A stretch of 64,000 nt of DNA from an uncultured Roseobacter sp. (lineage in GTDB: Bacteria; Pseudomonadota; Alphaproteobacteria; Rhodobacterales; Rhodobacteraceae), in contig CANKZM010000012.1 of NCBI GenBank assembly GCA_947488305.1, forward strand, positions 1-64,000, in the 5' to 3' direction. Within the stretch, counting starts at the first letter, position 1; each line of letters opens with the position of its first letter. The notes beneath the pieces were generated by a model, which saw nothing but the letters and a program-made list of their open reading frames with translations, ran no database searches and had not been told where the DNA came from. This document shows positions 1-64,000 of the stretch, piece after piece. The position numbers were made by a program, and so were the translations under genes.

Positions 1-503
1 GTACGATTGGCTTGATATGGCGTATCACGCATTTGATTGTGAAGCTTCTGAACATGCTGATGCGTCATTTCAATGACCGTCAGCTTACCGAGCTTAGGCA
101 GAATGTACCTTTCCAACATGGAACGGTCATTCCGCACGCTACCGGGCCTTTTCTTTGGGATTGCATGTTCGGTCAAGTATTGCTCGGCAAGCGAGAAGAC
201 TGTTGGCGATTTTCGCAGCAACTGCCCGTCTGAGACCGGATCCCCACCTCTGACTACTTCGGCGAGAAGGTTTCGCGCGGTCTCACGTGCTGCGCCAAGC
301 GAAAGCGTTGGCCCATACTTGCCCAAAGTCTTACGTTTCGACCGACCAGTTTGCTTGCTTCGGTATTGAATGACAAAACTCTTTATGCCAGTGGTTTTCA
401 CCCGCAATCCGAAGCCTGGTAAACTCTCATCCCAATAGATTGCGTCACGGTTTGTGGGCGAGAGGCGATCAATGCTTGTTTTTGTCAGTCGAACGTTTGG
501 CAT
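1..503 (-). CDS. Tyrosine-recombinase integrase, N-terminal part (runs off the left edge)
   Basis: Reading leftward from ATG at 503, an open frame runs without a stop to the window edge (at least 167 residues). The N-terminus has the arm-type DNA-binding domain of P4-like, tRNA-targeting integrases (DUF4102 type): residues near 24-35 read WDESLPGFGLRV, followed by a YR-K-GR-RKTLGKYG stretch and LSLGAAR near 75. From about residue 105 it enters the SAM-like core-binding domain (SLAEQYLTEHA, then a YILPKLGKL stretch). The catalytic domain with the R-H-R-Y tetrad lies outside the window, so activity cannot be judged. Its start faces a tRNA-Arg 3' fragment about 160 bp away, as expected for an integrase beside its att site. 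The element it served therefore extends to the left of this window. Confidence 0.88.
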   Translation of the reverse strand, partial: MPNVRLTKTSIDRLSPTNRDAIYWDESLPGFGLRVKTTGIKSFVIQYRSKQTGRSKRKTLGKYGPTLSLGAARETARNLLAEVVRGGDPVSDGQLLRKSPTVFSLAEQYLTEHAIPKKRPGSVRNDRSMLERYILPKLGKLTVIEMTHQHVQKLHNQMRDTPYQANR

Positions 504-522
504 CGTATGTGCATTCTGTAAT

Positions 523-544
523 AGGTAAGCACAAGGTAAGCACA
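523..544. repeat. Two tandem 11-bp direct repeats upstream of the integrase
   Basis: AGGTAAGCACA occurs twice back to back (523-533 and 534-544) and a partial AGCAAG follows. A related GGGTAAGCAG occurs at 764-773. Tandem short repeats between an integrase start and its att site resemble arm-type binding sites for the integrase N-terminal domain. That role is inferred from position and repetition. Confidence 0.5.
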
Positions 545-660
545 AGCAAGAGAGTTGAAAAGAGCTCGATCGTAGACAGTAGTCGAAAAAGTTCATAAAA
601 ATATGGAACTTTAGTGCTTTAAAGAAGTTCGTGGAACTGGATCGAAAGAGGAATAATAAG

Positions 661-706
661 ACTTCTAATCAGCAGGTTGAGGGTTCGAGTCCTTCAGGGA
701 TCGCCA
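661..706 (+). other. Probable att site: 3' part of a tRNA-Arg(TCT) gene
   Basis: The stretch reads as a tRNA from the anticodon loop to the 3' CCA: loop C-T-TCT-A-A (anticodon TCT, Arg), variable loop, T-arm with the GGTTCGAGTCC core, then acceptor strand, G and CCA at 704-706. The sequence upstream (ATAAG before 661) cannot pair with the anticodon stem TCAGC and has no D-arm, so this is not a functional tRNA. A bare tRNA 3' end next to an integrase is the classic footprint of site-specific integration, with the intact tRNA expected at the other end of the element, to the left of the window. Confidence 0.75.
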
Positions 707-1207
707 AGTCTTACAAAAATTACGCGAGGATTTGTGACTGACGATCCTTGTTAGTCGAGCGTAGGGTAAGCAGTGGGAGCGTCATTTTTGTCGATTCTGC
801 GTGATGGTTGCAGGGGATCGTTGCGACAGGACATACCGTTTCCCGAGCCAGCGCCACTGTTCCAGCGTGCGCCGCGACATTTGCCATCGATCCGCCAATT
901 GTGCTTGCATCACTTTAGGCATTCGAACGTCAACTGCTCACTGCGGGACGATGGATTACGGTTCGCTACTGTTTGACAAATGAGGGGCTAGGCAGCCGGA
1001 TGGTTTGTAGACCGTACTATCAAAAGGCGTGAGATAAAGGGCAGGGGGAGACGAATGTCGATAGAAGAGACGTTTGCTAGTGGTCACTATCGAACGGGAA
1101 ATAAACGCCCAATTTTGAGGTTCCCACGACGATTTGAAGCGCACATGAGACGTGCGTTGGCTCGTACGATGTGTAACACTAAACGGCACAAATTTTCCGA
1201 GGCAACA
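707..1207. other. Mostly non-coding decayed island DNA
   Basis: Apart from the small helix-turn-helix remnant at 782-922, no convincing gene is seen here. Several short open frames overlap on both strands but lack ribosome binding sites and recognisable motifs. A frame open from 1055 that joins the gene starting at 1208 has an arginine-rich, unstructured leader and is not accepted as coding. Confidence 0.5.
782..922 (-). pseudogene. Remnant of a small helix-turn-helix protein (excisionase/AlpA-like)
   Basis: A 46-residue frame starts at ATG 922. Residues 5-28 (MQAQLADRWQMSRRTLEQWR, then WLGK) match the helix-turn-helix of small excisionase/AlpA-type proteins, which read L-A-x-x-W-x-[MV]-S-x-R-T-L-E-x-W-R-x-x-G. 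The following segment, which should be the wing, diverges at once and the frame stops at residue 47, so the protein looks truncated or frameshifted. Its place just inside the att fragment fits an integration/excision accessory gene of a mobile element that lost its integrase. The short length and lack of a clear ribosome binding site keep confidence moderate. Confidence 0.45.
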
Positions 1208-1687
1208 ATGACCAGAAACACTTCCAAACTTAAAAAGACGCTGCAGAACCTGTTTTTAGCGTGCCTCAATGCAACCCTGATTCTTGTCTTCCTTTGTTTG
1301 TTAACCGCTTATTTTGCCTTCAAGAAAGTCGAAGGTATTTCGATAGCATTCGCTCAAAACCTTGTTTCGATATCACCGCTCGTAGATGAAGTTTCGGCAT
1401 TTAACACGACGATGATCGACCTAAAGGAAGAAGTTGAGTTGCTAAGACAGTCTCCCGGTGCAAACAGGGGCGCCTCTTCTTATCAACTTGAGGCCCGCCT
1501 CGACAAAATCCAGGCGAGTATTGATGATTTCAACGAGAGCGTCAGGAAAATTTCTAACGCACCAACGAAACTCATTGACCATGCAATCGACAAGGCCGCC
1601 TTGGAGCTTAAAACTGGTATAAATGAAATACGGAGTTGTTCACCGCCTACGTCCACTGAACCGCTCTCAGGAACCGTTTCAAATTGA
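1208..1687 (+). CDS. Membrane-anchored coiled-coil protein of unknown function
   Basis: I do not recognise this 159-residue protein. ATG 1208 (MTRNTSKLKK) is chosen because it follows a weak CCGAGG site and gives a normal topology; an upstream in-frame ATG at 1055 would add a basic, unlikely leader. Residues about 13-37 form one strong transmembrane helix after a positively charged N-terminus (inside positive). The rest should be outside the inner membrane. Two heptad-like stretches (about 70-85 and 96-118, rich in L, I, E and K) suggest coiled coils. The C-terminus is polar and ends in a Ser/Thr/Pro tail. No neighbour shares its strand and spacing closely enough to imply an operon. A role in membrane organisation or as a tether is a guess. 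Confidence 0.5.
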   Translation: MTRNTSKLKKTLQNLFLACLNATLILVFLCLLTAYFAFKKVEGISIAFAQNLVSISPLVDEVSAFNTTMIDLKEEVELLRQSPGANRGASSYQLEARLDKIQASIDDFNESVRKISNAPTKLIDHAIDKAALELKTGINEIRSCSPPTSTEPLSGTVSN

Positions 1688-2502
1688 TTCCGGTAAGAAG
1701 TCACGATCTTTCGGCGAAGGTTTGAAAAGTCTAAATGTGAGGCGCCTGACACCCGCGCAGCCAATGACCTGGTTGCAGATTGGGCAACTTGGGCGCGTTA
1801 ATTGTCCGGTTTAGTGAAACCATGCTGCGGCGCTGTGAAAAGTCCTGTGATTTGATGAAAAACTTGCCGCTACGTTCGCAGCGCATGCGTCATTCGGCTT
1901 ATTCCACGATTCAGATGCAACCCCACTTTTCGTCACAGTCCGCTGCATGCGCGAAGGACAACTCAGGGCTGTACTTATCCTCCGTGGCGCATACCAAAAT
2001 GCTACGCTTGCTCCAGCGGTACCGGCGTGCCTGTACGATTTGAATTCCGTACTCCGCACGAGCGGTAGCATGGCGCGAAAAGCTGATATTTGCTATAATG
2101 GCCGTCCCAAAGCAGCAATTCAGCTATGGCTAAGCGATGCTTGAAATGGCCCGCCTCTTCGGTCGCTCGCTACCACGACAGTCCTTTCTACTGAAGCAAT
2201 TCTGATTGCATGGCTTCGGATCGTCTAAAGCGACATCGTCGAGATCGCCGAAAAAATCATTGAAATCGATTTCGCATAGAGGCGGGTTCCGGAGTCTAGC
2301 CGAACAGCGCCCTCCCATAAATTGTCAATAGCGCTGTAGGAGAACTGATCCACGGGGAGTGGATTACCAATTAGAAATAACATTTTTGGTGTTCACGCAT
2401 GTGTGAACTGAAGTTCTAAATTAGCGCTTGCGAGATAAAGACGACCGGTCATATAAAATAACTTACCGATGCAACAAGCAGCCCAAACCAAAGAACTCAC
2501 CG
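1688..2502. other. 815-bp region without a supported gene
   Basis: All frames are broken by stops or give low-complexity products. Around 2071-2190 on the plus strand short frames in two phases give AAIQLWL and MARLFGRSLPRQ, faintly like the N-terminal half of IS5-family transposases, so this may be an insertion-sequence relic, but similarity is too weak to call. The right end (2439-2502) contains the promoter region and putative TetR operator of the next gene. Confidence 0.4.
2439..2452. promoter_or_regulatory. Putative TetR-family operator, copy 1
   Basis: AGACGACCGGTCAT, with the perfect 8-bp palindrome GACCGGTC at its core, lies 51 bp before the ATG of the AhpD-like gene. The same 14 bases recur at 3140-3153 before the next gene. 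TetR-family operators often have a GACC-GGTC core, and a TetR gene lies in the same cluster at 5286-5846. Assignment to that regulator is inferred. Confidence 0.6.
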
Positions 2503-3066
2503 ATGACAATTCTCCCCGTTCAAGCGTGCGAAACAGCGCCAGAGGCTAGTAGACCGCACCTTAGCGCTACAGCGGAAAACTACGGCTTCATTCCAAATCT
2601 GGCCGCTGTTTCCGCAAACTCCTTGGCGATAATCGAAGCCGATGAGGTATTGGCAAATTACATCGCGAAAATGGACCTGACGCCCGCAAAACAGAAGATC
2701 GTCTTGATGACCCATAACAGTCTGAATGGCTACGTGTATTTCATCGCCGTACATTCAATGATCGTACAAACGCAATCTATACCAGTTGACGTCATCAGTG
2801 CGGTCCGCGATGGCAAAGAGATTGCAGACCCCAATTCGCAGGCGCTTCACACCTTTACAACGCGTTTGAACGAGGCACTCGGTCACGTGTCGCAGCCAGA
2901 TGTCGATGTGTTCCTGGCGGAAAGCTACACCGACGCCAACATTCTGGATGTGATTTTGGGAACGAGTCTGAGGACGATGTCAAACTCACCGATCACACCT
3001 TTGGATGCACCATGCCAAGGTGATCCTTGGACACGACCAACCGCAGCAGCGCTCGCCGTAGCATAG
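2503..3066 (+). CDS. Carboxymuconolactone decarboxylase/AhpD-like protein lacking the active-site cysteines
   Basis: The 187-residue protein matches the peroxidase-related CMD/AhpD-like family: an NYGFIPN segment near the start, a helix with LTPAKQKIVLMTHNSLNG, then HSM, and a second half with FTTRLNEALGHVSQPDV and ILDVILGTSLRTMSN. Active members carry NGCxYCxAAHS, where a Cys-x-x-Cys pair does thiol chemistry. Here that motif reads NGYVYFIAVHS, so both cysteines are gone. The downstream SNYTNH-type histidine segment is also shortened to SNSPITPLD. The frame is intact and follows a TetR-type operator, so the protein may be made but cannot be a standard alkylhydroperoxidase. It could be decaying or serve a structural or binding role. 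ATG 2503 is chosen by homology; no strong ribosome binding site precedes it. Confidence 0.7.
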   Translation: MTILPVQACETAPEASRPHLSATAENYGFIPNLAAVSANSLAIIEADEVLANYIAKMDLTPAKQKIVLMTHNSLNGYVYFIAVHSMIVQTQSIPVDVISAVRDGKEIADPNSQALHTFTTRLNEALGHVSQPDVDVFLAESYTDANILDVILGTSLRTMSNSPITPLDAPCQGDPWTRPTAAALAVA

Positions 3067-3139
3067 AGGCTGTTCGAAACCACGAACATTCGGCCGTCAT
3101 AATCCGAATTCGATAGGAAATTCACTTCGCCACCAAAAT

Positions 3140-3153
3140 AGACGACCGGTCAT
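3140..3153. promoter_or_regulatory. Putative TetR-family operator, copy 2
   Basis: AGACGACCGGTCAT is identical over 14 bp to the site at 2439-2452 and lies 37 bp before the start of the metallo-hydrolase gene. Its place suggests that the hydrolase (and perhaps the downstream oxidoreductase) has its own promoter under the same repressor as the AhpD-like gene. Confidence 0.6.
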
Positions 3154-3190
3154 TAATTCTCTGACACAACCGCTGAAAAAAGGAAAATCC

Positions 3191-4186
3191 ATGTCAAACC
3201 CATCAGAAAACCAACTTAATCGTCGATCATTCCTCTCTAGCGCCGCATCGGTCGCCGTAGGTAGTGCGGCTGCCGGTACGCTTGTTTCGTCAGCACATGC
3301 CGCCACGCCAATTATCGGCACCCAAACACCGCTGGTTTACCGTCGCAAGTTGGGGAGCTACGAGATTACGGTCCTCGGTGACGGCTACGTCGATCTTCCG
3401 CACCAAATTTGGGCCAATGTTAGCCCAGAACAAGCGGATGGGTATCTTGCCGACGCATTTCAACCTGCCGGCTCAATTCGGAACGGTGTGAATGCCTACC
3501 TGATCAATACCGGAGAAAAGCTAATCCTTGTGGACAGTGGTGCACGCGATCTGTTCGGGCCAAACGCTGGTTTGCTGCCTAGCAACCTCGCCACGATTGG
3601 CGTGAAGCCAGAAGACATCGACATGGTTTTGATCACGCACATCCACCCAGACCACATCGCGGGCATGTACACGGCAGACGGGGAAGTGGTTATGCCAAAC
3701 GGCGAGATTTTCGTGGACGAAGCGGATCTCAACTATTGGACAAGCGAAGCGGCCCAAGCACAAGCGGTCGACATTTCAAAACCTTGGTTCGACGTCGCAC
3801 GGCAGTGGAAAACAGCCTTCAACGGTCGCATCACAACCTTCAAAGGTGAGAAAGACCTGGGCGACGGTATCTCATCATTCCCTCTCCCTGGCCACACACC
3901 TGGTCACACCGGGTACCGTATCGAAAGCGAAGGCGAGACACTGTTGATCGTCGGCGATGCTGTGATTAGCGCGGCTATCCAGTTTCCGAACCCTGATGCC
4001 GCAGCCATTTGGGACACAAACGCGGAAGACGGCAAGAAGTCCCGCCGCACGATCTTTGATGTGGCCGCGAAGGAACGCACATTGGTCACTGCCACGCACT
4101 TGCCGTTCCCGTCCTTTGGGTACGTCGACGCCCGTGCAGATGGTTCCTACGAGTGGATTCCGGAGGAATGGCGCTACGCAACCTAA
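3191..4186 (+). CDS. Tat-exported metallo-beta-lactamase-fold hydrolase
   Basis: The 331-residue protein begins with a twin-arginine signal (NRRSFLSSAASVAVGSAAAG, then an AHA cleavage-like site near residue 37), so it should be exported folded with its metals. The mature part is an MBL fold: metal-binding HIHPDH at residues 150-155, GHTPGH at 235-240 (first His a ligand), IVGDAV with Asp near 256 and THLPFP with His near 303. This arrangement is that of lactonase/glyoxalase-like periplasmic MBL enzymes, including AHL-lactonase relatives. The substrate is not known. A ribosome binding site (AAAGGAAAA) precedes ATG 3191. It lies between two genes of the TetR-controlled cluster and has its own copy of the putative operator. 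A detoxifying role against an electrophile or lactone is an inference. Confidence 0.85.
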   Translation: MSNPSENQLNRRSFLSSAASVAVGSAAAGTLVSSAHAATPIIGTQTPLVYRRKLGSYEITVLGDGYVDLPHQIWANVSPEQADGYLADAFQPAGSIRNGVNAYLINTGEKLILVDSGARDLFGPNAGLLPSNLATIGVKPEDIDMVLITHIHPDHIAGMYTADGEVVMPNGEIFVDEADLNYWTSEAAQAQAVDISKPWFDVARQWKTAFNGRITTFKGEKDLGDGISSFPLPGHTPGHTGYRIESEGETLLIVGDAVISAAIQFPNPDAAAIWDTNAEDGKKSRRTIFDVAAKERTLVTATHLPFPSFGYVDARADGSYEWIPEEWRYAT

Positions 4187-4198
4187 GCCAATCTACTT

Positions 4199-4221
4199 GG
4201 GTGCCGGGTCTACCGGCACCC
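4199..4221. terminator. Intergenic stem-loop after the MBL gene
   Basis: GGGTGCCGG and CCGGCACCC form a perfect 9-bp stem with loop GTCTA, 13 bp after the hydrolase stop codon. No T-run follows, so it may attenuate transcription or protect the mRNA end rather than terminate fully. Confidence 0.45.
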
Positions 4222-4253
4222 GAACGCTTCCCCTCAGACAATGGAGCCTAGAT

Positions 4254-5204
4254 ATGCGCGCTGTCATCGCAGAAAGAAATGGGGGCCCCGAGGTCCTCGA
4301 ACTCAAAGACATTCCGAAACCCGTACCCGGCATTGGCGAAGTTCTTGTCAAAGTCGAAGCCGCTTCCGTAAACCCATTTGATGCGCAGGTTCGCCGTGGT
4401 GACTACGCAGCCTACATGCCAACGCCACACCAATTGGGTGTCGACGTCGCTGGAACCATCGAAGCCGTCGGTGAAGGCGTGGATATGCTCGCAGTGGGCG
4501 ATGACGTCTTCTACAGCGCGCGCGTCCTGTCCAACGAAGGTGGATATGCGGAATATCACGTAGAGCAGGCCGAACTGGTCGTGAAAAAGCCCGAAGGGGT
4601 GTCTTTCGTGGATGCAGCAGCACTGCCTATCGCGGCAAGCACCGCTTGGGTGTGTCTGATCGAACGGGGCCGTCTGAAAACCGGTGATCGCGTTCTGATC
4701 CATGGTGGTTCTGGTGGCGTTGGCCTCTTCGCGGTGCAAATCGCGCGCCTGACTGGTGCTGAAGTTGTTGCCACCAGCCGCAAGGACGCTCAGGAGCTTG
4801 TTGAGAGTCTCGGTGCGAATGTCACTGTTGATTACCGCGCCCCCGATGCTTTGGATCAACTCGCAGAAAAATCCAACGGCGGTTATGATGTTATCATCGA
4901 TCTTGTCGGCGGTGATACGATTGAGAAGTCGCTCAGCCTTCTGGCCGCTGGTGGACGTGTCGTCAGCATTGTCGATCAACCAAATCCGCAGAGCCTTTAT
5001 GCTGGCTGGGGCGTTAACGCGGAAATTCACACGGTCTTCCTGACCTCAAGCGCTGAACGCCTGATGCGTCTTGGCAGCCTGACGGCACGTGGTTTGCTCA
5101 AGACGGTTGTCGAAAAGGTATTGCCCCTTGAACAAGCCGCTGAAGCGCACCGGATTATTGAGGCCGGAGGCAGGACCGGGAAGATTGTGCTCGTCACATC
5201 CTGA
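4254..5204 (+). CDS. NADP-dependent zinc-less alcohol dehydrogenase / quinone oxidoreductase
   Basis: The 316-residue protein is a medium-chain dehydrogenase/reductase of the quinone oxidoreductase (QOR) group: catalytic domain first (residues about 1-125, with PGIGEVLVKVEAASVNPFD and GVDVAGTIEAVG), then a Rossmann domain with GGSGGVGLFAVQ near 145-156. The zinc-ligand cysteines of true alcohol dehydrogenases are absent, as is normal for QOR enzymes, which reduce quinones or alpha,beta-unsaturated carbonyls with NADPH. ATG 4254 is chosen because it starts the conserved MRAVIAERNGGPEVLEL segment; an in-frame upstream extension overlaps the MBL gene. It probably belongs with the TetR-controlled detoxification set. 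Confidence 0.88.
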   Translation: MRAVIAERNGGPEVLELKDIPKPVPGIGEVLVKVEAASVNPFDAQVRRGDYAAYMPTPHQLGVDVAGTIEAVGEGVDMLAVGDDVFYSARVLSNEGGYAEYHVEQAELVVKKPEGVSFVDAAALPIAASTAWVCLIERGRLKTGDRVLIHGGSGGVGLFAVQIARLTGAEVVATSRKDAQELVESLGANVTVDYRAPDALDQLAEKSNGGYDVIIDLVGGDTIEKSLSLLAAGGRVVSIVDQPNPQSLYAGWGVNAEIHTVFLTSSAERLMRLGSLTARGLLKTVVEKVLPLEQAAEAHRIIEAGGRTGKIVLVTS

Positions 5205-5285
5205 TTGAACGGTGTAAACGAATAACGCGGGTGCGGGTGAGACCTGTTCTCATGTGTGCTTCCATCTACCAAAGGGTAAGGACTG

Positions 5286-5846
5286 ATGCCAAGACCAAGC
5301 CATAAAGACACAATTGTCCAATCAGCATTGGTTGTCTTTCACGAATTTGGTTACCATGCGAGCGGTGTCCAGGTGATCGTTGACCATGCAGGCGTTCCCA
5401 AGGGATCCTTCTACAACCACTTCAAAAGCAAAGACGATTTGGGGTTGGAAGTTCTTGATGCTTACTGGCGCCAATTTGAACCTATCCGTGCGGTTTTGAG
5501 AGACTCTGATAAAAACCCGTTGGACCGCATCGACGCGCATCTCGCTGCTTTTAGCGTGACCCAAAGCGGATGCCTGATCGGGAACTTCACGGGAGAAATG
5601 GCCAACATACCCAAGTTCCGGGCAGCCCTGCAGGATCTCTACGCCAGTTGGATTTCAGATTTTGAATTCTGTATCGAACAAGGCCAAAAAGATGGGACCA
5701 TTCGAACGGATGAGACCGCAAAAGCTCTTGCTGAGTTTATCTTGACATCTCTTGAAGGCTCGGTTCTGAAACGAAAGATTTCAAAGGATGAGCGCAATCT
5801 CATCAGCTTCCGAAAAACCATGATGTTGCTGCTACGCCCGACGTAA
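5286..5846 (+). CDS. TetR/AcrR-family transcriptional regulator
   Basis: The 186-residue protein has the N-terminal TetR helix-turn-helix at residues about 5-50: KDTIVQSALVVFHEFGYHAS, then GVPKGSFYNHFKSKDDLGLE. The C-terminal half is a ligand-binding helical domain with CLIGNFTGEMA, a signature of LmrA/YxaF/NemR-like repressors that sense electrophiles or small aromatics. GGTAAGGA precedes ATG 5286. It lies in the cluster that carries two identical GACCGGTC-centred sites and is the obvious candidate to bind them. No copy of the site was seen in the 80 bp before its own start, so autoregulation is not evident. Confidence 0.88.
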   Translation: MPRPSHKDTIVQSALVVFHEFGYHASGVQVIVDHAGVPKGSFYNHFKSKDDLGLEVLDAYWRQFEPIRAVLRDSDKNPLDRIDAHLAAFSVTQSGCLIGNFTGEMANIPKFRAALQDLYASWISDFEFCIEQGQKDGTIRTDETAKALAEFILTSLEGSVLKRKISKDERNLISFRKTMMLLLRPT

Positions 5847-5976
5847 GTCACGGCCAATAGAAGCTTCCATTTTTCACGACCACCCACATCCGGCTTTTGG
5901 CCGTACCTAAAGCCATGGGAACCCCTGATCTGGTTCCTGTCAATTCGCACTCAAAACAAACCCCTAGGAGAAAACA

Positions 5977-6381
5977 ATGACGAACCTAACTCAAACCGAC
6001 GAAGCCGACGAAGCCTACAGCTTTGCAGAGTATCAAGCCATCGAAGCTGCGCTAATGCCATATATCGACGCAGCTAAATTTGGCGATGGCCAATTGTCAC
6101 GCAGCGCATTTCTTGACCATGCACATATCGTAGGGTCGGTTGAAGGCACTTACTACGATATGGACGCAGATACGTTTGCCAACGCTGTGTCCGACGGCGG
6201 CCCAGCCCCAGATGTCCAAAGCCACATTGCCTGGATCAACGTGTCAGGCCCCGCCGCCGCCGCACGCGTCGAATTCCTGAACTGGGGCGGTATGCGCTAC
6301 ACCGACTTCTTTGTGCTCTACAAAAAAGACGGTGTCTGGAAGATCAGCAGCAAGGTCTATGACTCACATTCCAAAAACTAG
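5977..6381 (+). CDS. NTF2-like (SnoaL/lumazine-binding-like) family protein
   Basis: The 134-residue cytosolic protein has the cone-shaped NTF2-like pattern: helix 1 with AEYQAIEAALMPYIDAAKFG, a strand with FLDHAHIVGSVEG and a C-terminal sheet with SHIAWINVSGPAAAARVEF and FFVLYKKDGVWKISSKVYDS. Such proteins are putative lumazine-binding or small-ligand enzymes with a hydrophobic cavity; no catalytic pair can be assigned. A strong AGGAG site at 5967-5971 precedes ATG 5977. It follows the TetR gene on the same strand with a 130-bp gap and is likely part of the same stress/detoxification set, but it may have its own promoter. Confidence 0.75.
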   Translation: MTNLTQTDEADEAYSFAEYQAIEAALMPYIDAAKFGDGQLSRSAFLDHAHIVGSVEGTYYDMDADTFANAVSDGGPAPDVQSHIAWINVSGPAAAARVEFLNWGGMRYTDFFVLYKKDGVWKISSKVYDSHSKN

Positions 6382-6781
6382 GTCACTCGTTCGTAGAGAT
6401 AACATGCAGACTTTAAAGGAAGACTCTAAAGTCTGCTCCTATCATGGCGAAGAACGGCCATTTGCGACAGAAGACGGCCTTCTGCGTTGATGCTCGAATT
6501 GCAAGGTTCGAGGCATCTTTAGCCCCTCGCATGGGAATAACCGCGCAACGGATGATATCACGAGAAAAACAACGGTCTTTTGACGGCGACTTGTGCAGCA
6601 TCCTCATCCCCCAGAGCCAAAAAATGGGTGATGCGTCGATTGGTGCATGAGACCGTTGAAAACGCAGCGCGAACCAGACATACATCATAATACAATGATG
6701 ATCGATCTCAGAACTGGCCGTGCAACGGCTTGAGAGCGTGTTTTGTCAACCGTCTAGGTCAGGTCACAGCAAGGCTGAACT
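6382..6781. other. 400-bp intergenic region with one strong hairpin
   Basis: GCAGACTTTA (6406-6415) and TAAAGTCTGC (6427-6436) form a perfect 10-bp stem with an 11-nt loop, 25 bp after the NTF2-like gene, and may end its transcript, although no T-run follows. The remaining sequence has short open frames on both strands but no recognisable product and no ribosome binding sites. Confidence 0.45.
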
Positions 6782-7780
6782 TCAGCCGACTTCTTCTACA
6801 TCATGATCCGGGCGAACCGTGTAGCGCCAACTTGCCTCTTGCCGGGCACGACGCTTGAACGTTGTACTGGGTAATTCTCCAAAGGAGTCCGCATACATTT
6901 GCGCGAAACGGCCGCTGCTCAGAAAACCGGCTTGCAATGCTGCATCTTTCACGGATCGCGCTCCATCAATTGAGCGATTGAGCAATTCTCTGGAAAAGGA
7001 AAGGCGATGCTTGATCAGATATTCGCCTGGCGATACGCCGTGGATGTCTACGAAGGCCTGATGCAAACGAGTTTTGCCGACTCCGGTCGCCCCGCAAAGC
7101 GCAGCAATATTAATCTGGTCTAAATCAGATTGTCGAACCTGTTCGAGTGCCGCTTCGACGATTTTCAGACTGCTCGGTTCAAGAAGGTTCCGTAGGGCGG
7201 CATTTCCTTCTAGTGAGACGGTCCAATCTGCAATGGATGAAATCAGATCTGCTTCGAAAACAGGGGGTATCAGGTAGCTTCCATTGTTCTGCCCATTTGC
7301 CGACGCGGCGTTCTGAACCCGCGTAATCAGGCGAACGAGCCGGTCGGCGTGAAAGCGCGACGTCGGGAGCAAATGATGCCCGTTCGGGAAGGCTTCTGTT
7401 TCGGTCCCTCTCAAACTGGACCACGCGCGTTGAAAGCAGGGTCGCCTGACCCCAACAAGTAGTGCACGGCGTTTCCCGTAAGAGAAAACAAAATCGGAAC
7501 TTGAATCCAAAAGAAAGACATTGCCCGGGGCGGCCGCCGCCTTGTTCATTAAGTAGTCGCCCTCCCACCAGAGCGGGACCGTGAAACCAATCCAATCTGG
7601 ATCTGCAAGAGATGACCACGAGGTCCGTGGGCGCGACTGAATATCAAGAATGAAAGACGATTGGCCCCAAGTCTCGAGACTTCGCAGGTTCATAGGCCCG
7701 CGCCCGGTCTGGACCATTTCGGAAGCGCGAAGAGGAAACCGGTCTAAATAACTACCTGTGTAACGTGGCTCAACGGACAC
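6782..7780 (-). CDS. AraC-family transcriptional regulator
   Basis: The 332-residue protein ends in an AraC/XylS double helix-turn-helix (residues about 215-315): INIAALCGATGVGKTRLHQAF, then GVSPGEYLIKHRLSFSRELL and a second motif with SVKDAALQAGFLSSGRFAQMY, then SFGELPSTTFKRR. The first 200 residues form a sensor domain of the AraC_binding_2 kind. The start is a GTG at 7780; no strong ribosome binding site precedes it and the exact start is uncertain. It is divergent from the secreted amidohydrolase at 8049, with about 270 bp between them, so it most likely activates the 8.0-13.8 kb cluster in response to an unknown ligand. Confidence 0.85.
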   Translation of the reverse strand: MSVEPRYTGSYLDRFPLRASEMVQTGRGPMNLRSLETWGQSSFILDIQSRPRTSWSSLADPDWIGFTVPLWWEGDYLMNKAAAAPGNVFLLDSSSDFVFSYGKRRALLVGVRRPCFQRAWSSLRGTETEAFPNGHHLLPTSRFHADRLVRLITRVQNAASANGQNNGSYLIPPVFEADLISSIADWTVSLEGNAALRNLLEPSSLKIVEAALEQVRQSDLDQINIAALCGATGVGKTRLHQAFVDIHGVSPGEYLIKHRLSFSRELLNRSIDGARSVKDAALQAGFLSSGRFAQMYADSFGELPSTTFKRRARQEASWRYTVRPDHDVEEVG

Positions 7781-8048
7781 GGCATTCCCGCTGAGTCAGT
7801 TGGCTTAATGTGTGCTCTATTCGAAAGTGAAAGATTCGCACCTCGTTTTTGCTCCCGGTTTCTGTGTAGCCCGCTAACCTGAATAATGCGGCATATCGTA
7901 AAACCCTGGCTGTGCTTCCGCTTTGAAGAAAAGTTAGTACACTAGCATAAAGTAACAAGCCCGTCAGAATACAAATTGTTTGCCAAATATAAGCTTGAAA
8001 TCCGCCAGGCGCCACAAGTTGGCTTAAGCTCTTTGAAAGGTCCAGTTG

Positions 8049-9587
8049 ATGAAACTCCTATGCACGCTCTCGATTTTTGCCGCGACCACGTTTGCAGTGT
8101 CTGTCCAGGCACAATCTTTTGATCTTGTCATCACAAACGGACGGGTAATGGACCCTGAAACCGGCTTCGACGCGGTCGCAAACGTTGGCATAAACAACGG
8201 CTACATTACGTCAATTACATCCGAACCGATTGAAGGGCTCGACTCGATTGATGCGACGGGCCATGTCGTGGCGCCGGGGTTCATCGACTTCCATTTCCAT
8301 GGACAAGATCCCTTTGGCATCAAACTGGGATTGCGTGACGGCGTGACATCGCCATTGGAGCTGGAGGTCGGCGCATCACCGCTGAATGAATACTACGAAG
8401 CCCGGGAAGGGAAATCGCAGGCGAATTATGGCGCGTCCGCCAGCCATGTGGCTGCGCGGTTGCTGGCACTGGATGGTCTCGACAATCCGGGTGGCCTACC
8501 GCTGTATACCGATGCTGTGAACCGATCAGCAAAAGATGGGGCAAAATGGACGTTGGCCCGAACCGATCCCCTGTCTGACGGGCGCGCCAGAATTATGGCG
8601 ACTGTCGAAGAGGACCTGAAACAGGGTGCCTTGGGGCTTGGATTTCCGGTGGGCTATTATACTGCCGTTTCGGGCAATGAGATCACTGAAGCTGCCGGTC
8701 TTGCAAGCAAGTACAACACCTTCATTCTGACCCATGTCCGATATCTGTCGCAAATACCCCCCAGCGGCTATCTGGGCGTGCAAGAGTTGCTGTCGGTCGC
8801 TCAGGTAAACAACGTACCGCTGATTGTTCAGCATGTTCCCAGCAACTGCCTTGGCCTGACAGGTGAGTGCCTTAATTTGCTCAATCAAGCGCGGGACAGC
8901 GGCATGAAGATTGCGGCCGAGTTTTACCCCTACACCAAGGGCAGCTCGATCATCGGCGCCGACTACCTGGCTGAAGGGTTTCAGGAAACGACAGGCATGG
9001 ATTATTCCGACCTGCTGATCGTTTCAACGAACGAAACACTCACCAAGGAAACCTATGAAAAGTACCGCGCCGAATCCCCGGGTGAGGCCATGATCATGAG
9101 TCACATCAAGGAAGAGGACATGCTCAAGGCCTTCGCAGACCCTTATGCTTTCGTAGGATCCGATGCCTTCCCCTTCACCGATGAAAATGGTCAGATCTTG
9201 CCCTGGGACAGCCCGTATGAAGCAGGGCGTGGTCACCCACGTGGTGCCGGAACACATGCGTTGGTTCTGCGCATGGCCCGTGAACGCGATGAAGTTTCCT
9301 TGATGCAAGCCATTGCCAAATTGTCATATTTTCAGGCGGATTTCATAGATGAGATGGTGCCCGACATGCGCCAGCGTGGCCGACTGCAACAGGGCATGAT
9401 CGCCGACATCACGATTTTCAATCCTGATACAGTGACTGACAATTCGGACTATCCCGTTGGTCAGGGCGCGATACCTTCTACCGGTATTCCCTATGTGATC
9501 GTGAATGGAACAGTCGTGGTACGGGATTCCAAAGTGCTGCCTGACGTCTTTCCAGGTCAACCTATTCGGAACCCGATCATTGAATGA
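8049..9587 (+). CDS. Secreted D-aminoacylase-like amidohydrolase
   Basis: The 512-residue protein starts with a Sec signal peptide (MKLLCTLSIFAATTFAVSVQAQ) and then the amidohydrolase N-terminal strand set DLVITNGRVMDPETGFDA. The metal centre is recognisable: FHFHG (His-x-His) near residue 84, THVRYL and QHVPSN supplying His ligands in mid-protein, and VGSDAFP supplying the late Asp. The order resembles N-acyl-D-amino-acid deacylases, but the GVTS-LELEVGA segment has a Glu where classical D-aminoacylases have a metal-bridging Cys. The substrate is therefore uncertain: an N-acyl amino acid or related amide in the periplasm. ATG 8049 follows AAAGG with 8-nt spacing and is preferred over an adjacent in-frame TTG at 8046. 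It leads a cluster opposite the AraC gene. Confidence 0.8.
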   Translation: MKLLCTLSIFAATTFAVSVQAQSFDLVITNGRVMDPETGFDAVANVGINNGYITSITSEPIEGLDSIDATGHVVAPGFIDFHFHGQDPFGIKLGLRDGVTSPLELEVGASPLNEYYEAREGKSQANYGASASHVAARLLALDGLDNPGGLPLYTDAVNRSAKDGAKWTLARTDPLSDGRARIMATVEEDLKQGALGLGFPVGYYTAVSGNEITEAAGLASKYNTFILTHVRYLSQIPPSGYLGVQELLSVAQVNNVPLIVQHVPSNCLGLTGECLNLLNQARDSGMKIAAEFYPYTKGSSIIGADYLAEGFQETTGMDYSDLLIVSTNETLTKETYEKYRAESPGEAMIMSHIKEEDMLKAFADPYAFVGSDAFPFTDENGQILPWDSPYEAGRGHPRGAGTHALVLRMARERDEVSLMQAIAKLSYFQADFIDEMVPDMRQRGRLQQGMIADITIFNPDTVTDNSDYPVGQGAIPSTGIPYVIVNGTVVVRDSKVLPDVFPGQPIRNPIIE

Positions 9588-9680
9588 CTCACGCACCAAT
9601 AAATCTGCGGCTAAGAGCCAGAGACACTCTTTCTCAGTAGGGGAGTATCAGGCGCTCAAGAAATGGAAAATGAAATTTCT

Positions 9681-10484
9681 ATGAAAGCCACATTTTTTAG
9701 AAACCTTGCGCTTGTCACCGCTGTTTTATTTGCACCTCAGGTGTCGGCGCAGAGTGCGGGGACCGCAAATGAACTGGCCCAACAATTGTCAAACCCGGTC
9801 GCAAGCCTGATCAGTGTGCCGTTTCAACTGAATTACGACGAAAACATCGGATCCGACGATGATGGGTCTATGTGGATGCTCAATGTCCAACCTGTGGTTC
9901 CCTTTGATCTCGGCAGCGACTGGAACCTGATCTCGCGTACGATCGTTCCGTTGAAATGGAGCGATGATATCCCGTCTGGTGACGGATCAGATTTCGGCGT
10001 GGGTGACATTGTTCAAAGTTTCTTCTTTTCGCCAAAAGCACCGACATCGGGTGGGTGGATATGGGGCGCGGGTCCAGTCATTCTGATCCCCACCTCGGAC
10101 GACCTGCGTTATGGCGCAGGGGAATGGGGTGTAGGAGCGACCGCAGTTGCACTCAAACAAACCGGTGGCTGGACCTATGGCGGATTGGCGAACCATATTG
10201 TCGACGTGGATGGCGACATCAATATCAATTCGACGTTCCTACAGCCTTTCTTGGCCTACACGACCGCCGATGCCTGGACGTACGCAGTCAATACCGAAAC
10301 GACTTATGATTGGGAGAATGAACAATGGACCGTGCCGATCAATGCTAGCGTCTCGAAGCTGGTCCATATCGGCAAGCAACCCGTCAGCTTCCAGATAGGG
10401 TTTCGCTATTGGGCAGACTCTCCGTCCGGCGGCCCCGAGGATTTTGGCCTTCGCACAGGTGTAACATTTCTGTTTCCGAAATAG
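9681..10484 (+). CDS. Outer-membrane transporter-like beta-barrel
   Basis: The 267-residue protein has a signal peptide (MKATFFRNLALVTAVLFAPQ, VSAQ) and then alternating polar/hydrophobic strands with many aromatic ends (WMLNVQPVVPFDLGSDWNLI, GGWIWGAGPVILIPTS, FQIGFRYWADSP) and a C-terminal GVTFLFPK ending typical of barrels. This is the family annotated as neutral transporter or Phenol_MetA_deg-like, linked to uptake of organic compounds across the outer membrane. ATG 9681 is preferred because it opens a standard signal peptide; an in-frame ATG at 9663 would add six residues. It sits between two secreted amidohydrolases, so delivery of their substrate or export of their product is a fair inference. 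Confidence 0.65.
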   Translation: MKATFFRNLALVTAVLFAPQVSAQSAGTANELAQQLSNPVASLISVPFQLNYDENIGSDDDGSMWMLNVQPVVPFDLGSDWNLISRTIVPLKWSDDIPSGDGSDFGVGDIVQSFFFSPKAPTSGGWIWGAGPVILIPTSDDLRYGAGEWGVGATAVALKQTGGWTYGGLANHIVDVDGDININSTFLQPFLAYTTADAWTYAVNTETTYDWENEQWTVPINASVSKLVHIGKQPVSFQIGFRYWADSPSGGPEDFGLRTGVTFLFPK

Positions 10485-10562
10485 CGTGCCGGTCGACGGT
10501 AGGCAGTGGCCTGATCGCTGCAGTGAAAATGAGAAACTTTTTGAACTCAAAAGGACGATTAC

Positions 10563-11891
10563 ATGAAACTTAGTGCTGCAATTTTTGCATTTGCCGTTTT
10601 CTCGACGGCGGCAGTGGCTCAAGACGGCCCTGCCCAAACGCTTTTCACCAATGTGCATGTCTTTGACGGCGTTAACGAAGCCCGGATCGAAAACGCAAAT
10701 GTGCTGGTCGAAGGCAACGTGATCAAACAGATTTCGACCGATGCAATTGACGCTGGCGGCGCCACGGTCATCGATGGCGACGGACGCACTCTGATGCCCG
10801 GGATTATCGAAGGACATTCGCATATTGCCTTGTCGGGCGTGACATTTGCGGACGTTTTGTTCGAATTGCCAGGTTACCAATCCATTCAGTCTGCACTGAC
10901 CGCGCGGGATATGCTTATGAATGGTGTAACTTCGGCTCGTGACATGTCCGGTGAGGTTTTCAGCGTAAAGCGCTTGATTGACGAAGGGTACGTTGAGGGG
11001 CCGCGTATCTTTGCCTCTGGCACCATGATTTCCCAGACCAGTGGTCATGCGGATTTCAGACCGCGCAATGCCCGCAATCCCATGCTTGGTGGTGGCGTGC
11101 CGGTCAGTGATCTGTCTGGGAACAGTACGTTGGTCGATGGTGTGCCCAATGTTCTGGCCGCCGTCCGCGAGCAACTTCGCCTCGGAGCATCCCAGATCAA
11201 GCTTGCGGCAGGTGGGTCTGTAAGCGGGCCAGTCGACCCTCTCGATACGACGCAGTTCACGTCGGAAGAATTCGAAGCAGCGGTTGCGGCGGCTGAAAAC
11301 TGGGGCACCTATGTCACCGTACACGCCTACACACCACGTGCGGTTAATCAGGCCATTGATGCGGGTGTCAAATCTGTTGAGCATGGGCAACTGCTAGACC
11401 GGCCAACGCTTGAACGCATGGCGGCAGAGGGTATCTGGCTCAGTATTCAGCCCTTCACACTTTGCAATGAACCGGGATTGAACGACGCCCAGAACGCCAA
11501 ACAGGCGATCGTGTGCAAGGGTACGGGCCAGGTTTACGAATGGATCAAGGAGCTGCCGGACCTGAAAGTGGTGCATGGCACCGATATCTTTATCAGCCCT
11601 GGCCCGGGCATCGGCGTGAGCGAACAGGTTCAGCAGATGGAACGTTTGCTTGATTGGTTTACACCGTACGAGATCCTCAAGATGTCCACGGGCAACTTCA
11701 CTGAGCTTCTGCAATTGTCTGGCCCGCGCAATCCCTATCCCGGTGACCTTGGCGTGGTACAAGAAGGCGCATTGGCCGATCTGTTGCTTGTTGAGGGCAA
11801 CCCGCTGGAGGACATCACTGCAATTACCAATCGTGATAACCTGAAAATCATCATGAAAGACGGTGTTATCTTCAAGAATACCATGAATTAG
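10563..11891 (+). CDS. Secreted amidohydrolase, imidazolonepropionase/prolidase-like subgroup
   Basis: The 442-residue protein has a signal peptide (MKLSAAIFAFAVFSTAAVAQ) and the subgroup pattern of periplasmic amidohydrolases related to Xaa-Pro or Xaa-Arg dipeptidases: LMPGIIEGHSHIALSG (His-x-His), IKLAAGGSVSG with the usual bridging Lys, VTVHAYTPRAVNQAIDAGVK (His), SVEHGQLLD (His) and HGTDIF (Asp). It ends with LADLLLVEGNPLEDI, the usual cap strand. AAAGGA precedes ATG 10563. The second secreted hydrolase in 4 kb, it may act on the product or a related form of the first enzyme's substrate. Confidence 0.82.
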   Translation: MKLSAAIFAFAVFSTAAVAQDGPAQTLFTNVHVFDGVNEARIENANVLVEGNVIKQISTDAIDAGGATVIDGDGRTLMPGIIEGHSHIALSGVTFADVLFELPGYQSIQSALTARDMLMNGVTSARDMSGEVFSVKRLIDEGYVEGPRIFASGTMISQTSGHADFRPRNARNPMLGGGVPVSDLSGNSTLVDGVPNVLAAVREQLRLGASQIKLAAGGSVSGPVDPLDTTQFTSEEFEAAVAAAENWGTYVTVHAYTPRAVNQAIDAGVKSVEHGQLLDRPTLERMAAEGIWLSIQPFTLCNEPGLNDAQNAKQAIVCKGTGQVYEWIKELPDLKVVHGTDIFISPGPGIGVSEQVQQMERLLDWFTPYEILKMSTGNFTELLQLSGPRNPYPGDLGVVQEGALADLLLVEGNPLEDITAITNRDNLKIIMKDGVIFKNTMN

Positions 11892-12364
11892 GCCGTTACT
11901 CGTCGACAGATAATTCGCGGCCTCACTCAAAAATAACCAAAGTTTGCATTCGCAGTTTCCCTGCTGCGGGTGCATTTCTCGACTAAGGCACGAGTTACGG
12001 TGCTTGATTTGACCGGAATGGAATTCATCATATTAAGGCTTTCAGATTCTAAACTTTATGTTCAGCTGGCCAGGATCGGACAAAACGAACCTCAGAATAC
12101 CGGGTTTGTCGCTCGCTCCGGGAGAGCGTTGCTTTCTGTTTGGTGCCAGCGAAATGCCCTCGCCCCCACAGGCCAACACTTTTGGGTCCCAAGGTCTTTC
12201 AAGGTACGAATCTTCCGCAAAGCATGCATGGGCGGAGGGTCGCGTTGACAGATGAGTTCAATGCACACCATAGATGGTTCATATTAACTCATAGGGACGC
12301 CGTGCATCTGCGAAGGGTAAGTCCACCAGTTCGAAAACAACGATGGTTTCTGAGGAGAATATTC
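11892..12364. other. 473-bp region before the porin gene
   Basis: No gene is supported. A plus-strand frame that joins the porin from 12140 lacks a ribosome binding site and reads as unstructured sequence. A TTGACA at 12245-12250 could be a -35 element, but no well-spaced -10 is evident. The length suggests that the porin has its own promoter. Confidence 0.35.
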
Positions 12365-13783
12365 ATGAAAAGCAGGTTTACAGCAAATATTCTTGCTCTA
12401 TCGACGGCGGTTGCTTTCGCAACGATATCATCCACTTCTGTTGTCCGCGCTGAAGCTGCCGAGGCTGCTTCCGGATCGGAAAAGATATCATTGCTGGATG
12501 CTGCTCCGCCGGTTCTGAGTGTCGCTCTGCGGTATCCCAAGTACTATTCAGACCCGAACACAGATCGCGCTACCGTCGACGGCCCGCTTGCGCAACGTCA
12601 GTATCTATTCGGAAGCTTTGGCGGCGCACGGGATCGCCTGGCCGCAAATGGCTTTCTTTTCAGCGGTGGGATCACCCAAACCGTTCAAGGCGTTGTCGAT
12701 GGCGCCGGAGATGACGGGAAGACCCGGTTCGCTGGCTCGGCGGATTTCTACCTTGGTATTGATACAGGGCGTGCGGGTTGGTGGTCCGGCGGTTTGATCA
12801 TAGCGCACGCGGAAGGCAATTGGGACGTGCCGGTTTCTGGCGCGGGTGCGCTGCTTCCGCTGAACGCCGATACCATCATGCCGGGGGAGCCATCGAGTTT
12901 CGCGCTTTCGGAACTGTACCTGTTTCAGGCGCTACCCAATGATTTCTCTTTGATCGCGGGTAAATTTGCGGCCACTGCCTTTGCCGACACAACGCTATTC
13001 GCCAACAATGAACGCAACCAGTTTTTGTATGAAGGACTGGTCAACAATGCGGTTCTTGGAGCTTTTGTGCCCTACACTAGTTGGGGCGCGCTCGTTTCCA
13101 AGCAGATCAATCCGACCTTCTCGGTCGCCGGAGCTGTTTTGGGGAACACCGGAAACGCATTGAGCTTGGGTCTGGATGATCTGGATGCGGATGAAGTGAC
13201 CATTGGTGCGGTATTCGACTGGTCGCCGACGTTCTACGGCAAACCGGGCAATTACAATGTCCTCCTTGGTTATAGCAACAAGGACGTTGCCAGTTTTGAT
13301 GTTGATCCACGTTATCTGCTGGGCGAGGTCCTCGGAGAAGTGCCGGTGATCGAAGAGGATGATAACTACGCGATGACCATAGCTGGATCCCAGTACTTTT
13401 GGACGAATCCAACTGCACGGCGTAGCGATGGGAAGACAGTTGGATATGGTCCCTTCTTCAGAGTGGGTCTGGCCCCGAGTGACAGGAACCTGATTGACGA
13501 GTTCTACAGCATCGGGCTCGGCGGAAACGGTGGTATTCTCGGTCGTCATGACGACAACTGGGGCGTCGGCGTCTCATACACTGGGTTTTCCAATGATCTG
13601 CGTGACAATTTGGACGACTTGAATGTGGACGTAGACAGCAACGAAACCGTAGCGGAAGCTTTCTACAACGTGGCATGGACACCCGCTATTAAGACGTCTT
13701 TCCATGTGCAGTATGTGGAATCCGCCAATCCCACTCTGGACGAGGCCACAATACTAGGGCTTCGGCTTCAACTGGATTTTTGA
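12365..13783 (+). CDS. OprB-type carbohydrate-selective porin
   Basis: The 472-residue protein starts at ATG 12365 after a clear GAGGAG site, with a signal peptide (MKSRFTANILALSTAVAFAT, then a VRA-E site). The mature part fits the OprB family: an N-terminal FGGARDRLAANGFLFSGGIT, then TQTVQGVVDG, FYLGIDTGRAGWWSGGL, FALSELYLFQALPNDFSLIAGK and a C-terminal YNVAWTPAIKTSFHVQYVES ending in RLQLDF. OprB porins let sugars or other small polar molecules cross the outer membrane. Following two secreted hydrolases and another barrel, it probably serves the same substrate. The signal for regulation was not identified. Confidence 0.78.
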   Translation: MKSRFTANILALSTAVAFATISSTSVVRAEAAEAASGSEKISLLDAAPPVLSVALRYPKYYSDPNTDRATVDGPLAQRQYLFGSFGGARDRLAANGFLFSGGITQTVQGVVDGAGDDGKTRFAGSADFYLGIDTGRAGWWSGGLIIAHAEGNWDVPVSGAGALLPLNADTIMPGEPSSFALSELYLFQALPNDFSLIAGKFAATAFADTTLFANNERNQFLYEGLVNNAVLGAFVPYTSWGALVSKQINPTFSVAGAVLGNTGNALSLGLDDLDADEVTIGAVFDWSPTFYGKPGNYNVLLGYSNKDVASFDVDPRYLLGEVLGEVPVIEEDDNYAMTIAGSQYFWTNPTARRSDGKTVGYGPFFRVGLAPSDRNLIDEFYSIGLGGNGGILGRHDDNWGVGVSYTGFSNDLRDNLDDLNVDVDSNETVAEAFYNVAWTPAIKTSFHVQYVESANPTLDEATILGLRLQLDF

Positions 13784-13958
13784 ACGCGCAAAACGTTCGG
13801 ATGGAGCCTCTGATATATGGTCTGTGACGCTATATATTGATTAGTCGATGCTGACCGGGTGCTTTTTGGGCTAGTGGGCATGCCGCGTCAGGTAGCTTTT
13901 CGAACTTCCCATTGGACCCACGAGGGAAATCACTCGACTGTATTGATGGCATGAGTCT

Positions 13959-15923
13959 TCAACTCGTCGTCTTTTTGCCGGGCACGTCTTCTTCATCAAT
14001 GTTTTCCACGGGTTCCGGCGATAGTGAAAGCGTCTCTTCAACCTCGGAGACTTCGATCCCGTCGCTCGCGAAATCCGGCGAACCCTTCGGAGGATAGTCG
14101 AGCTTGTCATCGATCTGTTTCCGTGTGGCCGCTGAAAACGCCGGGAAAGGCAACTCGCTCTGGCGTCGCCATTGCTCGACCGTCTTGATCGCTTGTGTAG
14201 ATTTATCCGTATCGAGGCCTTCGTCCCGGGACATGTAAAGCGTCTGCGACGGAAAGGCGAAAGACGACCCTGAGCCTTCGACGGCCTGTTTGACGCGAAA
14301 CATCACGTCTTCGCGGATGGCAAAAAAATCGTTCCACTCGCGTGTCTTCGCATAGCATCTGATCTGGATGTTCAACGAAGAATCCCCGAACTCATCGAAC
14401 CTGACCCGGACCGTTTCGTTATCGATCCGGGGATGTGCATACATCGTTCGTCTGATTTCAGCGAGAATGAACCGAAGCTGATCGCTGTCTGTTTCATACC
14501 GGACGCCAATGGTGGTCTGAATCATCATCTGATCGCACATCGCCCAATTCACCAGTTCCATATCGGCGAATTGCGAATTGGGAATCGTGATCAGTGTTCT
14601 GTCGAGTGCACGCACTTGCGTTGACCTGACACCAATTCTTTCCACGACACCCTGAAATGATCCGAAGGTGCAGAAGTCCCCGACTCTGATGGGTTTGTCC
14701 AAAAAGAGAACAAACCCACCGATCAGGTTTTCGAGAGTCGGGCGAATGGCGAGTGCGGCTGCGATGCCACCGACTCCGAGGCCCGCGAGAAGGCTCAGAG
14801 TCGGGATTCCCAGACGTTGAAGGCCATAAGCCATCAACCAGATTGCGCCGATGGTGCCCAATATATGCGAGATCAAGCGCATCATGTTTCGATCAACGCT
14901 TTTCTCTTCTTTGCTATAATGCGCTGCCAAGGCCTCGAATAGGACGACTACAGAGATCCAGAGTAACCAGGACAATGTGCCGTAAATGAGCAGGGTCATG
15001 ACCAACCTCACTGCATCTGACAGAGCGCCAGCGACAATAACTTGGCTGTGAAGCAGGTTATGGAAGAACCAGAGCAATCCGACCAGCAGAAGCGCGTGTA
15101 GGAAACGCACGATAAGCAGTGTCATCTTTCCTGCTTTTTCGAGGCCCAGAAGCTGCCGTTTGTTCATCACAATAAAATAGGCAATGACCAATAGAACGAT
15201 CAGGGCGGCCACGGACTTCCACGCCGGAGACCCGAGAATTTCAACCGTCAACGCTTCGGGCAATATCGCCACAAAGGAACTGGGTATCCATGGCCCGGTG
15301 AGGTTGGTGACGTCCTTGCTCCAACTCGTAAACGGCGTATTGGTTCTTAGCGGCAGACCCTCTATTCCCGTAAGAAATCGCGGCGCCACAACAACCGTTT
15401 GCGGGCTAAAGAGATATTCTCCGTAGTTCACACCTTCCTCCACCCGTTGCAGACGAAGTGGTGTTCCGGGGATGGTGTAAGAACTGCTGCCAATGTCGGC
15501 CAGGCCTTCAGTATCCGGCGCATCATCCGGATTTGGTGCTTCGATCCGCCCAAAGATGTCCAGCAACGCCCAGACTGTGCGTGCGGAAATTTGATCTATT
15601 TTCCCTTCCGGAACCTCGGAGGTGTCCACCAAGCTTTCGAGCTCGTTCAGGATCATCAACATACGATCAAACTCAGCCTTGCTGCGGGTCTGAATGTATC
15701 TTGATGTAGCGTCCTCCAAGTTTGATTTGAGAGCGAGGAAACTTGTAATCGTTTGGCGCGGGCTCTCCAAAACAGCTATGAGGGCCGCATCCGCGTTTTG
15801 GTTCAGAAAACTCTGGTTTGCGCCGTTGTTATTTGCGTTTTGTGCCTGAACCGGGGCGATCAAAAGAAAACTGATCCATATAGCTACAAACAGGGCTTTC
15901 GCAAAAACACTTATCAATCGCAT
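13959..15923 (-). CDS. MscS-family mechanosensitive channel with large periplasmic domain
   Basis: The 654-residue protein starts at ATG 15923 with a signal peptide (MRLISVFAKALFVAIWISFL, then an AQA site). A periplasmic domain of about 210 residues follows, then several membrane helices from about residue 225, and the MscS pore and beta domain: LAGLGVGGIAAALAIRPTLE, NLIGGFVLFLDKPIRVGDFC, VVERIGVRSTQVRALDRTLI, TIPNSQF. The cytoplasmic cage region follows, with an acidic C-terminal tail rich in Glu. MscS channels release solutes on membrane tension. The gene lies 160 bp downstream of a BamA-type barrel on the same strand and is probably co-transcribed with it. The long periplasmic domain suggests an added sensing or partner-binding role. 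Confidence 0.88.
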   Translation of the reverse strand: MRLISVFAKALFVAIWISFLLIAPVQAQNANNNGANQSFLNQNADAALIAVLESPRQTITSFLALKSNLEDATSRYIQTRSKAEFDRMLMILNELESLVDTSEVPEGKIDQISARTVWALLDIFGRIEAPNPDDAPDTEGLADIGSSSYTIPGTPLRLQRVEEGVNYGEYLFSPQTVVVAPRFLTGIEGLPLRTNTPFTSWSKDVTNLTGPWIPSSFVAILPEALTVEILGSPAWKSVAALIVLLVIAYFIVMNKRQLLGLEKAGKMTLLIVRFLHALLLVGLLWFFHNLLHSQVIVAGALSDAVRLVMTLLIYGTLSWLLWISVVVLFEALAAHYSKEEKSVDRNMMRLISHILGTIGAIWLMAYGLQRLGIPTLSLLAGLGVGGIAAALAIRPTLENLIGGFVLFLDKPIRVGDFCTFGSFQGVVERIGVRSTQVRALDRTLITIPNSQFADMELVNWAMCDQMMIQTTIGVRYETDSDQLRFILAEIRRTMYAHPRIDNETVRVRFDEFGDSSLNIQIRCYAKTREWNDFFAIREDVMFRVKQAVEGSGSSFAFPSQTLYMSRDEGLDTDKSTQAIKTVEQWRRQSELPFPAFSAATRKQIDDKLDYPPKGSPDFASDGIEVSEVEETLSLSPEPVENIDEEDVPGKKTTS

Positions 15924-16085
15924 GATCAGGCTTTCCACTGGTTTGTCTCTTTTCTTGAACCTAAAGCTATTGGCTGAATTGTAACATCCAAATCGGCCTA
16001 TTCTTCGCTGTCGAGAACCTGGCAATACGACGGATAGTTCAGCAGTTTACTCCACTGAAACTCAACTGTGACGGTCCAAATGACC

Positions 16086-17342
16086 TTAGAACTTCTGGCC
16101 CAAAGACAGATACAAAAAATGTTCGCCCGTATCGTTGAACGCGTAGTCAATTGCATAGTCCAGAGAAAACTGCTTGGACAGACGGACGCGAAGTCCAACT
16201 CCTCCTGCGACGTTGATCTTGGACAAAACATCACCAAAATCATTGTTGGTTCCACCACCGCCTAAAAAGGCAACATAGCCGAAACGATCACTCAGTCGGC
16301 CCCTGTACTCCGCTTGAAGCGAAGCTGAATAATTGCCCAGAAAGCTGAAGGCAGGGAATCCGCGCACGCCATCGACCAATCCCAGCCCGCAGGTGTCAAA
16401 GAACGGCGCGTCGTCACCCGCGCTACAGAATACTCCGCGTCCAGCAATCACACCCCGGTCAGATAACTTATGGTAAGTCGATCCGGACGCAAGAAATTTG
16501 AGGTAGGACTTGGAAGCAAGCTCAAACCTGTCCGAAAAGGCTGAATCCAGCTCCTCGCTGTAAGACAAGTCAAGGTCAGCCTTAATGCCTTGCGTGGGAT
16601 AAAAAGTGTTGTCGCGAGAGTCGTATTCAACAAGGAAATGGACTTTTCCCAATGTGATGTCCAAATCGGGCTGCAATGCCGGTGGAAGCAGAGACAAAAG
16701 ATCATTGTCTATTCTGATATCCGTATCCAGATGAGAGAGTTGCAAGCCGAAACTCAGACGCTCCTTAACTGTCCGGCGCACAGACATCGACAGCAGTTCG
16801 CCATCCTGATTTAGCGGCAGTTCAAGGTCACCTATGAGCGGAAGGTCGTAAAAAACGTCGCCTTCCGCACCCAAAACAAAAACGTTCCACCGTCCTTGGT
16901 CGAAATTCAGACTTGCGCCGGCACCATACCCGGTGCTGCCGTTGGATGACCTCAGTTTGGCAACACCGAACCCAGATGGCTTTGAGTTCGGCAAATTGAA
17001 CAGGTAGCCTGCGCCCAGCGTTAGGCCGCTGCCAATGAGCGGGCTGGAGAATGGTATCGGTGCCACAATCACGGAACCGACCTTGACCCCTGATTTCGCT
17101 TCAACGGTATCAGGATTAACGACACCTGCCCCACTTTGAAGCACTTGCTGGGAAAGTGCAGCAGCAGGAAAAAGCAAGCAAAGGGAAGTGAGTGCCGCCT
17201 TGCAAACTTGGTCAAGAACAAGCGCAAGTCCAAGTTTGTAACGCGCGAGGAGTTGTTTCAATGTATCCTCGGATATTTGCGACAGTGAAGAATCACTCTG
17301 AACCATAATTGAATTCACAACTATGTCGTTGTTACCTTGCAT
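16086..17342 (-). CDS. BamA/TamA-type (D15, surface antigen) outer-membrane barrel without POTRA domains
   Basis: The 418-residue protein has a long N-region and a hydrophobic signal stretch (about residues 38-64, ending PAAALSQQ). The C-terminal two thirds match the bacterial surface antigen (D15) barrel: VEYDSRDNTFYPTQG, GVRGFPAFSF (variant of the VRGY/F lid-lock motif) and a final DYAIDYAFNDTGEHFLYLSL then GQKF, with the terminal Phe of barrel proteins. There is no room for POTRA repeats between signal and barrel, so it cannot be a normal BamA. Such short D15 proteins are seen with patatins, phosphatases or channels and may act in lipid or protein transport at the outer membrane. It precedes the MscS gene. 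Confidence 0.75.
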   Translation of the reverse strand: MQGNNDIVVNSIMVQSDSSLSQISEDTLKQLLARYKLGLALVLDQVCKAALTSLCLLFPAAALSQQVLQSGAGVVNPDTVEAKSGVKVGSVIVAPIPFSSPLIGSGLTLGAGYLFNLPNSKPSGFGVAKLRSSNGSTGYGAGASLNFDQGRWNVFVLGAEGDVFYDLPLIGDLELPLNQDGELLSMSVRRTVKERLSFGLQLSHLDTDIRIDNDLLSLLPPALQPDLDITLGKVHFLVEYDSRDNTFYPTQGIKADLDLSYSEELDSAFSDRFELASKSYLKFLASGSTYHKLSDRGVIAGRGVFCSAGDDAPFFDTCGLGLVDGVRGFPAFSFLGNYSASLQAEYRGRLSDRFGYVAFLGGGGTNNDFGDVLSKINVAGGVGLRVRLSKQFSLDYAIDYAFNDTGEHFLYLSLGQKF

Positions 17343-18763
17343 TACGACAGATTCCCACCAACGCGTTATCTAGTTTTTGCATTTCGAACCTTCTACCCCG
17401 GGGGAAAAGCCAGAGGATAGGCAATTCCATTGTTTGGGTCTGATTTGATGCGCAATTTCCTCTTTTGTCATCACCGAAAAAAGTGATCTGCACGGGATGA
17501 CGTGCAGCTTGAAAACCGGACCTTTCAAAGCTGGAAACCCCCATTCATGAATGCGTGTGTGGGAGGAGGAGAGCAGTCTGACATCAAATGGAAGGCAATG
17601 AAGGCCCTCCAGTCCCGCATAGATCAATTTGCGAAACTGGAAACGCGTGTTTCGGGAACTGCCACTTGCTATCTTTTCAGACATAACGTCCTCTGCTTGC
17701 CGCAAGGGATTATGGCAAGATGCGTGTCGCGATGGGTACACTCAGGCCACTGGAGACAAGGTGTGACGTGCGCGCGCCGATTTGTTGCCAAAAACCGGTC
17801 GAAGCTGGACTTGGTTGGTCTTCGTGCTTTCGGATAAAGTGGGCAAGCAAAATGAGCCGAGTTGGGAAGAACCTTGTGGTGATTTGAACAGCCGTAGATA
17901 GGTAAAATTTTAAGGACAAGTGTACTCCATAAAACTACATACAAATCCATCATGATTGGCGTAGTCAGATGTCCAATCAGCATGTAGAGGGTTCGAGACC
18001 TGCAGGCATCGCCAGTTTTTCTTTTTACAGAAAACCTGCTAAAAGCGTTGGAATATGTAAGAATCTGTTGGCTGTAAGGGACAAGAGACGCGAAAATCTA
18101 CCGTTCGCCACATCATCTGCCTAAGACCGGCAGTCCGAATCTGTTTTTTTACTTTGTCAAAACCAAAACGCGCGGGATTGCACCTCAGAATTTCACCTAA
18201 TTTGCCACACTGGTGCCAATCATTTTGTCCAAAAAGTCTAAACCTTTATTTATTGTGGAGAGTATTCGTGCAAATGATCGTTCGTGACGCCGATTGTATC
18301 GTGTTTGAGGTTAACGCTGACACTCTCGAACCAATTTCAAAGTCCTATTTGGACCCCTTTTGCCACATCAAGCCAAAGTCCAGCGTCTGGTACATGAGCT
18401 TTTCGGAGTGGTGCAGCGTTATGGACAGGACACGTCCACCCCTAAAGGCGTCCACTCAACAAGGCAGCAACCCGAGCCCTTTCGACGCCTGATCTCGGTT
18501 CCGGCGAGTCCTGCTGCAATACGTTCAGCTTAGATCGCTTTTTGCTCGGGTTCCTTGCAAAGAGCTTTCCGCTTGATGCTGACTACGGGCTCGCGAGGAT
18601 CGTCTTAGGTATTCGTGCCTGCAAGGGCGAGACGTAAATACAGATTGTTGGTCGCCCAACTGCCCGGCACTCGGGTCAGACAAGACGGTTACCGATTTGC
18701 GACAAGCTGTGCCAGGACGGGACCGGGATAGACAGGAAACAGCATTCCTGAACCTCGCCTAGA
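17343..18763. other. 1.4-kb region with no convincing gene; boundary of the accessory block
   Basis: The minus strand has a 105-residue frame (17370-17687) with GAGGAC before its ATG and the plus strand a 72-residue one from about 18274. Neither has recognisable motifs and both may be relics. The region contains the decayed tRNA-Arg 3' end at 17970-18014 and T-rich sequence directly after it (18015-18027). The lack of genes and the tRNA relic fit a recombination scar. Confidence 0.45.
17970..18014 (+). repeat. Decayed second copy of the tRNA-Arg 3' end (possible old att site)
   Basis: Aligned base by base with 662-706, 37 of 45 positions are identical, ending in GCATCGCCA. The orientation is the same. 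Base 33 of the tRNA numbering is G instead of the invariant T and the T-arm has a mismatch, so it is not a functional tRNA. A direct repeat of an att-like tRNA end 17.3 kb away suggests that 707-18,014 was once a separate integrated element or the tail of a composite island. Confidence 0.5.
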
Positions 18764-19630
18764 TCAATCGCCGTTTTGCAACAGAGCGGCCAGAGTGGCA
18801 GCACGGGTCGCCAGCGCACCGTCACGGGCCGTTGCCAAAACGAGGGTCCGGAACAACGGTTTAGGGCAGGGCACCTTCTGGATGACGTTGGTCCGGTAAC
18901 GGTCGACATCGGGCTGCGGCAACAAGGTGAACCCCAAACCAGCCACAACACACTCCATGATCGCTTCGAGGTTGTCGAGGACGACCGTATCTGCAGAGTC
19001 TGGACGACGGTGCAGCCGCATCTCGCTCGCAATGAGCTTCCCAATGCCTGTATCAGGCATGAAGTGAAAAAAAGTGTGGTCAGAAAAGAGACCGTCGCGC
19101 CCATGATCCATCAGGTTCTCATGTGCCGCAAATACAAATGGTTCTTCGCTGATTACGCATTCCGAAAGCCCGTCCGGCAATCCATCGGCGTCAGTGACCA
19201 CAGCGGCATCAATCTGGCTGGTCAGGACCTTTGCCTGCAGATCTTTGGACAGGCCCGTTTCGAACTCGAACGTTGCGTGTGGTGCCTTGTGCTTGGCCCG
19301 TTCCAGGAAACCAGGCAAAAGCCGAACCGCTGCCGTGGTGACAAAGCCAATTCGGAAGCGTCCAATCAATGTGTCCGATGGTCGACAAAGCTTCAGAAGG
19401 TTTTCCTCGCGGCGAAGGAGAGGGAGTGCCTCATCCACAACTGATCGCCCGATAGGGGTCAGTCTGGGAGGGCGAACGGAACGATCGAATAACGTAACGC
19501 CGAGCTCTGCTTCGAGCGCTTTCATCTGCATGGATAACGCAGACAGCGTCATGTTGAGTTGGTCCGCCGCTTTGGCAAATGAACCAACACGTGAAATATG
19601 GACAAGGTTTTTGAGCGCGCGGGTCTGCAT
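18764..19630 (-). CDS. LysR-family transcriptional regulator
   Basis: The 288-residue protein has the LysR helix-turn-helix at residues about 3-60: FAKAADQLNMTLSALSMQMK, then LEAELGVTLFDR and LTPIGRSV. A periplasmic-binding-like effector domain follows, with FRIGFVTTAAVRLLPGFLER and GLGFTLLPQPDVDRY. It is divergent from the acyl-CoA dehydrogenase gene at 19727, with 96 bp between starts. An inverted repeat in that gap is a likely binding site. LysR regulators in this arrangement usually activate the divergent operon in response to a pathway intermediate, here possibly a CoA-pathway acid. Confidence 0.9.
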   Translation of the reverse strand: MQTRALKNLVHISRVGSFAKAADQLNMTLSALSMQMKALEAELGVTLFDRSVRPPRLTPIGRSVVDEALPLLRREENLLKLCRPSDTLIGRFRIGFVTTAAVRLLPGFLERAKHKAPHATFEFETGLSKDLQAKVLTSQIDAAVVTDADGLPDGLSECVISEEPFVFAAHENLMDHGRDGLFSDHTFFHFMPDTGIGKLIASEMRLHRRPDSADTVVLDNLEAIMECVVAGLGFTLLPQPDVDRYRTNVIQKVPCPKPLFRTLVLATARDGALATRAATLAALLQNGD

Positions 19631-19661
19631 AAGTCAAGAAAACTTGTATTTGAAATAAAAA

Positions 19662-19686
19662 CTTATTCGATTGTTCTGAATATAAG
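19662..19686. promoter_or_regulatory. Candidate LysR binding site
   Basis: CTTATTC and GAATATAAG form an imperfect inverted repeat spaced by 9 bp, centred between the divergent starts at 19630 and 19727. LysR sites commonly are interrupted dyads of this length (T-N11-A type). The link to the adjacent regulator rests on position. Confidence 0.4.
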
Positions 19687-19726
19687 CAAGCCTATTCTGG
19701 CTCTGTCACTATGAAGGACCCTTGCC

Positions 19727-20944
19727 ATGACGCATACTCTTATCGACGCAGCACGGGAGCTGGCCCCAAGTTTTGGGGCTCGTGCGCAGGAATGGGACAA
19801 AACGCGTAGCTACTGCTGGCAGAATATTGATGACCTGGTGTCGGCGGGCATCATGGGGATGTCGATCCCAGGCGAATATGGCGGTCGCGGGGCCAGCTTT
19901 CTTGATGTTGTCAGTGTTGTTGAAGAGATCGCAAGGTCCTGCGCGCTGACCGCCCGCGTCGTTGTTGAGGGAAACCTGGGCGGCATCAGTGCTGTGATGG
20001 CTTACGGGAGTGCGGCACAGAAAGCATTTTGCGCGCCGCTTGTTCTTGCAGGCGATAAACCCGCGATCTGTATTACGGAGCCAGATGCTGGAAGCGCGGC
20101 CAGTCAGATGCAGACAACGGCACGCAAGAAGGGCGGGAAATATATTCTCAATGGTACAAAGCACTGGATTACCGGTGGCGGCGTTTCAAAGCTCCATCTG
20201 GTTTTTGCAAGGGTGATGAACGAGGCGGGTATCGAGCAGGGGATTGGTGGGTTCATTCTCTTTGCTGATCCGCGCAGCGGCGACTGTCTCGCCGGTTTCG
20301 AGGTTGTCCGGCGCGAACACACCCTGGGTCTTTGCGGAATGCCCGAGGCAGAGTTACGATTTGACAATGTCGAGGTTGATAAGAAGTGGCTGCTTGAGCC
20401 GCCGTCAGGACTGAAACATGGCTTTGCTGATCTGATGAGTGCTTACAACTCGCAGCGCGTTGGCGCCGGCGCTGTCGCCCTTGGGATCGCCGCGGGCGCG
20501 CATGAGCATGCGAAACGCTATCTGCTGGATCGAAAGCAATTTGGACGCCCCTTGGCGGAATTCCAGGGATTGCAATGGATGCTGGCCGATATGGACACGC
20601 AAATCCATGCAGCTCGGCTGCTGCTCCGGGATGCCGCGCAGTCGCGAGGTCCAGATGGGAGCGCTTTCCCCGATATGACGAAGGCTGCACGTGCGAAACT
20701 CTTTGCGTCAGAGATGGCCATCAAGGTGGTCAATGACGCGTTGCAGATGTTCGGGGCGCGTGGCTATGGGGACCAGGAGCCGCTTGAACGGATGTATCGA
20801 GATGTCAGGATGTTCACCATTGGTGGCGGTACCGCGCAAGTTTTGCGGACGCAGATTGCCGGGAGCATTCTCGGTATCAAGACACCACAGTCGCGTGATG
20901 GGTATATGCGCCTTTCGGACACGACACCGGTTGCGGCCGAATAG
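19727..20944 (+). CDS. Acyl-CoA dehydrogenase family protein (first)
   Basis: The 405-residue FAD enzyme has the full fold: N-terminal helices with GMSIPGEYGGRGASFLDVV, the middle sheet domain with CITEPDAGSAASQMQTTARK, then GGKYILNGTKHWITGGG, and the C-terminal helices with YLLDRKQFGRPLAEFQGLQW. The end reads YRDVRMFTIGGGTAQVLR: the Glu that serves as base in MCAD-type enzymes (EGT) is Gly, so the base must come from elsewhere, as in some other subfamilies. The substrate is not known. It leads the catabolic gene set controlled by the divergent LysR gene. A 236-bp gap separates it from the next gene. Confidence 0.88.
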   Translation: MTHTLIDAARELAPSFGARAQEWDKTRSYCWQNIDDLVSAGIMGMSIPGEYGGRGASFLDVVSVVEEIARSCALTARVVVEGNLGGISAVMAYGSAAQKAFCAPLVLAGDKPAICITEPDAGSAASQMQTTARKKGGKYILNGTKHWITGGGVSKLHLVFARVMNEAGIEQGIGGFILFADPRSGDCLAGFEVVRREHTLGLCGMPEAELRFDNVEVDKKWLLEPPSGLKHGFADLMSAYNSQRVGAGAVALGIAAGAHEHAKRYLLDRKQFGRPLAEFQGLQWMLADMDTQIHAARLLLRDAAQSRGPDGSAFPDMTKAARAKLFASEMAIKVVNDALQMFGARGYGDQEPLERMYRDVRMFTIGGGTAQVLRTQIAGSILGIKTPQSRDGYMRLSDTTPVAAE

Positions 20945-21180
20945 GGATCATAAATCCAATTCCATTCAGCCGCCGCAGATTTGTGTACGAGCTTCTTCAT
21001 TTGGTTCGATGAAAGGCTGGTTTCTGGACATCGGGGCTCTTTTGTCCGCCCGCAGCGGCGCTGGCCAACATGTCTATCAGGGCCACTGCTGAACCCAGTG
21101 TTCTTTAAATATGAATTTTCAGAATGCGCGACCTATGTCATTGATGCCATCAACGGGGTTGCAGCGGGACAACGGTAAAC

Positions 21181-22023
21181 ATGGCTCACTTGGAAGACTG
21201 GATTGGAAGGTCAGAGTCTTTTGTCGAGACGATAGCGCCGTTCCCGTCGAATGCGCTTGCGGCGACGCTGGATCGCGACGATCCGGTTTACGAGGACGGA
21301 ACACCCTTGCCTCCTCTCTGGCATTGGATGCACTTTCTGCAGCTCTTCAAATTGTCTGATGCCGGGTATGATGGGCATGCAGCGTTGGGCGGTTTTCTAC
21401 CCCCGGTGCCCTTGCCACGTCGCATGTGGGCGGGCGGTCGTTTGACCTTCCATGCACCCATGCGGATCGGGCGGGAACTGACCAAAGTCTCAACGATCAA
21501 ATCTGTCGAAGCGAAAACGGGCCGATCGGGGCAACTGGTGTTTGTTACGGTCGGGCACCAGATTTTTGACAGCAAAACACTGGGGATAGAGGAAGAGCAT
21601 GACATCGTTTATCGGGAGCAGCCCAACCCTGCCGTGCCAGTGCCTGCACCACCCCAAGCGCCCAACGAAAGTGATTTCTCGCGCGAAATAGATCCAAACC
21701 CGGTCTTACTATTCAGATATTCCGCACTGACGTTCAATGGGCATCGCATCCACTACGATCACCCGTTTTGTGTGCATTCGGAAGGGTATGCTGGCCTCGT
21801 CGTGCATGGGCCGTTGCTTGCTACGCTGCTTCTGGATCTGCTGCGTCGCCAGCTTCCAGAGGCGGTCGTAGACGGTTTTGAATTTCGTGCGGTCTCGACG
21901 GTTTTTGATGCTGAGACCTTCTCACTACATGGCACTGCGGAAAAAGATGGAAAGACATTCCGGCTTTGGGTGCGCAGGCAAGATGGCGCGCTGGCCATGC
22001 AAGCAAAGGCAACGACTAGATGA
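21181..22023 (+). CDS. Mesaconyl/itaconyl-CoA hydratase-like protein (FAS1-like MaoC dehydratase)
   Basis: The 280-residue protein has two hot-dog domains: an N-terminal FAS1-like dehydratase half (LPPLWHWMHFLQLF, PRRMWAGGRLTFHAPMRIG) and a MaoC-type half with the hydratase motif FRYSALTFNGHRIHYDHPF (Asp and His of hydratase 2 enzymes) and GLVVHGPLLATLLLDLLRR. This architecture is that of mesaconyl-C4-CoA hydratase (Meh) and itaconyl-CoA hydratase (Ich). It shares a 4-bp ATGA overlap with the next acyl-CoA dehydrogenase, so they are translationally coupled. The family adds water to a C5 (or similar) unsaturated dicarboxylyl-CoA; the exact substrate here is inferred only. Confidence 0.8.
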   Translation: MAHLEDWIGRSESFVETIAPFPSNALAATLDRDDPVYEDGTPLPPLWHWMHFLQLFKLSDAGYDGHAALGGFLPPVPLPRRMWAGGRLTFHAPMRIGRELTKVSTIKSVEAKTGRSGQLVFVTVGHQIFDSKTLGIEEEHDIVYREQPNPAVPVPAPPQAPNESDFSREIDPNPVLLFRYSALTFNGHRIHYDHPFCVHSEGYAGLVVHGPLLATLLLDLLRRQLPEAVVDGFEFRAVSTVFDAETFSLHGTAEKDGKTFRLWVRRQDGALAMQAKATTR

Positions 22024-23183
22024 TGCAAATCGCTGATACGGACCACCAGGACATTCGGGAGGCAGTCCGCGCGTTGTGTGCCACCTTCCCACCGGAATAT
22101 CATCGCAAGGTTGATGCGGAACGCGGCTACCCCGAAGCATTTGTTGATGCGCTGACCGAGGCGGGTTGGCTCGCCGCGATGATCCCTGAGGAATATGGCG
22201 GGTCAGGGTTGGGCTTGACCGAAGCCAGCATCATCATGGAGGAGATCAATCGCGCAGGTGGTAACTCCGGGGCCTGCCATGGTCAGATGTACAACATGGG
22301 CACGCTCCTCAGGCATGGGTCGGAAGAGCAAAAGCAACGTTACCTGCCACAGATCGCGCGGGGGACCTTGCGCCTGCAATCCATGGGTGTCACCGAATCT
22401 ACAACAGGTACGGATACGACAAAAATTAAGACTAATGCGGTGCGTAAAGGCGACAAATATGTTGTGAATGGAGAAAAAGTCTGGATCAGCCGGGTGCAAC
22501 ATTCGGACCTGATGATCCTGCTTGCGCGGACGACACCTCTTGATCAGGTCAAAAAGAAATCTCTGGGTATGTCGATTTTCATCGTTGACCTCAAGCAGGC
22601 GGCCGGAAACGGGATGGAGGTTAAGCCCATCCCGAACATGGTGAACCACGAAACCAACGAGTTGTTTTTCGACAATCTCGAAATCCCGGTGGAGAATCTG
22701 ATCGGTGAGGAAGGCATGGGCTTTCGCTATATCCTGGACGGGCTTAATGCTGAACGAACTTTGATCGCGGCGGAATGTATCGGGGATGGCTACTGGTTCC
22801 TCGACAAGGTGTGCGCATATGTCAAAGAGCGTGAAGTGTTTGGTCGCCCCATTGGTCAGAACCAAGGGGTGCAGTTCCCGATTGCGGAGGCCAAAATCGA
22901 GCTGGAAGCCGCCAACCTGATGCGGTTTCGCGCCTGCCAGTTGTTCGATCAGGGGCTACCTGCGGGGACAGAAGCCAATATGGCGAAATACCTCGCTGCC
23001 AAGGCCAGTTGGGAAGCTGCGAATGCCTGTCTACAATTTCATGGTGGGTTTGGCTTCGCTCATGATTATGATGTTGAACGAAAATTCCGCGAAACAAGGC
23101 TCTATCAGGTCGCGCCTATCTCAACCAATCTCATCCTGTCGTATGTTGCCGAGCATGTTCTTGATCTGCCGAGGTCATTCTGA
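22020..23183 (+). CDS. Acyl-CoA dehydrogenase family protein (second)
   Basis: The 387-residue enzyme shows AMIPEEYGGSGLGLTEASII, LQSMGVTESTTGTDTTKIK, VVNGEKVWISRVQHSDLMIL and a C-terminal REVFGRPIGQNQGVQFPIAE, then FHGGFGFAHDYDVERKFRET. The final helix reads RLYQVAPISTNLILSY, so it too lacks the MCAD-type catalytic Glu; APIS replaces the usual EGT. Enzymes with this ending often travel with a CoA-transferase and a Meh-like hydratase, as here. It overlaps the genes on both sides (ATGA upstream; TGATG downstream), marking a tight operon. Confidence 0.88.
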   Translation: MMQIADTDHQDIREAVRALCATFPPEYHRKVDAERGYPEAFVDALTEAGWLAAMIPEEYGGSGLGLTEASIIMEEINRAGGNSGACHGQMYNMGTLLRHGSEEQKQRYLPQIARGTLRLQSMGVTESTTGTDTTKIKTNAVRKGDKYVVNGEKVWISRVQHSDLMILLARTTPLDQVKKKSLGMSIFIVDLKQAAGNGMEVKPIPNMVNHETNELFFDNLEIPVENLIGEEGMGFRYILDGLNAERTLIAAECIGDGYWFLDKVCAYVKEREVFGRPIGQNQGVQFPIAEAKIELEAANLMRFRACQLFDQGLPAGTEANMAKYLAAKASWEAANACLQFHGGFGFAHDYDVERKFRETRLYQVAPISTNLILSYVAEHVLDLPRSF

Positions 23184-24358
23184 TGCTGCCATTGGAAGGG
23201 GTCACTGTTGTCAGCCTTGAACATGCAATTGCAGCCCCTTTTGCGACCCGGCAGCTTGCGGACCTGGGGGCGCGGGTCATTAAGATTGAACGCCCCGGCG
23301 TTGGGGATTTTGCCCGCAACTACGATACTCGGGTCAACGGGATGGCCTCGCATTTCGTCTGGACGAACCGTTCGAAAGAAAGCCTGACTCTTGATGTCAA
23401 ACACCCTGAAGGGATGCGCGTCCTTCAAGGGTTGATTGCTGAGGCTGATGTGCTCGTACAGAACCTCGCACCCGGTGCCGCGACACGACTTGGTCTGGGG
23501 TACGAGGTTTTGTCGCGTGAGAACCCGGGATTGATCGTTTGCAATATCTCGGGCTACGGGGTGGGTGGCCCGGATGAGGCCCGCAAGGCCTATGACCTTC
23601 TTGTACAATCCGAGGCCGGGTTGATCTCAACCACCGGCACCCCCGAAACGCCCAGCAAGGCGGGCATATCCATCGCCGATATCGCCGCGGGAATGTACGC
23701 TTACTCCAATATCCTCGCGGCGCTGATGCGGCGCGGCAAGTCTGGCAAAGGCTGCGAAATCGACCTATCCATGATGGATGCCATGGTAGAGTGGATGGGA
23801 TATCCGCTCTATTACGCCTATGATGGCGCCCCCCCGCCCGAACGTGCCGGCGCGAGTCATGCGACGATCTTTCCCTATGGACCTTTCACGGCTGGCGATG
23901 GTCGTACCGTGATCCTTGGCCTGCAGAACGACCGGGAATGGAGAGCATTTTGCGAGATCGTATTAGGGGCGCCGGAACTTGCGTCAGATCCGCGCTTTTC
24001 CTCAAACAGCCAGCGTACCGCGAACAAAGCAGTGCTTTCGGACTTGATCGTCGAATGCTTTGCAGCACTGACCGTGGAAACCGTCATCGATCGGCTGGAT
24101 CAGGCCGGTATTGCCAACGCGAGAGTAAACGAGATGGAGGATGTCTGGGCCCACGCGCAGCTTCGGTCTCGAAAGCGTTGGCGCGAAGTTGATACGCCCG
24201 TGGGACCCGTTCCGGCGCTTGTTCCTCCGGGCGGCATAGGTGTCGAGCCCCGTATGGATGCCATCCCGGCGTTAGGAGAGCACACCGCTGCGATATTGGC
24301 GGAATTGGGTTATTCTGAAGAGGCGATCTTGGATTTGCGGAGTGAAGGTGTGATCTGA
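23183..24358 (+). CDS. CaiB/BaiF family CoA-transferase
   Basis: The 391-residue protein matches family III CoA-transferases: LPLEGVTVVSLEHAIAAPFA near the N-terminus, LGARVIKIERPGVGDFAR, VWTNRSKESLTLDVKHPEG, LVQNLAPGAATRLGLGYEVL and GYGVGGPDEARKAYDLLVQS, in which the Asp of AYDLLVQ is the expected covalent catalytic residue. Such enzymes move CoA between acids, often from succinyl-CoA to a dicarboxylate such as mesaconate, itaconate or citramalate. It is the last gene of the operon and would supply the CoA ester consumed by the hydratase and dehydrogenases. Confidence 0.9.
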   Translation: MLPLEGVTVVSLEHAIAAPFATRQLADLGARVIKIERPGVGDFARNYDTRVNGMASHFVWTNRSKESLTLDVKHPEGMRVLQGLIAEADVLVQNLAPGAATRLGLGYEVLSRENPGLIVCNISGYGVGGPDEARKAYDLLVQSEAGLISTTGTPETPSKAGISIADIAAGMYAYSNILAALMRRGKSGKGCEIDLSMMDAMVEWMGYPLYYAYDGAPPPERAGASHATIFPYGPFTAGDGRTVILGLQNDREWRAFCEIVLGAPELASDPRFSSNSQRTANKAVLSDLIVECFAALTVETVIDRLDQAGIANARVNEMEDVWAHAQLRSRKRWREVDTPVGPVPALVPPGGIGVEPRMDAIPALGEHTAAILAELGYSEEAILDLRSEGVI

Positions 24359-24409
24359 GATCAGCCTTCTCGCGCGTAGCCATTTAGCCCAAGATACCGC
24401 CCTGTCAGA

Positions 24410-25873
24410 CTATGTTTCCAGGAACGTCCGAAGCGCCGCGCGGCAGTCTTGCGCCCAGATCAGTTGCAACCACTGTTCGAACTGGGCCCGGAAGGCTTCA
24501 TGCGCGTTCAATTGCCCGTATAAATTGCTTTGGGCCAGCCAGAGAGCCGGGTTGTCACGTGCAGCGATAGCCGTCTCGTTCAGCGCAGGCCAGATCGGGT
24601 CATTGGGCAGGATCGCGCTGCCGTCTTCGCGTGAACCAAAGCACATCCGCGCCCAAAGTGCTTCGACCAGTGCCAGACCAGAAAACTTGCCGTCCTTTGC
24701 AATCGCATCCCGCAGAATCGGCAGTACAAATCCGGTGTGTCGCGATGAGCCGTCAAACGCCACCCGGCGGGTCGTATCGCGGATTTTCGGGTTGGCAAAA
24801 CGCTTTTCGATCAGCGTGAGGTAATCCAGCGGTTCTATACCCTCAACCGCGTCGACGTAGGGCAGGATTTCCTCCGTTTGGACCTTGTGAAAGAACGAAG
24901 CGACAAGTGGATCGGCCATGCAATCGGCGATGGTTTCGAGCCCAAGAACTTCCCCGACGTTTGCCAGGACTTGATGCCCTGCATTCAGGATCCGGATCTT
25001 CATGCTTTCGTAGGAATGTACGTCATCCGTAAGTGTCGCTCCCGCCTCTTCCCAGGGCGGACGTCCGGCGCAGAAGTTATCTTCGATGACCCACTGGCGG
25101 TAGTTCTCGTGCGTAACTGGCGCAGAATCCTCAATCCCCAGGTTTCTGACAAATGCCAGTTCTGCGTCACCTGTCGCGGGCACGATGCAGTCGACCATTG
25201 CCTCGGGGAAACTGGCGTGCTCATTGATCCATTGAGCCAGGTCCGGATCGCTCAGACGGGCAAGGCCAACCACAGTTTGCTTGAGCACTGAGCCATTTGC
25301 CTGCAGATTGTCGCAACACTGTCCGGTAAATGGCTTGAGCCCGGCCGCGCGCCGTGCGCGGTAGGCGGCAATCATCGCACCGAAGGCAGTAACCGGGCGG
25401 TCAGGATGCGCGGCATCATGCTGAATATCAGGATGGTCAGCGTCAAATGCACCGGCCTCTGTCCGGTAATATCCGCCTTCCGTCACGGTCAGCGAAACAA
25501 TTCGAATTCGAGGGTCTGACATCGCCGCAATGAGCGGACCGTTCGAGGGGGCAATCTCGACAAAATCGATCATTGAACCGACGATTTCGACTGAGGAGCT
25601 ATCGGGATCAAGCTCCACCAATGTGGTCAGGCAGTCCTGGGCAAGTAACCGTTCGCGCATGACAGCATCGCCAGGCCGTACGCCTGCGCCGATGATCGCC
25701 CAGTCATGGGCCAGCCCCTGTTGCATGAGCCTGTGCAGATACCAAGCCTGATGGCCGCGATGAAAGTTGCCAAGCCCGATGTGAACGATCCCCGGTGTTA
25801 AACTGGACCGATCATATGACGGAACAGATACCTCTGCTGGCATGGCTCCGAGTGTCTTGTTCGAAATCTTCAT
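24410..25873 (-). CDS. mtlK: Mannitol 2-dehydrogenase
   Basis: The 487-residue protein belongs to the long-chain polyol dehydrogenases: an N-terminal Rossmann part with IVHIGLGNFHRGHQAWYLHR and a C-terminal part with the catalytic K-x5-N-x2-H motif in MKIRILNAGHQVLANVGEVL. These enzymes oxidise D-mannitol (also arabitol or sorbitol) to the ketose with NAD. ATG 25873 (MKISNKTLG) is preferred; an in-frame ATG further upstream would overlap the dehydrogenase gene by a few bases. It is the last gene of the polyol transport operon, matching the smo/mtlK order known from Rhodobacter. No kinase for fructose or xylulose follows in the window. Confidence 0.92.
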   Translation of the reverse strand: MKISNKTLGAMPAEVSVPSYDRSSLTPGIVHIGLGNFHRGHQAWYLHRLMQQGLAHDWAIIGAGVRPGDAVMRERLLAQDCLTTLVELDPDSSSVEIVGSMIDFVEIAPSNGPLIAAMSDPRIRIVSLTVTEGGYYRTEAGAFDADHPDIQHDAAHPDRPVTAFGAMIAAYRARRAAGLKPFTGQCCDNLQANGSVLKQTVVGLARLSDPDLAQWINEHASFPEAMVDCIVPATGDAELAFVRNLGIEDSAPVTHENYRQWVIEDNFCAGRPPWEEAGATLTDDVHSYESMKIRILNAGHQVLANVGEVLGLETIADCMADPLVASFFHKVQTEEILPYVDAVEGIEPLDYLTLIEKRFANPKIRDTTRRVAFDGSSRHTGFVLPILRDAIAKDGKFSGLALVEALWARMCFGSREDGSAILPNDPIWPALNETAIAARDNPALWLAQSNLYGQLNAHEAFRAQFEQWLQLIWAQDCRAALRTFLET

Positions 25874-25902
25874 TCCGATTTTTTCCTCTGCTTGAACCTT
25901 CA

Positions 25903-26676
25903 TCAATTCATCCAGTTTCCGCCATCGACATTGTAGGTCTGTGCGACGATGTAGGTTGCGTCATCGCTGGCAAGGAAAACGGCCATGCCGGTTAGGTCGT
26001 CGGCAGTTCCCATACGTCCAAAGGGGACCGCCTCGCCAACTTCTTTTTTCTTCTGTCCAGGGGCTTTACCCTCGTATTTGGCAAAGAAAGCATCGACCCC
26101 GTCCCAATGCTCACCATCTACCACACCAGGGGCAATCGCGTTTACGTTGATGCCGTGTTCGATCAGATTGAGCCCGGCAGATTGGGTCAGTGAAATCACA
26201 GCGGCCTTGCTGGCGCAGTAGACCGAGACAAGGCTTTCGCCTCTGCGCCCGGCTTGCGAAGCCATATTGATGATGCGCCCTTTGATGCCTTTAGCGATCA
26301 TGTGTTTTGCGACGGCCTGCATTGTAAAAAGGGTGCCGCTGACATTGATGTCGAAGACCCGCGCATAGTCCTCTCGCGTGACTTCAACGAATGGTGCAGC
26401 GGTAAAAATCGCGGCATTGTTGATCAGGATATCGATGTGTCCAAAGGTTCTGGTCGCGCTGGCGACGCCAGCGTCAATGCTCGATTGGTCAGTAATGTCC
26501 ATTTCCACGGCAATCGCGGCAGAGCCGATTTCCGCCGCAGCTTCCTCAGCCCGGCGAAAATCAATATCTGCAATCGCGACGCGTGCGCCTTCCGCGACAT
26601 AAGCCTTGGCAAACGCCAGACCGATGCCGCGTGCGGCACCGGTGATCAGCGCGGTTTTGCCGGCCAGTCGCTTCAT
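25903..26676 (-). CDS. smoS: Sorbitol/polyol dehydrogenase of the SDR family
   Basis: The 257-residue short-chain dehydrogenase has the TGAARGIG nucleotide motif at residues 12-19, NNAA near 87, catalytic Ser in MASQAG, and YCASK (Tyr and Lys). The sequence and place fit SmoS, which oxidises D-sorbitol to fructose, or galactitol and L-iditol in related enzymes. Its ATG overlaps the stop of the ATP-binding gene by 4 bp. The adjoining gene encodes a second polyol dehydrogenase, so the operon can handle more than one sugar alcohol. Confidence 0.9.
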
Positions 26677-27677
26677 TCGATCCGAAGTCCTTCGGCGTTG
26701 AACTTATGGACCTCTTCGACGCGCGGTGACAGGTGGATAGTATCGCCATGCTTGAGGCTCACGTCACCAATGGCACGCACGGTCATCGTTTCTCCCAACC
26801 CGGTGTTGTGGATGTGGAAGAACGTGTCAGATCCCAGATGCTCTGCAACGCCAACGGTACCTTGCCACATTCCGCCACTCTCAACGACGTCGATGTGTTC
26901 GGGGCGGAAGCCAATTGTATGCGCATTGTGCTTTGCAGCTTCCTCGCCTTCGATGAAGTTCATCTTGGGTGAGCCAATGAACCCGGCCACGAATTTGTTG
27001 CGCGGGGTCCGGTAGAGCTCCAGGGGGGAGCCGACCTGTTCAATGACGCCTGCTTGCAGAACAACAATCTTGTCGGCCATTGTCATGGCTTCGACCTGAT
27101 CGTGTGTCACGTAGATCATTGTCGTCTCGAGCTTCTTGTGAAGTTCCGAGATTTCCATCCGCATGCCGACACGCAGCGCGGCGTCCAGGTTGGACAGCGG
27201 TTCGTCGAAAAGGAAGGCCGACGGTTCCCGCACGATGGCACGGCCAATGGCGACCCGCTGGCGCTGACCACCGGACAGTTGCCCGGGACGGCGGTCAATA
27301 TAGTCCGCGAGGTTGAGAACTTCGGCCGCCGCATTGACGCGCTGGTCAATCTCCGCCTGCTCCATTTTTGCCATCCGCAGCGGAAACGCGATGTTCTTGC
27401 GGACCGACATATGCGGATAGAGCGCATATGACTGGAACACCATGGCCAGGCCGCGTTTCGCGGGAACCAGGTCAGTGGCGTCGGTTCCATCGATCTCGAT
27501 ATGTCCGGTGGTGATGTCCTCCAAGCCTGCAATGAGACGCAGCAAGGTGGATTTACCGCAGCCGGATGGACCGACAAAGACCGTGAATTCGCCATCGTGG
27601 ATCGTGAGGTCGAGCGGAGGAATGACCTGTGTTTCACCAAAGCTCTTAGTCACTTGTTTGAGTTGAATCTGTCCCAT
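26673..27677 (-). CDS. smoK: Polyol ABC transporter ATP-binding protein
   Basis: The 334-residue protein is a MalK-type ATPase: Walker [10 protein letters not shown] near residue 36, signature [19 protein letters not shown], Walker [13 protein letters not shown] and the switch His in [13 protein letters not shown]. The C-terminal TOBE/MalK regulatory part ([10 protein letters not shown], a final beta segment) is present. It powers the SmoEFG importer for sorbitol/mannitol. It is the fourth gene of the operon and overlaps smoS by 4 bp. Confidence 0.95.
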
Positions 27678-27689
27678 GTGTCAGTTCCC

Positions 27690-28520
27690 TTATTTAACCG
27701 CGCCGAAGGTGAGACCGCGGACGAGTTGTTTCTGGCTGAACCAGCCGAGGATGAGGATCGGAGCAATGGCCATTGTGGAGGCCGCGCTGAGTTTGGCGAA
27801 GAACAAGCCTTCCGGGCTTGAGTAGCTGGCGATGAAGGCCGTCAGGGGGGCCGCATTGACCGCCGTCAGGTTCAGCGTCCAGAAGGCTTCGTTCCATGCG
27901 AGGATGAAGTTCAGGAGCATGGTCGACGCAATGCCGGGGATCGCCATCGGTGTCAGGATGTAGAGCACTTCTTCCTTCAGCGTGGCACCATCCATGCGTG
28001 CGGCTTCCAGAATTTCGACCGGAATTTCCCTGAAGTAAGTGTAGAGCATCCAAACGATGATTGGCAGGTTGATCAGCATCATGACGATGACGAGGCCCGC
28101 GCGGCTGTCCAGAAGCCCAAGCTTAATGAAAAGCAGGTAGATCGGGTACAGAACGCCCACGGCAGGGAGCATCTTGGTGGACAGCATCCAGAGCAGGATG
28201 TCCTTGGTCCGCTTGGACGGGACAAAAGCCATCGACCAGGCGGCAGGCACCGCGACGATGAGGCCCAGAATTGTAGAGCCTCCGGCGATGAGAATGGAGT
28301 TCCAGAGGAACCTGCCATAATTGGACCTCTCCAATACGACACTGTAATTCTCCAGCGTCCAGTCGAAGCCAAGGAAGATCGGAGGGCTCGCGATGGCTTG
28401 CGCCTCCGTCTTGAAGCTCGTCAGGATGGTCCAGAGGATCGGAAAGAAGATCAGGAGACCAATCGCCCATGCGACGGTTGTGTTGACCAGCTTGCGGCGG
28501 GATGTAACAGCACGTGCCAT
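27690..28520 (-). CDS. smoG: Polyol ABC transporter permease, MalG type
   Basis: The 276-residue inner-membrane protein has six predicted helices, beginning with VAWAIGLLIFFPILWTILTS, and the EAA loop EAARMDGATLKEEVLYILTP, ending with the ILGWFSQKQLVRGLTFGAVK of MalG-type permeases. It pairs with SmoF to form the channel. Start ATG 28520 is 2 bp from the smoF stop. Confidence 0.94.
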   Translation of the reverse strand: MARAVTSRRKLVNTTVAWAIGLLIFFPILWTILTSFKTEAQAIASPPIFLGFDWTLENYSVVLERSNYGRFLWNSILIAGGSTILGLIVAVPAAWSMAFVPSKRTKDILLWMLSTKMLPAVGVLYPIYLLFIKLGLLDSRAGLVIVMMLINLPIIVWMLYTYFREIPVEILEAARMDGATLKEEVLYILTPMAIPGIASTMLLNFILAWNEAFWTLNLTAVNAAPLTAFIASYSSPEGLFFAKLSAASTMAIAPILILGWFSQKQLVRGLTFGAVK

Positions 28521-28522
28521 GA

Positions 28523-29389
28523 TTAGTTATCCAAATTCTTGCCGACGATCCGCATCAGGAAGATCGCGACGATGTTTGCAAGGATGATGGCGTAGACGCC
28601 ACCGGCGGAGCCAAGACCAATGTTCTGACTTTCCAGCACTCGCTGATAGATCAGGTAAGACAGTGTTCGTGTTCCGAACGCGCCACCTGTCGTCACGAAG
28701 ATCTCCGCAAAGATTGCAAGCAGGAAGATCGTCTGGATCAGGATCACGATTGTGATCGCGCGGCTGAGGTGGGGCAGAACGATGAACCAGAACCGCTTGA
28801 GGTGCGGTGCACCATCCATCTCGGCGGCTTCCAGTTGCTCGCTGTCCAGTGACTGAATAGCGGTCAGAAGGATCAGTGTCGCAAAGGGCAGCCACTGCCA
28901 GCTTACGATCATGATGATCGATGGCAGGGAGGCGTCCGATAGCCAGCTTACAGGCTCGGCACCGAAGAACCGCCACAAGTGGGCAAAGACGCCGTTCACC
29001 GGATCCATGAACATGTTTTTCCAAACAAGTGCGGATACAGTCGGCATTACAAAGAAGGGGGCGATCACAAGGATACGAACAACACCCTGACCCCACATCG
29101 GCTGATCCAGCAGCATCGAAAGAAGCACACCAAGTGCAACAGTGATGATAAGCACGCCCAAAACGATGACCAGGGTGGTCTGAACTGCGGGCCAGAATGC
29201 GCTGGAAGTAACGAAGCGAACGTAATTGTCAAAACCTGTCCATCCCTGATCTCCGCCGCGTAGTGGCAAATATGTTCGGAATGAGAACCAAAGTGTCATG
29301 ATCAGCGGGACCAACATCCAGCCCAAGAGCAGTATTACTGCTGGGGCCATCATTATCCGGGCCGCTGAACGGGAAGCCTTCGTAGCCAT
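28523..29389 (-). CDS. smoF: Polyol ABC transporter permease, MalF type
   Basis: The 288-residue inner-membrane permease has six or so helices (first one about MMAPAVILLLGWMLVPLIMT) and the EAA loop EAAEMDGAPHLKRFWFIVLP, with which it contacts the ATPase. Two ATGs compete: 29395 lies only 3 bases from a strong GGAGGT site, and 29389 (MATKASRS) has the better 9-base spacing, so 29389 is used here. A 120-bp spacer with a strong hairpin separates it from smoE. Confidence 0.93.
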   Translation of the reverse strand: MATKASRSAARIMMAPAVILLLGWMLVPLIMTLWFSFRTYLPLRGGDQGWTGFDNYVRFVTSSAFWPAVQTTLVIVLGVLIITVALGVLLSMLLDQPMWGQGVVRILVIAPFFVMPTVSALVWKNMFMDPVNGVFAHLWRFFGAEPVSWLSDASLPSIIMIVSWQWLPFATLILLTAIQSLDSEQLEAAEMDGAPHLKRFWFIVLPHLSRAITIVILIQTIFLLAIFAEIFVTTGGAFGTRTLSYLIYQRVLESQNIGLGSAGGVYAIILANIVAIFLMRIVGKNLDN

Positions 29390-29474
29390 TTGCATGCACC
29401 TCCTCTGTGAACAGGCCGCTAATTCTTAGCGCTGTTGATGCGGGTTGCTCAATTTATGGTAGAGAGTTTTTTGT

Positions 29475-29505
29475 CAGAGGGCGACAGTTTTACCGCCGCC
29501 CTCTG
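29475..29505 (-). promoter_or_regulatory. Intergenic stem-loop between smoE and smoF
   Basis: CAGAGGGCG (29475-29483) and CGCCCTCTG (29497-29505) form a perfect 9-bp stem with a 13-nt loop in the message. On the minus strand an A-rich run follows, not a T-run, so it does not look like a Rho-independent terminator. Stem-loops in this place after binding-protein genes often stabilise the upstream message and so give more binding protein than permease. Confidence 0.55.
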
Positions 29506-29523
29506 GAAATCAAGCCCTTGGGC

Positions 29524-30840
29524 TTAGCGGTAGCCTGCGGCTTCCATCGTTTCGTTGGTAATCGCCTGAGCTTTTTCCAACGCTTCTTCTACTGTTTGTT
29601 GTCCAGCATAGGCCGCTGAGAACTCTTGGCTCACTTCAGTTGCCATGCCCGCAAACTCGGGGATCGCAACGAACTGGATGCCAACGTAGGGTACCGGATC
29701 AACAGTTGGGTTTGTCGGATCCGCAGCGTTGATGGAGTCCAGCGTCATCTGAGCGAATGGTACTTCCTGGTACTCAGGTGTCTCATAGAGAGACTTCCGC
29801 GCGCCTGGGGGTACGTTTGCCCAGCCTTCATTTGCCGCAACAAGCTCGATGTACTCTTTGCCGGTAGCCCACTCGATGAACTGCTTGGCTTCGGCTTCTT
29901 GCTGTGTACCGGCGGGAATCGCCAGAGCCCAGGCCCAAAGCCAGTTGGCCCGCTTTTCGACGCCTTCGTTGTTTGGCGCGAGGGCAAAGCCAACACTGTC
30001 GGCAACGGTGGAATCATCACCGGTCACAAAGGATGCCGCAACCGTCGCGTCAATCCACATGCCACATTTGCCTTGGTTGAACAGTGACAGGTTTTCGTTG
30101 AACCCGTTTGTTGCATAGCCTTCTGGGCCGTAGTCGTTCATCAGGTTGACATAGAAGTTGATCGCTTCTGCCCATTGGGGCTGATCAAACTGCGCATTCC
30201 ACTCTTCGTCGAACCAACGCGCGCCGAAGGAGTTACCTGTTACAGTGATAAAGGCACCGCCTTCACCCCAGCCAGCTTTGCCACGCAGGCAGATGCCGTT
30301 GATGTCTTCCGCTGGATTATCCATTGCAGCCGCTGCTTCGCGGATGAACTGCCATGTTGGATCGGTTGGCATTTCCAGACCAGCCGCTTCCATCAGGTCT
30401 GTGCGATACATGACCATTGAGCTTTCGCCGTAGAACGGTGACGCGTACAATGTGCCGTCGTGGCTCAGGCCGTCACGCATCGCTGGCAGGATGTCATCAA
30501 CATCGTATTCAGCGGAAAGATCGTTTAGTGGAACGAGCCAGCCGTTGGCGCCCCAGATCGGGGTCTCATACATGCCGATCGTCATGATGTCGAACTGGCC
30601 ACCTTTGGTGGTAATGTCCGTTGTGACGCGCTGACGCAGCACGTTCTCTTCAAGGGTTACCCATTCTACCGCGATACCAGTTTCTTCGGTGAATGCGTCG
30701 GTGTAGCCTTGCATACGAATCATATCGCCGTTGTTTACGGTAGCGATTGTGATCGTTGCTGAATGGCCGTCCGCGAAAGCATTGCCCGCCAAAGTAAGCG
30801 AAAGTGCAGTCGCAGCACAAAGTGTGCTCTTCAAAGACAT
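29524..30840 (-). CDS. smoE: Polyol ABC transporter substrate-binding protein
   Basis: The 438-residue periplasmic protein has a Sec signal peptide (MSLKSTLCAATALSLTLAGN, then AFA-D). The mature part is a family 1 binding protein: ITIATVNNGDMIRMQGYTDA, FTEETGIAVEWVTLEENVLR, WGANGWLVPLNDL and LFNQGKCGMWIDATVAAS. It binds a sugar alcohol and hands it to SmoFG. It is the first gene of the operon, with a LacI-type palindrome upstream at 30911-30924. Confidence 0.94.
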   Translation of the reverse strand: MSLKSTLCAATALSLTLAGNAFADGHSATITIATVNNGDMIRMQGYTDAFTEETGIAVEWVTLEENVLRQRVTTDITTKGGQFDIMTIGMYETPIWGANGWLVPLNDLSAEYDVDDILPAMRDGLSHDGTLYASPFYGESSMVMYRTDLMEAAGLEMPTDPTWQFIREAAAAMDNPAEDINGICLRGKAGWGEGGAFITVTGNSFGARWFDEEWNAQFDQPQWAEAINFYVNLMNDYGPEGYATNGFNENLSLFNQGKCGMWIDATVAASFVTGDDSTVADSVGFALAPNNEGVEKRANWLWAWALAIPAGTQQEAEAKQFIEWATGKEYIELVAANEGWANVPPGARKSLYETPEYQEVPFAQMTLDSINAADPTNPTVDPVPYVGIQFVAIPEFAGMATEVSQEFSAAYAGQQTVEEALEKAQAITNETMEAAGYR

Positions 30841-30910
30841 CCAGAGTCCTCCCTAGTTGGATGTGATGGGTCGAAGGTAGTCGAAATAACGACGCGACGT
30901 CAACTTATTT

Positions 30911-30924
30911 TTTACGCGCGTAAA
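30911..30924. promoter_or_regulatory. LacI-family operator upstream of smoE
   Basis: TTTACGCGCGTAAA is a perfect 14-bp palindrome with a central CGCGCG, lying 71 bp before the smoE ATG and 12 bp after the regulator's stop codon. LacI-family operators are typically such even palindromes with central CG. The adjacent LacI-family gene is the likely binder. Confidence 0.7.
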
Positions 30925-30935
30925 GATTTGAAGTG

Positions 30936-31961
30936 TCATGCGGAGTCTCGCAGGATGAGTCGTCCCTCTAATCTTGTGCTTTTCCAAGGCTCTACCTGAC
31001 CATCAATGGCCGCAAACAAGACATCAGCTGCGGTTTTTGAAACCGCATCATAGTTGTGAGAGATCGTAGTCAAAGGGGGGCAGGTATATCTCGAATGCGG
31101 GTGCCCGTCCTGCCCGGCCACGCGAATCGCACAGTCGCTTCCGCGTCCGACGCGCAAGCCCTGCTCGTAGCAGGCGGTCAGCAATCCAATGGCCAGCCGG
31201 TCATTGCTGCAAAGGATCGTATTGGTGGAAAAACGCCCCTGTGACAGAGCATTGTGCCCTCCAAGGCGTCCAATCTCTTCAAAGCCCCAACCCTCACCGT
31301 CTATGGAGATGACGTCAGGCGCGTATCCGAACTTTGCCATCGCGTTCAGATAGCTTTGGCGTCGTCGGTGTGCGTTAGGGTTGGCGGGTGTTTTCATCTC
31401 AAAGAAGTTGGGCGGTTCCCCTGTCCGGCAGAGATAGTCCGTGATGTGGGCGGTAAACTGAAAGTTGTCTGACCCAACAAATCCAAGGCCGATCTGATCG
31501 ACACTGCTGTCAAAGATCAAAGTTGGGACGTCATTACAGAACTTTTCCAATGCTCGGCGATCTGACGCCCTACCCAAGGGAGCCAACAATGCGCCCGCAG
31601 GCTTTAGCGAGCGAAGCGTATCAAGCACCTCCACCTCAAGTGCTGGATCACCATGAGAGCTGAAAAGAGTCGGGCTGTAGCCTGCCAAGATGCACCGCTG
31701 CTCCAGATTTCGGGCGATTTCCGCGAAATATGGGTCGGTCAAAAGAGGTACCACGATCCCGAGATTCTTGGTCAGCTTTCGGTTCTGGTTCATGGCGTAA
31801 ATGTTTGGTCGATAGTCATGGAGCTCCAACGCCGCTTCAATTCGTGCGCGGGTGGTCGCTCTGACGCTATCCGGATCATTGAAGTACTTTGAGACAGTCG
31901 GGCGCGAGATGCCGCTGATGCTGGCAAACTCTTCCATGTTCCTGATTTTCCGATCTGCCAC
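30936..31961 (-). CDS. LacI-family regulator of the polyol operon
   Basis: The start chosen is GTG 31961, giving MADRKIRNMEEFASISGISR as the N-terminus, with GGAG nine bases upstream. This gives a 341-residue protein of normal length, while a longer frame from 32120 adds 53 residues of no known kind. The helix-turn-helix is at residues about 8-30 (FASISGISRPTVSKYFNDPD), then a hinge helix and a sugar-binding domain with NLGIVVPLLTDPYFAEIARN and ILCSNDRLAIGLL. It should sense a polyol and repress smoE-mtlK. A second, imperfect palindrome 60 bp upstream of its own start suggests autoregulation. Confidence 0.9.
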   Translation of the reverse strand: MADRKIRNMEEFASISGISRPTVSKYFNDPDSVRATTRARIEAALELHDYRPNIYAMNQNRKLTKNLGIVVPLLTDPYFAEIARNLEQRCILAGYSPTLFSSHGDPALEVEVLDTLRSLKPAGALLAPLGRASDRRALEKFCNDVPTLIFDSSVDQIGLGFVGSDNFQFTAHITDYLCRTGEPPNFFEMKTPANPNAHRRRQSYLNAMAKFGYAPDVISIDGEGWGFEEIGRLGGHNALSQGRFSTNTILCSNDRLAIGLLTACYEQGLRVGRGSDCAIRVAGQDGHPHSRYTCPPLTTISHNYDAVSKTAADVLFAAIDGQVEPWKSTRLEGRLILRDSA

Positions 31962-32020
31962 GGGAAAACACTCCAATGCTCGTTCTGCCGGAACAAACCT
32001 TCCGACAGTCACATATTTTC

Positions 32021-32034
32021 TTGTCGCGCGCAAA
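32021..32034. promoter_or_regulatory. Imperfect copy of the LacI-type operator before the regulator gene
   Basis: TTGTCGCGCGCAAA matches TTTACGCGCGTAAA at 11 of 14 positions and lies 60 bp before the GTG of the regulator. It supports autoregulation by the same protein that binds 30911-30924. The remaining sequence 32035-32421 shows no gene. Confidence 0.5.
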
Positions 32035-32421
32035 AAATCAACTTTCCATTGTCGGTTAGATGTCAAACTTTGAACGCGTTGGGGTACACCAACGTCTTCC
32101 CGGATACTTGGAAAACTCAACGCACTCAGGTCGCGAGCCCACGGTTTTTAGAGGAGACAGGAGGTTTAACGTGTTGAGAATAATAAGTTCTTGCGGATCG
32201 CAGCAATGTAAAATGGCTTGTGGATAACTGTACCCGACCTTCAAGGACTGCGAGTTCAGGTGAGCGGATAAATCTGCCGTTTTTTGGCTGGCATTTGACC
32301 AAACACAGAAACATTAGCCGAAAATCTGATTGAAATTCGGCTGAGAACTGTCTCGCAGCCCATGCGATTTTAAGACTTCCAGCGATATGTTCGGCCTTGC
32401 GTTACACGAAGGAGACCAGAC

Positions 32422-32931
32422 ATGCGCGCATTCCTGAACACAATCATTTGGGCATTTGTATTTGCCTCTAATTCGGTCATTGCCGCAGAACTGGAACAGG
32501 TTGAGCTGGGCGCGATCTCCCATTCTGATGCGGCGCTTGTCGTCCTTGCCCCCGATGGGTCGGAAACCATTTACACGCCCGCTCAGCTGGAGCAATTCAC
32601 GACATACAGATTGACGACAACCACACCTTGGCGTGAGAACCCCGCGACTTTTGAAGGGGTGTTGTTATCGGATATTCTGGAGGCCAATGGTCTTTCCGGC
32701 GTTGAGACAATCGCTGTCACGGCGGAAAATGACTACAGCACGTCGATCTCGCGTGATGTCATTGGTTCTGTACAAATACTGGTTGCGACAAGGGTTGATG
32801 GTAGGGCGCACAGCAGGCGCGCCCGGGGACCAATCCAATTTGTAATTGACGCAGCAGCTTACCAAGCGTCTGAACTTGCAACAGAATCCCATCTCGTCTG
32901 GATGGCGGCAAGAATAGAACCAGCGGACTAA
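32422..32931 (+). CDS. Periplasmic molybdopterin-binding-fold (SUOX-like) protein
   Basis: The 169-residue protein starts with a signal peptide (MRAFLNTIIWAFVFASNSVI, then AA-E) after a GGAG site. The mature part resembles the oxidoreductase molybdopterin-binding (SUOX-like) fold: TTTPWRENPATFEGVLLSDI, LEANGLSGVETIAVTAENDY, then VATRVDGRAHSRRARGPIQF. No cysteine is present to bind molybdenum, so it probably works as a binding or sensing protein, not an enzyme. The stop codon is 8 bp before the next gene, a GGDEF-EAL membrane protein, so the two form a pair in which this protein may be the periplasmic input. Confidence 0.7.
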   Translation: MRAFLNTIIWAFVFASNSVIAAELEQVELGAISHSDAALVVLAPDGSETIYTPAQLEQFTTYRLTTTTPWRENPATFEGVLLSDILEANGLSGVETIAVTAENDYSTSISRDVIGSVQILVATRVDGRAHSRRARGPIQFVIDAAAYQASELATESHLVWMAARIEPAD

Positions 32932-32939
32932 CTCTCGCA

Positions 32940-34946
32940 ATGCAAGATGCCGGGGCAGACACGCATAGACCCAAGAACATATTGGATGCGCTGGCGTCGC
33001 GCCCGGGTATCTGGCTGGCTCTCGGAACCTTGGTCGCCTTGTGTTTTGGTGCAGGGCTATACACGCAATCCGTTGTTCGGAACCTCGACAACACGCACGA
33101 GCTGTTTGAAGCCAGTCAGGTTGGGAATGGCTATGTCGCAATGAGTGACGTGCAAAGGCTTCTGCTGGTTGTGCAGACAGCTGTTTACGAGGGTGAGATG
33201 TCGGAGGAACTGGAACGGCAGTTTCTGAAAGCCACCGACATTCTTTTTGTGAGAACCGAACATCTGAAAGGCCTCGTGGCGCGTGGCAACACGACCCTTG
33301 AGAAGAAAGACGCCCTGGAAAAACTCTCTGAGATCGTTGAAATCGCCGATTGGGCCATCGCAACCGAGTTTTCGGATCTAGACAAATTAATGACTGAGTT
33401 GCTTGCGGCATCAGAAGTGGCACGAGGCCAACTGGTTCAATTTCTAGATACCATGCGGCGCCAGGCTGACGACATCATGTTAAAACAGGCTGGTGCGGTT
33501 TCGAAACAGCAAGGTGTCGTGTTGTTCAGTCTTGCCGCACTTACGCTCGCGGGGTGTGGGGCGTTGTTGCTGTTGCGCCTTGAAATTCTGGGCCGGCGCG
33601 CGCGCGAGCAAGCTGAGAACCGCGTAAGGTTTCTGGCGTTTTTCGACCCTTTGACCGGTCTGCCAAACCGCGTGCAATTTCAAGACAGGCTGCAAGCGAT
33701 GTTGGACGAGGCAAGAGCGCCTGTCGCTTTACTGTCTCTTGATCTGGATGAATTCAAAACGATCAATGATACCTATGGGCACGCGGCCGGTGACGCGGTG
33801 CTCAAACGTGTCGCGAATGTTCTAAAAGAGCAGTCGATGCGGCATGACGGTTTCGCGGCAAGACTCGCCGGGGACGAATTTGCGCTGGTCGCACCCACGG
33901 ACGATATCGGGATCCTGACAGAGCTGTGTTCTACAATCTTAACGAGTGCATCGCGCCCTTTTGAGCTGGATGGGGAAATTCTGACGCCTGGCGTCAGCAT
34001 CGGTCTTGCTACAAACACACAGGTTAGCCGGAATATGTCATCCACCGTTGACGGCTTGTCGCGTGTGTCAGATTTTGCCTTGTACGCGTCGAAAAGCGGC
34101 GGGCGAAACCGCTTTACGCTGTATGATCAGGAGTTGGAAAAACGTTTCCTAGAAAGGCGCGCAATGCTGGATGAGCTTCCAAAGGCAATCCATGATGGAA
34201 GCTTGGAAGTCTACCTGCAACCCAAAGTGTGGCTGCCAACAGGCAAAATATATGGATTCGAAGCGCTGGTGCGCTGGAACCGGCAGGAGCAATTGGTAAC
34301 GCCAGACGAGTTCATTCTGCTGGCCGAAGAGAGTGGCCTGGTCATCGAAATCGACAATTTTGTCTTGAACAGGGCAGCACGGCTGGTCGCTCAATGGAAT
34401 GAGCGGCACGGCACTGATTTCTCAGTCAGCGTCAACCTTTCTACCTTGCATTTTAGCTCAACCAAAATCCTCAAACGGGTTGAACATGTGCTTTGGCGTT
34501 CGGACATTCGTCCCGACCTTCTGACGCTGGAAATCACCGAGAGCACAGAGTTACGGGATTGGGACCATGCACGGTCGATCATTTCGGATTTGCGACTGCT
34601 CGGATGCAAGATTGCCATCGACGACTTTGGCACCGGCTTTTCTTCGTTAGCTTATTTGAGATCCATGGCAGCTGACGAGTTAAAGGTGGATCGATCACTG
34701 GTTGAAGAGTTGGCGCATTCAGAGAAGGCGCGGATGATGCTGGCTTCGGTTTTTGAAATTGCTCAGAACCTTGAGCTCGCGATCACCGTTGAAGGAATTG
34801 AAACTCCCCGTCAGGCTGAAATCGTTAACCAGATGGGCGCTGTCTGTGCCCAAGGATATCTATACGGACGACCCGAAAGACATGAATTAGCCTTGAGCCT
34901 TGCAACCCAAAAAACGGCAAAGCTCGTTGCATCGAACAGGCAATAA
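32940..34946 (+). CDS. Membrane-bound GGDEF-EAL cyclic-di-GMP protein
   Basis: The 668-residue protein has a transmembrane helix near residues 23-44, a periplasmic helical domain of about 140 residues and a second helix near 195-215. A GGDEF domain follows (FFDPLTGLPNRVQF; active-site motif AGDEF in ARLAGDEFALVAP), then an EAL domain from about 405. The EAL residues look complete: GFEALVRWNR, SVNLSTLHFS, LEITESTELRD, IDDFGTGFSSLAYLRSM, ELKVDRSLV and TVEGIETPRQ. It can therefore be a phosphodiesterase; the AGDEF variant is compatible with cyclase activity or a GTP-sensing role. It is coupled to the upstream periplasmic SUOX-like protein. Confidence 0.93.
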   Translation: MQDAGADTHRPKNILDALASRPGIWLALGTLVALCFGAGLYTQSVVRNLDNTHELFEASQVGNGYVAMSDVQRLLLVVQTAVYEGEMSEELERQFLKATDILFVRTEHLKGLVARGNTTLEKKDALEKLSEIVEIADWAIATEFSDLDKLMTELLAASEVARGQLVQFLDTMRRQADDIMLKQAGAVSKQQGVVLFSLAALTLAGCGALLLLRLEILGRRAREQAENRVRFLAFFDPLTGLPNRVQFQDRLQAMLDEARAPVALLSLDLDEFKTINDTYGHAAGDAVLKRVANVLKEQSMRHDGFAARLAGDEFALVAPTDDIGILTELCSTILTSASRPFELDGEILTPGVSIGLATNTQVSRNMSSTVDGLSRVSDFALYASKSGGRNRFTLYDQELEKRFLERRAMLDELPKAIHDGSLEVYLQPKVWLPTGKIYGFEALVRWNRQEQLVTPDEFILLAEESGLVIEIDNFVLNRAARLVAQWNERHGTDFSVSVNLSTLHFSSTKILKRVEHVLWRSDIRPDLLTLEITESTELRDWDHARSIISDLRLLGCKIAIDDFGTGFSSLAYLRSMAADELKVDRSLVEELAHSEKARMMLASVFEIAQNLELAITVEGIETPRQAEIVNQMGAVCAQGYLYGRPERHELALSLATQKTAKLVASNRQ

Positions 34947-35000
34947 GTTTTGCCCTTATAGCTACCGTCGACTGTCGTTAGGCCAAGTTCTGTCTGCGCG

Positions 35001-35606
35001 CTATTCAGTGGCCTGACACGACATTGCCTGACCTTCTGTCCATTCAAACAGCGCTTTTTTGCCTTTCTGCCAGAACGTGCCGCCAAACGGCATCGCATAT
35101 TTGCTGCCAGACGCCGCGGGCACCAAAGACCCGGTGCGAATACTGTCTCCGTATTCCACACGAATACTTGGTACTTCGGTGGCAAAGAAATAGACGGTTA
35201 CTTCGTTGGCTCGGTTTCCTTCACAAAAAAACGAGTGCACCGCCGTTGGCTCCTCCAACATCCAAAGCCCAACCAGCTCCGCTTCGCGTGTGTGATAGGC
35301 GGCTTCAACGCACGCAAGTAAGTCTTCTGCTTTCCAACAATCGTTGCGTCCCTTGATCCAGCCACGCTGCACCGCATGAAGCTCCTTCTCGGCAGTCTCG
35401 CTGCCGTTGTCCATTGTTCGAATTGCGGCCAGAGCCGAAGCATAACGTTCGGCCAGCCTCTGATCCAGTGCACCAAGAGCGGGGTCTGAGTATATGGTCT
35501 CTTCCACGTCTGAGCTTGCTTTGGCGCAATCAAAAGAAGGCTGCGCGCTCGCGGTGTTGGCCCCAAGCAGGTGAAGGGTCGATATAAGGAATAGAAAAAC
35601 GCGCAT
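35001..35606 (-). CDS. Secreted LprI-MliC fusion (putative lysozyme inhibitor)
   Basis: The 201-residue protein has a signal peptide (MRVFLFLISTLHLLGANTAS, then AQP). Residues about 23-110 match the LprI/DUF1311 domain: FDCAKASSDVEETIYSDPAL, GALDQRLAERYASALAA, QRGWIKGRNDCW and CVEAAYHTREAELVG, with four conserved cysteines. The C-terminal part (about 120-201) looks like MliC: FFCEGNRANEVTVYFFATEV, GSKYAMPFGGTFWQKGKKAL, FEWTEGQAMSCQ. Both domains inhibit lysozymes, so the protein probably guards the peptidoglycan against host or predator lysozyme. It converges on the GGDEF-EAL gene with a 54-bp gap. Confidence 0.82.
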   Translation of the reverse strand: MRVFLFLISTLHLLGANTASAQPSFDCAKASSDVEETIYSDPALGALDQRLAERYASALAAIRTMDNGSETAEKELHAVQRGWIKGRNDCWKAEDLLACVEAAYHTREAELVGLWMLEEPTAVHSFFCEGNRANEVTVYFFATEVPSIRVEYGDSIRTGSLVPAASGSKYAMPFGGTFWQKGKKALFEWTEGQAMSCQATE

Positions 35607-35672
35607 GGTGCCCTCCGTTAGCTCCGATGACAGTACATTGGAGATGCCGGTCGGCTAGTGCAATGAAAAGGT

Positions 35673-36296
35673 CTAACTGCGCGGCGGGCGACTCTTGTAA
35701 ACGGGCAAACGCCATCCAAGGGCCATTGATCCTGCACGCAGTGCCCAGGTCACGCCGGCACAAATGACCAAAGGCGCAAGGGCCTCATTAAACATAGGCC
35801 GGGCTATCACGGCGACCGTCGCACCAGCGAAAGCGGCAGTGACGTAAAGCTCGCCTTGCCGCAGGACAACCGGCACATCGTCCAGAACGACGTCGCGCAG
35901 CAATCCCCCCATGCAGCCGGTTATTGTCCCCATAAGAACGACGACCAAAACCGGCTGGTCGAGGGCTAACGCAACCCCTGTGCCTGCGGGAACAGCCACG
36001 GCAAGGGCGAAACTGTCCAGCCAGAGCAAAGTGCGCAACCGGCTTTCAAAAAGGTGTGCCGTGAAAAAGACGATAAGGGCTGCGGCGCAGGCTACGCCTA
36101 TGTAGAGCGGCTGCGCGATCCAGAAAATCGGATTTCGGTCTAGCAGCAGGTCTCGCAGAGTGCCGCCGCCGACGGCGGTCAGGCAGGACACAAATGCAAA
36201 GCCGACGATGTCCAGTTGCTGACGACTTGCGGCCAAAGCGCCCGTCAACGCAAAGATGAATACGCTGGCATAGTCCAGAAGCCCGATCACCGTCAT
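35673..36296 (-). CDS. TRIC-type cation channel family protein (UPF0126)
   Basis: The 207-residue inner-membrane protein has about seven helices and two internal repeats, each with a conserved glycine-rich element: [20 protein letters not shown] and [20 protein letters not shown]. This is the pattern of prokaryotic TRIC (YicG-like) proteins, which form trimeric cation-permeable pores. Its ATG overlaps the rnhA stop by 4 bp, so it is translated from the same message, though no functional link is evident. Confidence 0.88.
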
Positions 36297-36745
36297 GGTT
36301 TGAAAGGCGCCATTCCCGCGCGGGCCAGTTCATCGGCACGTTCGTTTTCAGGATGGCCTGCGTGGCCTTTCACCCATTTCCATGTCACCTCATGGCGTTG
36401 GTTCGCCGAATCTAGTCGCTGCCAAAGTTCCGCGTTTGCCACAGGTTTCTTGGCTGCGTTCTTCCATCCATTCTTTTTCCAGCCGAATATCCAGCTGGTG
36501 ATACCGTTCTTGACGTAGTTACTATCGGTCACAATCGTGATTGTGCTGCTTCTGCTCAGGGATTCCAGGGCATTGATCGCGGCAAGCAACTCCATCCGAT
36601 TGTTGGTTGTTTCGGCTTCGCCGCCTTTCAGTTCGCGCTCTTTCACCACTGAAGGGCCGTCTTTGGCTTGCAGCAACACTCCCCAACCCCCTGGCCCGGG
36701 ATTTCCTGAACAAGCCCCGTCTGTGAAGGCGAAAAGCTCAGGCAC
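36293..36745 (-). CDS. rnhA: Ribonuclease HI
   Basis: The 150-residue enzyme removes RNA from RNA-DNA hybrids. All four catalytic acids are seen: [16 protein letters not shown] (Asp), [13 protein letters not shown] (Glu), [10 protein letters not shown] (Asp) and ERADELA (Asp), with the basic-patch helix around [18 protein letters not shown] 36745, within the end of the methyltransferase gene, gives the usual [10 protein letters not shown] start; a TTG at 36763 is an alternative with six more residues. Confidence 0.95.
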
Positions 36746-37334
36746 TGACGGCTGCCAGCGCAATCCACGGCGCTTCCTCTCCGCTGAGACCGGCGCTACG
36801 GCCCTCCCTTCGACCTACGACTTTGAAACCAGCATTTTCCAGCAGACCGGTGAGTTCCGCGTCAGTGTAATATGTGTAGAGACGTCCCAATCGATCTCTG
36901 TGGCTTCCTGTTCCGGTTTTGACCGCGATGTGGAACCTGCCACCCGGTTTCAGTGCTGTGGCAATGCGTTTCAGATGGCCTGGAAGGTCATTACGTTCTG
37001 CATGTAAAAGAGAGAAATTGGCCCATACACCGTCATACAATGCCGCACCATTCACCTCGGCAAAAGTGGCCTGACGCGCTTGGACGCCCTCATGTTGGTC
37101 CGCTAACGCGACCATCTGAGGTACCGCGTCATACGCATCCACCTGAAGTCCTGCTTGCGCCATTTTCGCGGCCGAAGCGCCGGGTCCGCATCCCAAATCA
37201 AGAACGTGGCCACATTGCGGGATGGCGTCGATAAAGGCCCGTAACTCGGGATCCTCCTTGTTGAGGCTATCCGTCATCGATGCGTACTCGTCCGCCTTCT
37301 CGGAATAGATGTCGAGGGTTTGCTTGTCAGTCAC
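36738..37334 (-). CDS. Class I SAM-dependent methyltransferase
   Basis: The 198-residue protein begins at GTG 37334 ([19 protein letters not shown]). SAM-binding motif I is [19 protein letters not shown] near residues 41-59, followed by [10 protein letters not shown] (acidic residue of motif II) and [20 protein letters not shown] (post-II), then [15 protein letters not shown]. The substrate cannot be named. The gene is squeezed between two overlapping partners: GTGA overlap with the DUF3429 gene upstream and overlap with rnhA downstream. A longer frame reading through from 37685 is an artefact of the upstream gene. Confidence 0.88.
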
Positions 37335-37783
37335 AGGAAAACTCCAATAGCCAAGCAGGCGACCACAATGCTGGTCAGCAGCAGACGCAGGGCCATCCAC
37401 CAACGCGGCGTCAGGCCCCAGGCCGAAAATGCGAAATCCAGTGCCAAAAGGCCAATAAAGCCAAATATCAAATTCATACCGGCGGTGGTCGGGCCGCCCC
37501 CCGTCATGAAGAACGCCCATAGGGCCGGGATTACCGACAGGGCATATCCTGTCGCTGCGCGTGTACCGCTGGTCTTGGTGGCGAACCCCCAAAGCACACC
37601 TGACATAAAGGACAAGATGACAGATCCGTAAAAGAGCTGGATGTAAGGGCCTACAAACCGCGGGCCCAGGGCCTGCACACCCCATTGGGCGAGAGGGTCG
37701 ATCAAATAGGTCACAGCGCCCCAGATAAACGGAATGAGGCCAGCAAGGCCGAGTATAAGAGGGGCGCGGGGAATGCTCTTCAT
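37331..37783 (-). CDS. DUF3429 family inner-membrane protein
   Basis: The 150-residue protein has about four or five membrane helices with the DUF3429 pattern: PLILGLAGLIPFIWGAVTYL, LFYGSVILSFMSGVLWGFAT, YALSVIPALWAFFMT and MNLIFGFIGLLALDFAFSAW. ATG 37783 opens with a basic MKSIPRAPL leader. Function of the family is unknown. Its stop overlaps the methyltransferase start by 4 bp (GTGA). Confidence 0.8.
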   Translation of the reverse strand: MKSIPRAPLILGLAGLIPFIWGAVTYLIDPLAQWGVQALGPRFVGPYIQLFYGSVILSFMSGVLWGFATKTSGTRAATGYALSVIPALWAFFMTGGGPTTAGMNLIFGFIGLLALDFAFSAWGLTPRWWMALRLLLTSIVVACLAIGVFL

Positions 37784-37964
37784 GGCGGCACCATGGCGTC
37801 GGTTAAGAGGCAAGGCAAGAGGCTGAAACCCACTTTGACACCTGCTCACCGTTCATCAATGCCGGGTTGGTCACGCACAATAGTTTTATCGCGTGTTTCT
37901 CCAGCGGCAAGTGCCTCCACGCACGGTGTAGGACGCCAAATGTGGCGTTCGCCGTCTCTTCGGC

Positions 37965-38915
37965 TTAAGCAGTTTCACGCAGCACGCGCGGCACCTTGAA
38001 TTCAACGTTTTCAACCGCGGTTTCGACAAGTGCGCGCGTGACGTTGAAGCGTTTCTCGAATGCCTCAATCACTTCGTTGATCAGGACCTCAGGTGCGGAG
38101 GCACCGGCTGTGATGCCGATGCTTGTTATGCCGTCCAATGCCCGCCAATCGATGTCATCAGCGCGCTGAACAAGCTGAGAATAGCTGCAGCCCGCGCGCG
38201 CACCCACTTCGACCAAACGCTTGGAATTTGAGGAATTGGGCGCTCCGACCACAAGCATCGCATCGCATTTGGGGGCCATCGCCTTGACCGCTTCCTGACG
38301 ATTGGTCGTCGCGTAGCAAATGTCTTCTTTGTGTGGCCCCACAATTGCAGGAAACCTCTCTTTGAGGGCCGCGACGACTTCAGCAGTATCATCGATGCTG
38401 AGTGTGGTTTGGGTAACGTAGGCCAGATGCTCGGGATCGCGGACCTGCAACGTGGCAACGTCTTTGGGCGTTTCCACTAACAGGACATCGCCATCGGGCA
38501 ATTGCCCCATTGTGCCCACAGTTTCCGGGTGACCCTCATGCCCGATCATGATCATTTGTAAGCCATTGTCTGCGTGACGCTGCGCTTCGATATGAACCTT
38601 GCTTACCAACGGGCAGGTCGCGTCGACGTAGATCATCTCCCGTGCCTGGGCGGCGGCAGGCACTGATTTTGGCACACCATGAGCCGAGAATATCACCGGG
38701 CGATCATTCGGACATTCGGAAAGCTCTTCGACAAAGACCGCGCCCTTTTCCCGCAAGTGATCAACGACGAATTTGTTGTGGACGATTTCATGCCGGACGT
38801 AGACGGGCGCGCCCCACTTTTCCAATGCCATCTCGACGATCTTGATGGCGCGATCCACACCGGCGCAAAACCCACGCGGGGCGGCAAGGTAAAGGGTAAG
38901 ATCAGCTTTGGTCAT
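37965..38915 (-). CDS. ispH: 4-hydroxy-3-methylbut-2-enyl diphosphate reductase
   Basis: The 316-residue enzyme makes IPP and DMAPP in the last step of the MEP isoprenoid pathway using a [4Fe-4S] cluster. The three cluster cysteines are in [11 protein letters not shown] (residue 17), VDATCPLV and [15 protein letters not shown]. Substrate-binding histidines occur in EIVHNKFVV and IGHEGHPE, and [13 protein letters not shown] is conserved. A good AGGAGG site precedes ATG 38915. Confidence 0.96.
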
Positions 38916-39050
38916 CGGGGCGTTTCCTCCTGATAAAAGAGGTAAGCGGTTGCGCTGCCAAGGTCCAGAGGCGGTGATGTTCGACCCTAGCGACAATAGT
39001 CCGGCAGGGGACAAAACCGATATTTTTTGAAGCAATAAAAAACCAAAGGG

Positions 39051-39073
39051 TACGAGGCCGAAAAGGCCTCGTA
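39051..39073 (-). terminator. Rho-independent terminator of the NYN gene
   Basis: TACGAGGCC and GGCCTCGTA form a perfect 9-bp stem with loop GAAAA. Read on the minus strand the stem is followed by CCCTTTGGTTTTTTATTG, a T-rich tract, so it ends the NYN-domain message that stops at 39144. Confidence 0.75.
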
Positions 39074-39143
39074 TATTGTCGTGAGTTACCGGGCATTGGG
39101 GTGCTTGCAAATCCGGTATATCAGTAGTCGCTGGTTGCTATTC

Positions 39144-39692
39144 TCAGCTTGCTTCAGAGATTTCGCGGGGAGGGCGACCAATGACGTCTTTCAGCTCGTC
39201 CAGCTCGATGAAATTATCTGCCTGGCGCCGAAGCTCGTCTGATATCATTGGAGGCTGGCTTCGTATCGTGGAAACGACGGAAACGCGAACCCCGGAACGT
39301 TGAAGGCTTTCAATCAGTGGTCGGAAGTCACCGTCTCCGGAAAACAACACAATATGATCGACGCGAGGTGCAAGTTCCATTGCATCCACGGTCAGCTCAA
39401 TGTCCATATTGCCCTTTACTTTACGGCGCCCCATGCTGTCGGTGTATTCCTTGGCCGGTTTGGTCACCATTGTGAAACCATTGTAGTTCAGCCAGTCCAC
39501 CAACGGACGGATCGGAGAATATTCGTCATTCTCCAACAACGCGGTATAGTAAAAAGCGCGCAACAACTTGCCCCGACGCATGAATTCCTGCCGCAACAAC
39601 TTATAGTCGATGTCAAACCCCAGTGATTTGGCGGCGGCGTACAGATTCGATCCGTCGATGAACAGCGCAAGCCGTTCGTCTTTGTAAAACAT
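39144..39692 (-). CDS. NYN-domain (LabA/DUF88) protein
   Basis: The 182-residue protein has the PIN-like NYN fold: LALFIDGSNLYAAAKSLGFD (first catalytic Asp and Asn), KGNMDIELTVDAMELAPRVD (Asp) and IVLFSGDGDFRPLIESLQRS (Asp pair), then VSVVSTIRSQPPMISDELRR. NYN proteins are putative metal-dependent RNases. ATG 39692 is preceded by AGAGAGGAC. It is divergent from folK, whose start is 110 bp away. Confidence 0.9.
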   Translation of the reverse strand: MFYKDERLALFIDGSNLYAAAKSLGFDIDYKLLRQEFMRRGKLLRAFYYTALLENDEYSPIRPLVDWLNYNGFTMVTKPAKEYTDSMGRRKVKGNMDIELTVDAMELAPRVDHIVLFSGDGDFRPLIESLQRSGVRVSVVSTIRSQPPMISDELRRQADNFIELDELKDVIGRPPREISEAS

Positions 39693-39802
39693 TAAATGTC
39701 CTCTCTTTTGAGACGGGCGCTTGTGCTCGTAGAATAAAAAAAAATTTAGCGCTCGACCGTTGCTAAAAATAGAGTGTTTTAAGAGGCTCGCAAGACGGCA
39801 AA

Positions 39803-40393
39803 ATGCAAAAAACAAGCGATAAACTGCCACAATTCCGGTCACTTGCCCTAGTTGCCGTCGGGTCAAATGAGAAAATGGTTCAACTTGACGTTACGTCAAT
39901 CGTGTCTTCCGCGATTCACTTGTCGGTTGAAGCTTTGGGAGTGATTCGCGTCAAGAGCCGGCTTTTTCGTACTCCCGCTTTCCCATCTGGGTCCGGGCCG
40001 GATTTCGTGAATGCCGCCTTTTCGGTCGAAACCAACCTGGACGCGAATTCAATTTTAGAGCGACTTCATGAGGTCGAAAACGAGTTCGGGCGGGAACGTA
40101 AGGCAAGATGGTCTTCTCGTACCTTGGATCTGGATTTGATCGCTTTGGACGACGTGGTGCTCCCGGACCGGCAAATTCAGCGCGATTGGGTGGAGTTACC
40201 GCTTGAGCAGCAGGTGGTTCAGATGCCCACCGAACTGATCTTGCCGCACCCGCGACTGCAGGACCGGGCGTTTGTCCTTGTGCCGTTGCTTGAGGTCGCG
40301 CCAGACTGGGTACATCCAGTGACCGGAGAAACGGTTCGTCAGATGCATGACGCTTTACCGGAAAAGCTTCGTCAGGAGGTTCAACCGCTATAA
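39803..40393 (+). CDS. folK: 2-amino-4-hydroxy-6-hydroxymethyldihydropteridine pyrophosphokinase
   Basis: The 196-residue enzyme transfers pyrophosphate from ATP to hydroxymethyldihydropterin in folate synthesis. The HPPK motifs are [28 protein letters not shown] and [20 protein letters not shown] (the R-DLD Mg-binding pair), then [16 protein letters not shown]. The start is not firmly set: [10 protein letters not shown] at 39803 has a weak site. Confidence 0.92.
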
Positions 40394-40467
40394 TCTGCGC
40401 TTGTCAATTGCTTCCGGACGCCCTAAATAACCCACTTCTGACCTCATTCCGTCGATGGAGATGTTTC

Positions 40468-40821
40468 ATGGCCCGCGTCACAGTTGAAGATTGCGTAGAT
40501 AAAGTACCGAACCGCTTTGAGTTGGTCATGCTTGCAGCGCATCGCGCTCGCGAAATCTCCGCCGGCTCAGCGATTTCTGTGAATCGTGACAACGACAAGA
40601 ACCCGGTCGTGTCCTTGCGGGAAATCGCCGAGGAAACGCAAAGCGCAGATGACCTTCGCGAACGTCTGATCGAAAGCAACCAGAATCAGATCGAAGTGGA
40701 TGAGCCGGAAGAGGACGCAATGGCGCTTCTGATGGGCGCGGAGCAGGACAAGCCAGAAGAAGACAGCATGTCGGAAGAGATGTTGTTACGGCAATTGATG
40801 GCCGCGCAAGGTCAGGGCTAG
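40468..40821 (+). CDS. rpoZ: RNA polymerase omega subunit
   Basis: The 117-residue protein starts with [20 protein letters not shown], then [20 protein letters not shown] and [12 protein letters not shown], the typical omega sequence that clasps the beta' subunit. A long acidic C-terminal tail follows ([20 protein letters not shown]) as is usual in Rhodobacteraceae. GGAG at 40458-40461 precedes ATG 40468. It lies directly upstream of the (p)ppGpp enzyme gene, as in many proteobacteria. Confidence 0.96.
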
Positions 40822-40855
40822 GCGAGGGCCCAACCTTCCCCAAAAGGCGGATGGC

Positions 40856-43012
40856 ATGAAAGACGGTGATCACCTAGAAATTTCTGCCGACGACCTCATA
40901 GCTCTTGTTTCACGATACAACCCCAAGACGAATGCGGATTTGATCCGCGACGCATACGATTACGGTCGCGATCTTCATGCGGAGCAGCGGCGTCATTCGG
41001 GTGAGCTTTATTTCAATCACCCAGTCGCCGTCGCAGCTATTCTGACCGAACAGCAGCTTGATGACGCGACGATCATCACAGCCCTGTTGCATGACACAAT
41101 CGAAGACACCAAGGCTTCTTATGCAGAGGTCTCAGAGCGTTTCGGCGAAGAGATTGCCGAATTGGTCGACGGGGTGACAAAGCTTACCAATCTGCAGCTG
41201 ACATCGACCGAGACAAAACAGGCCGAAAATTTCCGCAAGCTCTTCATGGCCATGTCCAAGGATCTGCGGGTCATTCTGGTCAAGCTGAGCGACCGGTTGC
41301 ACAACATGCGCACAATCCGGGCGATGAAGCCAGAGAAGCAGGCCCAAAAGGCGCGTGAAACGATGGACATCTATGCGCCTTTGGCCGGACGCATGGGTAT
41401 GCAATGGATGCGTGAGGAGCTCGAAGACCTCGCTTTCAGAGTGCTCAACCCAGAGGGCCGGGCATCGATTATCCGCCGTTTCATCAATCTGCAGAAGGAA
41501 ACTGGCGATGTCATTCAACGCATCACCGGGGATATGCGGCATGAGTTGGAAAAAGCTGGCGTAGAGGCCGATGTCTTCGGGCGTGCAAAGAAGCCCTATT
41601 CGATCTGGCGCAAGATGCAGGAAAAAGACCAGGCTTTCTCCCGGCTTTCCGATATCTATGGCTTTAGAATAATCACGCCGAGTGAAGAGGATTGCTATCG
41701 CGCCCTGGGGGCGATTCACCAGCGCTGGCGCGCGGTGCCGGGACGGTTCAAGGATTACATAAGTCAGCCAAAGACCAACGGGTATCGCTCGATCCATACC
41801 ACGGTGTCGGGGCGAGACGGAAAGCGCGTCGAGGTCCAGATCAGAACCGGACAAATGCACGATGTGGCGGAAACTGGGGTGGCTGCGCATTGGTCGTATC
41901 GGGACGGTGTACGCAGCAGGAACCCTTTTGCAGTCGATCCTGCCCGGTGGATCGCCACACTGACTGAGCAATTTGATGCGGAGGACGATCACCAGGATTT
42001 CCTCGAAGCGGTCAAGCTGGAGATGTATTCTGACCAGGTCTTCTGCTTTACCCCTAAAGGTGAGGTGGTGAAGCTGCCGCGCGGGGCGACGCCGATCGAT
42101 TTTGCCTTCGCGATCCATACGCGGATCGGATCGGCTTGCGTGGGGGCCAAAGTAGATCACATGCGGGTGCCATTGTGGACGCGCCTCAAGAATGGGCAAT
42201 CCGTCGATATCATCACTGCGGAAGGTCAAAGCCCGCAGGCGACGTGGCTCGATATTGCTGTAACCGGAAAAGCCCGCGCCGCAATCCGGCGGGCATTGCG
42301 CGAAGAAGACAAAGCGCGCTTCATCAAATTGGGCCGCGAGCTCGCCCGATCTGCTTTCGATAACGTCGGCCGGAAAGCGACAGACAAGGCCTTGTCGACC
42401 GCCGCACGCGCGATGCGGTTCTCTGACCGTGATGATTTGCTGGCGCGTCTCGGCAGTGCGGAAATCACTGGCCGAGAAGTGGTTTCCGCCGTCTATCCTC
42501 AGCTTTTGCCCAAGAAGGGTGCCGAGGTTGATGCAAAACGGGCGGTGATCGGCCTGTCACCGGGGCAATCCTTTGAACGGGCATTCTGTTGTCAGCCGTT
42601 ACCGGGCGAGCGCATCGTGGGCATTACCTTCAAAGGGCGTGGCGTTGTGGTGCACGCCATTGATTGCGACCGTCTGAGTGCTTACGAGGACCAACCTGAA
42701 CGCTGGCTGGATCTGCACTGGCATGAGGGCTCGCACCCGGCGGTCTATGGCGCGACCCTGGAAGTGACGCTGAACAACGATGCTGGCACGTTGGGACGTA
42801 TTTGCACATTGATTGGCGAAACGCGCGCGAATATTTCAGATCTACAATTTGTAGACAGAAAACCAGATTTTTACCGATTGTTGATTTACTTGGAACTCCG
42901 TGATGTGGCTCACCTTCATTCGCTTATGCTTACTCTCGAAGCCGAAAGTGATGTTGCGGCAATATCGCGGTGTCGAAATCTGGGCAACGAGTCCGCGGAA
43001 TCAACCGCATGA
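40856..43012 (+). CDS. rsh: Bifunctional (p)ppGpp synthetase/hydrolase
   Basis: The 718-residue protein makes and degrades the alarmone (p)ppGpp. The HD hydrolase is at residues about 25-180 (YFNHPVAVAAIL, ALLHDTIEDT, KLSDRLHNMRTI) and the synthetase follows (IYGFRIITPS, GRFKDYISQPKTNGYRSIHT, VEVQIRT). The TGS domain starts near 390 (VFCFTPKGEVVKLPRGATPI) and a C-terminal ACT domain ends the protein (GRICTLIGETRANISDLQFV). Both catalytic sites look complete. It is the single such gene here, as usual in alphaproteobacteria. Confidence 0.95.
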   Translation: MKDGDHLEISADDLIALVSRYNPKTNADLIRDAYDYGRDLHAEQRRHSGELYFNHPVAVAAILTEQQLDDATIITALLHDTIEDTKASYAEVSERFGEEIAELVDGVTKLTNLQLTSTETKQAENFRKLFMAMSKDLRVILVKLSDRLHNMRTIRAMKPEKQAQKARETMDIYAPLAGRMGMQWMREELEDLAFRVLNPEGRASIIRRFINLQKETGDVIQRITGDMRHELEKAGVEADVFGRAKKPYSIWRKMQEKDQAFSRLSDIYGFRIITPSEEDCYRALGAIHQRWRAVPGRFKDYISQPKTNGYRSIHTTVSGRDGKRVEVQIRTGQMHDVAETGVAAHWSYRDGVRSRNPFAVDPARWIATLTEQFDAEDDHQDFLEAVKLEMYSDQVFCFTPKGEVVKLPRGATPIDFAFAIHTRIGSACVGAKVDHMRVPLWTRLKNGQSVDIITAEGQSPQATWLDIAVTGKARAAIRRALREEDKARFIKLGRELARSAFDNVGRKATDKALSTAARAMRFSDRDDLLARLGSAEITGREVVSAVYPQLLPKKGAEVDAKRAVIGLSPGQSFERAFCCQPLPGERIVGITFKGRGVVVHAIDCDRLSAYEDQPERWLDLHWHEGSHPAVYGATLEVTLNNDAGTLGRICTLIGETRANISDLQFVDRKPDFYRLLIYLELRDVAHLHSLMLTLEAESDVAAISRCRNLGNESAESTA

Positions 43013-43099
43013 TGACAAATGCCAGTCATCAGCCCGTCACATTTTGTTAGTGAATTGCAGCGCACCGCGTGGCGCACGAGTAAGGTAAGGACGAAACCG

Positions 43100-43774
43100 T
43101 TGGTCTTCAAACGCAGAGATCCAAAAAGCTGGCCTCGGGCCCTGCTGGATGTCCTGTGGCCACGCGGCGGATGGGCCCGCGCCTTTCATTATGTCAAACA
43201 TCGGATGCGGCGGTTGCCGGACAGCCCCGAAAGGATTGCCCGCGGGGTTTTTGCGGGCGTTTTCGCCTCCTTCACCCCGTTCTACGGTTTTCACTTTTTT
43301 ATTGCAGCGGGGCTTGCAACGCTCATGCGCGGCAATGTTATCGCGTCGCTCATGGCCACGTTTTTTGGCAACCCTCTGACGTATGTTCCGATTGGTGTCG
43401 CGGCGCTTTCAACCGGGCATTGGCTGCTCGGCGATACAGTAGACGAGAGGGTCCACAGATCCTTTGGTGGAAAGTTCGTGGATGCCGGCGCTGATCTCAA
43501 AGACAACTTCATCGCGATGTTTACCGATGCCACTGCCGACTGGTCCCGGCTTGAAGTGTTTTATGACGAAATATTTTTCCCTTATATGGTCGGCGGCATC
43601 CTTCCGGGGATTTTCTTTGGCGCAGTTTGCTATTATCTATCGGTTCCGGTGATCCGTGTTTATCAGAAGCGACGCAAGGGCATGATCAAATCCAAACTGG
43701 GCGCGATCAAGGCCAAGGCAGCTGCCAAAGCGGAAGCAAAACGCAAAGCGGACCACCCACCAGCCGGGGAATGA
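43100..43774 (+). CDS. DUF2062 family membrane protein
   Basis: The 224-residue protein has the DUF2062 core: PERIARGVFAGVFASFTPFY, GNVIASLMATFFGNPLTYVP and a final helix IRVYQKRRKG, with about four membrane helices and a Lys/Ala-rich C-terminal tail (IKAKAAAKAEAKRKADH). The start is probably TTG 43100 (LVFKRRDPKSW), since AAGGTAAGGA lies eight bases upstream; a frame open from 43019 adds an unlike leader. It sits between rsh and pdxJ, the usual order in this family. Function is unknown. Confidence 0.85.
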   Translation: MVFKRRDPKSWPRALLDVLWPRGGWARAFHYVKHRMRRLPDSPERIARGVFAGVFASFTPFYGFHFFIAAGLATLMRGNVIASLMATFFGNPLTYVPIGVAALSTGHWLLGDTVDERVHRSFGGKFVDAGADLKDNFIAMFTDATADWSRLEVFYDEIFFPYMVGGILPGIFFGAVCYYLSVPVIRVYQKRRKGMIKSKLGAIKAKAAAKAEAKRKADHPPAGE

Positions 43775-43799
43775 CCTGAACTCAAGGGGAGGGCGCTTT

Positions 43800-44549
43800 A
43801 TGTCCAATCAGGGAAAACTACGCCTCGGCGTCAATATCGACCACGTTGCTACCGTCCGGAATGCGCGTGGTGGTGCCTATCCAGATCCGCTGCGTGCTGC
43901 ACGCATTGCCGAAGCCGCCGGAGCGGATGGTATAACCGCGCACCTGCGGGAGGACCGGCGTCACATTTCGGATGCGGATATCGAAGGTTTGATGGACGTT
44001 CTTACGGTGCCCCTCAATTTTGAGATGGCAGCCACGGAAGAAATGCAGAAGATTGCACTCCGCCATAAGCCGCATGCGGTCTGTATTGTTCCCGAGAAAC
44101 GCGAAGAACGTACAACCGAGGGTGGATTAGAGGTGGCGCGTGAGGAAAACCGATTGGCACATTTTATCGCGCCATTGCGGGAGGCGGGCTGCCGTGTTTC
44201 GATCTTTATTGCCGCAGAACAACGCCAGATTGAAGCCGCGCACCGCATCGGTGCTGAAGTGATCGAGCTTCACACCGGCGCTTACTGCGATGCCCACGCG
44301 GAGGAAGATTTCGAAAAACGTGACGCCGAGCTGAAAAGCCTTGAAAACATGTCATCTTTTGCCCATTCACTTGGCTTGGAGGTGCACGCTGGGCACGGTC
44401 TGACCTACGAAACTGTCCAGCCTGTAGCTGCATTTCCTGAGGTTATGGAGCTGAATATCGGCCACTTTTTGATCGGTGAATCGATATTTCTTGGCCTTGA
44501 GCAAGCAATCAAAGAGATGCGCCGTTTGATGGATGAGGCGAGAAGTTGA
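43800..44549 (+). CDS. pdxJ: Pyridoxine 5'-phosphate synthase
   Basis: The 249-residue TIM-barrel enzyme joins 1-deoxyxylulose 5-phosphate and aminoacetone phosphate to form pyridoxine 5'-phosphate. Motifs: LGVNIDHVATVRNARGG, DGITAHLREDRRHISDADI, NFEMAATEEMQKIAL, CIVPEKREERTTEGGL, IELHTGAYC and GLEVHAGHGLTYETVQPVAA. AAGGGGAGGGC precedes ATG 43800. Confidence 0.96.
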   Translation: MSNQGKLRLGVNIDHVATVRNARGGAYPDPLRAARIAEAAGADGITAHLREDRRHISDADIEGLMDVLTVPLNFEMAATEEMQKIALRHKPHAVCIVPEKREERTTEGGLEVAREENRLAHFIAPLREAGCRVSIFIAAEQRQIEAAHRIGAEVIELHTGAYCDAHAEEDFEKRDAELKSLENMSSFAHSLGLEVHAGHGLTYETVQPVAAFPEVMELNIGHFLIGESIFLGLEQAIKEMRRLMDEARS

Positions 44550-44638
44550 CGTTGCGTCATTATTTGCCACAGAATCGCCTTATTTCCTCTCTAGGTTGCG
44601 AAGGGTATTTTTATTTTCAATTTTTTTGGGGTGGGTCC

Positions 44639-45070
44639 ATGTCGATACGGGTCTGTCGTTTTTGTCTAAATTATTGCGTTGCATTGGTCTGCACATTTCT
44701 TTTGGTGCGTCTCATCGGGATGCTCTCTGGCCTGAGTACCGGCTACGCGTCACTGCTGGTATTGCCATTGTTCGTCGTGGCCACACTTGAAGGAAAGTCG
44801 TTTGCACGCCTGCGGCGCGCGCAACCGCGCAAGCGGCAGTCCCTCGCCGCGAGTTTGCAGATGATGGTTCTGGCACTTGTTGTCGGCACCGCATTCTACA
44901 TTCTGGGTCGGCAATTCATACCTGGCGTCGTTTCGCTCTTGGCGTTGCCTGCAATTGACAACATCTGGCTGGCTGTAGCGATTATCAGCGGCGGAACCTT
45001 GATCGTTCTGCGGCTGGGGTACGCCTTTGGGCTTGCATCGGAGCTGAAAGGACAGCAATCCTCCGGGTAG
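44639..45070 (+). CDS. Small membrane protein (ABZJ_00895-like)
   Basis: The 143-residue protein has four predicted helices, among them CLNYCVALVCTFLLVRLIGM, YASLLVLPLFVVATLEGKSF and SLQMMVLALVVGTAFYILGR. The order of helices and the short basic loop (FARLRRAQPRKRQS) recall the uncharacterised ABZJ_00895 family. ATG 44639 follows GGGTGGGT; a longer frame from 44546 overlaps pdxJ. No function is known. It is read in the same direction as lysE and acpS. Confidence 0.6.
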   Translation: MSIRVCRFCLNYCVALVCTFLLVRLIGMLSGLSTGYASLLVLPLFVVATLEGKSFARLRRAQPRKRQSLAASLQMMVLALVVGTAFYILGRQFIPGVVSLLALPAIDNIWLAVAIISGGTLIVLRLGYAFGLASELKGQQSSG

Positions 45071-45094
45071 TTTGGACTGGTCGGAGCGTTGTAA

Positions 45095-45721
45095 ATGTCC
45101 GAAGGCGAAATGCTGATCCCGCTTTCAGCGCTGCTGATCGGGTGGATGGTCGCCGGGGGAAGCCCCGGGCCAGCGACCCTGGCGATTTCCGGTACATCGA
45201 TGCAGCAGGGCCGCCTGGCGGGTCTGACGATTGCGGCGGGCGTATTGCTCGGCTCGGCATCCTGGGGCATCGCGGCAGGTCTTGGGTTCTCAGCAATCAT
45301 GGTGTCGAATGCCTGGTTGTTTGAAACCTTAAAGTACATCGGTGCAGCTTATCTGATGTATCTGGCTCTGAAGTCGCTTCGCTCAGCGTGGCGTGGTCAG
45401 CATGTTCTTCAAGTACAGGTTCCCCCGCGCCGCCTGTTCGCCAAAGGGGTTCTGTTGCACCTTACAAACCCCAAGGCTGTTTTGTCCTGGGGCGCAATCT
45501 ATGCCATTGCGCTGCCTGCGACGGCGGGTCCTTGGGCTGTCTGGTCTCTCTTTGGGTGGCTCTTCTCTTGCTCAATCATTGTGTTTTTTGGCTATGCGAT
45601 GCTTTTTTCATCCGAGCCGGTCGTGCGCGGTTACCTCCGGGCAAAGCGGCTGTTTGATGTCGCGTTCGGCGTTCTGTTCGGGATGGCCAGCCTTAAGATC
45701 ATGACGGCGCGGCTGGTATGA
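45095..45721 (+). CDS. LysE/RhtB family translocator
   Basis: The 208-residue protein has six predicted membrane helices and the LysE signature near the start: [20 protein letters not shown]. The second half carries [20 protein letters not shown], typical of LysE/RhtB exporters of amino acids or homoserine derivatives. The solute cannot be named. Its stop overlaps the acpS ATG by 4 bp. Confidence 0.9.
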
Positions 45722-46122
45722 TCCTCGGTATCGGAACTGATCTTGCGAATATCGAGCGTATCCAGGGGACGCTAGACCGATTTGGCGACCGTTTTCGCAA
45801 CCGCGTGTTTACCGCGACAGAGCAACAAAAGGCTGAGCGTCGACGTGATGTTGCCGGAACCTATGCCAAGCGATGGGCGGCAAAAGAAGCCTGTTCCAAA
45901 GCTCTAGGTACAGGATTGGCCATGGGAATTGCGTGGAAGGATATGTCTGTCACCAACCTAAGGTCCGGCCAACCCGTCATGCATGTGACAGGGTGGGCGA
46001 AGGAACGTTTGGACGCGATGACACCTAAAGGTCATGACGCGGTCATCCATGTGACGTTGACGGATGACCATCCTTGGGCACAGGCATTTGTCGTGATTGA
46101 AGCCCTTCCACACCGTTCATAA
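45718..46122 (+). CDS. acpS: Holo-[acyl-carrier-protein] synthase
   Basis: The 134-residue enzyme transfers phosphopantetheine from CoA to acyl carrier protein. The conserved Mg and CoA sites are visible: [12 protein letters not shown] with the Asp, [12 protein letters not shown], and [20 protein letters not shown] with the Glu and Lys. The C-terminus reads [20 protein letters not shown]. It is followed by a 145-bp gap and lepB. Confidence 0.95.
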
Positions 46123-46267
46123 AGCACGTCCCAAAACGAAGTTTCTGAGGCATCACGCAGTGCGACGTTATGGGTATGGTCAATCCATCCCATATACAGG
46201 CGGCTCGCCTTGACACTACCGGCCCCCGCCCTCATTACGAGCCAAACCATTGAACGGAGCCTGCCCG

Positions 46268-47107
46268 ATGGCCGCGAAAGAAGAAAAATCCGGAAATGCC
46301 ATTGTCGAGACGATCAAAACGATTGTCTACGCACTGCTTATTGCAGGTGTCTTTCGGACCCTTTTCTTTCAACCTTTCTGGATCCCTTCAGGGTCAATGA
46401 AAGAGACGCTTCTCGTCGGTGATTTCCTCTTCGTCAACAAGATGGTCTACGGTTATTCCTACGCCTCCTGCCCGAGCATCATCATCCCGCGTTTCGGGAT
46501 CAATATGGATGCCAAGAAGATCTGCGGCGTGTTTGATGGCGATAACACGCGCTTTATGGGTGGTGAGCCCGAACGCGGTGATGTGATCGTTTTCCGGCAC
46601 CCCGTTACCGGGCGAGACTACATCAAACGGCTGATTGGTTTGCCGGGTGAGTCCATTCAGATGCGGGATGGCGTAATCTTTATCAACGGTGAACCTGTGC
46701 CGCAGGAACCTGCAGGCACGTTTAGTGAGATGATGGAGCCCCAGGGCCCCGAAGGTCGTCGTCCGCGCTGTAGCAATGGACCCGTTGGAGATGGCGGCGA
46801 ATGCCTCAAGCAGCGTGCCATTGAAACACTACCCAATGGCGAAACGCATGTAGTGCTCGACATAGCGCCTCAGGCATCGGATCGGACGGGCGTCTATACG
46901 GTACCGGAAGGGCACTACTTTTTTATGGGTGACAATCGGGACAACTCCGCCGACAGCCGCTTGGCGCAGCAGGTTCGCGGTGTTGGCTTTGTCCCTTATG
47001 AAAACCTGATTGGACGCGCGGACCGTATCATGTTTTCGTCAGGCGGTCGCTCCATGCTGTTTTTCTGGACATGGCGCGGCGATCGTTTCTTCAAGAGGGT
47101 TGAGTGA
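46268..47107 (+). CDS. lepB: Signal peptidase I
   Basis: The 279-residue membrane protease removes signal peptides. One N-terminal helix ([20 protein letters not shown]) is followed by the catalytic Ser in [14 protein letters not shown] (residue 43) and the Lys in [13 protein letters not shown]. The late box [17 protein letters not shown] is typical. It has the 279-residue length normal for Rhodobacteraceae. Its stop overlaps rnc by 4 bp, giving the lepB-rnc-era operon. Confidence 0.96.
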
Positions 47108-47790
47108 AACTCTCGGCTGAACTGAGGGCCTTTCAAGAACGGCTGGGCCATCAGTTCAAAAAGCCGGAGTTGCTGGCACAAGCGGTGACGCATGCCTCGA
47201 TGTCCTCGACCAACCGGGATGATAACCAGCGGATGGAATTCCTCGGAGACAGGGTTCTGGGCCTTGTCATGGCCGAAGCACTGCTTGCGCTCGATAGAGG
47301 CGCTACTGAGGGTCAATTGGCACCCCGCTTCAATGCGCTCGTGCGCAAAGAGACCTGCGCCGACGTTGCCCGAGAGGTTGATCTTGGCGCGGTGTTGCGA
47401 CTGGGGCGGTCCGAGATGTTATCCGGCGGGCGCCGCAAGCAGGCGCTATTGGGAGATGCTATTGAGGCCGTGATTGCCGCAGTATACCTCGACGGCGGTT
47501 TTGATGCAGCCAAGGATCTGATCCTTCGGTTGTGGGGAACGCGGGTACTGGAGGTCAAAGAGGACGCACGCGACCCAAAAACCGCCCTGCAGGAATGGGC
47601 ACAGGCACGCGGCCTGAAACCGCCGCGGTATGAAGAAGTCAAAAGACAAGGCCCCGATCACGCGCCGGTCTTTACGATCGCCGCCCGTCTCGCGACAGGC
47701 GACAGCTTTGAAGCAACAGCCGGTTCAAAGCGACAGGCGGAACAAGCTGCGGCCGAAGCGCTGTTGGCCAAGTTGGAGAAAGACGCATGA
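47104..47790 (+). CDS. rnc: Ribonuclease III
   Basis: The 228-residue enzyme cuts double-stranded RNA in rRNA processing. The RNase III signature is [20 protein letters not shown] near residues 41-60, with the second acidic pair in [20 protein letters not shown]. The dsRNA-binding domain follows ([38 protein letters not shown]). Start and stop overlap the neighbours by 4 bp each. Confidence 0.96.
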
Positions 47791-48695
47791 GCACGCGCGC
47801 TGGGTTTGTCGCACTGATCGGAGAGCCAAACGCAGGCAAGTCCACCCTACTTAACCGTATGGTGGGCGCTAAGGTTTCTATCGTTACGCATAAAGTGCAG
47901 ACCACCCGTGCCCGCATCCGTGGTGTCGCAATGGAAGGTGATGCTCAGATCGTATTTGTTGACACGCCAGGGCTCTTCCAACCCCGCAGGCGCCTTGATC
48001 GCGCCATGGTGGCCGCGGCGTGGGGTGGGGCGTCGGACGCCGATGTTGTTGTCCTGATGATAGAAGCGCACCGGGGTGTCACGGAAGGCGTCGAACGAAT
48101 CCTCGAAGGGCTTGCAGAGATCGGGCAGGGGCGTCCCGTAGCGCTCGCGATCAACAAGATCGACCGTGTGAAAGCCGAAGCATTGCTTGGACTGAGCAAA
48201 GATCTCAATGAACGGTTCGAATTTGCGGAAACGTTCATGATCTCTGCTGAGCGCGGCCACGGCGTAGATGCCTTGCGGGCATGGCTGGCCGGCATGCTTC
48301 CAGAAGGACCATGGCTGTATCCAGAGGATCAGATCGCCGACTTGCCGATGCGCATGATCGCTGCCGAAATGACACGGGAAAAGCTGACACTCCGTTTGCA
48401 CCAGGAACTGCCCTATCAGCTCACGGTTGAGACAGAAAACTGGGAAGAACGCAAAGACGGTTCGGCCAAGATAGATCAACTCATCTACGTGGTGCGGGAT
48501 GGGCACAAAGGGATCGTTCTGGGACATAAGGGCGAAACCATCAAGGCGGTCTCCAAGGCGGCGCGCGAGGAACTGGAGGAATTCCTGGGCCGCCGTGTTC
48601 ACTTGTTCTTGCAGGTCAAGGTACGGTCAAATTGGCTTGATGAGGCCGAACGGTATTCCGAAATGGGCTTGGATTTCAAAGACGGAAACGCTTGA
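47787..48695 (+). CDS. era: GTPase Era
   Basis: The 302-residue protein is a ribosome-assembly GTPase: P-loop [16 protein letters not shown] (residues 12-27), switch [17 protein letters not shown] (G3), NKID (G4) and SAERGHG (G5). A C-terminal KH domain ([29 protein letters not shown]) binds the 16S rRNA 3' end. It completes the lepB-rnc-era block. Confidence 0.96.
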
Positions 48696-48755
48696 GTGTT
48701 TCCGCAGCGTGAAACTTTGCTTTGGTTTCGGAAGCGCTGAGCAGGTGGAAGCAAC

Positions 48756-49085
48756 ATGACGCGTTTGACATCAAGATTCTGGGTGGATGCCTACCTCGCG
48801 CGGTTAAGGCTGGAGAATATTCCAGCGTTTGTTGTCCGTCACGGGGATGACACCGCTGGCAGCGTGTTGGTCAAACTGAACACACTTGACGGTAACGCCT
48901 GCCTTTACCAGCGGAGCTACGACTTGATGGCAGACAAACGAGCCTGGTCCGTTCTTGCTGAAGGTGAGGAGCGCACCGTGGACGAGGCCGTAGAGCGGCA
49001 GCGCGGGTTTGATCCAGATATCTGGGTAGTAGAAGTTGAGGACCGACAGGGGCGCCACAACCTGGACGCCGCCGGGCTGGACTGA
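48756..49085 (+). CDS. DUF1491 family protein
   Basis: The 109-residue protein begins with [20 protein letters not shown], then [39 protein letters not shown]. This is the DUF1491 pattern, a small alphaproteobacterial family of unknown function regularly found next to recO. Its stop overlaps the recO start at the shared A (TGATGG), so they are translated together. Confidence 0.85.
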
Positions 49086-49816
49086 TGGACTGGCGTGATC
49101 AGGGCATATTGCTGAGTACGCGCCGCCACGGTGAAAGTTCCGCCATTATTGAAGTTTTTACGCCGGAGCGCGGCCGACATGTTGGCGTCGTACGCGGGGG
49201 AAGCAGCCGCAAGATCGCGCCGATCCTGCAGCCCGGTGCTCAGTTGGATGTTGCCTGGCGCGCGCGCCTCGAAGATCACATCGGCAGCTTCAACGTGGAA
49301 CTGATACGCAGTCGAGCCGCGGCCGCGCTAGAGGACCGATTGGCACTGGCCGGGCTGAATGCTGTTACGGCTCTGCTTTCCTACTGTTTGCCTGAACGTG
49401 CAGCGCATGCCGCGCTGTACCATGAAACAGAGCGACTGCTGGATTTACTCGATCAAATCGAGATCTGGCCGCTGGCCTATCTGCGGTGGGAAGTCCGTTT
49501 GCTGAATGACATGGGATATGCCTTGGAGTTAGAGCGCTGCGCCGTAACAGGTACCGACGAAGACCTTGTATATGTCTCGCCAAAATCCGGGAGGGCAGTG
49601 TCGCGTGCCGCTGCCGGGGAATGGGCTGACAGGTTATTGCCTTTGCCCGCTATTTTGCGGGGAGACGGGGATGCGCCCGATGCGGAAATCGTAGAAGCTT
49701 TCACGACAACGGGATATTTTCTGCACGAACACCTCGCGCGAGATTTAGGCCATAAACCCTTGCCAGACGCACGCGCGCGGTTCGTGGAGGCGTTCCAAAA
49801 GCGGCTGTCGCAATGA
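49085..49816 (+). CDS. recO: DNA repair protein RecO
   Basis: The 243-residue protein has the RecO OB-fold start ([20 protein letters not shown], then [20 protein letters not shown]) and the helical C-terminal part ([20 protein letters not shown], then a CAVTG segment). The second zinc-finger cysteines seen in some RecO proteins are not evident. It helps load RecA in gap repair. Confidence 0.93.
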
Positions 49817-49839
49817 ACGCATCAGAACCTGCGTTCGCG

Positions 49840-50361
49840 CTACTTCAAGGCGATAATGAGATCGACCAGCGTGTCAAACGACTGAACCGCTTGCTTTTTC
49901 TTGGCAATTGCGGGCAAGCCGACCAACGCGCCAAGACAGCTTCGCGCAAAATCATCGTTCGAAACGCCGAGTTGATTAAGCAGGTTGATAAAGTATTTCA
50001 ACCTTTCTGCATCCACCTGCGCAACCGCTTTTGCGACGGGTTTTTCGGAAAGCGCCCAGGCCCGCATGGCGGGGTCATGCACTCTGGACAAAACATCTCT
50101 GCCGAATCGACGAAGTCGATGTTCCGCACTGCCACTTTCCTCCAGCGCTTGAACAACGTCAGTGAATGCCTGATTTTGCCATTGCTTAACGACAGCAGCT
50201 TGAAAATCGGGTACGTCCTTGAAATGCCAGTAGAATGAACCCTTTGTCGTGCCGATTTTTCGGGCAAGAGACTCGGCCGCGAGGGCATTCGGCCCCGCGG
50301 TAACCAATTCCGATAAGCCTGCATCAATCCAGACCTGTGGGGAAAGCCTTTGACGTTTCAT
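49840..50361 (-). CDS. TetR-family transcriptional regulator
   Basis: The 173-residue protein has the TetR helix-turn-helix at residues about 9-52: VWIDAGLSELVTAGPNALAA, ESLARKIGTTKGSFYWHF. The C-terminal part is a helical ligand domain. It lies 23 bp from the recO stop on the opposite strand and 120 bp upstream of the mcd start region on the same strand, so it could regulate mcd; no operator was identified. Confidence 0.85.
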   Translation of the reverse strand: MKRQRLSPQVWIDAGLSELVTAGPNALAAESLARKIGTTKGSFYWHFKDVPDFQAAVVKQWQNQAFTDVVQALEESGSAEHRLRRFGRDVLSRVHDPAMRAWALSEKPVAKAVAQVDAERLKYFINLLNQLGVSNDDFARSCLGALVGLPAIAKKKQAVQSFDTLVDLIIALK

Positions 50362-50480
50362 GCCTCAGCCATAGGTTGCAACGTGCAATGCTGCAACTGC
50401 AAAATAGTCGCACGCAATACCTTCGCGTATGCAGCGATCCGAAATGAGAGGATTGACGCCGAAGCAAACTCGCAGAGCTC

Positions 50481-52166
50481 TCAGCCCAGCAAACGTCTCG
50501 CAATGACCTGTGCCTGAATCTCTGCAGCACCTTCAAAGATGTTCAAAATACGGGCATCGCACAGCACGCGGCTGATTTTGTATTCGAGGGCAAATCCATT
50601 TCCGCCATGAATCTGAAGGCCATTGTCGGCGGCGGCCCATGCAACCCGCGCGCCCAGAAGTTTGGCCATTCCTGCCTCCACATCGCACCGCCGCCCTTCG
50701 TCCTTCTCGAAAGCCGAGAAGTAGGTAAGTTGCCGTGCGATCATGATTTCCACCGCCATCATGGCTAGCTTGCTCGACACCCGAGGGAAGTCGATGAGCG
50801 ACTTCCCGAACTGCTTGCGATCCTGTGCGTATTGCATGGAGATATCCAACGCAGACTGCGCCACACCGATGGCGCGCGCTGCGGTCTGGATGCGGGCGGA
50901 TTCGAAGGTTTCCATCAACTGCTTGAACCCTTTGCCTTCTTCGCCGCCGAGGAGGTTTTCGCCTTTGACATGGAAGTTGTCGAAGCCAAGCTCGTATTCC
51001 TTCATGCCACGATACCCTAGGACTTCGATCTCGCCGCCTGTCATACCCTCTGATGGGAAGGGGTTTTCATCCGTGCCGGGCGTTTTTTCTGCAAGGAACA
51101 TCGACAGTCCGCGGTAGTCCGTCGTGTCCGGATCAGTGCGGGCGAGCAGAGTCATCACATGGGTGCGCGATGCATGGGTAATCCAGGTTTTATTGCCCGT
51201 AATCCGATAGCCGTTTTCGTCCTTGACCGCGCGCGTTCGCAGGCTGCCCAGATCCGACCCGGTGTTTGGTTCTGTAAACACGGCGGTCGGCAGAGTTTCC
51301 GCCGAGGCGAGTTGCGGGAGCCACTTCTCCTTTTGAGCTTGCGTACCGCCGGCAATGATCAGTTCCGCCGCAATCTCGGACCGGGTCCCCAATGACCCCA
51401 CGCCAATATAGCCCCGGGACAACTCCTCAGACACCACACACATGGACGCCTTGGACAACCCAAACCCGCCATATTCCTCCGGGATTGTGAGCCCGAATAC
51501 GCCCATTTCGGCAAGCTCTTCGATCACCTCGATCGGGACCAGTTCATCATTGAGGTGCCAGTCATGTGCAAAGGGTTCTACTTTCTCAACCGCATAGCGC
51601 CGAAACTGCTCGCGGATCATCTCAAGCTCTTCGTCCAGACCTGACGCGCCGACGGTGATGTTGGCAGAATGCTCCTGCATCAACTCCACAAGTCGTGTGC
51701 GCGCCGCCTGTGTGTTGCCGGATTGCGTGAGAGACATGATCGCCGGTTCCATAAGTCCACGCATCTCGGGCTGCGTCAGCCCTAGATCCTGAAGCCGGAC
51801 GATCTCACCCTGGTTCATTTGGATACCGCCGTAGATTTGCCAGAGGTATTCGCCAAATGCGATTTGATGAATGAGCTGTTCGGTCTCTCCAAATTTCCCT
51901 TCTGACTGAAGTGTTTCGGCCCAATGCTGCATCTGTTTCAGGGACTGAGTATATGTCGCGAGCCATGCCAGACCGTGGGCGGCGGTCTGATGCGCTTCAA
52001 TCAGCGCACCGGACACGTGATCGTCAGCACTCACCATGGATTTTACGCGGCTTTTTGCAGTTTCCAGAAGAGCCTCGACAGGCGGGACGGCGGCCGCCGT
52101 CAATGACAACAGGTCCTCCATGATGATGGGTGCGTCAAATCCGGTATCTTGTCCGTCGTGAGCCAT
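50481..52166 (-). CDS. mcd: (2S)-methylsuccinyl-CoA dehydrogenase
   Basis: The 561-residue protein is an acyl-CoA dehydrogenase with an N-terminal extension of about 170 helical residues, the length and layout of Mcd of the ethylmalonyl-CoA pathway. The FAD enzyme core starts near 175: FGLTIPEEYGGFGLSKASMC, TAVFTEPNTGSDLGSLRTRA, ITGNKTWITHASRTHVMTLL and GMTGGEIEVLGYRGMKEYEL, ending with ILNIFEGAAEIQAQVIARRL, in which the Glu of EGA is the expected base. The pathway assimilates acetyl-CoA and converts methylsuccinyl-CoA to mesaconyl-C1-CoA. Start ATG 52166 is preferred over one eight codons upstream. Confidence 0.88.
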   Translation of the reverse strand: MAHDGQDTGFDAPIIMEDLLSLTAAAVPPVEALLETAKSRVKSMVSADDHVSGALIEAHQTAAHGLAWLATYTQSLKQMQHWAETLQSEGKFGETEQLIHQIAFGEYLWQIYGGIQMNQGEIVRLQDLGLTQPEMRGLMEPAIMSLTQSGNTQAARTRLVELMQEHSANITVGASGLDEELEMIREQFRRYAVEKVEPFAHDWHLNDELVPIEVIEELAEMGVFGLTIPEEYGGFGLSKASMCVVSEELSRGYIGVGSLGTRSEIAAELIIAGGTQAQKEKWLPQLASAETLPTAVFTEPNTGSDLGSLRTRAVKDENGYRITGNKTWITHASRTHVMTLLARTDPDTTDYRGLSMFLAEKTPGTDENPFPSEGMTGGEIEVLGYRGMKEYELGFDNFHVKGENLLGGEEGKGFKQLMETFESARIQTAARAIGVAQSALDISMQYAQDRKQFGKSLIDFPRVSSKLAMMAVEIMIARQLTYFSAFEKDEGRRCDVEAGMAKLLGARVAWAAADNGLQIHGGNGFALEYKISRVLCDARILNIFEGAAEIQAQVIARRLLG

Positions 52167-52322
52167 TTCAACATCCTCTTTTTTTCCCAAGCCGGTGTAA
52201 TCCTTTCGCAGGTGCAGCGCAACAAAAATACACGGGGAAGCAATAAATTGGACGAAAATTACAATGAGGATCGCTGATTATGTTGCGCCGCAGAATTCTA
52301 GTGTTGTAATTCCAAACGAAAA

Positions 52323-52346
52323 AACCCGCAGCAGATGCTGCGGGTT
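52323..52346 (-). terminator. Terminator of the XRE gene
   Basis: AACCCGCAGC and GCTGCGGGTT form a perfect 10-bp stem with loop AGAT. On the minus strand it is followed by a run of T (complement of the AAAAAA at about 52319-52324), so it ends the message of the gene stopping at 52422. Confidence 0.8.
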
Positions 52347-52421
52347 GGCACTTGTTACAAATACAAAACTTTAAATTCGCCTTAGTGCCAAGCGGAGGTA
52401 CTCCCGTTCGGCAAATTCAGA

Positions 52422-52781
52422 TCAGGATTGGCGTGCTACGGTTACGCCGGACACATCTTCGATGAAGGTCACGATTCGCGACTTCACGGTGTCGTCTCGG
52501 ATCGCGGCCAATGCTGTCACGATCTCCAGACTGGGATCGCGGTCACTGGCCGACCGCGTGGCGGCATCGAGCCCTTCGAAGAAATACGATGTCGGTACGT
52601 CCAAGATCCGCGACAGCTCGTAAAGACGGCTTGCTGCGATTCGATTGGAACCGATCTCGTACTTTTGGATTTGCTGGAAGGACAGATCAAGCTCGCGCGC
52701 AACATCTGTCTGGGACAGGCGTCGCATCGTGCGCAGCTGTTTCAATTTCCTACCGACGTGAACATCAACTGGGTGGGACAT
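52422..52781 (-). CDS. XRE-family transcriptional regulator
   Basis: The 119-residue protein has a Cro/C1-type helix-turn-helix at residues about 10-65: VGRKLKQLRTMRRLSQTDVA, RELDLSFQQIQKYEIGSNRI, then LYELSRILDVPTSYFFEGLD. The C-terminal tail is acidic and has a helical stretch (ALAAIRDDTVKSRIVTFIED). The MSHPVDVHVGRKL start resembles other Rhodobacteraceae regulators of this kind. It is divergent from the LysR-like gene at 52911. Confidence 0.9.
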   Translation of the reverse strand: MSHPVDVHVGRKLKQLRTMRRLSQTDVARELDLSFQQIQKYEIGSNRIAASRLYELSRILDVPTSYFFEGLDAATRSASDRDPSLEIVTALAAIRDDTVKSRIVTFIEDVSGVTVARQS

Positions 52782-52910
52782 AACGTTTACTACCTCTAAC
52801 TCCTCTTGCTTCACTCATCGCGGGAATCAGTCTCTCGTTCAACTGGATACCTTTTTCATTTTTTTGACTAAATTTTTACACCTACTGGGTGAAAAATGTT
52901 GCATTAGTGG

Positions 52911-53870
52911 ATGATATATTTACCATCAGCCAACATGAACGAATTATCGAAACCTGATTTGCCGGCCCAGGCCGTGCGAAAGCAAAACGAATCACATTCG
53001 TTGTTGCACGAGATGATCCGCTCATTTACTACCTTGGCGCGAACATTAAATTTAACGCATGCAGTCAAAGAGTTGGGTAGTACGCGGCAGACACTGCGTC
53101 GCCACATCGCCCTTTTGGAGGAGATGAAGGGGGCCGAACTCTTCGTCGTCAAAGACCGTCAATACCATCTCACGGACGCCGGCCTGCGGGCCTTGCCAGA
53201 GGCCGAAGATATCCTGTCGAGGGGCAATTCATGGCTCAACCGTGACGTGGGTCATGTCGAGGGATTACAGCACCTGACAAAGGTGCTTCCCGATGGCTGG
53301 TACTTCCATCAACAGCAACGTCCAATCAGCGAAATCTGGACCTCCCACAGGCCCCTTTTTCGCGAAACCGTGAAGGCCTGGACGTTGGCGCAAGGGGAGC
53401 TGGAACACGAGGCGTTACAACACGTTCGCCCTTATTTTATGGTTTTTCGAGACTCGCCCCAAGGCTGGCTCAGCGTCGAAATCGGCGACGAGAACGCGTA
53501 TGTCTCGTGGTTCGGATGGTCGCGCGCGCGGAGCAGCATCGGTCGTGACGTGGGAAAAATGCCGGGCGGTGATGACTTCGCAAGACTGCTAAGTGCCCCA
53601 TTTGACGAGGTAAAATACACGCGAGGGTTGAGGGTAGACCATGTCTGTACGATGCTCCCGCGGGTCGAAAATGGCCCGATGGTACCATTGAGTTACCAGC
53701 GTTTGATGCTGGGCGGAACCTTCCCGGATGGGACATTTGCACTGCTATCTGTGGTCGAAAGATGTCATGAATTACGCATCGAAGGAGTGACCGAAGAGCA
53801 GGCCAGATTGATGCCAGAGGAGATGCTTACGGTCGAATTTCCGACCGGTCTAAAATACGAGCGCGAATAG
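52911..53870 (+). CDS. LysR-type helix-turn-helix protein with unusual C-terminus
   Basis: The 319-residue protein has a LysR-like N-terminal domain (FTTLARTLNLTHAVKELGST, RQTLRRHIALLEEMKGAELF, VVKDRQYHLTDAGLRALPEA). The C-terminal part does not show the usual LysR effector-domain motifs; instead it contains QHVRPYFMVFRDSPQGWLSV and ENAYVSWFGWSRARSSIGRD. I do not recognise this half. The start could also be ATG 52935 (MNELSKPDL), eight codons later. It is followed after 50 bp by the unknown gene at 53921, and the two are probably co-transcribed. Confidence 0.7.
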   Translation: MIYLPSANMNELSKPDLPAQAVRKQNESHSLLHEMIRSFTTLARTLNLTHAVKELGSTRQTLRRHIALLEEMKGAELFVVKDRQYHLTDAGLRALPEAEDILSRGNSWLNRDVGHVEGLQHLTKVLPDGWYFHQQQRPISEIWTSHRPLFRETVKAWTLAQGELEHEALQHVRPYFMVFRDSPQGWLSVEIGDENAYVSWFGWSRARSSIGRDVGKMPGGDDFARLLSAPFDEVKYTRGLRVDHVCTMLPRVENGPMVPLSYQRLMLGGTFPDGTFALLSVVERCHELRIEGVTEEQARLMPEEMLTVEFPTGLKYERE

Positions 53871-53920
53871 TTAATCTACTTTATAATCGGGATTCTGGAA
53901 ACAATCCGAGGAGAGCCCCG

Positions 53921-54637
53921 ATGACTATGCACGCGTTCAGTAATGACAACTTTTTTCGCGCTGCAAGTGCGGATATTCTGTCTCGCTACGAAGTCAAATT
54001 GACGATCGGGAGTGATTTTGAAGAGTATCGCGACTTACTTGCAGAAGGTAGACCAGACCATGTTCTGGGTGCACCATTCGATCCCGAATTGCACGATTTG
54101 AACGAACGTAACGCGTTTTGGATTGTTGGGCGCGACGCAAATGGCAAGATGATGCATGCGCAGGCCATGCGACTGCTGGATACTGGTTTCTCGTCTGTTG
54201 GCGAGTATTTCCGGTACAACTTCAAGAAGTTCCCGCCACCCGGCGTAGACATTGACTATAAGAGGTCGCGGTATCGTGCGGGTCCTGGCGCACAGCGCAT
54301 GAAAGGACGTGTCTGCTATCACGGCGAAGTCTGGATGGGTGGAGAGCCCGGCCAGTACCGTGGAAGCGGTCTTTCCTGCGTTCTGGGGCGGTTTGCCTTC
54401 ATGACAGCACTACAGCGACTGAAGCCGGATCACGTTGTCGGGTTCATGCTCAAGCCTGTTGCATTCAAAGGCTTCGCTGAGCGTCAGGGGTACATGCACG
54501 CCGAGCCAGGCGCATTGCGTTGGTATGCGCAGGGTGCTGAGACTCCGATGGAAACCTTTATGGTCTACATGAGTGACGAAGACATTCGTTTTGTGTTGGA
54601 TATGCCATTGAAAGAACTGGTCGCACTCGCGGCCTGA
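53921..54637 (+). CDS. Conserved-looking protein of unknown function
   Basis: I do not recognise this 238-residue protein. It has no signal peptide or membrane helix. It begins MTMHAFSNDNFFRAASADIL and has distinct segments: SRYEVKLTIGSDFEEYRDLL, NAFWIVGRDANGKMMHAQAM and VCYHGEVWMGGEPGQYRGSG. The order strand-strand-Gly-rich loop-helix (YRGSGLSCVLGRFAFMTALQ) and ERQGYMHAEPGALRWY near the end recall GNAT acetyltransferases, a weak guess. A CGAGGAGAG site precedes ATG 53921. It follows the LysR-like gene and precedes a bidirectional terminator. Confidence 0.65.
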   Translation: MTMHAFSNDNFFRAASADILSRYEVKLTIGSDFEEYRDLLAEGRPDHVLGAPFDPELHDLNERNAFWIVGRDANGKMMHAQAMRLLDTGFSSVGEYFRYNFKKFPPPGVDIDYKRSRYRAGPGAQRMKGRVCYHGEVWMGGEPGQYRGSGLSCVLGRFAFMTALQRLKPDHVVGFMLKPVAFKGFAERQGYMHAEPGALRWYAQGAETPMETFMVYMSDEDIRFVLDMPLKELVALAA

Positions 54638-54660
54638 TGTCTGTCGCCAAAACGAAAAAA

Positions 54661-54681
54661 GCCGCGGCTGCGCGCCGCGGC
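54661..54681. terminator. Bidirectional Rho-independent terminator between 53921 gene and pckA
   Basis: GCCGCGGC and GCCGCGGC pair in an 8-bp GC-only stem with loop TGCGC, flanked by AAAAAA on the left and TTTTT on the right. It can end the plus-strand message (stop 54637) and the minus-strand pckA message (stop 54703). Confidence 0.88.
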
Positions 54682-54702
54682 TTTTTCCGCAGGTGCGCGT
54701 GA

Positions 54703-56301
54703 TCAGCTGATTGCCGCAGCGCGCACGTCGTCATCGATAAATGGAAGATACTGCGCGAAGTTGTCCGAAAACATCTTTACCAGTTTGTCGGCCTGCCGGT
54801 CGTAGGCTTCGGGGTTGTCCCAAGTCCGGCGCGGATCCAGCAGGATGCTCGGGACACCGGTGACATCTACCGGCACGTCGAAACCGAAGTTCGGGTCTTT
54901 GCGGAACTCTCCATCGGCCAGTGACCCGTTCAGAGCGGCTGTGAGCAGCCCGCGCGTCGCCCTGATCGGCATGCGGCTGCCTGTCCCATAGGCGCCACCG
55001 GTCCAGCCGGTATTCACCAGCCAGCAGGTCGCACCATGCGTGGCGATTTTTTCCCGAAGCAGATTTCCATAAACTTCCGGGCGACGCGGCATGAACGGCG
55101 CGCCGAAACAGGTGGAGAATGTGGGTTCAGGTTCGGTAACCCCGCGTTCCGTTCCAGCGACCTTTGACGTGAAACCGGATAGGAAATGATACATCGCCTG
55201 TGCCGGCGTCAGCCGAGAGATTGGCGGAAGGACCCCAAACGCGTCGCAGGTCAACATGATGATGTTCTTCGGGTGACCGCCACGCGCGCTTGCCGATGCG
55301 TTAGATATATAGTGTAGCGGATATGCACAGCGCATGTTCGCCGTGAGACTGTCGTCTTCAAAGTCGAGATCCTTGGTCTCTTCATTGTAGACCATGTTTT
55401 CGATCACGGTGGCGAACTTCTCAGTGGTCGCGTAGATTTCCGGCTCTGCTTCCGGATTGAGGCTGATGGTTTTTGCGTAGCATCCGCCTTCGAAGTTGAA
55501 CGTGCCTGTATCGGACCAGCCGTGCTCGTCATCGCCGATCAAGGTGCGTGCGGGATCCGCGGAAAGGGTTGTTTTGCCCGTACCTGAAAGCCCAAAGAAG
55601 ACCGCAGTATCCACCGGGTTGCCGTTCGCATGGTTGGCCGAACAGTGCATCGGCATCACGCCCTTTTCGGGGAGCAGATAGTTCAGCAGGGTAAAAACCG
55701 ATTTCTTGTTCTCGCCTGCATATTCCGTACCGCCGATCAGGATAAGTTTCTTGTCGAAATTCATCGCAATGACCGTTTCAGACCTGCAATCGTGTTTTTT
55801 CGGATCTGCTTGAAAGCTCGGGCAGTTGATCACCGTGAAATCCGCGATGAAATCATCAAGGTCTTCGCGATCCGGGCGGCGCAGCATATGGCGTATGAAC
55901 AATCCATGCCACGCCAGTTCGGTTACCATTCGTACATTTATCGCGTGCTTCGGGTCTGCGCCGCCAACGAGATCCTGAACGAAAAAATCCCGTCCTTCCA
56001 TGTGGGCGAGCATGTCGGCATGCAGCTGGTCAAACCCTTCGGGCGACATCGCCGCATTGTTTTCCCACCAGATCGTGTCCGCAACGCTATCCGTTTTGAC
56101 GACGTGCTTGTCTTTTGGAGACCTGCCCGTGAATTTACCCGTCGTTACGAGAAATGCGCCACCCTTGCCGAGGTTTCCTTCCTCGCGGGCCAAGGCATAC
56201 TGGATCAGATCGGGCTCCATCAGGTTGTAATAGACAGTGCCAAGCCCTTTGATCCCTTGATCTTCGAGCCGAAAGTCCGGGTTCACCCGTCCATGTGTCA
56301 T
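54703..56301 (-). CDS. pckA: Phosphoenolpyruvate carboxykinase (ATP)
   Basis: The 532-residue enzyme converts oxaloacetate to PEP with ATP in gluconeogenesis. The kinase P-loop is [20 protein letters not shown], with GDDEHGW and the arginine/lysine region [30 protein letters not shown] near residue 60 binds substrate and [18 protein letters not shown] is conserved near residue 440. It is divergent from the ChvI gene, whose product regulates pckA in related Rhizobiales; here the 365-bp gap between them is the place to look for that control. Confidence 0.96.
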
Positions 56302-56666
56302 TTACTCTTCTCCTGTATACCCGCCGGGAGCGGATCATTAAGGACGAGGGCCGCGTGCCCGCGCCTACTGCGTGGTCCTTAACATGACGTTTTACGCGGT
56401 GAACAGGACGCTTTTGGCAGTTAGCGCCATCATGGTCATCTTTGTCGCGGAGAGCCGCTCGATGTCTCCAAAGCAATGCAAATTGTGTCGTCAATAATGT
56501 CCATAGATGGGCAACAATGTGCGGCAATTTAGCCATTCGTAACCAAATTCTGACCCAATTCCATGCGAGTAATGTGCTGATTCGCACTTAAGGATTGATT
56601 CGGTGGGGTGTTCGATGGTGAATGCACCAAAAAACAAGAAACACGAGCAGTACAAGGAAACGGGAT
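56302..56666. other. 365-bp divergent promoter region between pckA and chvI
   Basis: No gene is seen. The gap holds both promoters. A frame open from 56622 that continues into chvI is not used since ATG 56667 follows GGAAACGGG and starts the receiver domain exactly. Confidence 0.5.
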
Positions 56667-57368
56667 ATGTCTAAGATCGCTCTTGTTGATGATGACAGGA
56701 ATATTCTGACGTCTGTTTCGATGACACTCGAAGCAGAAGGCTTCGAAGTCGAAACATACAATGATGGCCAGGCGGCTTTGGACGCCTTTAATAAAAAACT
56801 TCCAGATATGGCTGTTCTGGACATTAAGATGCCAAGAATGGACGGAATGGATCTACTCCAACGTCTACGTCAGAAGACAGCCATGCCGGTTATTTTCCTG
56901 ACATCAAAAGACGATGAAATCGACGAAGTTCTCGGCCTTCGGATGGGCGCGGACGATTACGTCAAAAAACCGTTTTCACAGCGCTTACTGGTGGAACGCA
57001 TTCGTGCGCTACTGCGCCGTCAGGACGCCGTCGCGGGCGATGTCGTCGCCGACAGCGAAGAGACAAAAGTGATGGAACGGGGCGATTTGCGCATGGATCC
57101 GTTGCGTCATGCCGTGAGCTGGAAGGGCAAGGATGTGTCGCTGACAGTGACCGAATTCCTGCTGCTGCAAGCACTTGCACAACGCCCGGGCTTCGTGAAG
57201 TCTCGCGACCAGTTGATGGATGTCGCCTACGACGACCAAGTCTATGTCGATGACCGTACAATCGACAGCCATATCAAGCGACTTCGCAAGAAGATGCGCA
57301 CAGCCGATACAGAGTTCTCCGCGATTGAGACCCTCTACGGTATCGGATACAGGTACAACGAAGAATAA
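56667..57368 (+). CDS. chvI: ChvI-type response regulator
   Basis: The 233-residue OmpR-type regulator has a receiver domain with the acidic pocket in [15 protein letters not shown] and phospho-Asp in [13 protein letters not shown] (near residue 52), FLTSKDDE and Lys in [11 protein letters not shown] winged-helix C-terminal domain follows ([20 protein letters not shown], then [17 protein letters not shown]). In alphaproteobacteria ChvI controls envelope, acid and central metabolism genes. It is followed by its sensor kinase. Confidence 0.93.
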
Positions 57369-57398
57369 ATTTCCGTGGCTTTGGCCTAGGGGGCTTTT

Positions 57399-59096
57399 GT
57401 GCGGGATACAACCCCACCTTCTTCCCAGGACGGTGATGTCCTTCTGGGTGATGATTGGGTGGCACCTGATAGTGCCGCCGCAAGTGAAATGCGTGTTTCG
57501 CGAGAGCGCCGCGGCTTGATGTCGTTGCGCTCTTCGCCGCTGACGCGCAAAATTATCACGCTGAACCTCATCGCGCTGGTGTTTCTTTTCTCCGGCATCG
57601 TTTACCTGAATTCGTCACGCGACGCTCTGACGTTTCAGCGGGCCGCGTCCCTGGTCTCTGAGGCGGAGTTGATCGCGGATGTGATCGAAGTCCAGTTGCC
57701 GGCCGGCGCTCCGGTGAACCTGGCAACAGGCGATGGCGTTGACATTAATGGCACGCTTTCGGACTTGGATCTGCGGCGTGGCGTCGAGGTATTTGTCTAC
57801 GATCAATCCAAAATTCTGATAGCTAATACCGAAGGCAGACTGTCGGCAGCGCAGGCTGCGCATGACACGGGTGGGCATACCTTCATTACCGATGCTTTGA
57901 CGTGGGTTTGGGCTGCGGTATCCGCTCCCTTCAGTCAAAATGATGTGCCCGACCAGACACCATTGAGCCAGAAGTTTAAATCAATGGTGGACAGGAGCCT
58001 ATCGGAAGGGACCCAATTCTATAATGAATCCGATACTTCCGGGGGGGCGCTGTACACGGTCGTGACGCCGATACTGCAAAGTGATCGCTCAATAGGTGCG
58101 GTCGCGGTCGCCACGGCTGCCGGTGAAATCGACAACCTTGTCCGCGGTGAGCGAGAGCGCGTATTGCAGATGTTTCTGATTGCAACGCTTGTCTCTGTGG
58201 GGCTCAGTCTTGTTCTGGCGTCGACAATTGCAAACCCCCTGGCAGATCTCGCGGCTGCAGCTGAACTGGGGCGGGACAAAAACGCCCGAAAAATGAACCC
58301 GGGTCGTATTCGTATTCCTGACCTGACGGCAAGACCCGATGAAATCGGTCGGCTCAGCGGCGCGCTGCGGGGGATGATTTCTGCCCTGTATAATCGGATT
58401 GATGGAAACGAGCAGTTCGCAGCAGATGTAGCGCATGAAATCAAGAACCCGCTGGCGTCTTTGAGATCAGCCGTAGGAACGCTGCGGATGGTTCATCGGG
58501 ACGATCAACGGGAAAAGCTTTTGGATGTCATTGATCACGACGTGCGGCGTCTTGATCGTCTGGTAAGTGACATCTCGAATGCCTCCCGCTTGGACAGTGA
58601 GTTGGTCAAGGAAGAAGAAGAGCCATTCGATGTCTTGTCCACCTTGTCAAACCTTGGGCAATACCTTGGTGAAGATGCCCGTGGGAAAGGTATCGATTTC
58701 ATTACGGATCTTCCCGGATCACCGATCGTTGTCCACGGATTAGAAGCGCGCCTCGCGCAGGTTTTTGTCAACCTGATCACAAATGCGATCTCGTTTTGCG
58801 AGGATGGCGATGCCATTCGCATCTGGGCGCGTAAGAAGGAGAGCCGGGTATTGATCGTCGTGGAAGACACAGGCCCTGGCATACCGGACCAAGCTCTTTC
58901 AAAGATTTTCAAACGGTTTTATTCGCAAAGACCTGATGAGCACTTTGGCAACAACTCTGGTCTGGGTCTCGCGATTTCAAAGCAGATTGTTGAGGCGCAT
59001 GGTGGCGTAATCTGGGCTGAGAACATCCGCCCGACCGAAGCAGATATCACCTCAGAACCGCTTGGCGCGCGATTTGTCGTCGGCCTGCCAATCTGA
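57399..59096 (+). CDS. chvG: ChvG-type sensor histidine kinase
   Basis: The 565-residue protein (GTG start) has an N-terminal cytosolic leader, two membrane helices (ITLNLIALVFLFSGIVYLNS near 54-73 and MFLIATLVSVGLSLVLASTI near 250-269) around a periplasmic sensor, a HAMP domain and the kinase core. The phospho-His is in FAADVAHEIKNPLASLRSAV; the ATP lid shows NLITNAISFCEDGD, VVEDTGPGIPDQAL and GNNSGLGLAISKQIVEAHGG. It phosphorylates ChvI. Downstream lie hprK and rapZ. Confidence 0.93.
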   Translation: MRDTTPPSSQDGDVLLGDDWVAPDSAAASEMRVSRERRGLMSLRSSPLTRKIITLNLIALVFLFSGIVYLNSSRDALTFQRAASLVSEAELIADVIEVQLPAGAPVNLATGDGVDINGTLSDLDLRRGVEVFVYDQSKILIANTEGRLSAAQAAHDTGGHTFITDALTWVWAAVSAPFSQNDVPDQTPLSQKFKSMVDRSLSEGTQFYNESDTSGGALYTVVTPILQSDRSIGAVAVATAAGEIDNLVRGERERVLQMFLIATLVSVGLSLVLASTIANPLADLAAAAELGRDKNARKMNPGRIRIPDLTARPDEIGRLSGALRGMISALYNRIDGNEQFAADVAHEIKNPLASLRSAVGTLRMVHRDDQREKLLDVIDHDVRRLDRLVSDISNASRLDSELVKEEEEPFDVLSTLSNLGQYLGEDARGKGIDFITDLPGSPIVVHGLEARLAQVFVNLITNAISFCEDGDAIRIWARKKESRVLIVVEDTGPGIPDQALSKIFKRFYSQRPDEHFGNNSGLGLAISKQIVEAHGGVIWAENIRPTEADITSEPLGARFVVGLPI

Positions 59097-59116
59097 GGAA
59101 TGGAGACCAGACAATC

Positions 59117-59554
59117 GTGGACAAAAGCCGGGTGAGCCAGATCGTCCATGCAAGTTGCGTTAGTCTGGATAGTAAGGCCGTATTAATCCGTGGCGCATCC
59201 GGGAGCGGAAAGTCGGCACTGGCGCTCCAGTTGATGGCGCTGGGCGCATCACTAGTCGCAGATGACCGCACAGTTCTCTGTCCCTCTGACGGAGCTCTTG
59301 TTGCCTCTGCACCACCTGAACTTCTGGGGCTTATCGAAGCGCGCGGGGTTGGCATCTTGCGAGCGGCGGCTTCTGTGTCAAGCGAGATTGTGCTTGTCGT
59401 TGACCTGGATCGACAGGAACTGAAACGGTTTCCGCAAAGACATGATGTTGAGATCTGTGGTTTTCAGGTTCCTTGTCTTCACAAAATCGAAGGTACCTAT
59501 TTCCCTGCGGCTATTCTGCAATATCTCAAGGCGGGAAGGCAGGATCCATCATGA
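59117..59554 (+). CDS. hprK: HPr kinase/phosphorylase, short alphaproteobacterial form
   Basis: The 145-residue protein (GTG start) holds only the catalytic domain: P-loop GASGSGKSALALQLM at residues 26-40, VADDRTVL with the Asp pair, and EARGVGILRAA with the HPrK signature core. The N-terminal domain of Gram-positive HprK is missing, as usual in alphaproteobacteria. It phosphorylates a serine of HPr. Its stop overlaps rapZ by 4 bp (ATGA). Confidence 0.9.
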   Translation: MDKSRVSQIVHASCVSLDSKAVLIRGASGSGKSALALQLMALGASLVADDRTVLCPSDGALVASAPPELLGLIEARGVGILRAAASVSSEIVLVVDLDRQELKRFPQRHDVEICGFQVPCLHKIEGTYFPAAILQYLKAGRQDPS

Positions 59555-60429
59555 CAGACACTGACAGTTCAGCGCGGCGCATCGTACTCGTGACCGGTCC
59601 TTCTGGCGCTGGTCGATCGAGCGCGTTGAAGGTTTTGGAGGACTCAGGGTTCGAGGTCGTCGACAATTTGCCCCTCAGGTTACTACCGACCCTGATCGAA
59701 ACAGCGCGGCGGGACAACCATATCGCGCTGGGTATCGATCCGCGTAACCGCGATTTCTCGACCATAGGCGTGATGGATGCTTTGGGGCAATTAGCGGGAC
59801 AGCCCGGCCTCGCGCCGGAGCTTCTTTATCTGGATTGCACAACCGAAGTACTTCTGCGGCGGTATTCAGAAACCCGCCGCCGCCACCCGTTGGCCCCCGA
59901 AGACCGGCCTTCTGAAGGCATAATGCGCGAACTTGAAATGCTGGGGCCGCTACGTGCTCGCGCCGATGTTCTGATTGATACCAGCGATCTGAACGTGCAT
60001 CAGCTCAAGACACAGGTCGAACATTGGTTTGCACCCGATGGGCAACGTCATCTGAGCGTTTCGGTCCAGTCGTTTTCGTATAAGCGTGGGCTACCGCGCA
60101 GTGTCGATATGGTCTTCGACTGCCGGTTTCTGGCGAATCCCTATTGGGAGCCAGCTTTGCGATCCCTCAACGGCACGGATGAAGACGTGGTCAGTTATGT
60201 CAAAGAGGACCCGCGCTATGCGGAGTTTTCGCAAAAAGTGCTCGATTTGAGCCTCCTTTTGCTGCCGGCTTATCGCGATGAGGGAAAGTCATACCTTTCT
60301 ATCGCCTTCGGGTGTACCGGCGGGCAACATCGCTCTGTAGTTATGGCACAAGAGCATGCTTTGCAGCTTGCAGAAGCGGGTTGGCAGGTGTCAATTAGGC
60401 ATCGCGAGCTAGACCTGCGCAAGCACTGA
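59551..60429 (+). CDS. rapZ: RapZ-family RNase adapter / nucleotide-binding protein
   Basis: The 292-residue protein has an N-terminal P-loop (GPSGAGRSSALKVLEDSGFE, residues 16-35), the NLPLRLLPTLIE stretch, and a C-terminal domain with FSYKRGLPRSVDMVFDCRFL, FGCTGGQHRSVVMAQEHALQ. In E. coli RapZ guides RNase E to a small RNA; in alphaproteobacteria the role is less clear, and its place beside hprK and the PTS genes suggests carbon or cell-wall sensing. Confidence 0.92.
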   Translation: MTDTDSSARRIVLVTGPSGAGRSSALKVLEDSGFEVVDNLPLRLLPTLIETARRDNHIALGIDPRNRDFSTIGVMDALGQLAGQPGLAPELLYLDCTTEVLLRRYSETRRRHPLAPEDRPSEGIMRELEMLGPLRARADVLIDTSDLNVHQLKTQVEHWFAPDGQRHLSVSVQSFSYKRGLPRSVDMVFDCRFLANPYWEPALRSLNGTDEDVVSYVKEDPRYAEFSQKVLDLSLLLLPAYRDEGKSYLSIAFGCTGGQHRSVVMAQEHALQLAEAGWQVSIRHRELDLRKH

Positions 60430-60441
60430 AGAGGTAATGAG

Positions 60442-60834
60442 TTGATCGGGATTGTCATCGTCGCACATGGAGGCCTCGCCAGAGAGTATCTCGCGGCGAT
60501 AGAACATGTGGTCGGAGTGCAACATGGGATAAGGGCGATTTCAATTGACGCGGATCACGACCGACAAGCGAAAGAACGCGAGATTTGCGAAGCCGCCGAC
60601 GCCGTGGACCAGGGACAGGGCGTTGTATTGGTCACCGATTTGTTTGGTGGATCGCCGTCGAACCTCAGCCTTCTAGCTTGTCGCCCGGGTGATCGACGCA
60701 TCCTTTACGGTGCAAACTTGCCGATGCTGATAAAACTCGCAAAAAGCCGCCAAAAACCGGTATCCGATGCGGTGCGGGCCGCTATGGAAGCAGGCAAAAA
60801 GTATATAGATTCCCAGAATATTAGCCCGGAATAA
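60442..60834 (+). CDS. PTS sugar transporter subunit IIA, mannose type
   Basis: The 130-residue protein (TTG start, after GAGGTA) shows the EIIA-Man fold: IGIVIVAHGGLAREYLAAIE with the phospho-His at residue 9, and GVVLVTDLFGGSPSNLSLLA. There is no EIIB or EIIC gene nearby, so it is likely part of a regulatory, not transporting, PTS. It lies between rapZ and the HPr gene, all in one direction. Confidence 0.92.
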   Translation: MIGIVIVAHGGLAREYLAAIEHVVGVQHGIRAISIDADHDRQAKEREICEAADAVDQGQGVVLVTDLFGGSPSNLSLLACRPGDRRILYGANLPMLIKLAKSRQKPVSDAVRAAMEAGKKYIDSQNISPE

Positions 60835-60849
60835 GCAAGGCACCATGTG

Positions 60850-61119
60850 ATGACTAAATGCACCCTCGAAATCGTTAATTTAAAGGGCCTCCATGCGCGG
60901 GCATCGGCAAAACTGGTAGAGGTTGTCGAAGGATTTGACGCGAGTGCGGAAGTATCAAAAGATGGCATGTCCGCTTCCGGAGACAGCATTATGGGGCTTT
61001 TGATGTTGGCAGCCTCTCAGGGAAGCTTTATTGACGTAGAAACAACTGGGCCCGACGCTGATGCGCTTGCGGAAGCCGTAACAGCGTTGGTCGCGAACAA
61101 GTTCGGGGAAGACGATTAG
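60850..61119 (+). CDS. ptsH: HPr family phosphocarrier protein
   Basis: The 89-residue protein has His-15 in LKGLHARASAKLVEVVEG, which takes phosphate from enzyme I, and the regulatory serine in ASGDSIMGLLMLAASQG, the HprK target. ATG 60850 is used; an adjoining GTG at 60847 is in frame. Enzyme I is not in the window. Confidence 0.93.
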   Translation: MTKCTLEIVNLKGLHARASAKLVEVVEGFDASAEVSKDGMSASGDSIMGLLMLAASQGSFIDVETTGPDADALAEAVTALVANKFGEDD

Positions 61120-61161
61120 GTCATTGTGTCCCCCCGGGAGTAAGGCTTAGGGGATGTTCTC

Positions 61162-62040
61162 GTGGTAGAAGGCGCATCTGAAATTGGCGTAGATCAGAAG
61201 GCAAAGCCGGTAGACTTCACCAAGTACGATCGAAGTTCGATCTCCTACGCCTCCACCTTTGAAGACCCGTGGAAAGCTGGTTTTATTCGTGTGGTCGAAG
61301 CTTTTACCGGAAAGCTGACCATCCTACGGCTTGTGCGCGAGTTTGAGCGCAGGGGCGCTCCCCAAGGGCAGGCCTTTTGGCGGGCTGCGTTGGACGTCAT
61401 GGGGATCGAGCTGCAAACTCCGCAATATCAGTTGGACCGCATTCCGAAAGAGGGGCCGCTGATTGTCGTATCGAACCATCCGCATGGGATGGTTGATGGT
61501 ATGATCTTTGCCGATTTGATAGGACGTGTCCGGCCCGATTACCGCATTTTGACACGCTCGCTTTTGACCGTGATCGATGAAGTGGCGGGCTCCTACATGA
61601 TCCCGGTGCCATTCCCGCACGACCCGGACGCACAGCGAAAAGGCGTCGAAATGCGCGCGCGCGCGATGCAGCATCTCAAAGATGGTGGCGTTGTTGCGCT
61701 GTTTCCCTCAGGGGGCGTAGCTGCTTCTGAAACCTTCTTTGGCCCAGCGGTTGAGGGAGAGTGGAATGTGTTTACAGCCAAGATGATCCGTCGGTCGGGC
61801 GCGACCGTTTTGCCGATCAAGTTCCAGGGGCAGAATTCTCGGGCCTACCAGATTGCCAACCAACTCTCACCAATGCTGCGGCAAGGTCTACTGCTGCATG
61901 AAATCGTGCATTCCCTGAATAAACCCCAAGCGCCCGTCGTAGGTCATCCATTGGCAAACGAGGATCTGGCGAAATGGGCGGATGACCCGCGTGGTTTCAT
62001 GGCGTGGCTACGGGAGCATACCTTGTCTCTCAAAGACTGA
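61162..62040 (+). CDS. Lysophospholipid acyltransferase family protein
   Basis: The 292-residue protein (GTG start) has the PlsC-like signature in a variant form, SNHPHGMVDGMIFADL (the catalytic His and Asp of NH-Pxxx-D type), then a second block LFPSGGVAASETFFGPAVEG and IPVPFPHDPD. Such hemolysin-like acyltransferases act on lysophospholipids or lyso-ornithine lipids at the inner membrane. The exact acceptor is not known. It converges on the hydroxybutyryl-CoA dehydrogenase gene with a 3-bp gap. Confidence 0.85.
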   Translation: MVEGASEIGVDQKAKPVDFTKYDRSSISYASTFEDPWKAGFIRVVEAFTGKLTILRLVREFERRGAPQGQAFWRAALDVMGIELQTPQYQLDRIPKEGPLIVVSNHPHGMVDGMIFADLIGRVRPDYRILTRSLLTVIDEVAGSYMIPVPFPHDPDAQRKGVEMRARAMQHLKDGGVVALFPSGGVAASETFFGPAVEGEWNVFTAKMIRRSGATVLPIKFQGQNSRAYQIANQLSPMLRQGLLLHEIVHSLNKPQAPVVGHPLANEDLAKWADDPRGFMAWLREHTLSLKD

Positions 62041-62043
62041 TGT

Positions 62044-62919
62044 TCAGCGCGTTGGAACCGGCGTCTCGCCCCGGTAATCATAGAAGCCGCGTTGCGTTTT
62101 TCGGCCGAGCCAACCGGCTTCGACATACTTTGTCAGCAAGGGGCAGGGCCGATACTTGGTATCGGCCAACCCGTCATGCAACACATTCATGATCGCGAGG
62201 CAGGTGTCCAACCCGATGAAGTCGGCCAGTTCCAGCGGCCCCATCGGATGATTGGCGCCCAGTTTCATCGAACTGTCGATAGACTGAACACTGCCCACCC
62301 CTTCGTAAAGGGTGTAGACCGCCTCGTTGATCATCGGCATCAGGATACGGTTGACGATGAAGGCGGGGAAGTCTTCCGCGGAGGCCGCTGTTTTTCCCAA
62401 CCGGTCCACCACGGCCTTGCAGGCTGAGAACGTCTCTTCGTCGGTCGCAATGCCTCGGATCAACTCCACAAGCTGCATCACCGGGACTGGGTTCATAAAG
62501 TGAAAGCCCATGAACTTCTCAGGCCGGTCTGTACGACTGGCAAGGCGGGTGATCGAAATCGAGGATGTATTCGACGTCAAGATGGTTTCGGGCTTGAGGT
62601 GCGGAAGAAGGTCTTCGAAGATGGCCTGTTTGACAGTTTCTCGTTCCGTTGCGGCCTCGATCACAAGGTCGGTCTGCCCCAAATCGGTCAGTGTTGTCGT
62701 CGTGCGGATGCGGTTGAGCGCATTTGTCTGATCTTCCAACGTGATCTTTTCCCGGCTGACCTGACGGTCCAGATTTCGGGTGATCGTAGACAAAGCCTTC
62801 TCAAGGGTCTCTGGGCTGATGTCATTCAGCATTACATCGTAGCCGGCCAAAGACATTACATGGGCAATCCCGTTGCCCATTTGTCCTGCGCCTACAATTC
62901 CGACTGTTTTGATTTCCAT
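62044..62919 (-). CDS. 3-hydroxybutyryl-CoA dehydrogenase
   Basis: The 291-residue protein has the NAD-binding start TVGIVGAGQMGNGIAHVMSL, the catalytic region GFHFMNPVPVMQLVELIRGI (His), then AEDFPAFIVNRILMPMINEA and GANHPMGPLELADFIGLDTC. This fits HbdA-type enzymes, NAD- or NADP-dependent reduction/oxidation of acetoacetyl-CoA and 3-hydroxybutyryl-CoA, used in butanoate and PHB metabolism. It is divergent from the DUF6473 gene. Confidence 0.94.
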   Translation of the reverse strand: MEIKTVGIVGAGQMGNGIAHVMSLAGYDVMLNDISPETLEKALSTITRNLDRQVSREKITLEDQTNALNRIRTTTTLTDLGQTDLVIEAATERETVKQAIFEDLLPHLKPETILTSNTSSISITRLASRTDRPEKFMGFHFMNPVPVMQLVELIRGIATDEETFSACKAVVDRLGKTAASAEDFPAFIVNRILMPMINEAVYTLYEGVGSVQSIDSSMKLGANHPMGPLELADFIGLDTCLAIMNVLHDGLADTKYRPCPLLTKYVEAGWLGRKTQRGFYDYRGETPVPTR

Positions 62920-63074
62920 CTACCACCTTCTTTCTTCCGCGCCACTCTAAGGCGGGTCGCTCGGCACCCGCAAGGGCCGTGCGACGATGCGTCCAAGCTT
63001 AAAGTTTTACGTTTAACCGAAAATAAGGGCTCTGCTCCCATAACTTCTAGCGGGTGAAGAAAAAGGGTGGGTTT

Positions 63075-63914
63075 ATGACCTATGACGTGCTTGGGGCGGG
63101 GGCCCTGAATTATGCGCCGTGTCGATACGGCAACTCCCGGATTCTGTTTCGGGGACCGCAGCGACGACTTGATTTGCCATATGTGGCATTCATCGGCGGC
63201 ACCAAGACCTACGGTAAATTTGTCGAAACACCATTCCCGGCGCTGATCGAAAGCGAGCTGGGAATCACATGCGTGAATTTTGGTGTGGCGAATGCGGGTG
63301 TCGACGTGTTTCTGAACGATCCGATGTTGTTGGAAGCGGCAAGTGGCGCAGAGGTGACGGTTTTGCAGATTGTTGGGGCTCAGAACCTGTCTAATCGGTT
63401 TTATTCGGTACACCCAAGACGCAACGACAGATTTGTAAATGCATCTCCTTTGCTCACCTCGATCTATCCCGAGGTCGATTTCTCGGAGTTCCATTTTACG
63501 CGCCATATGCTGACCAATTTGTTTCAGGTGTCTGCGGATCGGTTCAGCGCTGTGCGAGGTGAATTGCAATCAGCTTGGTTGGCGCGCATGCAGTTGCTGT
63601 TGCGACGGGTGCAGGGAAAAGTGCTGCTACTCTGGTTCTCGGATCACGAACCCCCCGAAGATGAGCAGGTGCAGGTGGACCCGTCCGACTGCGGAGATCC
63701 GATGTTCATCACGCGAAAAATGGTCGAGGACCTGACAAGGAACGCGACCCAGCTCATTGATGTCACCACGTCCCAAGCGGCGCAGGAGGCGGGCACAGAC
63801 GGTATGGTGTTCAGTGAATTGGAAGCTCTGGCCGCGCGTCACGTGATGGGTCCCAAGGCCCACACAGAAGCCTGTGCCGAGATTGGCAGGGTATTGCGCG
63901 ATCTGATCGCATAG
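63075..63914 (+). CDS. DUF6473 family protein
   Basis: The 279-residue protein begins MTYDVLGAGALNYAPCRYGN and continues with SRILFRGPQRRLDLPYVAFI, GGTKTYGKFVETPFPALIES and GVANAGVDVFLNDPMLLEAA, the pattern of DUF6473, a mostly Rhodobacteraceae family of SGNH/GDSL-like proteins of unknown role, found with exopolysaccharide or sulfotransferase genes. GGGTGGG before ATG 63075 supports the start. The terminator at 63941-63964 ends its message. Confidence 0.8.
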   Translation: MTYDVLGAGALNYAPCRYGNSRILFRGPQRRLDLPYVAFIGGTKTYGKFVETPFPALIESELGITCVNFGVANAGVDVFLNDPMLLEAASGAEVTVLQIVGAQNLSNRFYSVHPRRNDRFVNASPLLTSIYPEVDFSEFHFTRHMLTNLFQVSADRFSAVRGELQSAWLARMQLLLRRVQGKVLLLWFSDHEPPEDEQVQVDPSDCGDPMFITRKMVEDLTRNATQLIDVTTSQAAQEAGTDGMVFSELEALAARHVMGPKAHTEACAEIGRVLRDLIA

Positions 63915-63940
63915 CCGTCTTGACCGGTGCAAAAAAGAAA

Positions 63941-63964
63941 GCCGCGTCTCGAAAGGGACGCGGC
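63941..63964 (+). terminator. Rho-independent terminator after the DUF6473 gene
   Basis: GCCGCGTC and GACGCGGC form an 8-bp stem (10 bp counting TC-GG near the loop) with a GAAA-containing loop, followed by TTTTT at 63965-63969 and preceded by an A-rich run, 26 bp after the stop codon. Confidence 0.88.
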
Positions 63965-64000
63965 TTTTTAGTGATTGCTGCAGAACTCAGTCGAGCTTTT

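Follow-up and report, generated by a model that had tools for sequence, protein, structure and literature searches.

Contig CANKZM010000012.1 (C12) of an uncultured Roseobacter sp. begins within an integrase gene, and a short sequence behind this gene recurs about 17 kb further on. This raises the question of whether the DNA between the two copies is an integrated element and, if so, how it came to lie there and whether it can still move. We analyzed the first 64,000 nucleotides of the contig, referred to here as the window. Our main reading, to which we assign a probability of about 0.9, is that positions 707 to 18014 (the block, 17,308 bp) are an integrative element, now defunct, of a family that uses tRNA-targeting tyrosine integrases (Arm-DNA-bind_3/DUF4102 type), sitting in tandem with a second element (element 1) at a tRNA-Arg gene. 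The features are collected in Table 1.

Table 1. Features of the window that bear on the origin of the block
Feature	Position	Strand	Remarks
Element 1 integrase gene, N-terminal part	1..503	-	167 codons; interrupted by the start of contig C12
Twin repeat GGTAAGC-N4-GGTAAGC, right end of element 1	524..541	+	Exact; putative arm-type site
Copy A	662..706	+	3' end of tRNA-Arg(TCT); shared by element 1 (as right attachment copy) and the block (as left attachment copy)
Twin repeat GGTAAGC-N4-GGTAAGC, left end of the block	754..771	+	3 mismatches in the first heptamer, none in the second
Truncated relative of an excisionase-like HTH_17 gene	785..922	-	46 aa
Six cargo genes	1055..6381	+	Pfam and NCBIfam
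AraC-type regulator	6782..7780	-	Pfam HTH_18
Two amidohydrolases, exported protein without family, OprB-type porin	8046..13783	+	Pfam, NCBIfam
MscS-type channel and Omp85-type outer-membrane protein	13959..17342	-	Pfam
Integrase fossil	17644..17824	-	Ordered remains of the gene: 3' end, an inner piece, 5' end
Decayed arm-like heptamer	17842..17848	+	1 mismatch; aligned with the G018 repeat
Copy B	17970..18014	+	Outer (right) attachment copy of the block, decayed; 37/45
Conserved chromosome	35673..44549		rnhA, ispH, relA/spoT, pdxJ region; names read from translations

Both ends of the block carry a copy of a tRNA-Arg 3' end

Copies A and B are identical at 37 of 45 bases in direct orientation, figures that an initial annotation had given and that our recount returned unchanged. 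Extended to 53 bp (654-706 versus 17962-18014), the match still has 81% identity, and no longer direct repeat is listed for positions 1-36500. A simple binomial model predicts 1.8e-10 matches of this quality. Among 200 random 73-kb sequences that preserve the dinucleotide composition, the mean of the best 45-base match, both strands considered, was 25.3 and the maximum 28, compared with 37 here. Chance likeness of the two copies was thereby ruled out.

Copy A is identical at 45 of 45 positions to the 3' end of an intact tRNA-Arg(TCT) gene (G000:C4:632068-632144), which lies at the end of contig C4. ARAGORN called no whole tRNA within the window. The derivation of copy B from the same gene, rather than from an unrelated sequence, withstood a search of the organism's own genome: its closest matches elsewhere were tRNA-Arg (E 5.7e-8) and then copy A (E 2.0e-7), and the next had E 0.67. 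Seven of its eight differences are present in none of the 19 tRNA-Arg genes compared (own gene included), which ruled out copy B as another tRNA-Arg allele. We also looked for a third attachment copy farther right and found none, the other 45-base matches in C12 reaching at most 27.

In a congener, G018, a 32-kb island occupies this tRNA-Arg, with an open integrase gene and an attachment copy that matches at 45 of 45 bases. The left end of the block resembles that island. Its twin repeat has an offset of 47 after the tRNA end, compared with 48 in three other left ends, and DNA at 835-970 is 77% identical to G018 DNA. The truncated gene next to the repeat matched no model itself; its G018 counterpart matches HTH_17 and the PHROG 66 excisionase.

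The right end of the block retains an integrase fossil

The block had been described as integrase-less. This is correct for function but not for sequence, as an integrase fossil lies in the place usual for the family, before the attachment copy, with about 1 kb absent inside. A gapped alignment of the fossil to the G018 integrase gene, without the attachment region, scored 271.7, whereas 100 shuffles had a mean of 179.0 (sd 9.2, maximum 210.5). Alignments to the C2 and C8 genes were also above all shuffles. Against the end of element 1's own gene, which the contig contains only up to codon 167, the score was 156.1, not above the shuffled maximum of 157.5. Positions 17649-17737 gave a blastn E value of 6e-8, fossil pieces gave tblastn E values of 2e-5 and 3e-5, and a 31-aa piece matched no Pfam model. 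The integrase piece of element 1 matches Pfam Arm-DNA-bind_3 and Phage_int_SAM_3, and it agrees with the G018 integrase at 84% over 167 aa. Judged by these likenesses, the ancestor of the block carried an integrase of the same family as element 1.

The twin repeat, which we take as a candidate arm-type site for the integrase, accompanies a tRNA 3' half at all 11 integrase loci of the family; these include C8 and C12 (each with the first 167 codons only) and C2 (frame broken near codon 77). At the right end of the block, the decayed heptamer sits 128 bp ahead of copy B, and the G018 repeat likewise sits 128 bp ahead of its attachment copy. No twin of this heptamer is recognizable there, whereas 11 of 11 family loci have both copies. 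The repeat pattern with up to 2 mismatches occurs at 3 places in the organism's own genome, and a reversed control pattern occurs at 2. With a control nearly as frequent, we rejected the pattern as a genome-wide marker and put weight only on the two exact matches (C4 ends).

Cargo, composition, and distribution of the block

The products of the six leftmost cargo genes are an unknown protein, a peroxidase-related protein (a match under its model's cut-off), an MBL-fold hydrolase, a zinc-type oxidoreductase, a TetR regulator, and a lumazine-binding-like protein. Pfam searches of all 13 cargo proteins revealed no relaxase, conjugation, transposase, or phage families. With neither a relaxase nor a conjugation gene found in the block, there is no need to assume an ICE as its ancestor. 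The metabolic cargo may serve as an example of such genes becoming fixed at a tRNA hot spot.

The initial annotation had suggested checking G+C content and codon bias. The block has a lower G+C content (52.2% versus 55.8%, p 5e-5), and its GC3 is also shifted (p 8e-5). Codon usage shows no significant difference (p 0.08). The block as a unit was absent from all 18 congeners, with up to 15 first-look candidates scored per genome, and from all other genomes in a family sample of 394, with at most 2 first-look candidates scored per genome. The features of its ends, its absence from the congeners, and its G+C content bear out the earlier proposal of a 17-kb element in tandem in the same tRNA-Arg site.

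A probable order of events

With outer copy B decayed and inner copy A perfect, the block probably arrived first. The element with the integrase gene at 1-503 would then have come later, probably, from the state of these copies, inserting between the block and the tRNA. The initial annotation had made the block the second insertion, followed by loss of mobility. The tandem stands, and so does apparent immobility, but the order is probably the reverse.

In the sequence of events that we propose, an element would have recombined into the 3' half of tRNA-Arg(TCT), and the displaced tRNA 3' half would have been left behind as outer copy B. About 1 kb would then have been lost from the integrase gene of the block, the excisionase-like gene would have been truncated, and the outer attachment copy would have decayed. 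Probably later, a related element would have inserted at the restored 3' end of the tRNA; its right attachment copy, copy A, would now part the two. Element 1 would span a junction between C4 and C12, which is absent from the assembly.

Both elements might instead have come as one composite, fused in another cell, with a single insertion here. The excerpt of PMC5704250 consulted states that transfer of whole composite tandems is possible, and a perfect copy A could act as the inner copy of such a tandem. However, copy B differs at eight positions from copy A and therefore from the tRNA, which fits long residence at this site, even if earlier decay elsewhere is conceivable. We consider a composite arrival unlikely.

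The right flank bears on a further alternative. Proteins encoded at 35673..44549 are mostly 77-97% identical to those of congener genes downstream of tRNA-Arg (two genes, 47-56%). By this comparison, the right limit of the variable region is the conserved chromosome from about 35.7 kb, and position 18014 is ruled out as its start. No empty site was found among the congener stretches compared, none of which has the same right flank. DNA after copy B showed no likeness to 19 stretches after tRNA-Arg (best z 2.0).

Copy B might mark the boundary of two old elements, with 18015 to 35.6 kb being an even older, third island at this tRNA. This would extend our main reading. In the congener stretches behind tRNA-Arg, which reach up to 20 kb, we saw no counterpart of the 18- to 35.6-kb DNA except one protein at 51%, and a heptamer at 18073, at the expected offset, shares 5 of 7 bases with the arm repeat. 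Yet C12 holds no further attachment copy, and the 100 bases after copy B contain no twin repeat (up to 5 mismatches). Furthermore, the composition of this DNA is core-like (GC3 p 0.31), and in 16 of 18 congeners its polyol-type operon has long matches in other places. A third island is improbable. Least credible is a reading of copy B as a pseudo-tRNA or a chance likeness with no tie to integration. Its eight differences and lack of a tRNA 5' half would suit this, but the random sequences exclude chance, and the missing 5' half, with fossil and leader in the right order and spacing, is as integration predicts.

Relationship to known elements

Read as a defunct element in tandem, the block is a well-preserved case of a known process, tandem accretion with a decayed, CIME-like element. 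A CIME (cis-mobilizable element) accretes in tandem with an ICE or IME, according to the excerpt of PMC5704250. The block resembles CIMEs as described in that excerpt: it has no working integration or transfer genes (an integrase fossil only), it has attachment copies at both ends (left perfect, right 37/45 and perhaps no longer functional), and a related element has accreted at the same tRNA 3' end (PMC5704250). It differs in that its outer attachment copy is decayed (37/45), an integrase fossil persists, and any movement in cis would be hypothetical (PMC5704250). It differs from ICEs and IMEs in having no relaxase or conjugation genes of its own among its 13 cargo proteins (Pfam).

The part of PMC8138268 consulted describes IntSXT/P4-type genomic islands as inserted at tRNA genes, with integrases that have a DUF4102 arm domain. 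The family of the block likewise has an Arm-DNA-bind_3 (DUF4102) integrase and inserts at tRNA genes, but its integrase gene is located at the far (right) end, next to the displaced 3' half of the tRNA, and is directed inward (PMC8138268). The closest likeness is to the G018 island, which shares with the block the tRNA-Arg, the integrase family and position, and the left-end repeats, as well as MscS (43%) and amidohydrolase (40%) relatives in its cargo. In contrast to the block, that island has an open integrase gene and a 45/45 attachment copy, is longer, and has mostly different cargo.

We found no description of an island family like that of G018 in literature titles and abstract openings. 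Tentatively, and with more doubt than conviction, we suggest that the block may belong to a so far undescribed island family of Rhodobacteraceae type. Its members would have a far-end DUF4102-type integrase and, at either end, identical twin GGTAAGC arm sites; they would use several tRNA targets (Arg, Lys, and, as read from the sequence, probably Thr) via a shared anticodon-arm sequence. Defunct members might still be excisable by a resident relative. Irrespective of this family, the block offers a clear layered record, with a perfect inner copy, a decayed outer copy, and a fossil where living relatives keep an integrase. Together with a tRNA 3' half, the twin repeat provides a simple means of searching for dead islands that lack any functional mobility gene.

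A search of named genomes with the Omp85-like protein yielded six loci, and we inspected the neighborhoods of two, L161 (Roseovarius gaetbuli) and L162 (Salipiger bermudensis). Neither had a called tRNA or an integrase or MscS match. The L161 locus does contain two relatives of G018 island proteins.

Attachment copies flanking the block

Copy A and copy B both resemble the 3' end of tRNA-Arg(TCT). The initial annotation described them as directly oriented copies that share 37 of 45 bases, and a recount gave the same figure. With 81% identity, the similarity can be followed over 53 bp, and no longer direct repeat is listed for 1-36500. Across 200 random sequences sharing the contig's dinucleotide composition, no 45-base match on either strand was better than 28. 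Copy A is identical to the terminal 45 bases of the intact tRNA-Arg(TCT) at the extreme end of C4, another contig of the same genome. A check for a better, unrelated match to copy B returned the C4 tRNA-Arg(TCT) as the top match elsewhere in the genome and copy A as the second. Copy A is perfect, whereas copy B differs from the tRNA at 8 positions, 7 of these differences being found in none of 19 tRNA-Arg(TCT) genes compared.

An integrase fossil at the right end

The block had been called integrase-less. An open integrase gene is indeed gone, but a fossil of the family integrase is still at 17644-17824. The congener G018 has a tRNA-Arg(TCT), then a 45/45 attachment copy 32 kb further on. Just inside this copy is an inward-reading, open integrase frame of 387 residues counted from the second ATG (domains Arm-DNA-bind_3, Phage_int_SAM_3, Phage_int_M, and Phage_integrase). 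Pieces of the block's right end align with this gene, its leader, and the attachment copy, and all of them (17644-18017) are collinear with G018. Alone, blastn recovered 17649-17737 (E 6e-8) and 17918-18017 (E 1e-10), the latter including the attachment copy. With the attachment region left out, the gapped score against G018 was 271.7, compared with a mean of 179.0 (sd 9.2, maximum 210.5) for 100 shuffles. The fossil also scored 263.6 against the integrase on contig C2 (shuffled maximum 214.5) and 209.3 against that on contig C8 (161.7). Against the partial gene of neighbouring element 1, it scored 156.1, below the shuffled maximum of 157.5. A decayed arm heptamer lies 128 bp upstream of copy B, the same distance as in G018; no twin of it was recognisable there. 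Since the matches to the G018 gene and leader are ordered, the block formerly had this integrase, and it retains a fossil with approximately 1 kb lost internally.

Coordinates of features in the window and in related stretches
Feature	Location	Remark
Copy A	window 662-706	
Match to excisionase-type G018 stretch	window 835-970	77% identity to G018 stretch
Match to 3' end of G018 integrase gene	window 17644-17737	
Match to inner part of gene	window 17738-17768	
Match to 5' end of gene	window 17777-17824	
Match to leader and attachment copy	window 17842-17894, 17923-18017	
Copy B	window 17970-18014	
Left end of family element, tRNA-Lys	L158 1-150 (start of C4)	
Left end of family element, tRNA-Arg	L002 1471-1618 (end of C4)	
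Further integrase copy	L150 (C2 112015-112950)	broken in frame near codon 77
tRNA-Lys-like 3' attachment fragment	C2 113311-113376	adjoins C2 integrase copy
Cargo-relative cluster	L143 3304-10496 (G018 C1)	28-75% identity
Cargo-relative cluster	L142 9484-16329 (congener G009, C1)	28-75% identity

The integrase family and its elements

Only the own genome and G018 had an integrase match at E 1e-60 among 19 genomes of the genus; at E 1e-120, matches occurred in 9 of the 394 genomes of the family sample, these two counted. We compared 11 integrase loci from 9 genomes (C8 and C12, the window's contig, partial; C2 broken in frame). In every one of the 11, a twin GGTAAGC repeat with 11-bp spacing lies 18-40 bp from where the integrase gene starts; it is exact in 9 and has one mismatch in 2. 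Each locus also has a tRNA 3' half at 155-197 bp. Twins of this kind, allowing up to 3 mismatches, occurred in 0.7% of random 200-base stretches (20,000 trials). The repeats are putative arm-type binding sites.

At 0-based offset 48 past the tRNA, three left ends (both ends of C4, the left one at tRNA-Lys, and G018) carry the twin repeat without a mismatch. After copy A the offset is 47, with 3 mismatches in one repeat copy and 0 in the other. The G018 stretch similar to the adjoining DNA (835-970) encodes an excisionase-type HTH_17 protein of 67 aa; the window's frame is shortened to 46 aa, and this piece matches no model.

C4 terminates on each side in the left end of a family element. The integrase genes at the end of C8 (L007) and at window 1-503 are cut off at the identical codon. 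Two elements with near-identical interiors, absent from the assembly, are suggested. Element 1's interior was sought and not found: at E 1e-60, the C2 copy gave the only match to the integrase's second half on any contig. The C2 locus is another decaying element of this integrase family.

Order of arrival

An element that integrates into the 3' half of a tRNA gene re-forms that gene at one of its ends, and the former 3' half comes to lie at the opposite end. When another element subsequently enters at the re-formed tRNA, the first is moved outward. Because copy B is decayed and copy A perfect, the block probably arrived before element 1. It would later have been fixed in place by integrase loss and decay of copy B. 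This proposed order agrees with the account in PMC5704250 of how decayed, CIME-type elements accrete in three steps.

Chromosomal setting

C12 (73,124 bp, with the window as its first 64 kb) begins within an integrase gene. The C4 tRNA-Arg lies shortly after a gene for which a search for relatives was positive in 50 of 59 genomes, own genome counted. We chose 20 stretches of up to 20 kb by place (18 congener, one from another genus [G029], and C12 itself). Of the 19 foreign stretches, 17 have a tRNA-Arg(TCT) by Aragorn, and those of G004 and G008 have none; the genes downstream vary widely. The counterpart of the conserved chromosome from 35.7 kb onwards lies ~5-15 kb past tRNA-Arg in G010, G007, G006, G016, and G002 and ~85 kb from it in G011 and G013. 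From shared gene order and matching element ends, we infer that C4 joins C12 at tRNA-Arg. None of the genomes compared showed an empty site bearing this right flank, and the DNA 3' of copy B was unlike all 19 of the stretches that follow tRNA-Arg (best z, 2.0).

Region 18015-35600 is core-like in composition. It was not found behind tRNA-Arg in the congener stretches (≤20 kb), except for one protein at 51%, and no further attachment copy was found in it. At 24410-32120, it holds a polyol-type ABC transporter and dehydrogenase cluster (names read from the translations), with long matches (E 0) at other genomic places in 16 of 18 congeners. Its position here, with tRNA-Arg on one side and the rnhA-type block on the other, differs from that in congeners, so some rearrangement has occurred.

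Distribution, composition, and cargo of the block

The block as a whole is common to no congener. Among the matches listed, 17 of 19 genomes (own counted) have some match, and those in other genomes span at most 1.2 kb, often the tRNA alone. At E 1e-40, 6 of the 394 family-sample genomes match, own counted, and the remaining five are partial (among the matches listed). The block has a G+C content of 52.2%, against 54.8% for 18015-35600 and 55.8% for the sequence after it (block versus beyond 35600, p 5e-5, 1-kb bins). The composition check proposed in the initial annotation was borne out for G+C but not clearly for codon usage (p 0.08); GC3 also differed (p 8e-5, 13 versus 35 genes).

By Pfam, the block encodes enzymes, regulators, a porin, a channel, and an Omp85-type protein; 3 of 13 cargo proteins scanned had no match, and relaxase, conjugation, transposase, and phage families were found in none of the 13. 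The MBL-fold protein at 3191-4186 has a signal-like start, and its nearest NCBIfam model, the AidB-type acyl-homoserine lactonase, gives 196.7 bits, which is under that model's cut-off of 360. Genes related to those for the amidohydrolase, MscS, AraC, and the exported protein are grouped elsewhere on G018 C1 and partly in G009, and the cargo set is suggested to form a recurring functional module. The clusters hold MscS, AraC, the exported protein, and amidohydrolases, with Omp85 additionally in G009.
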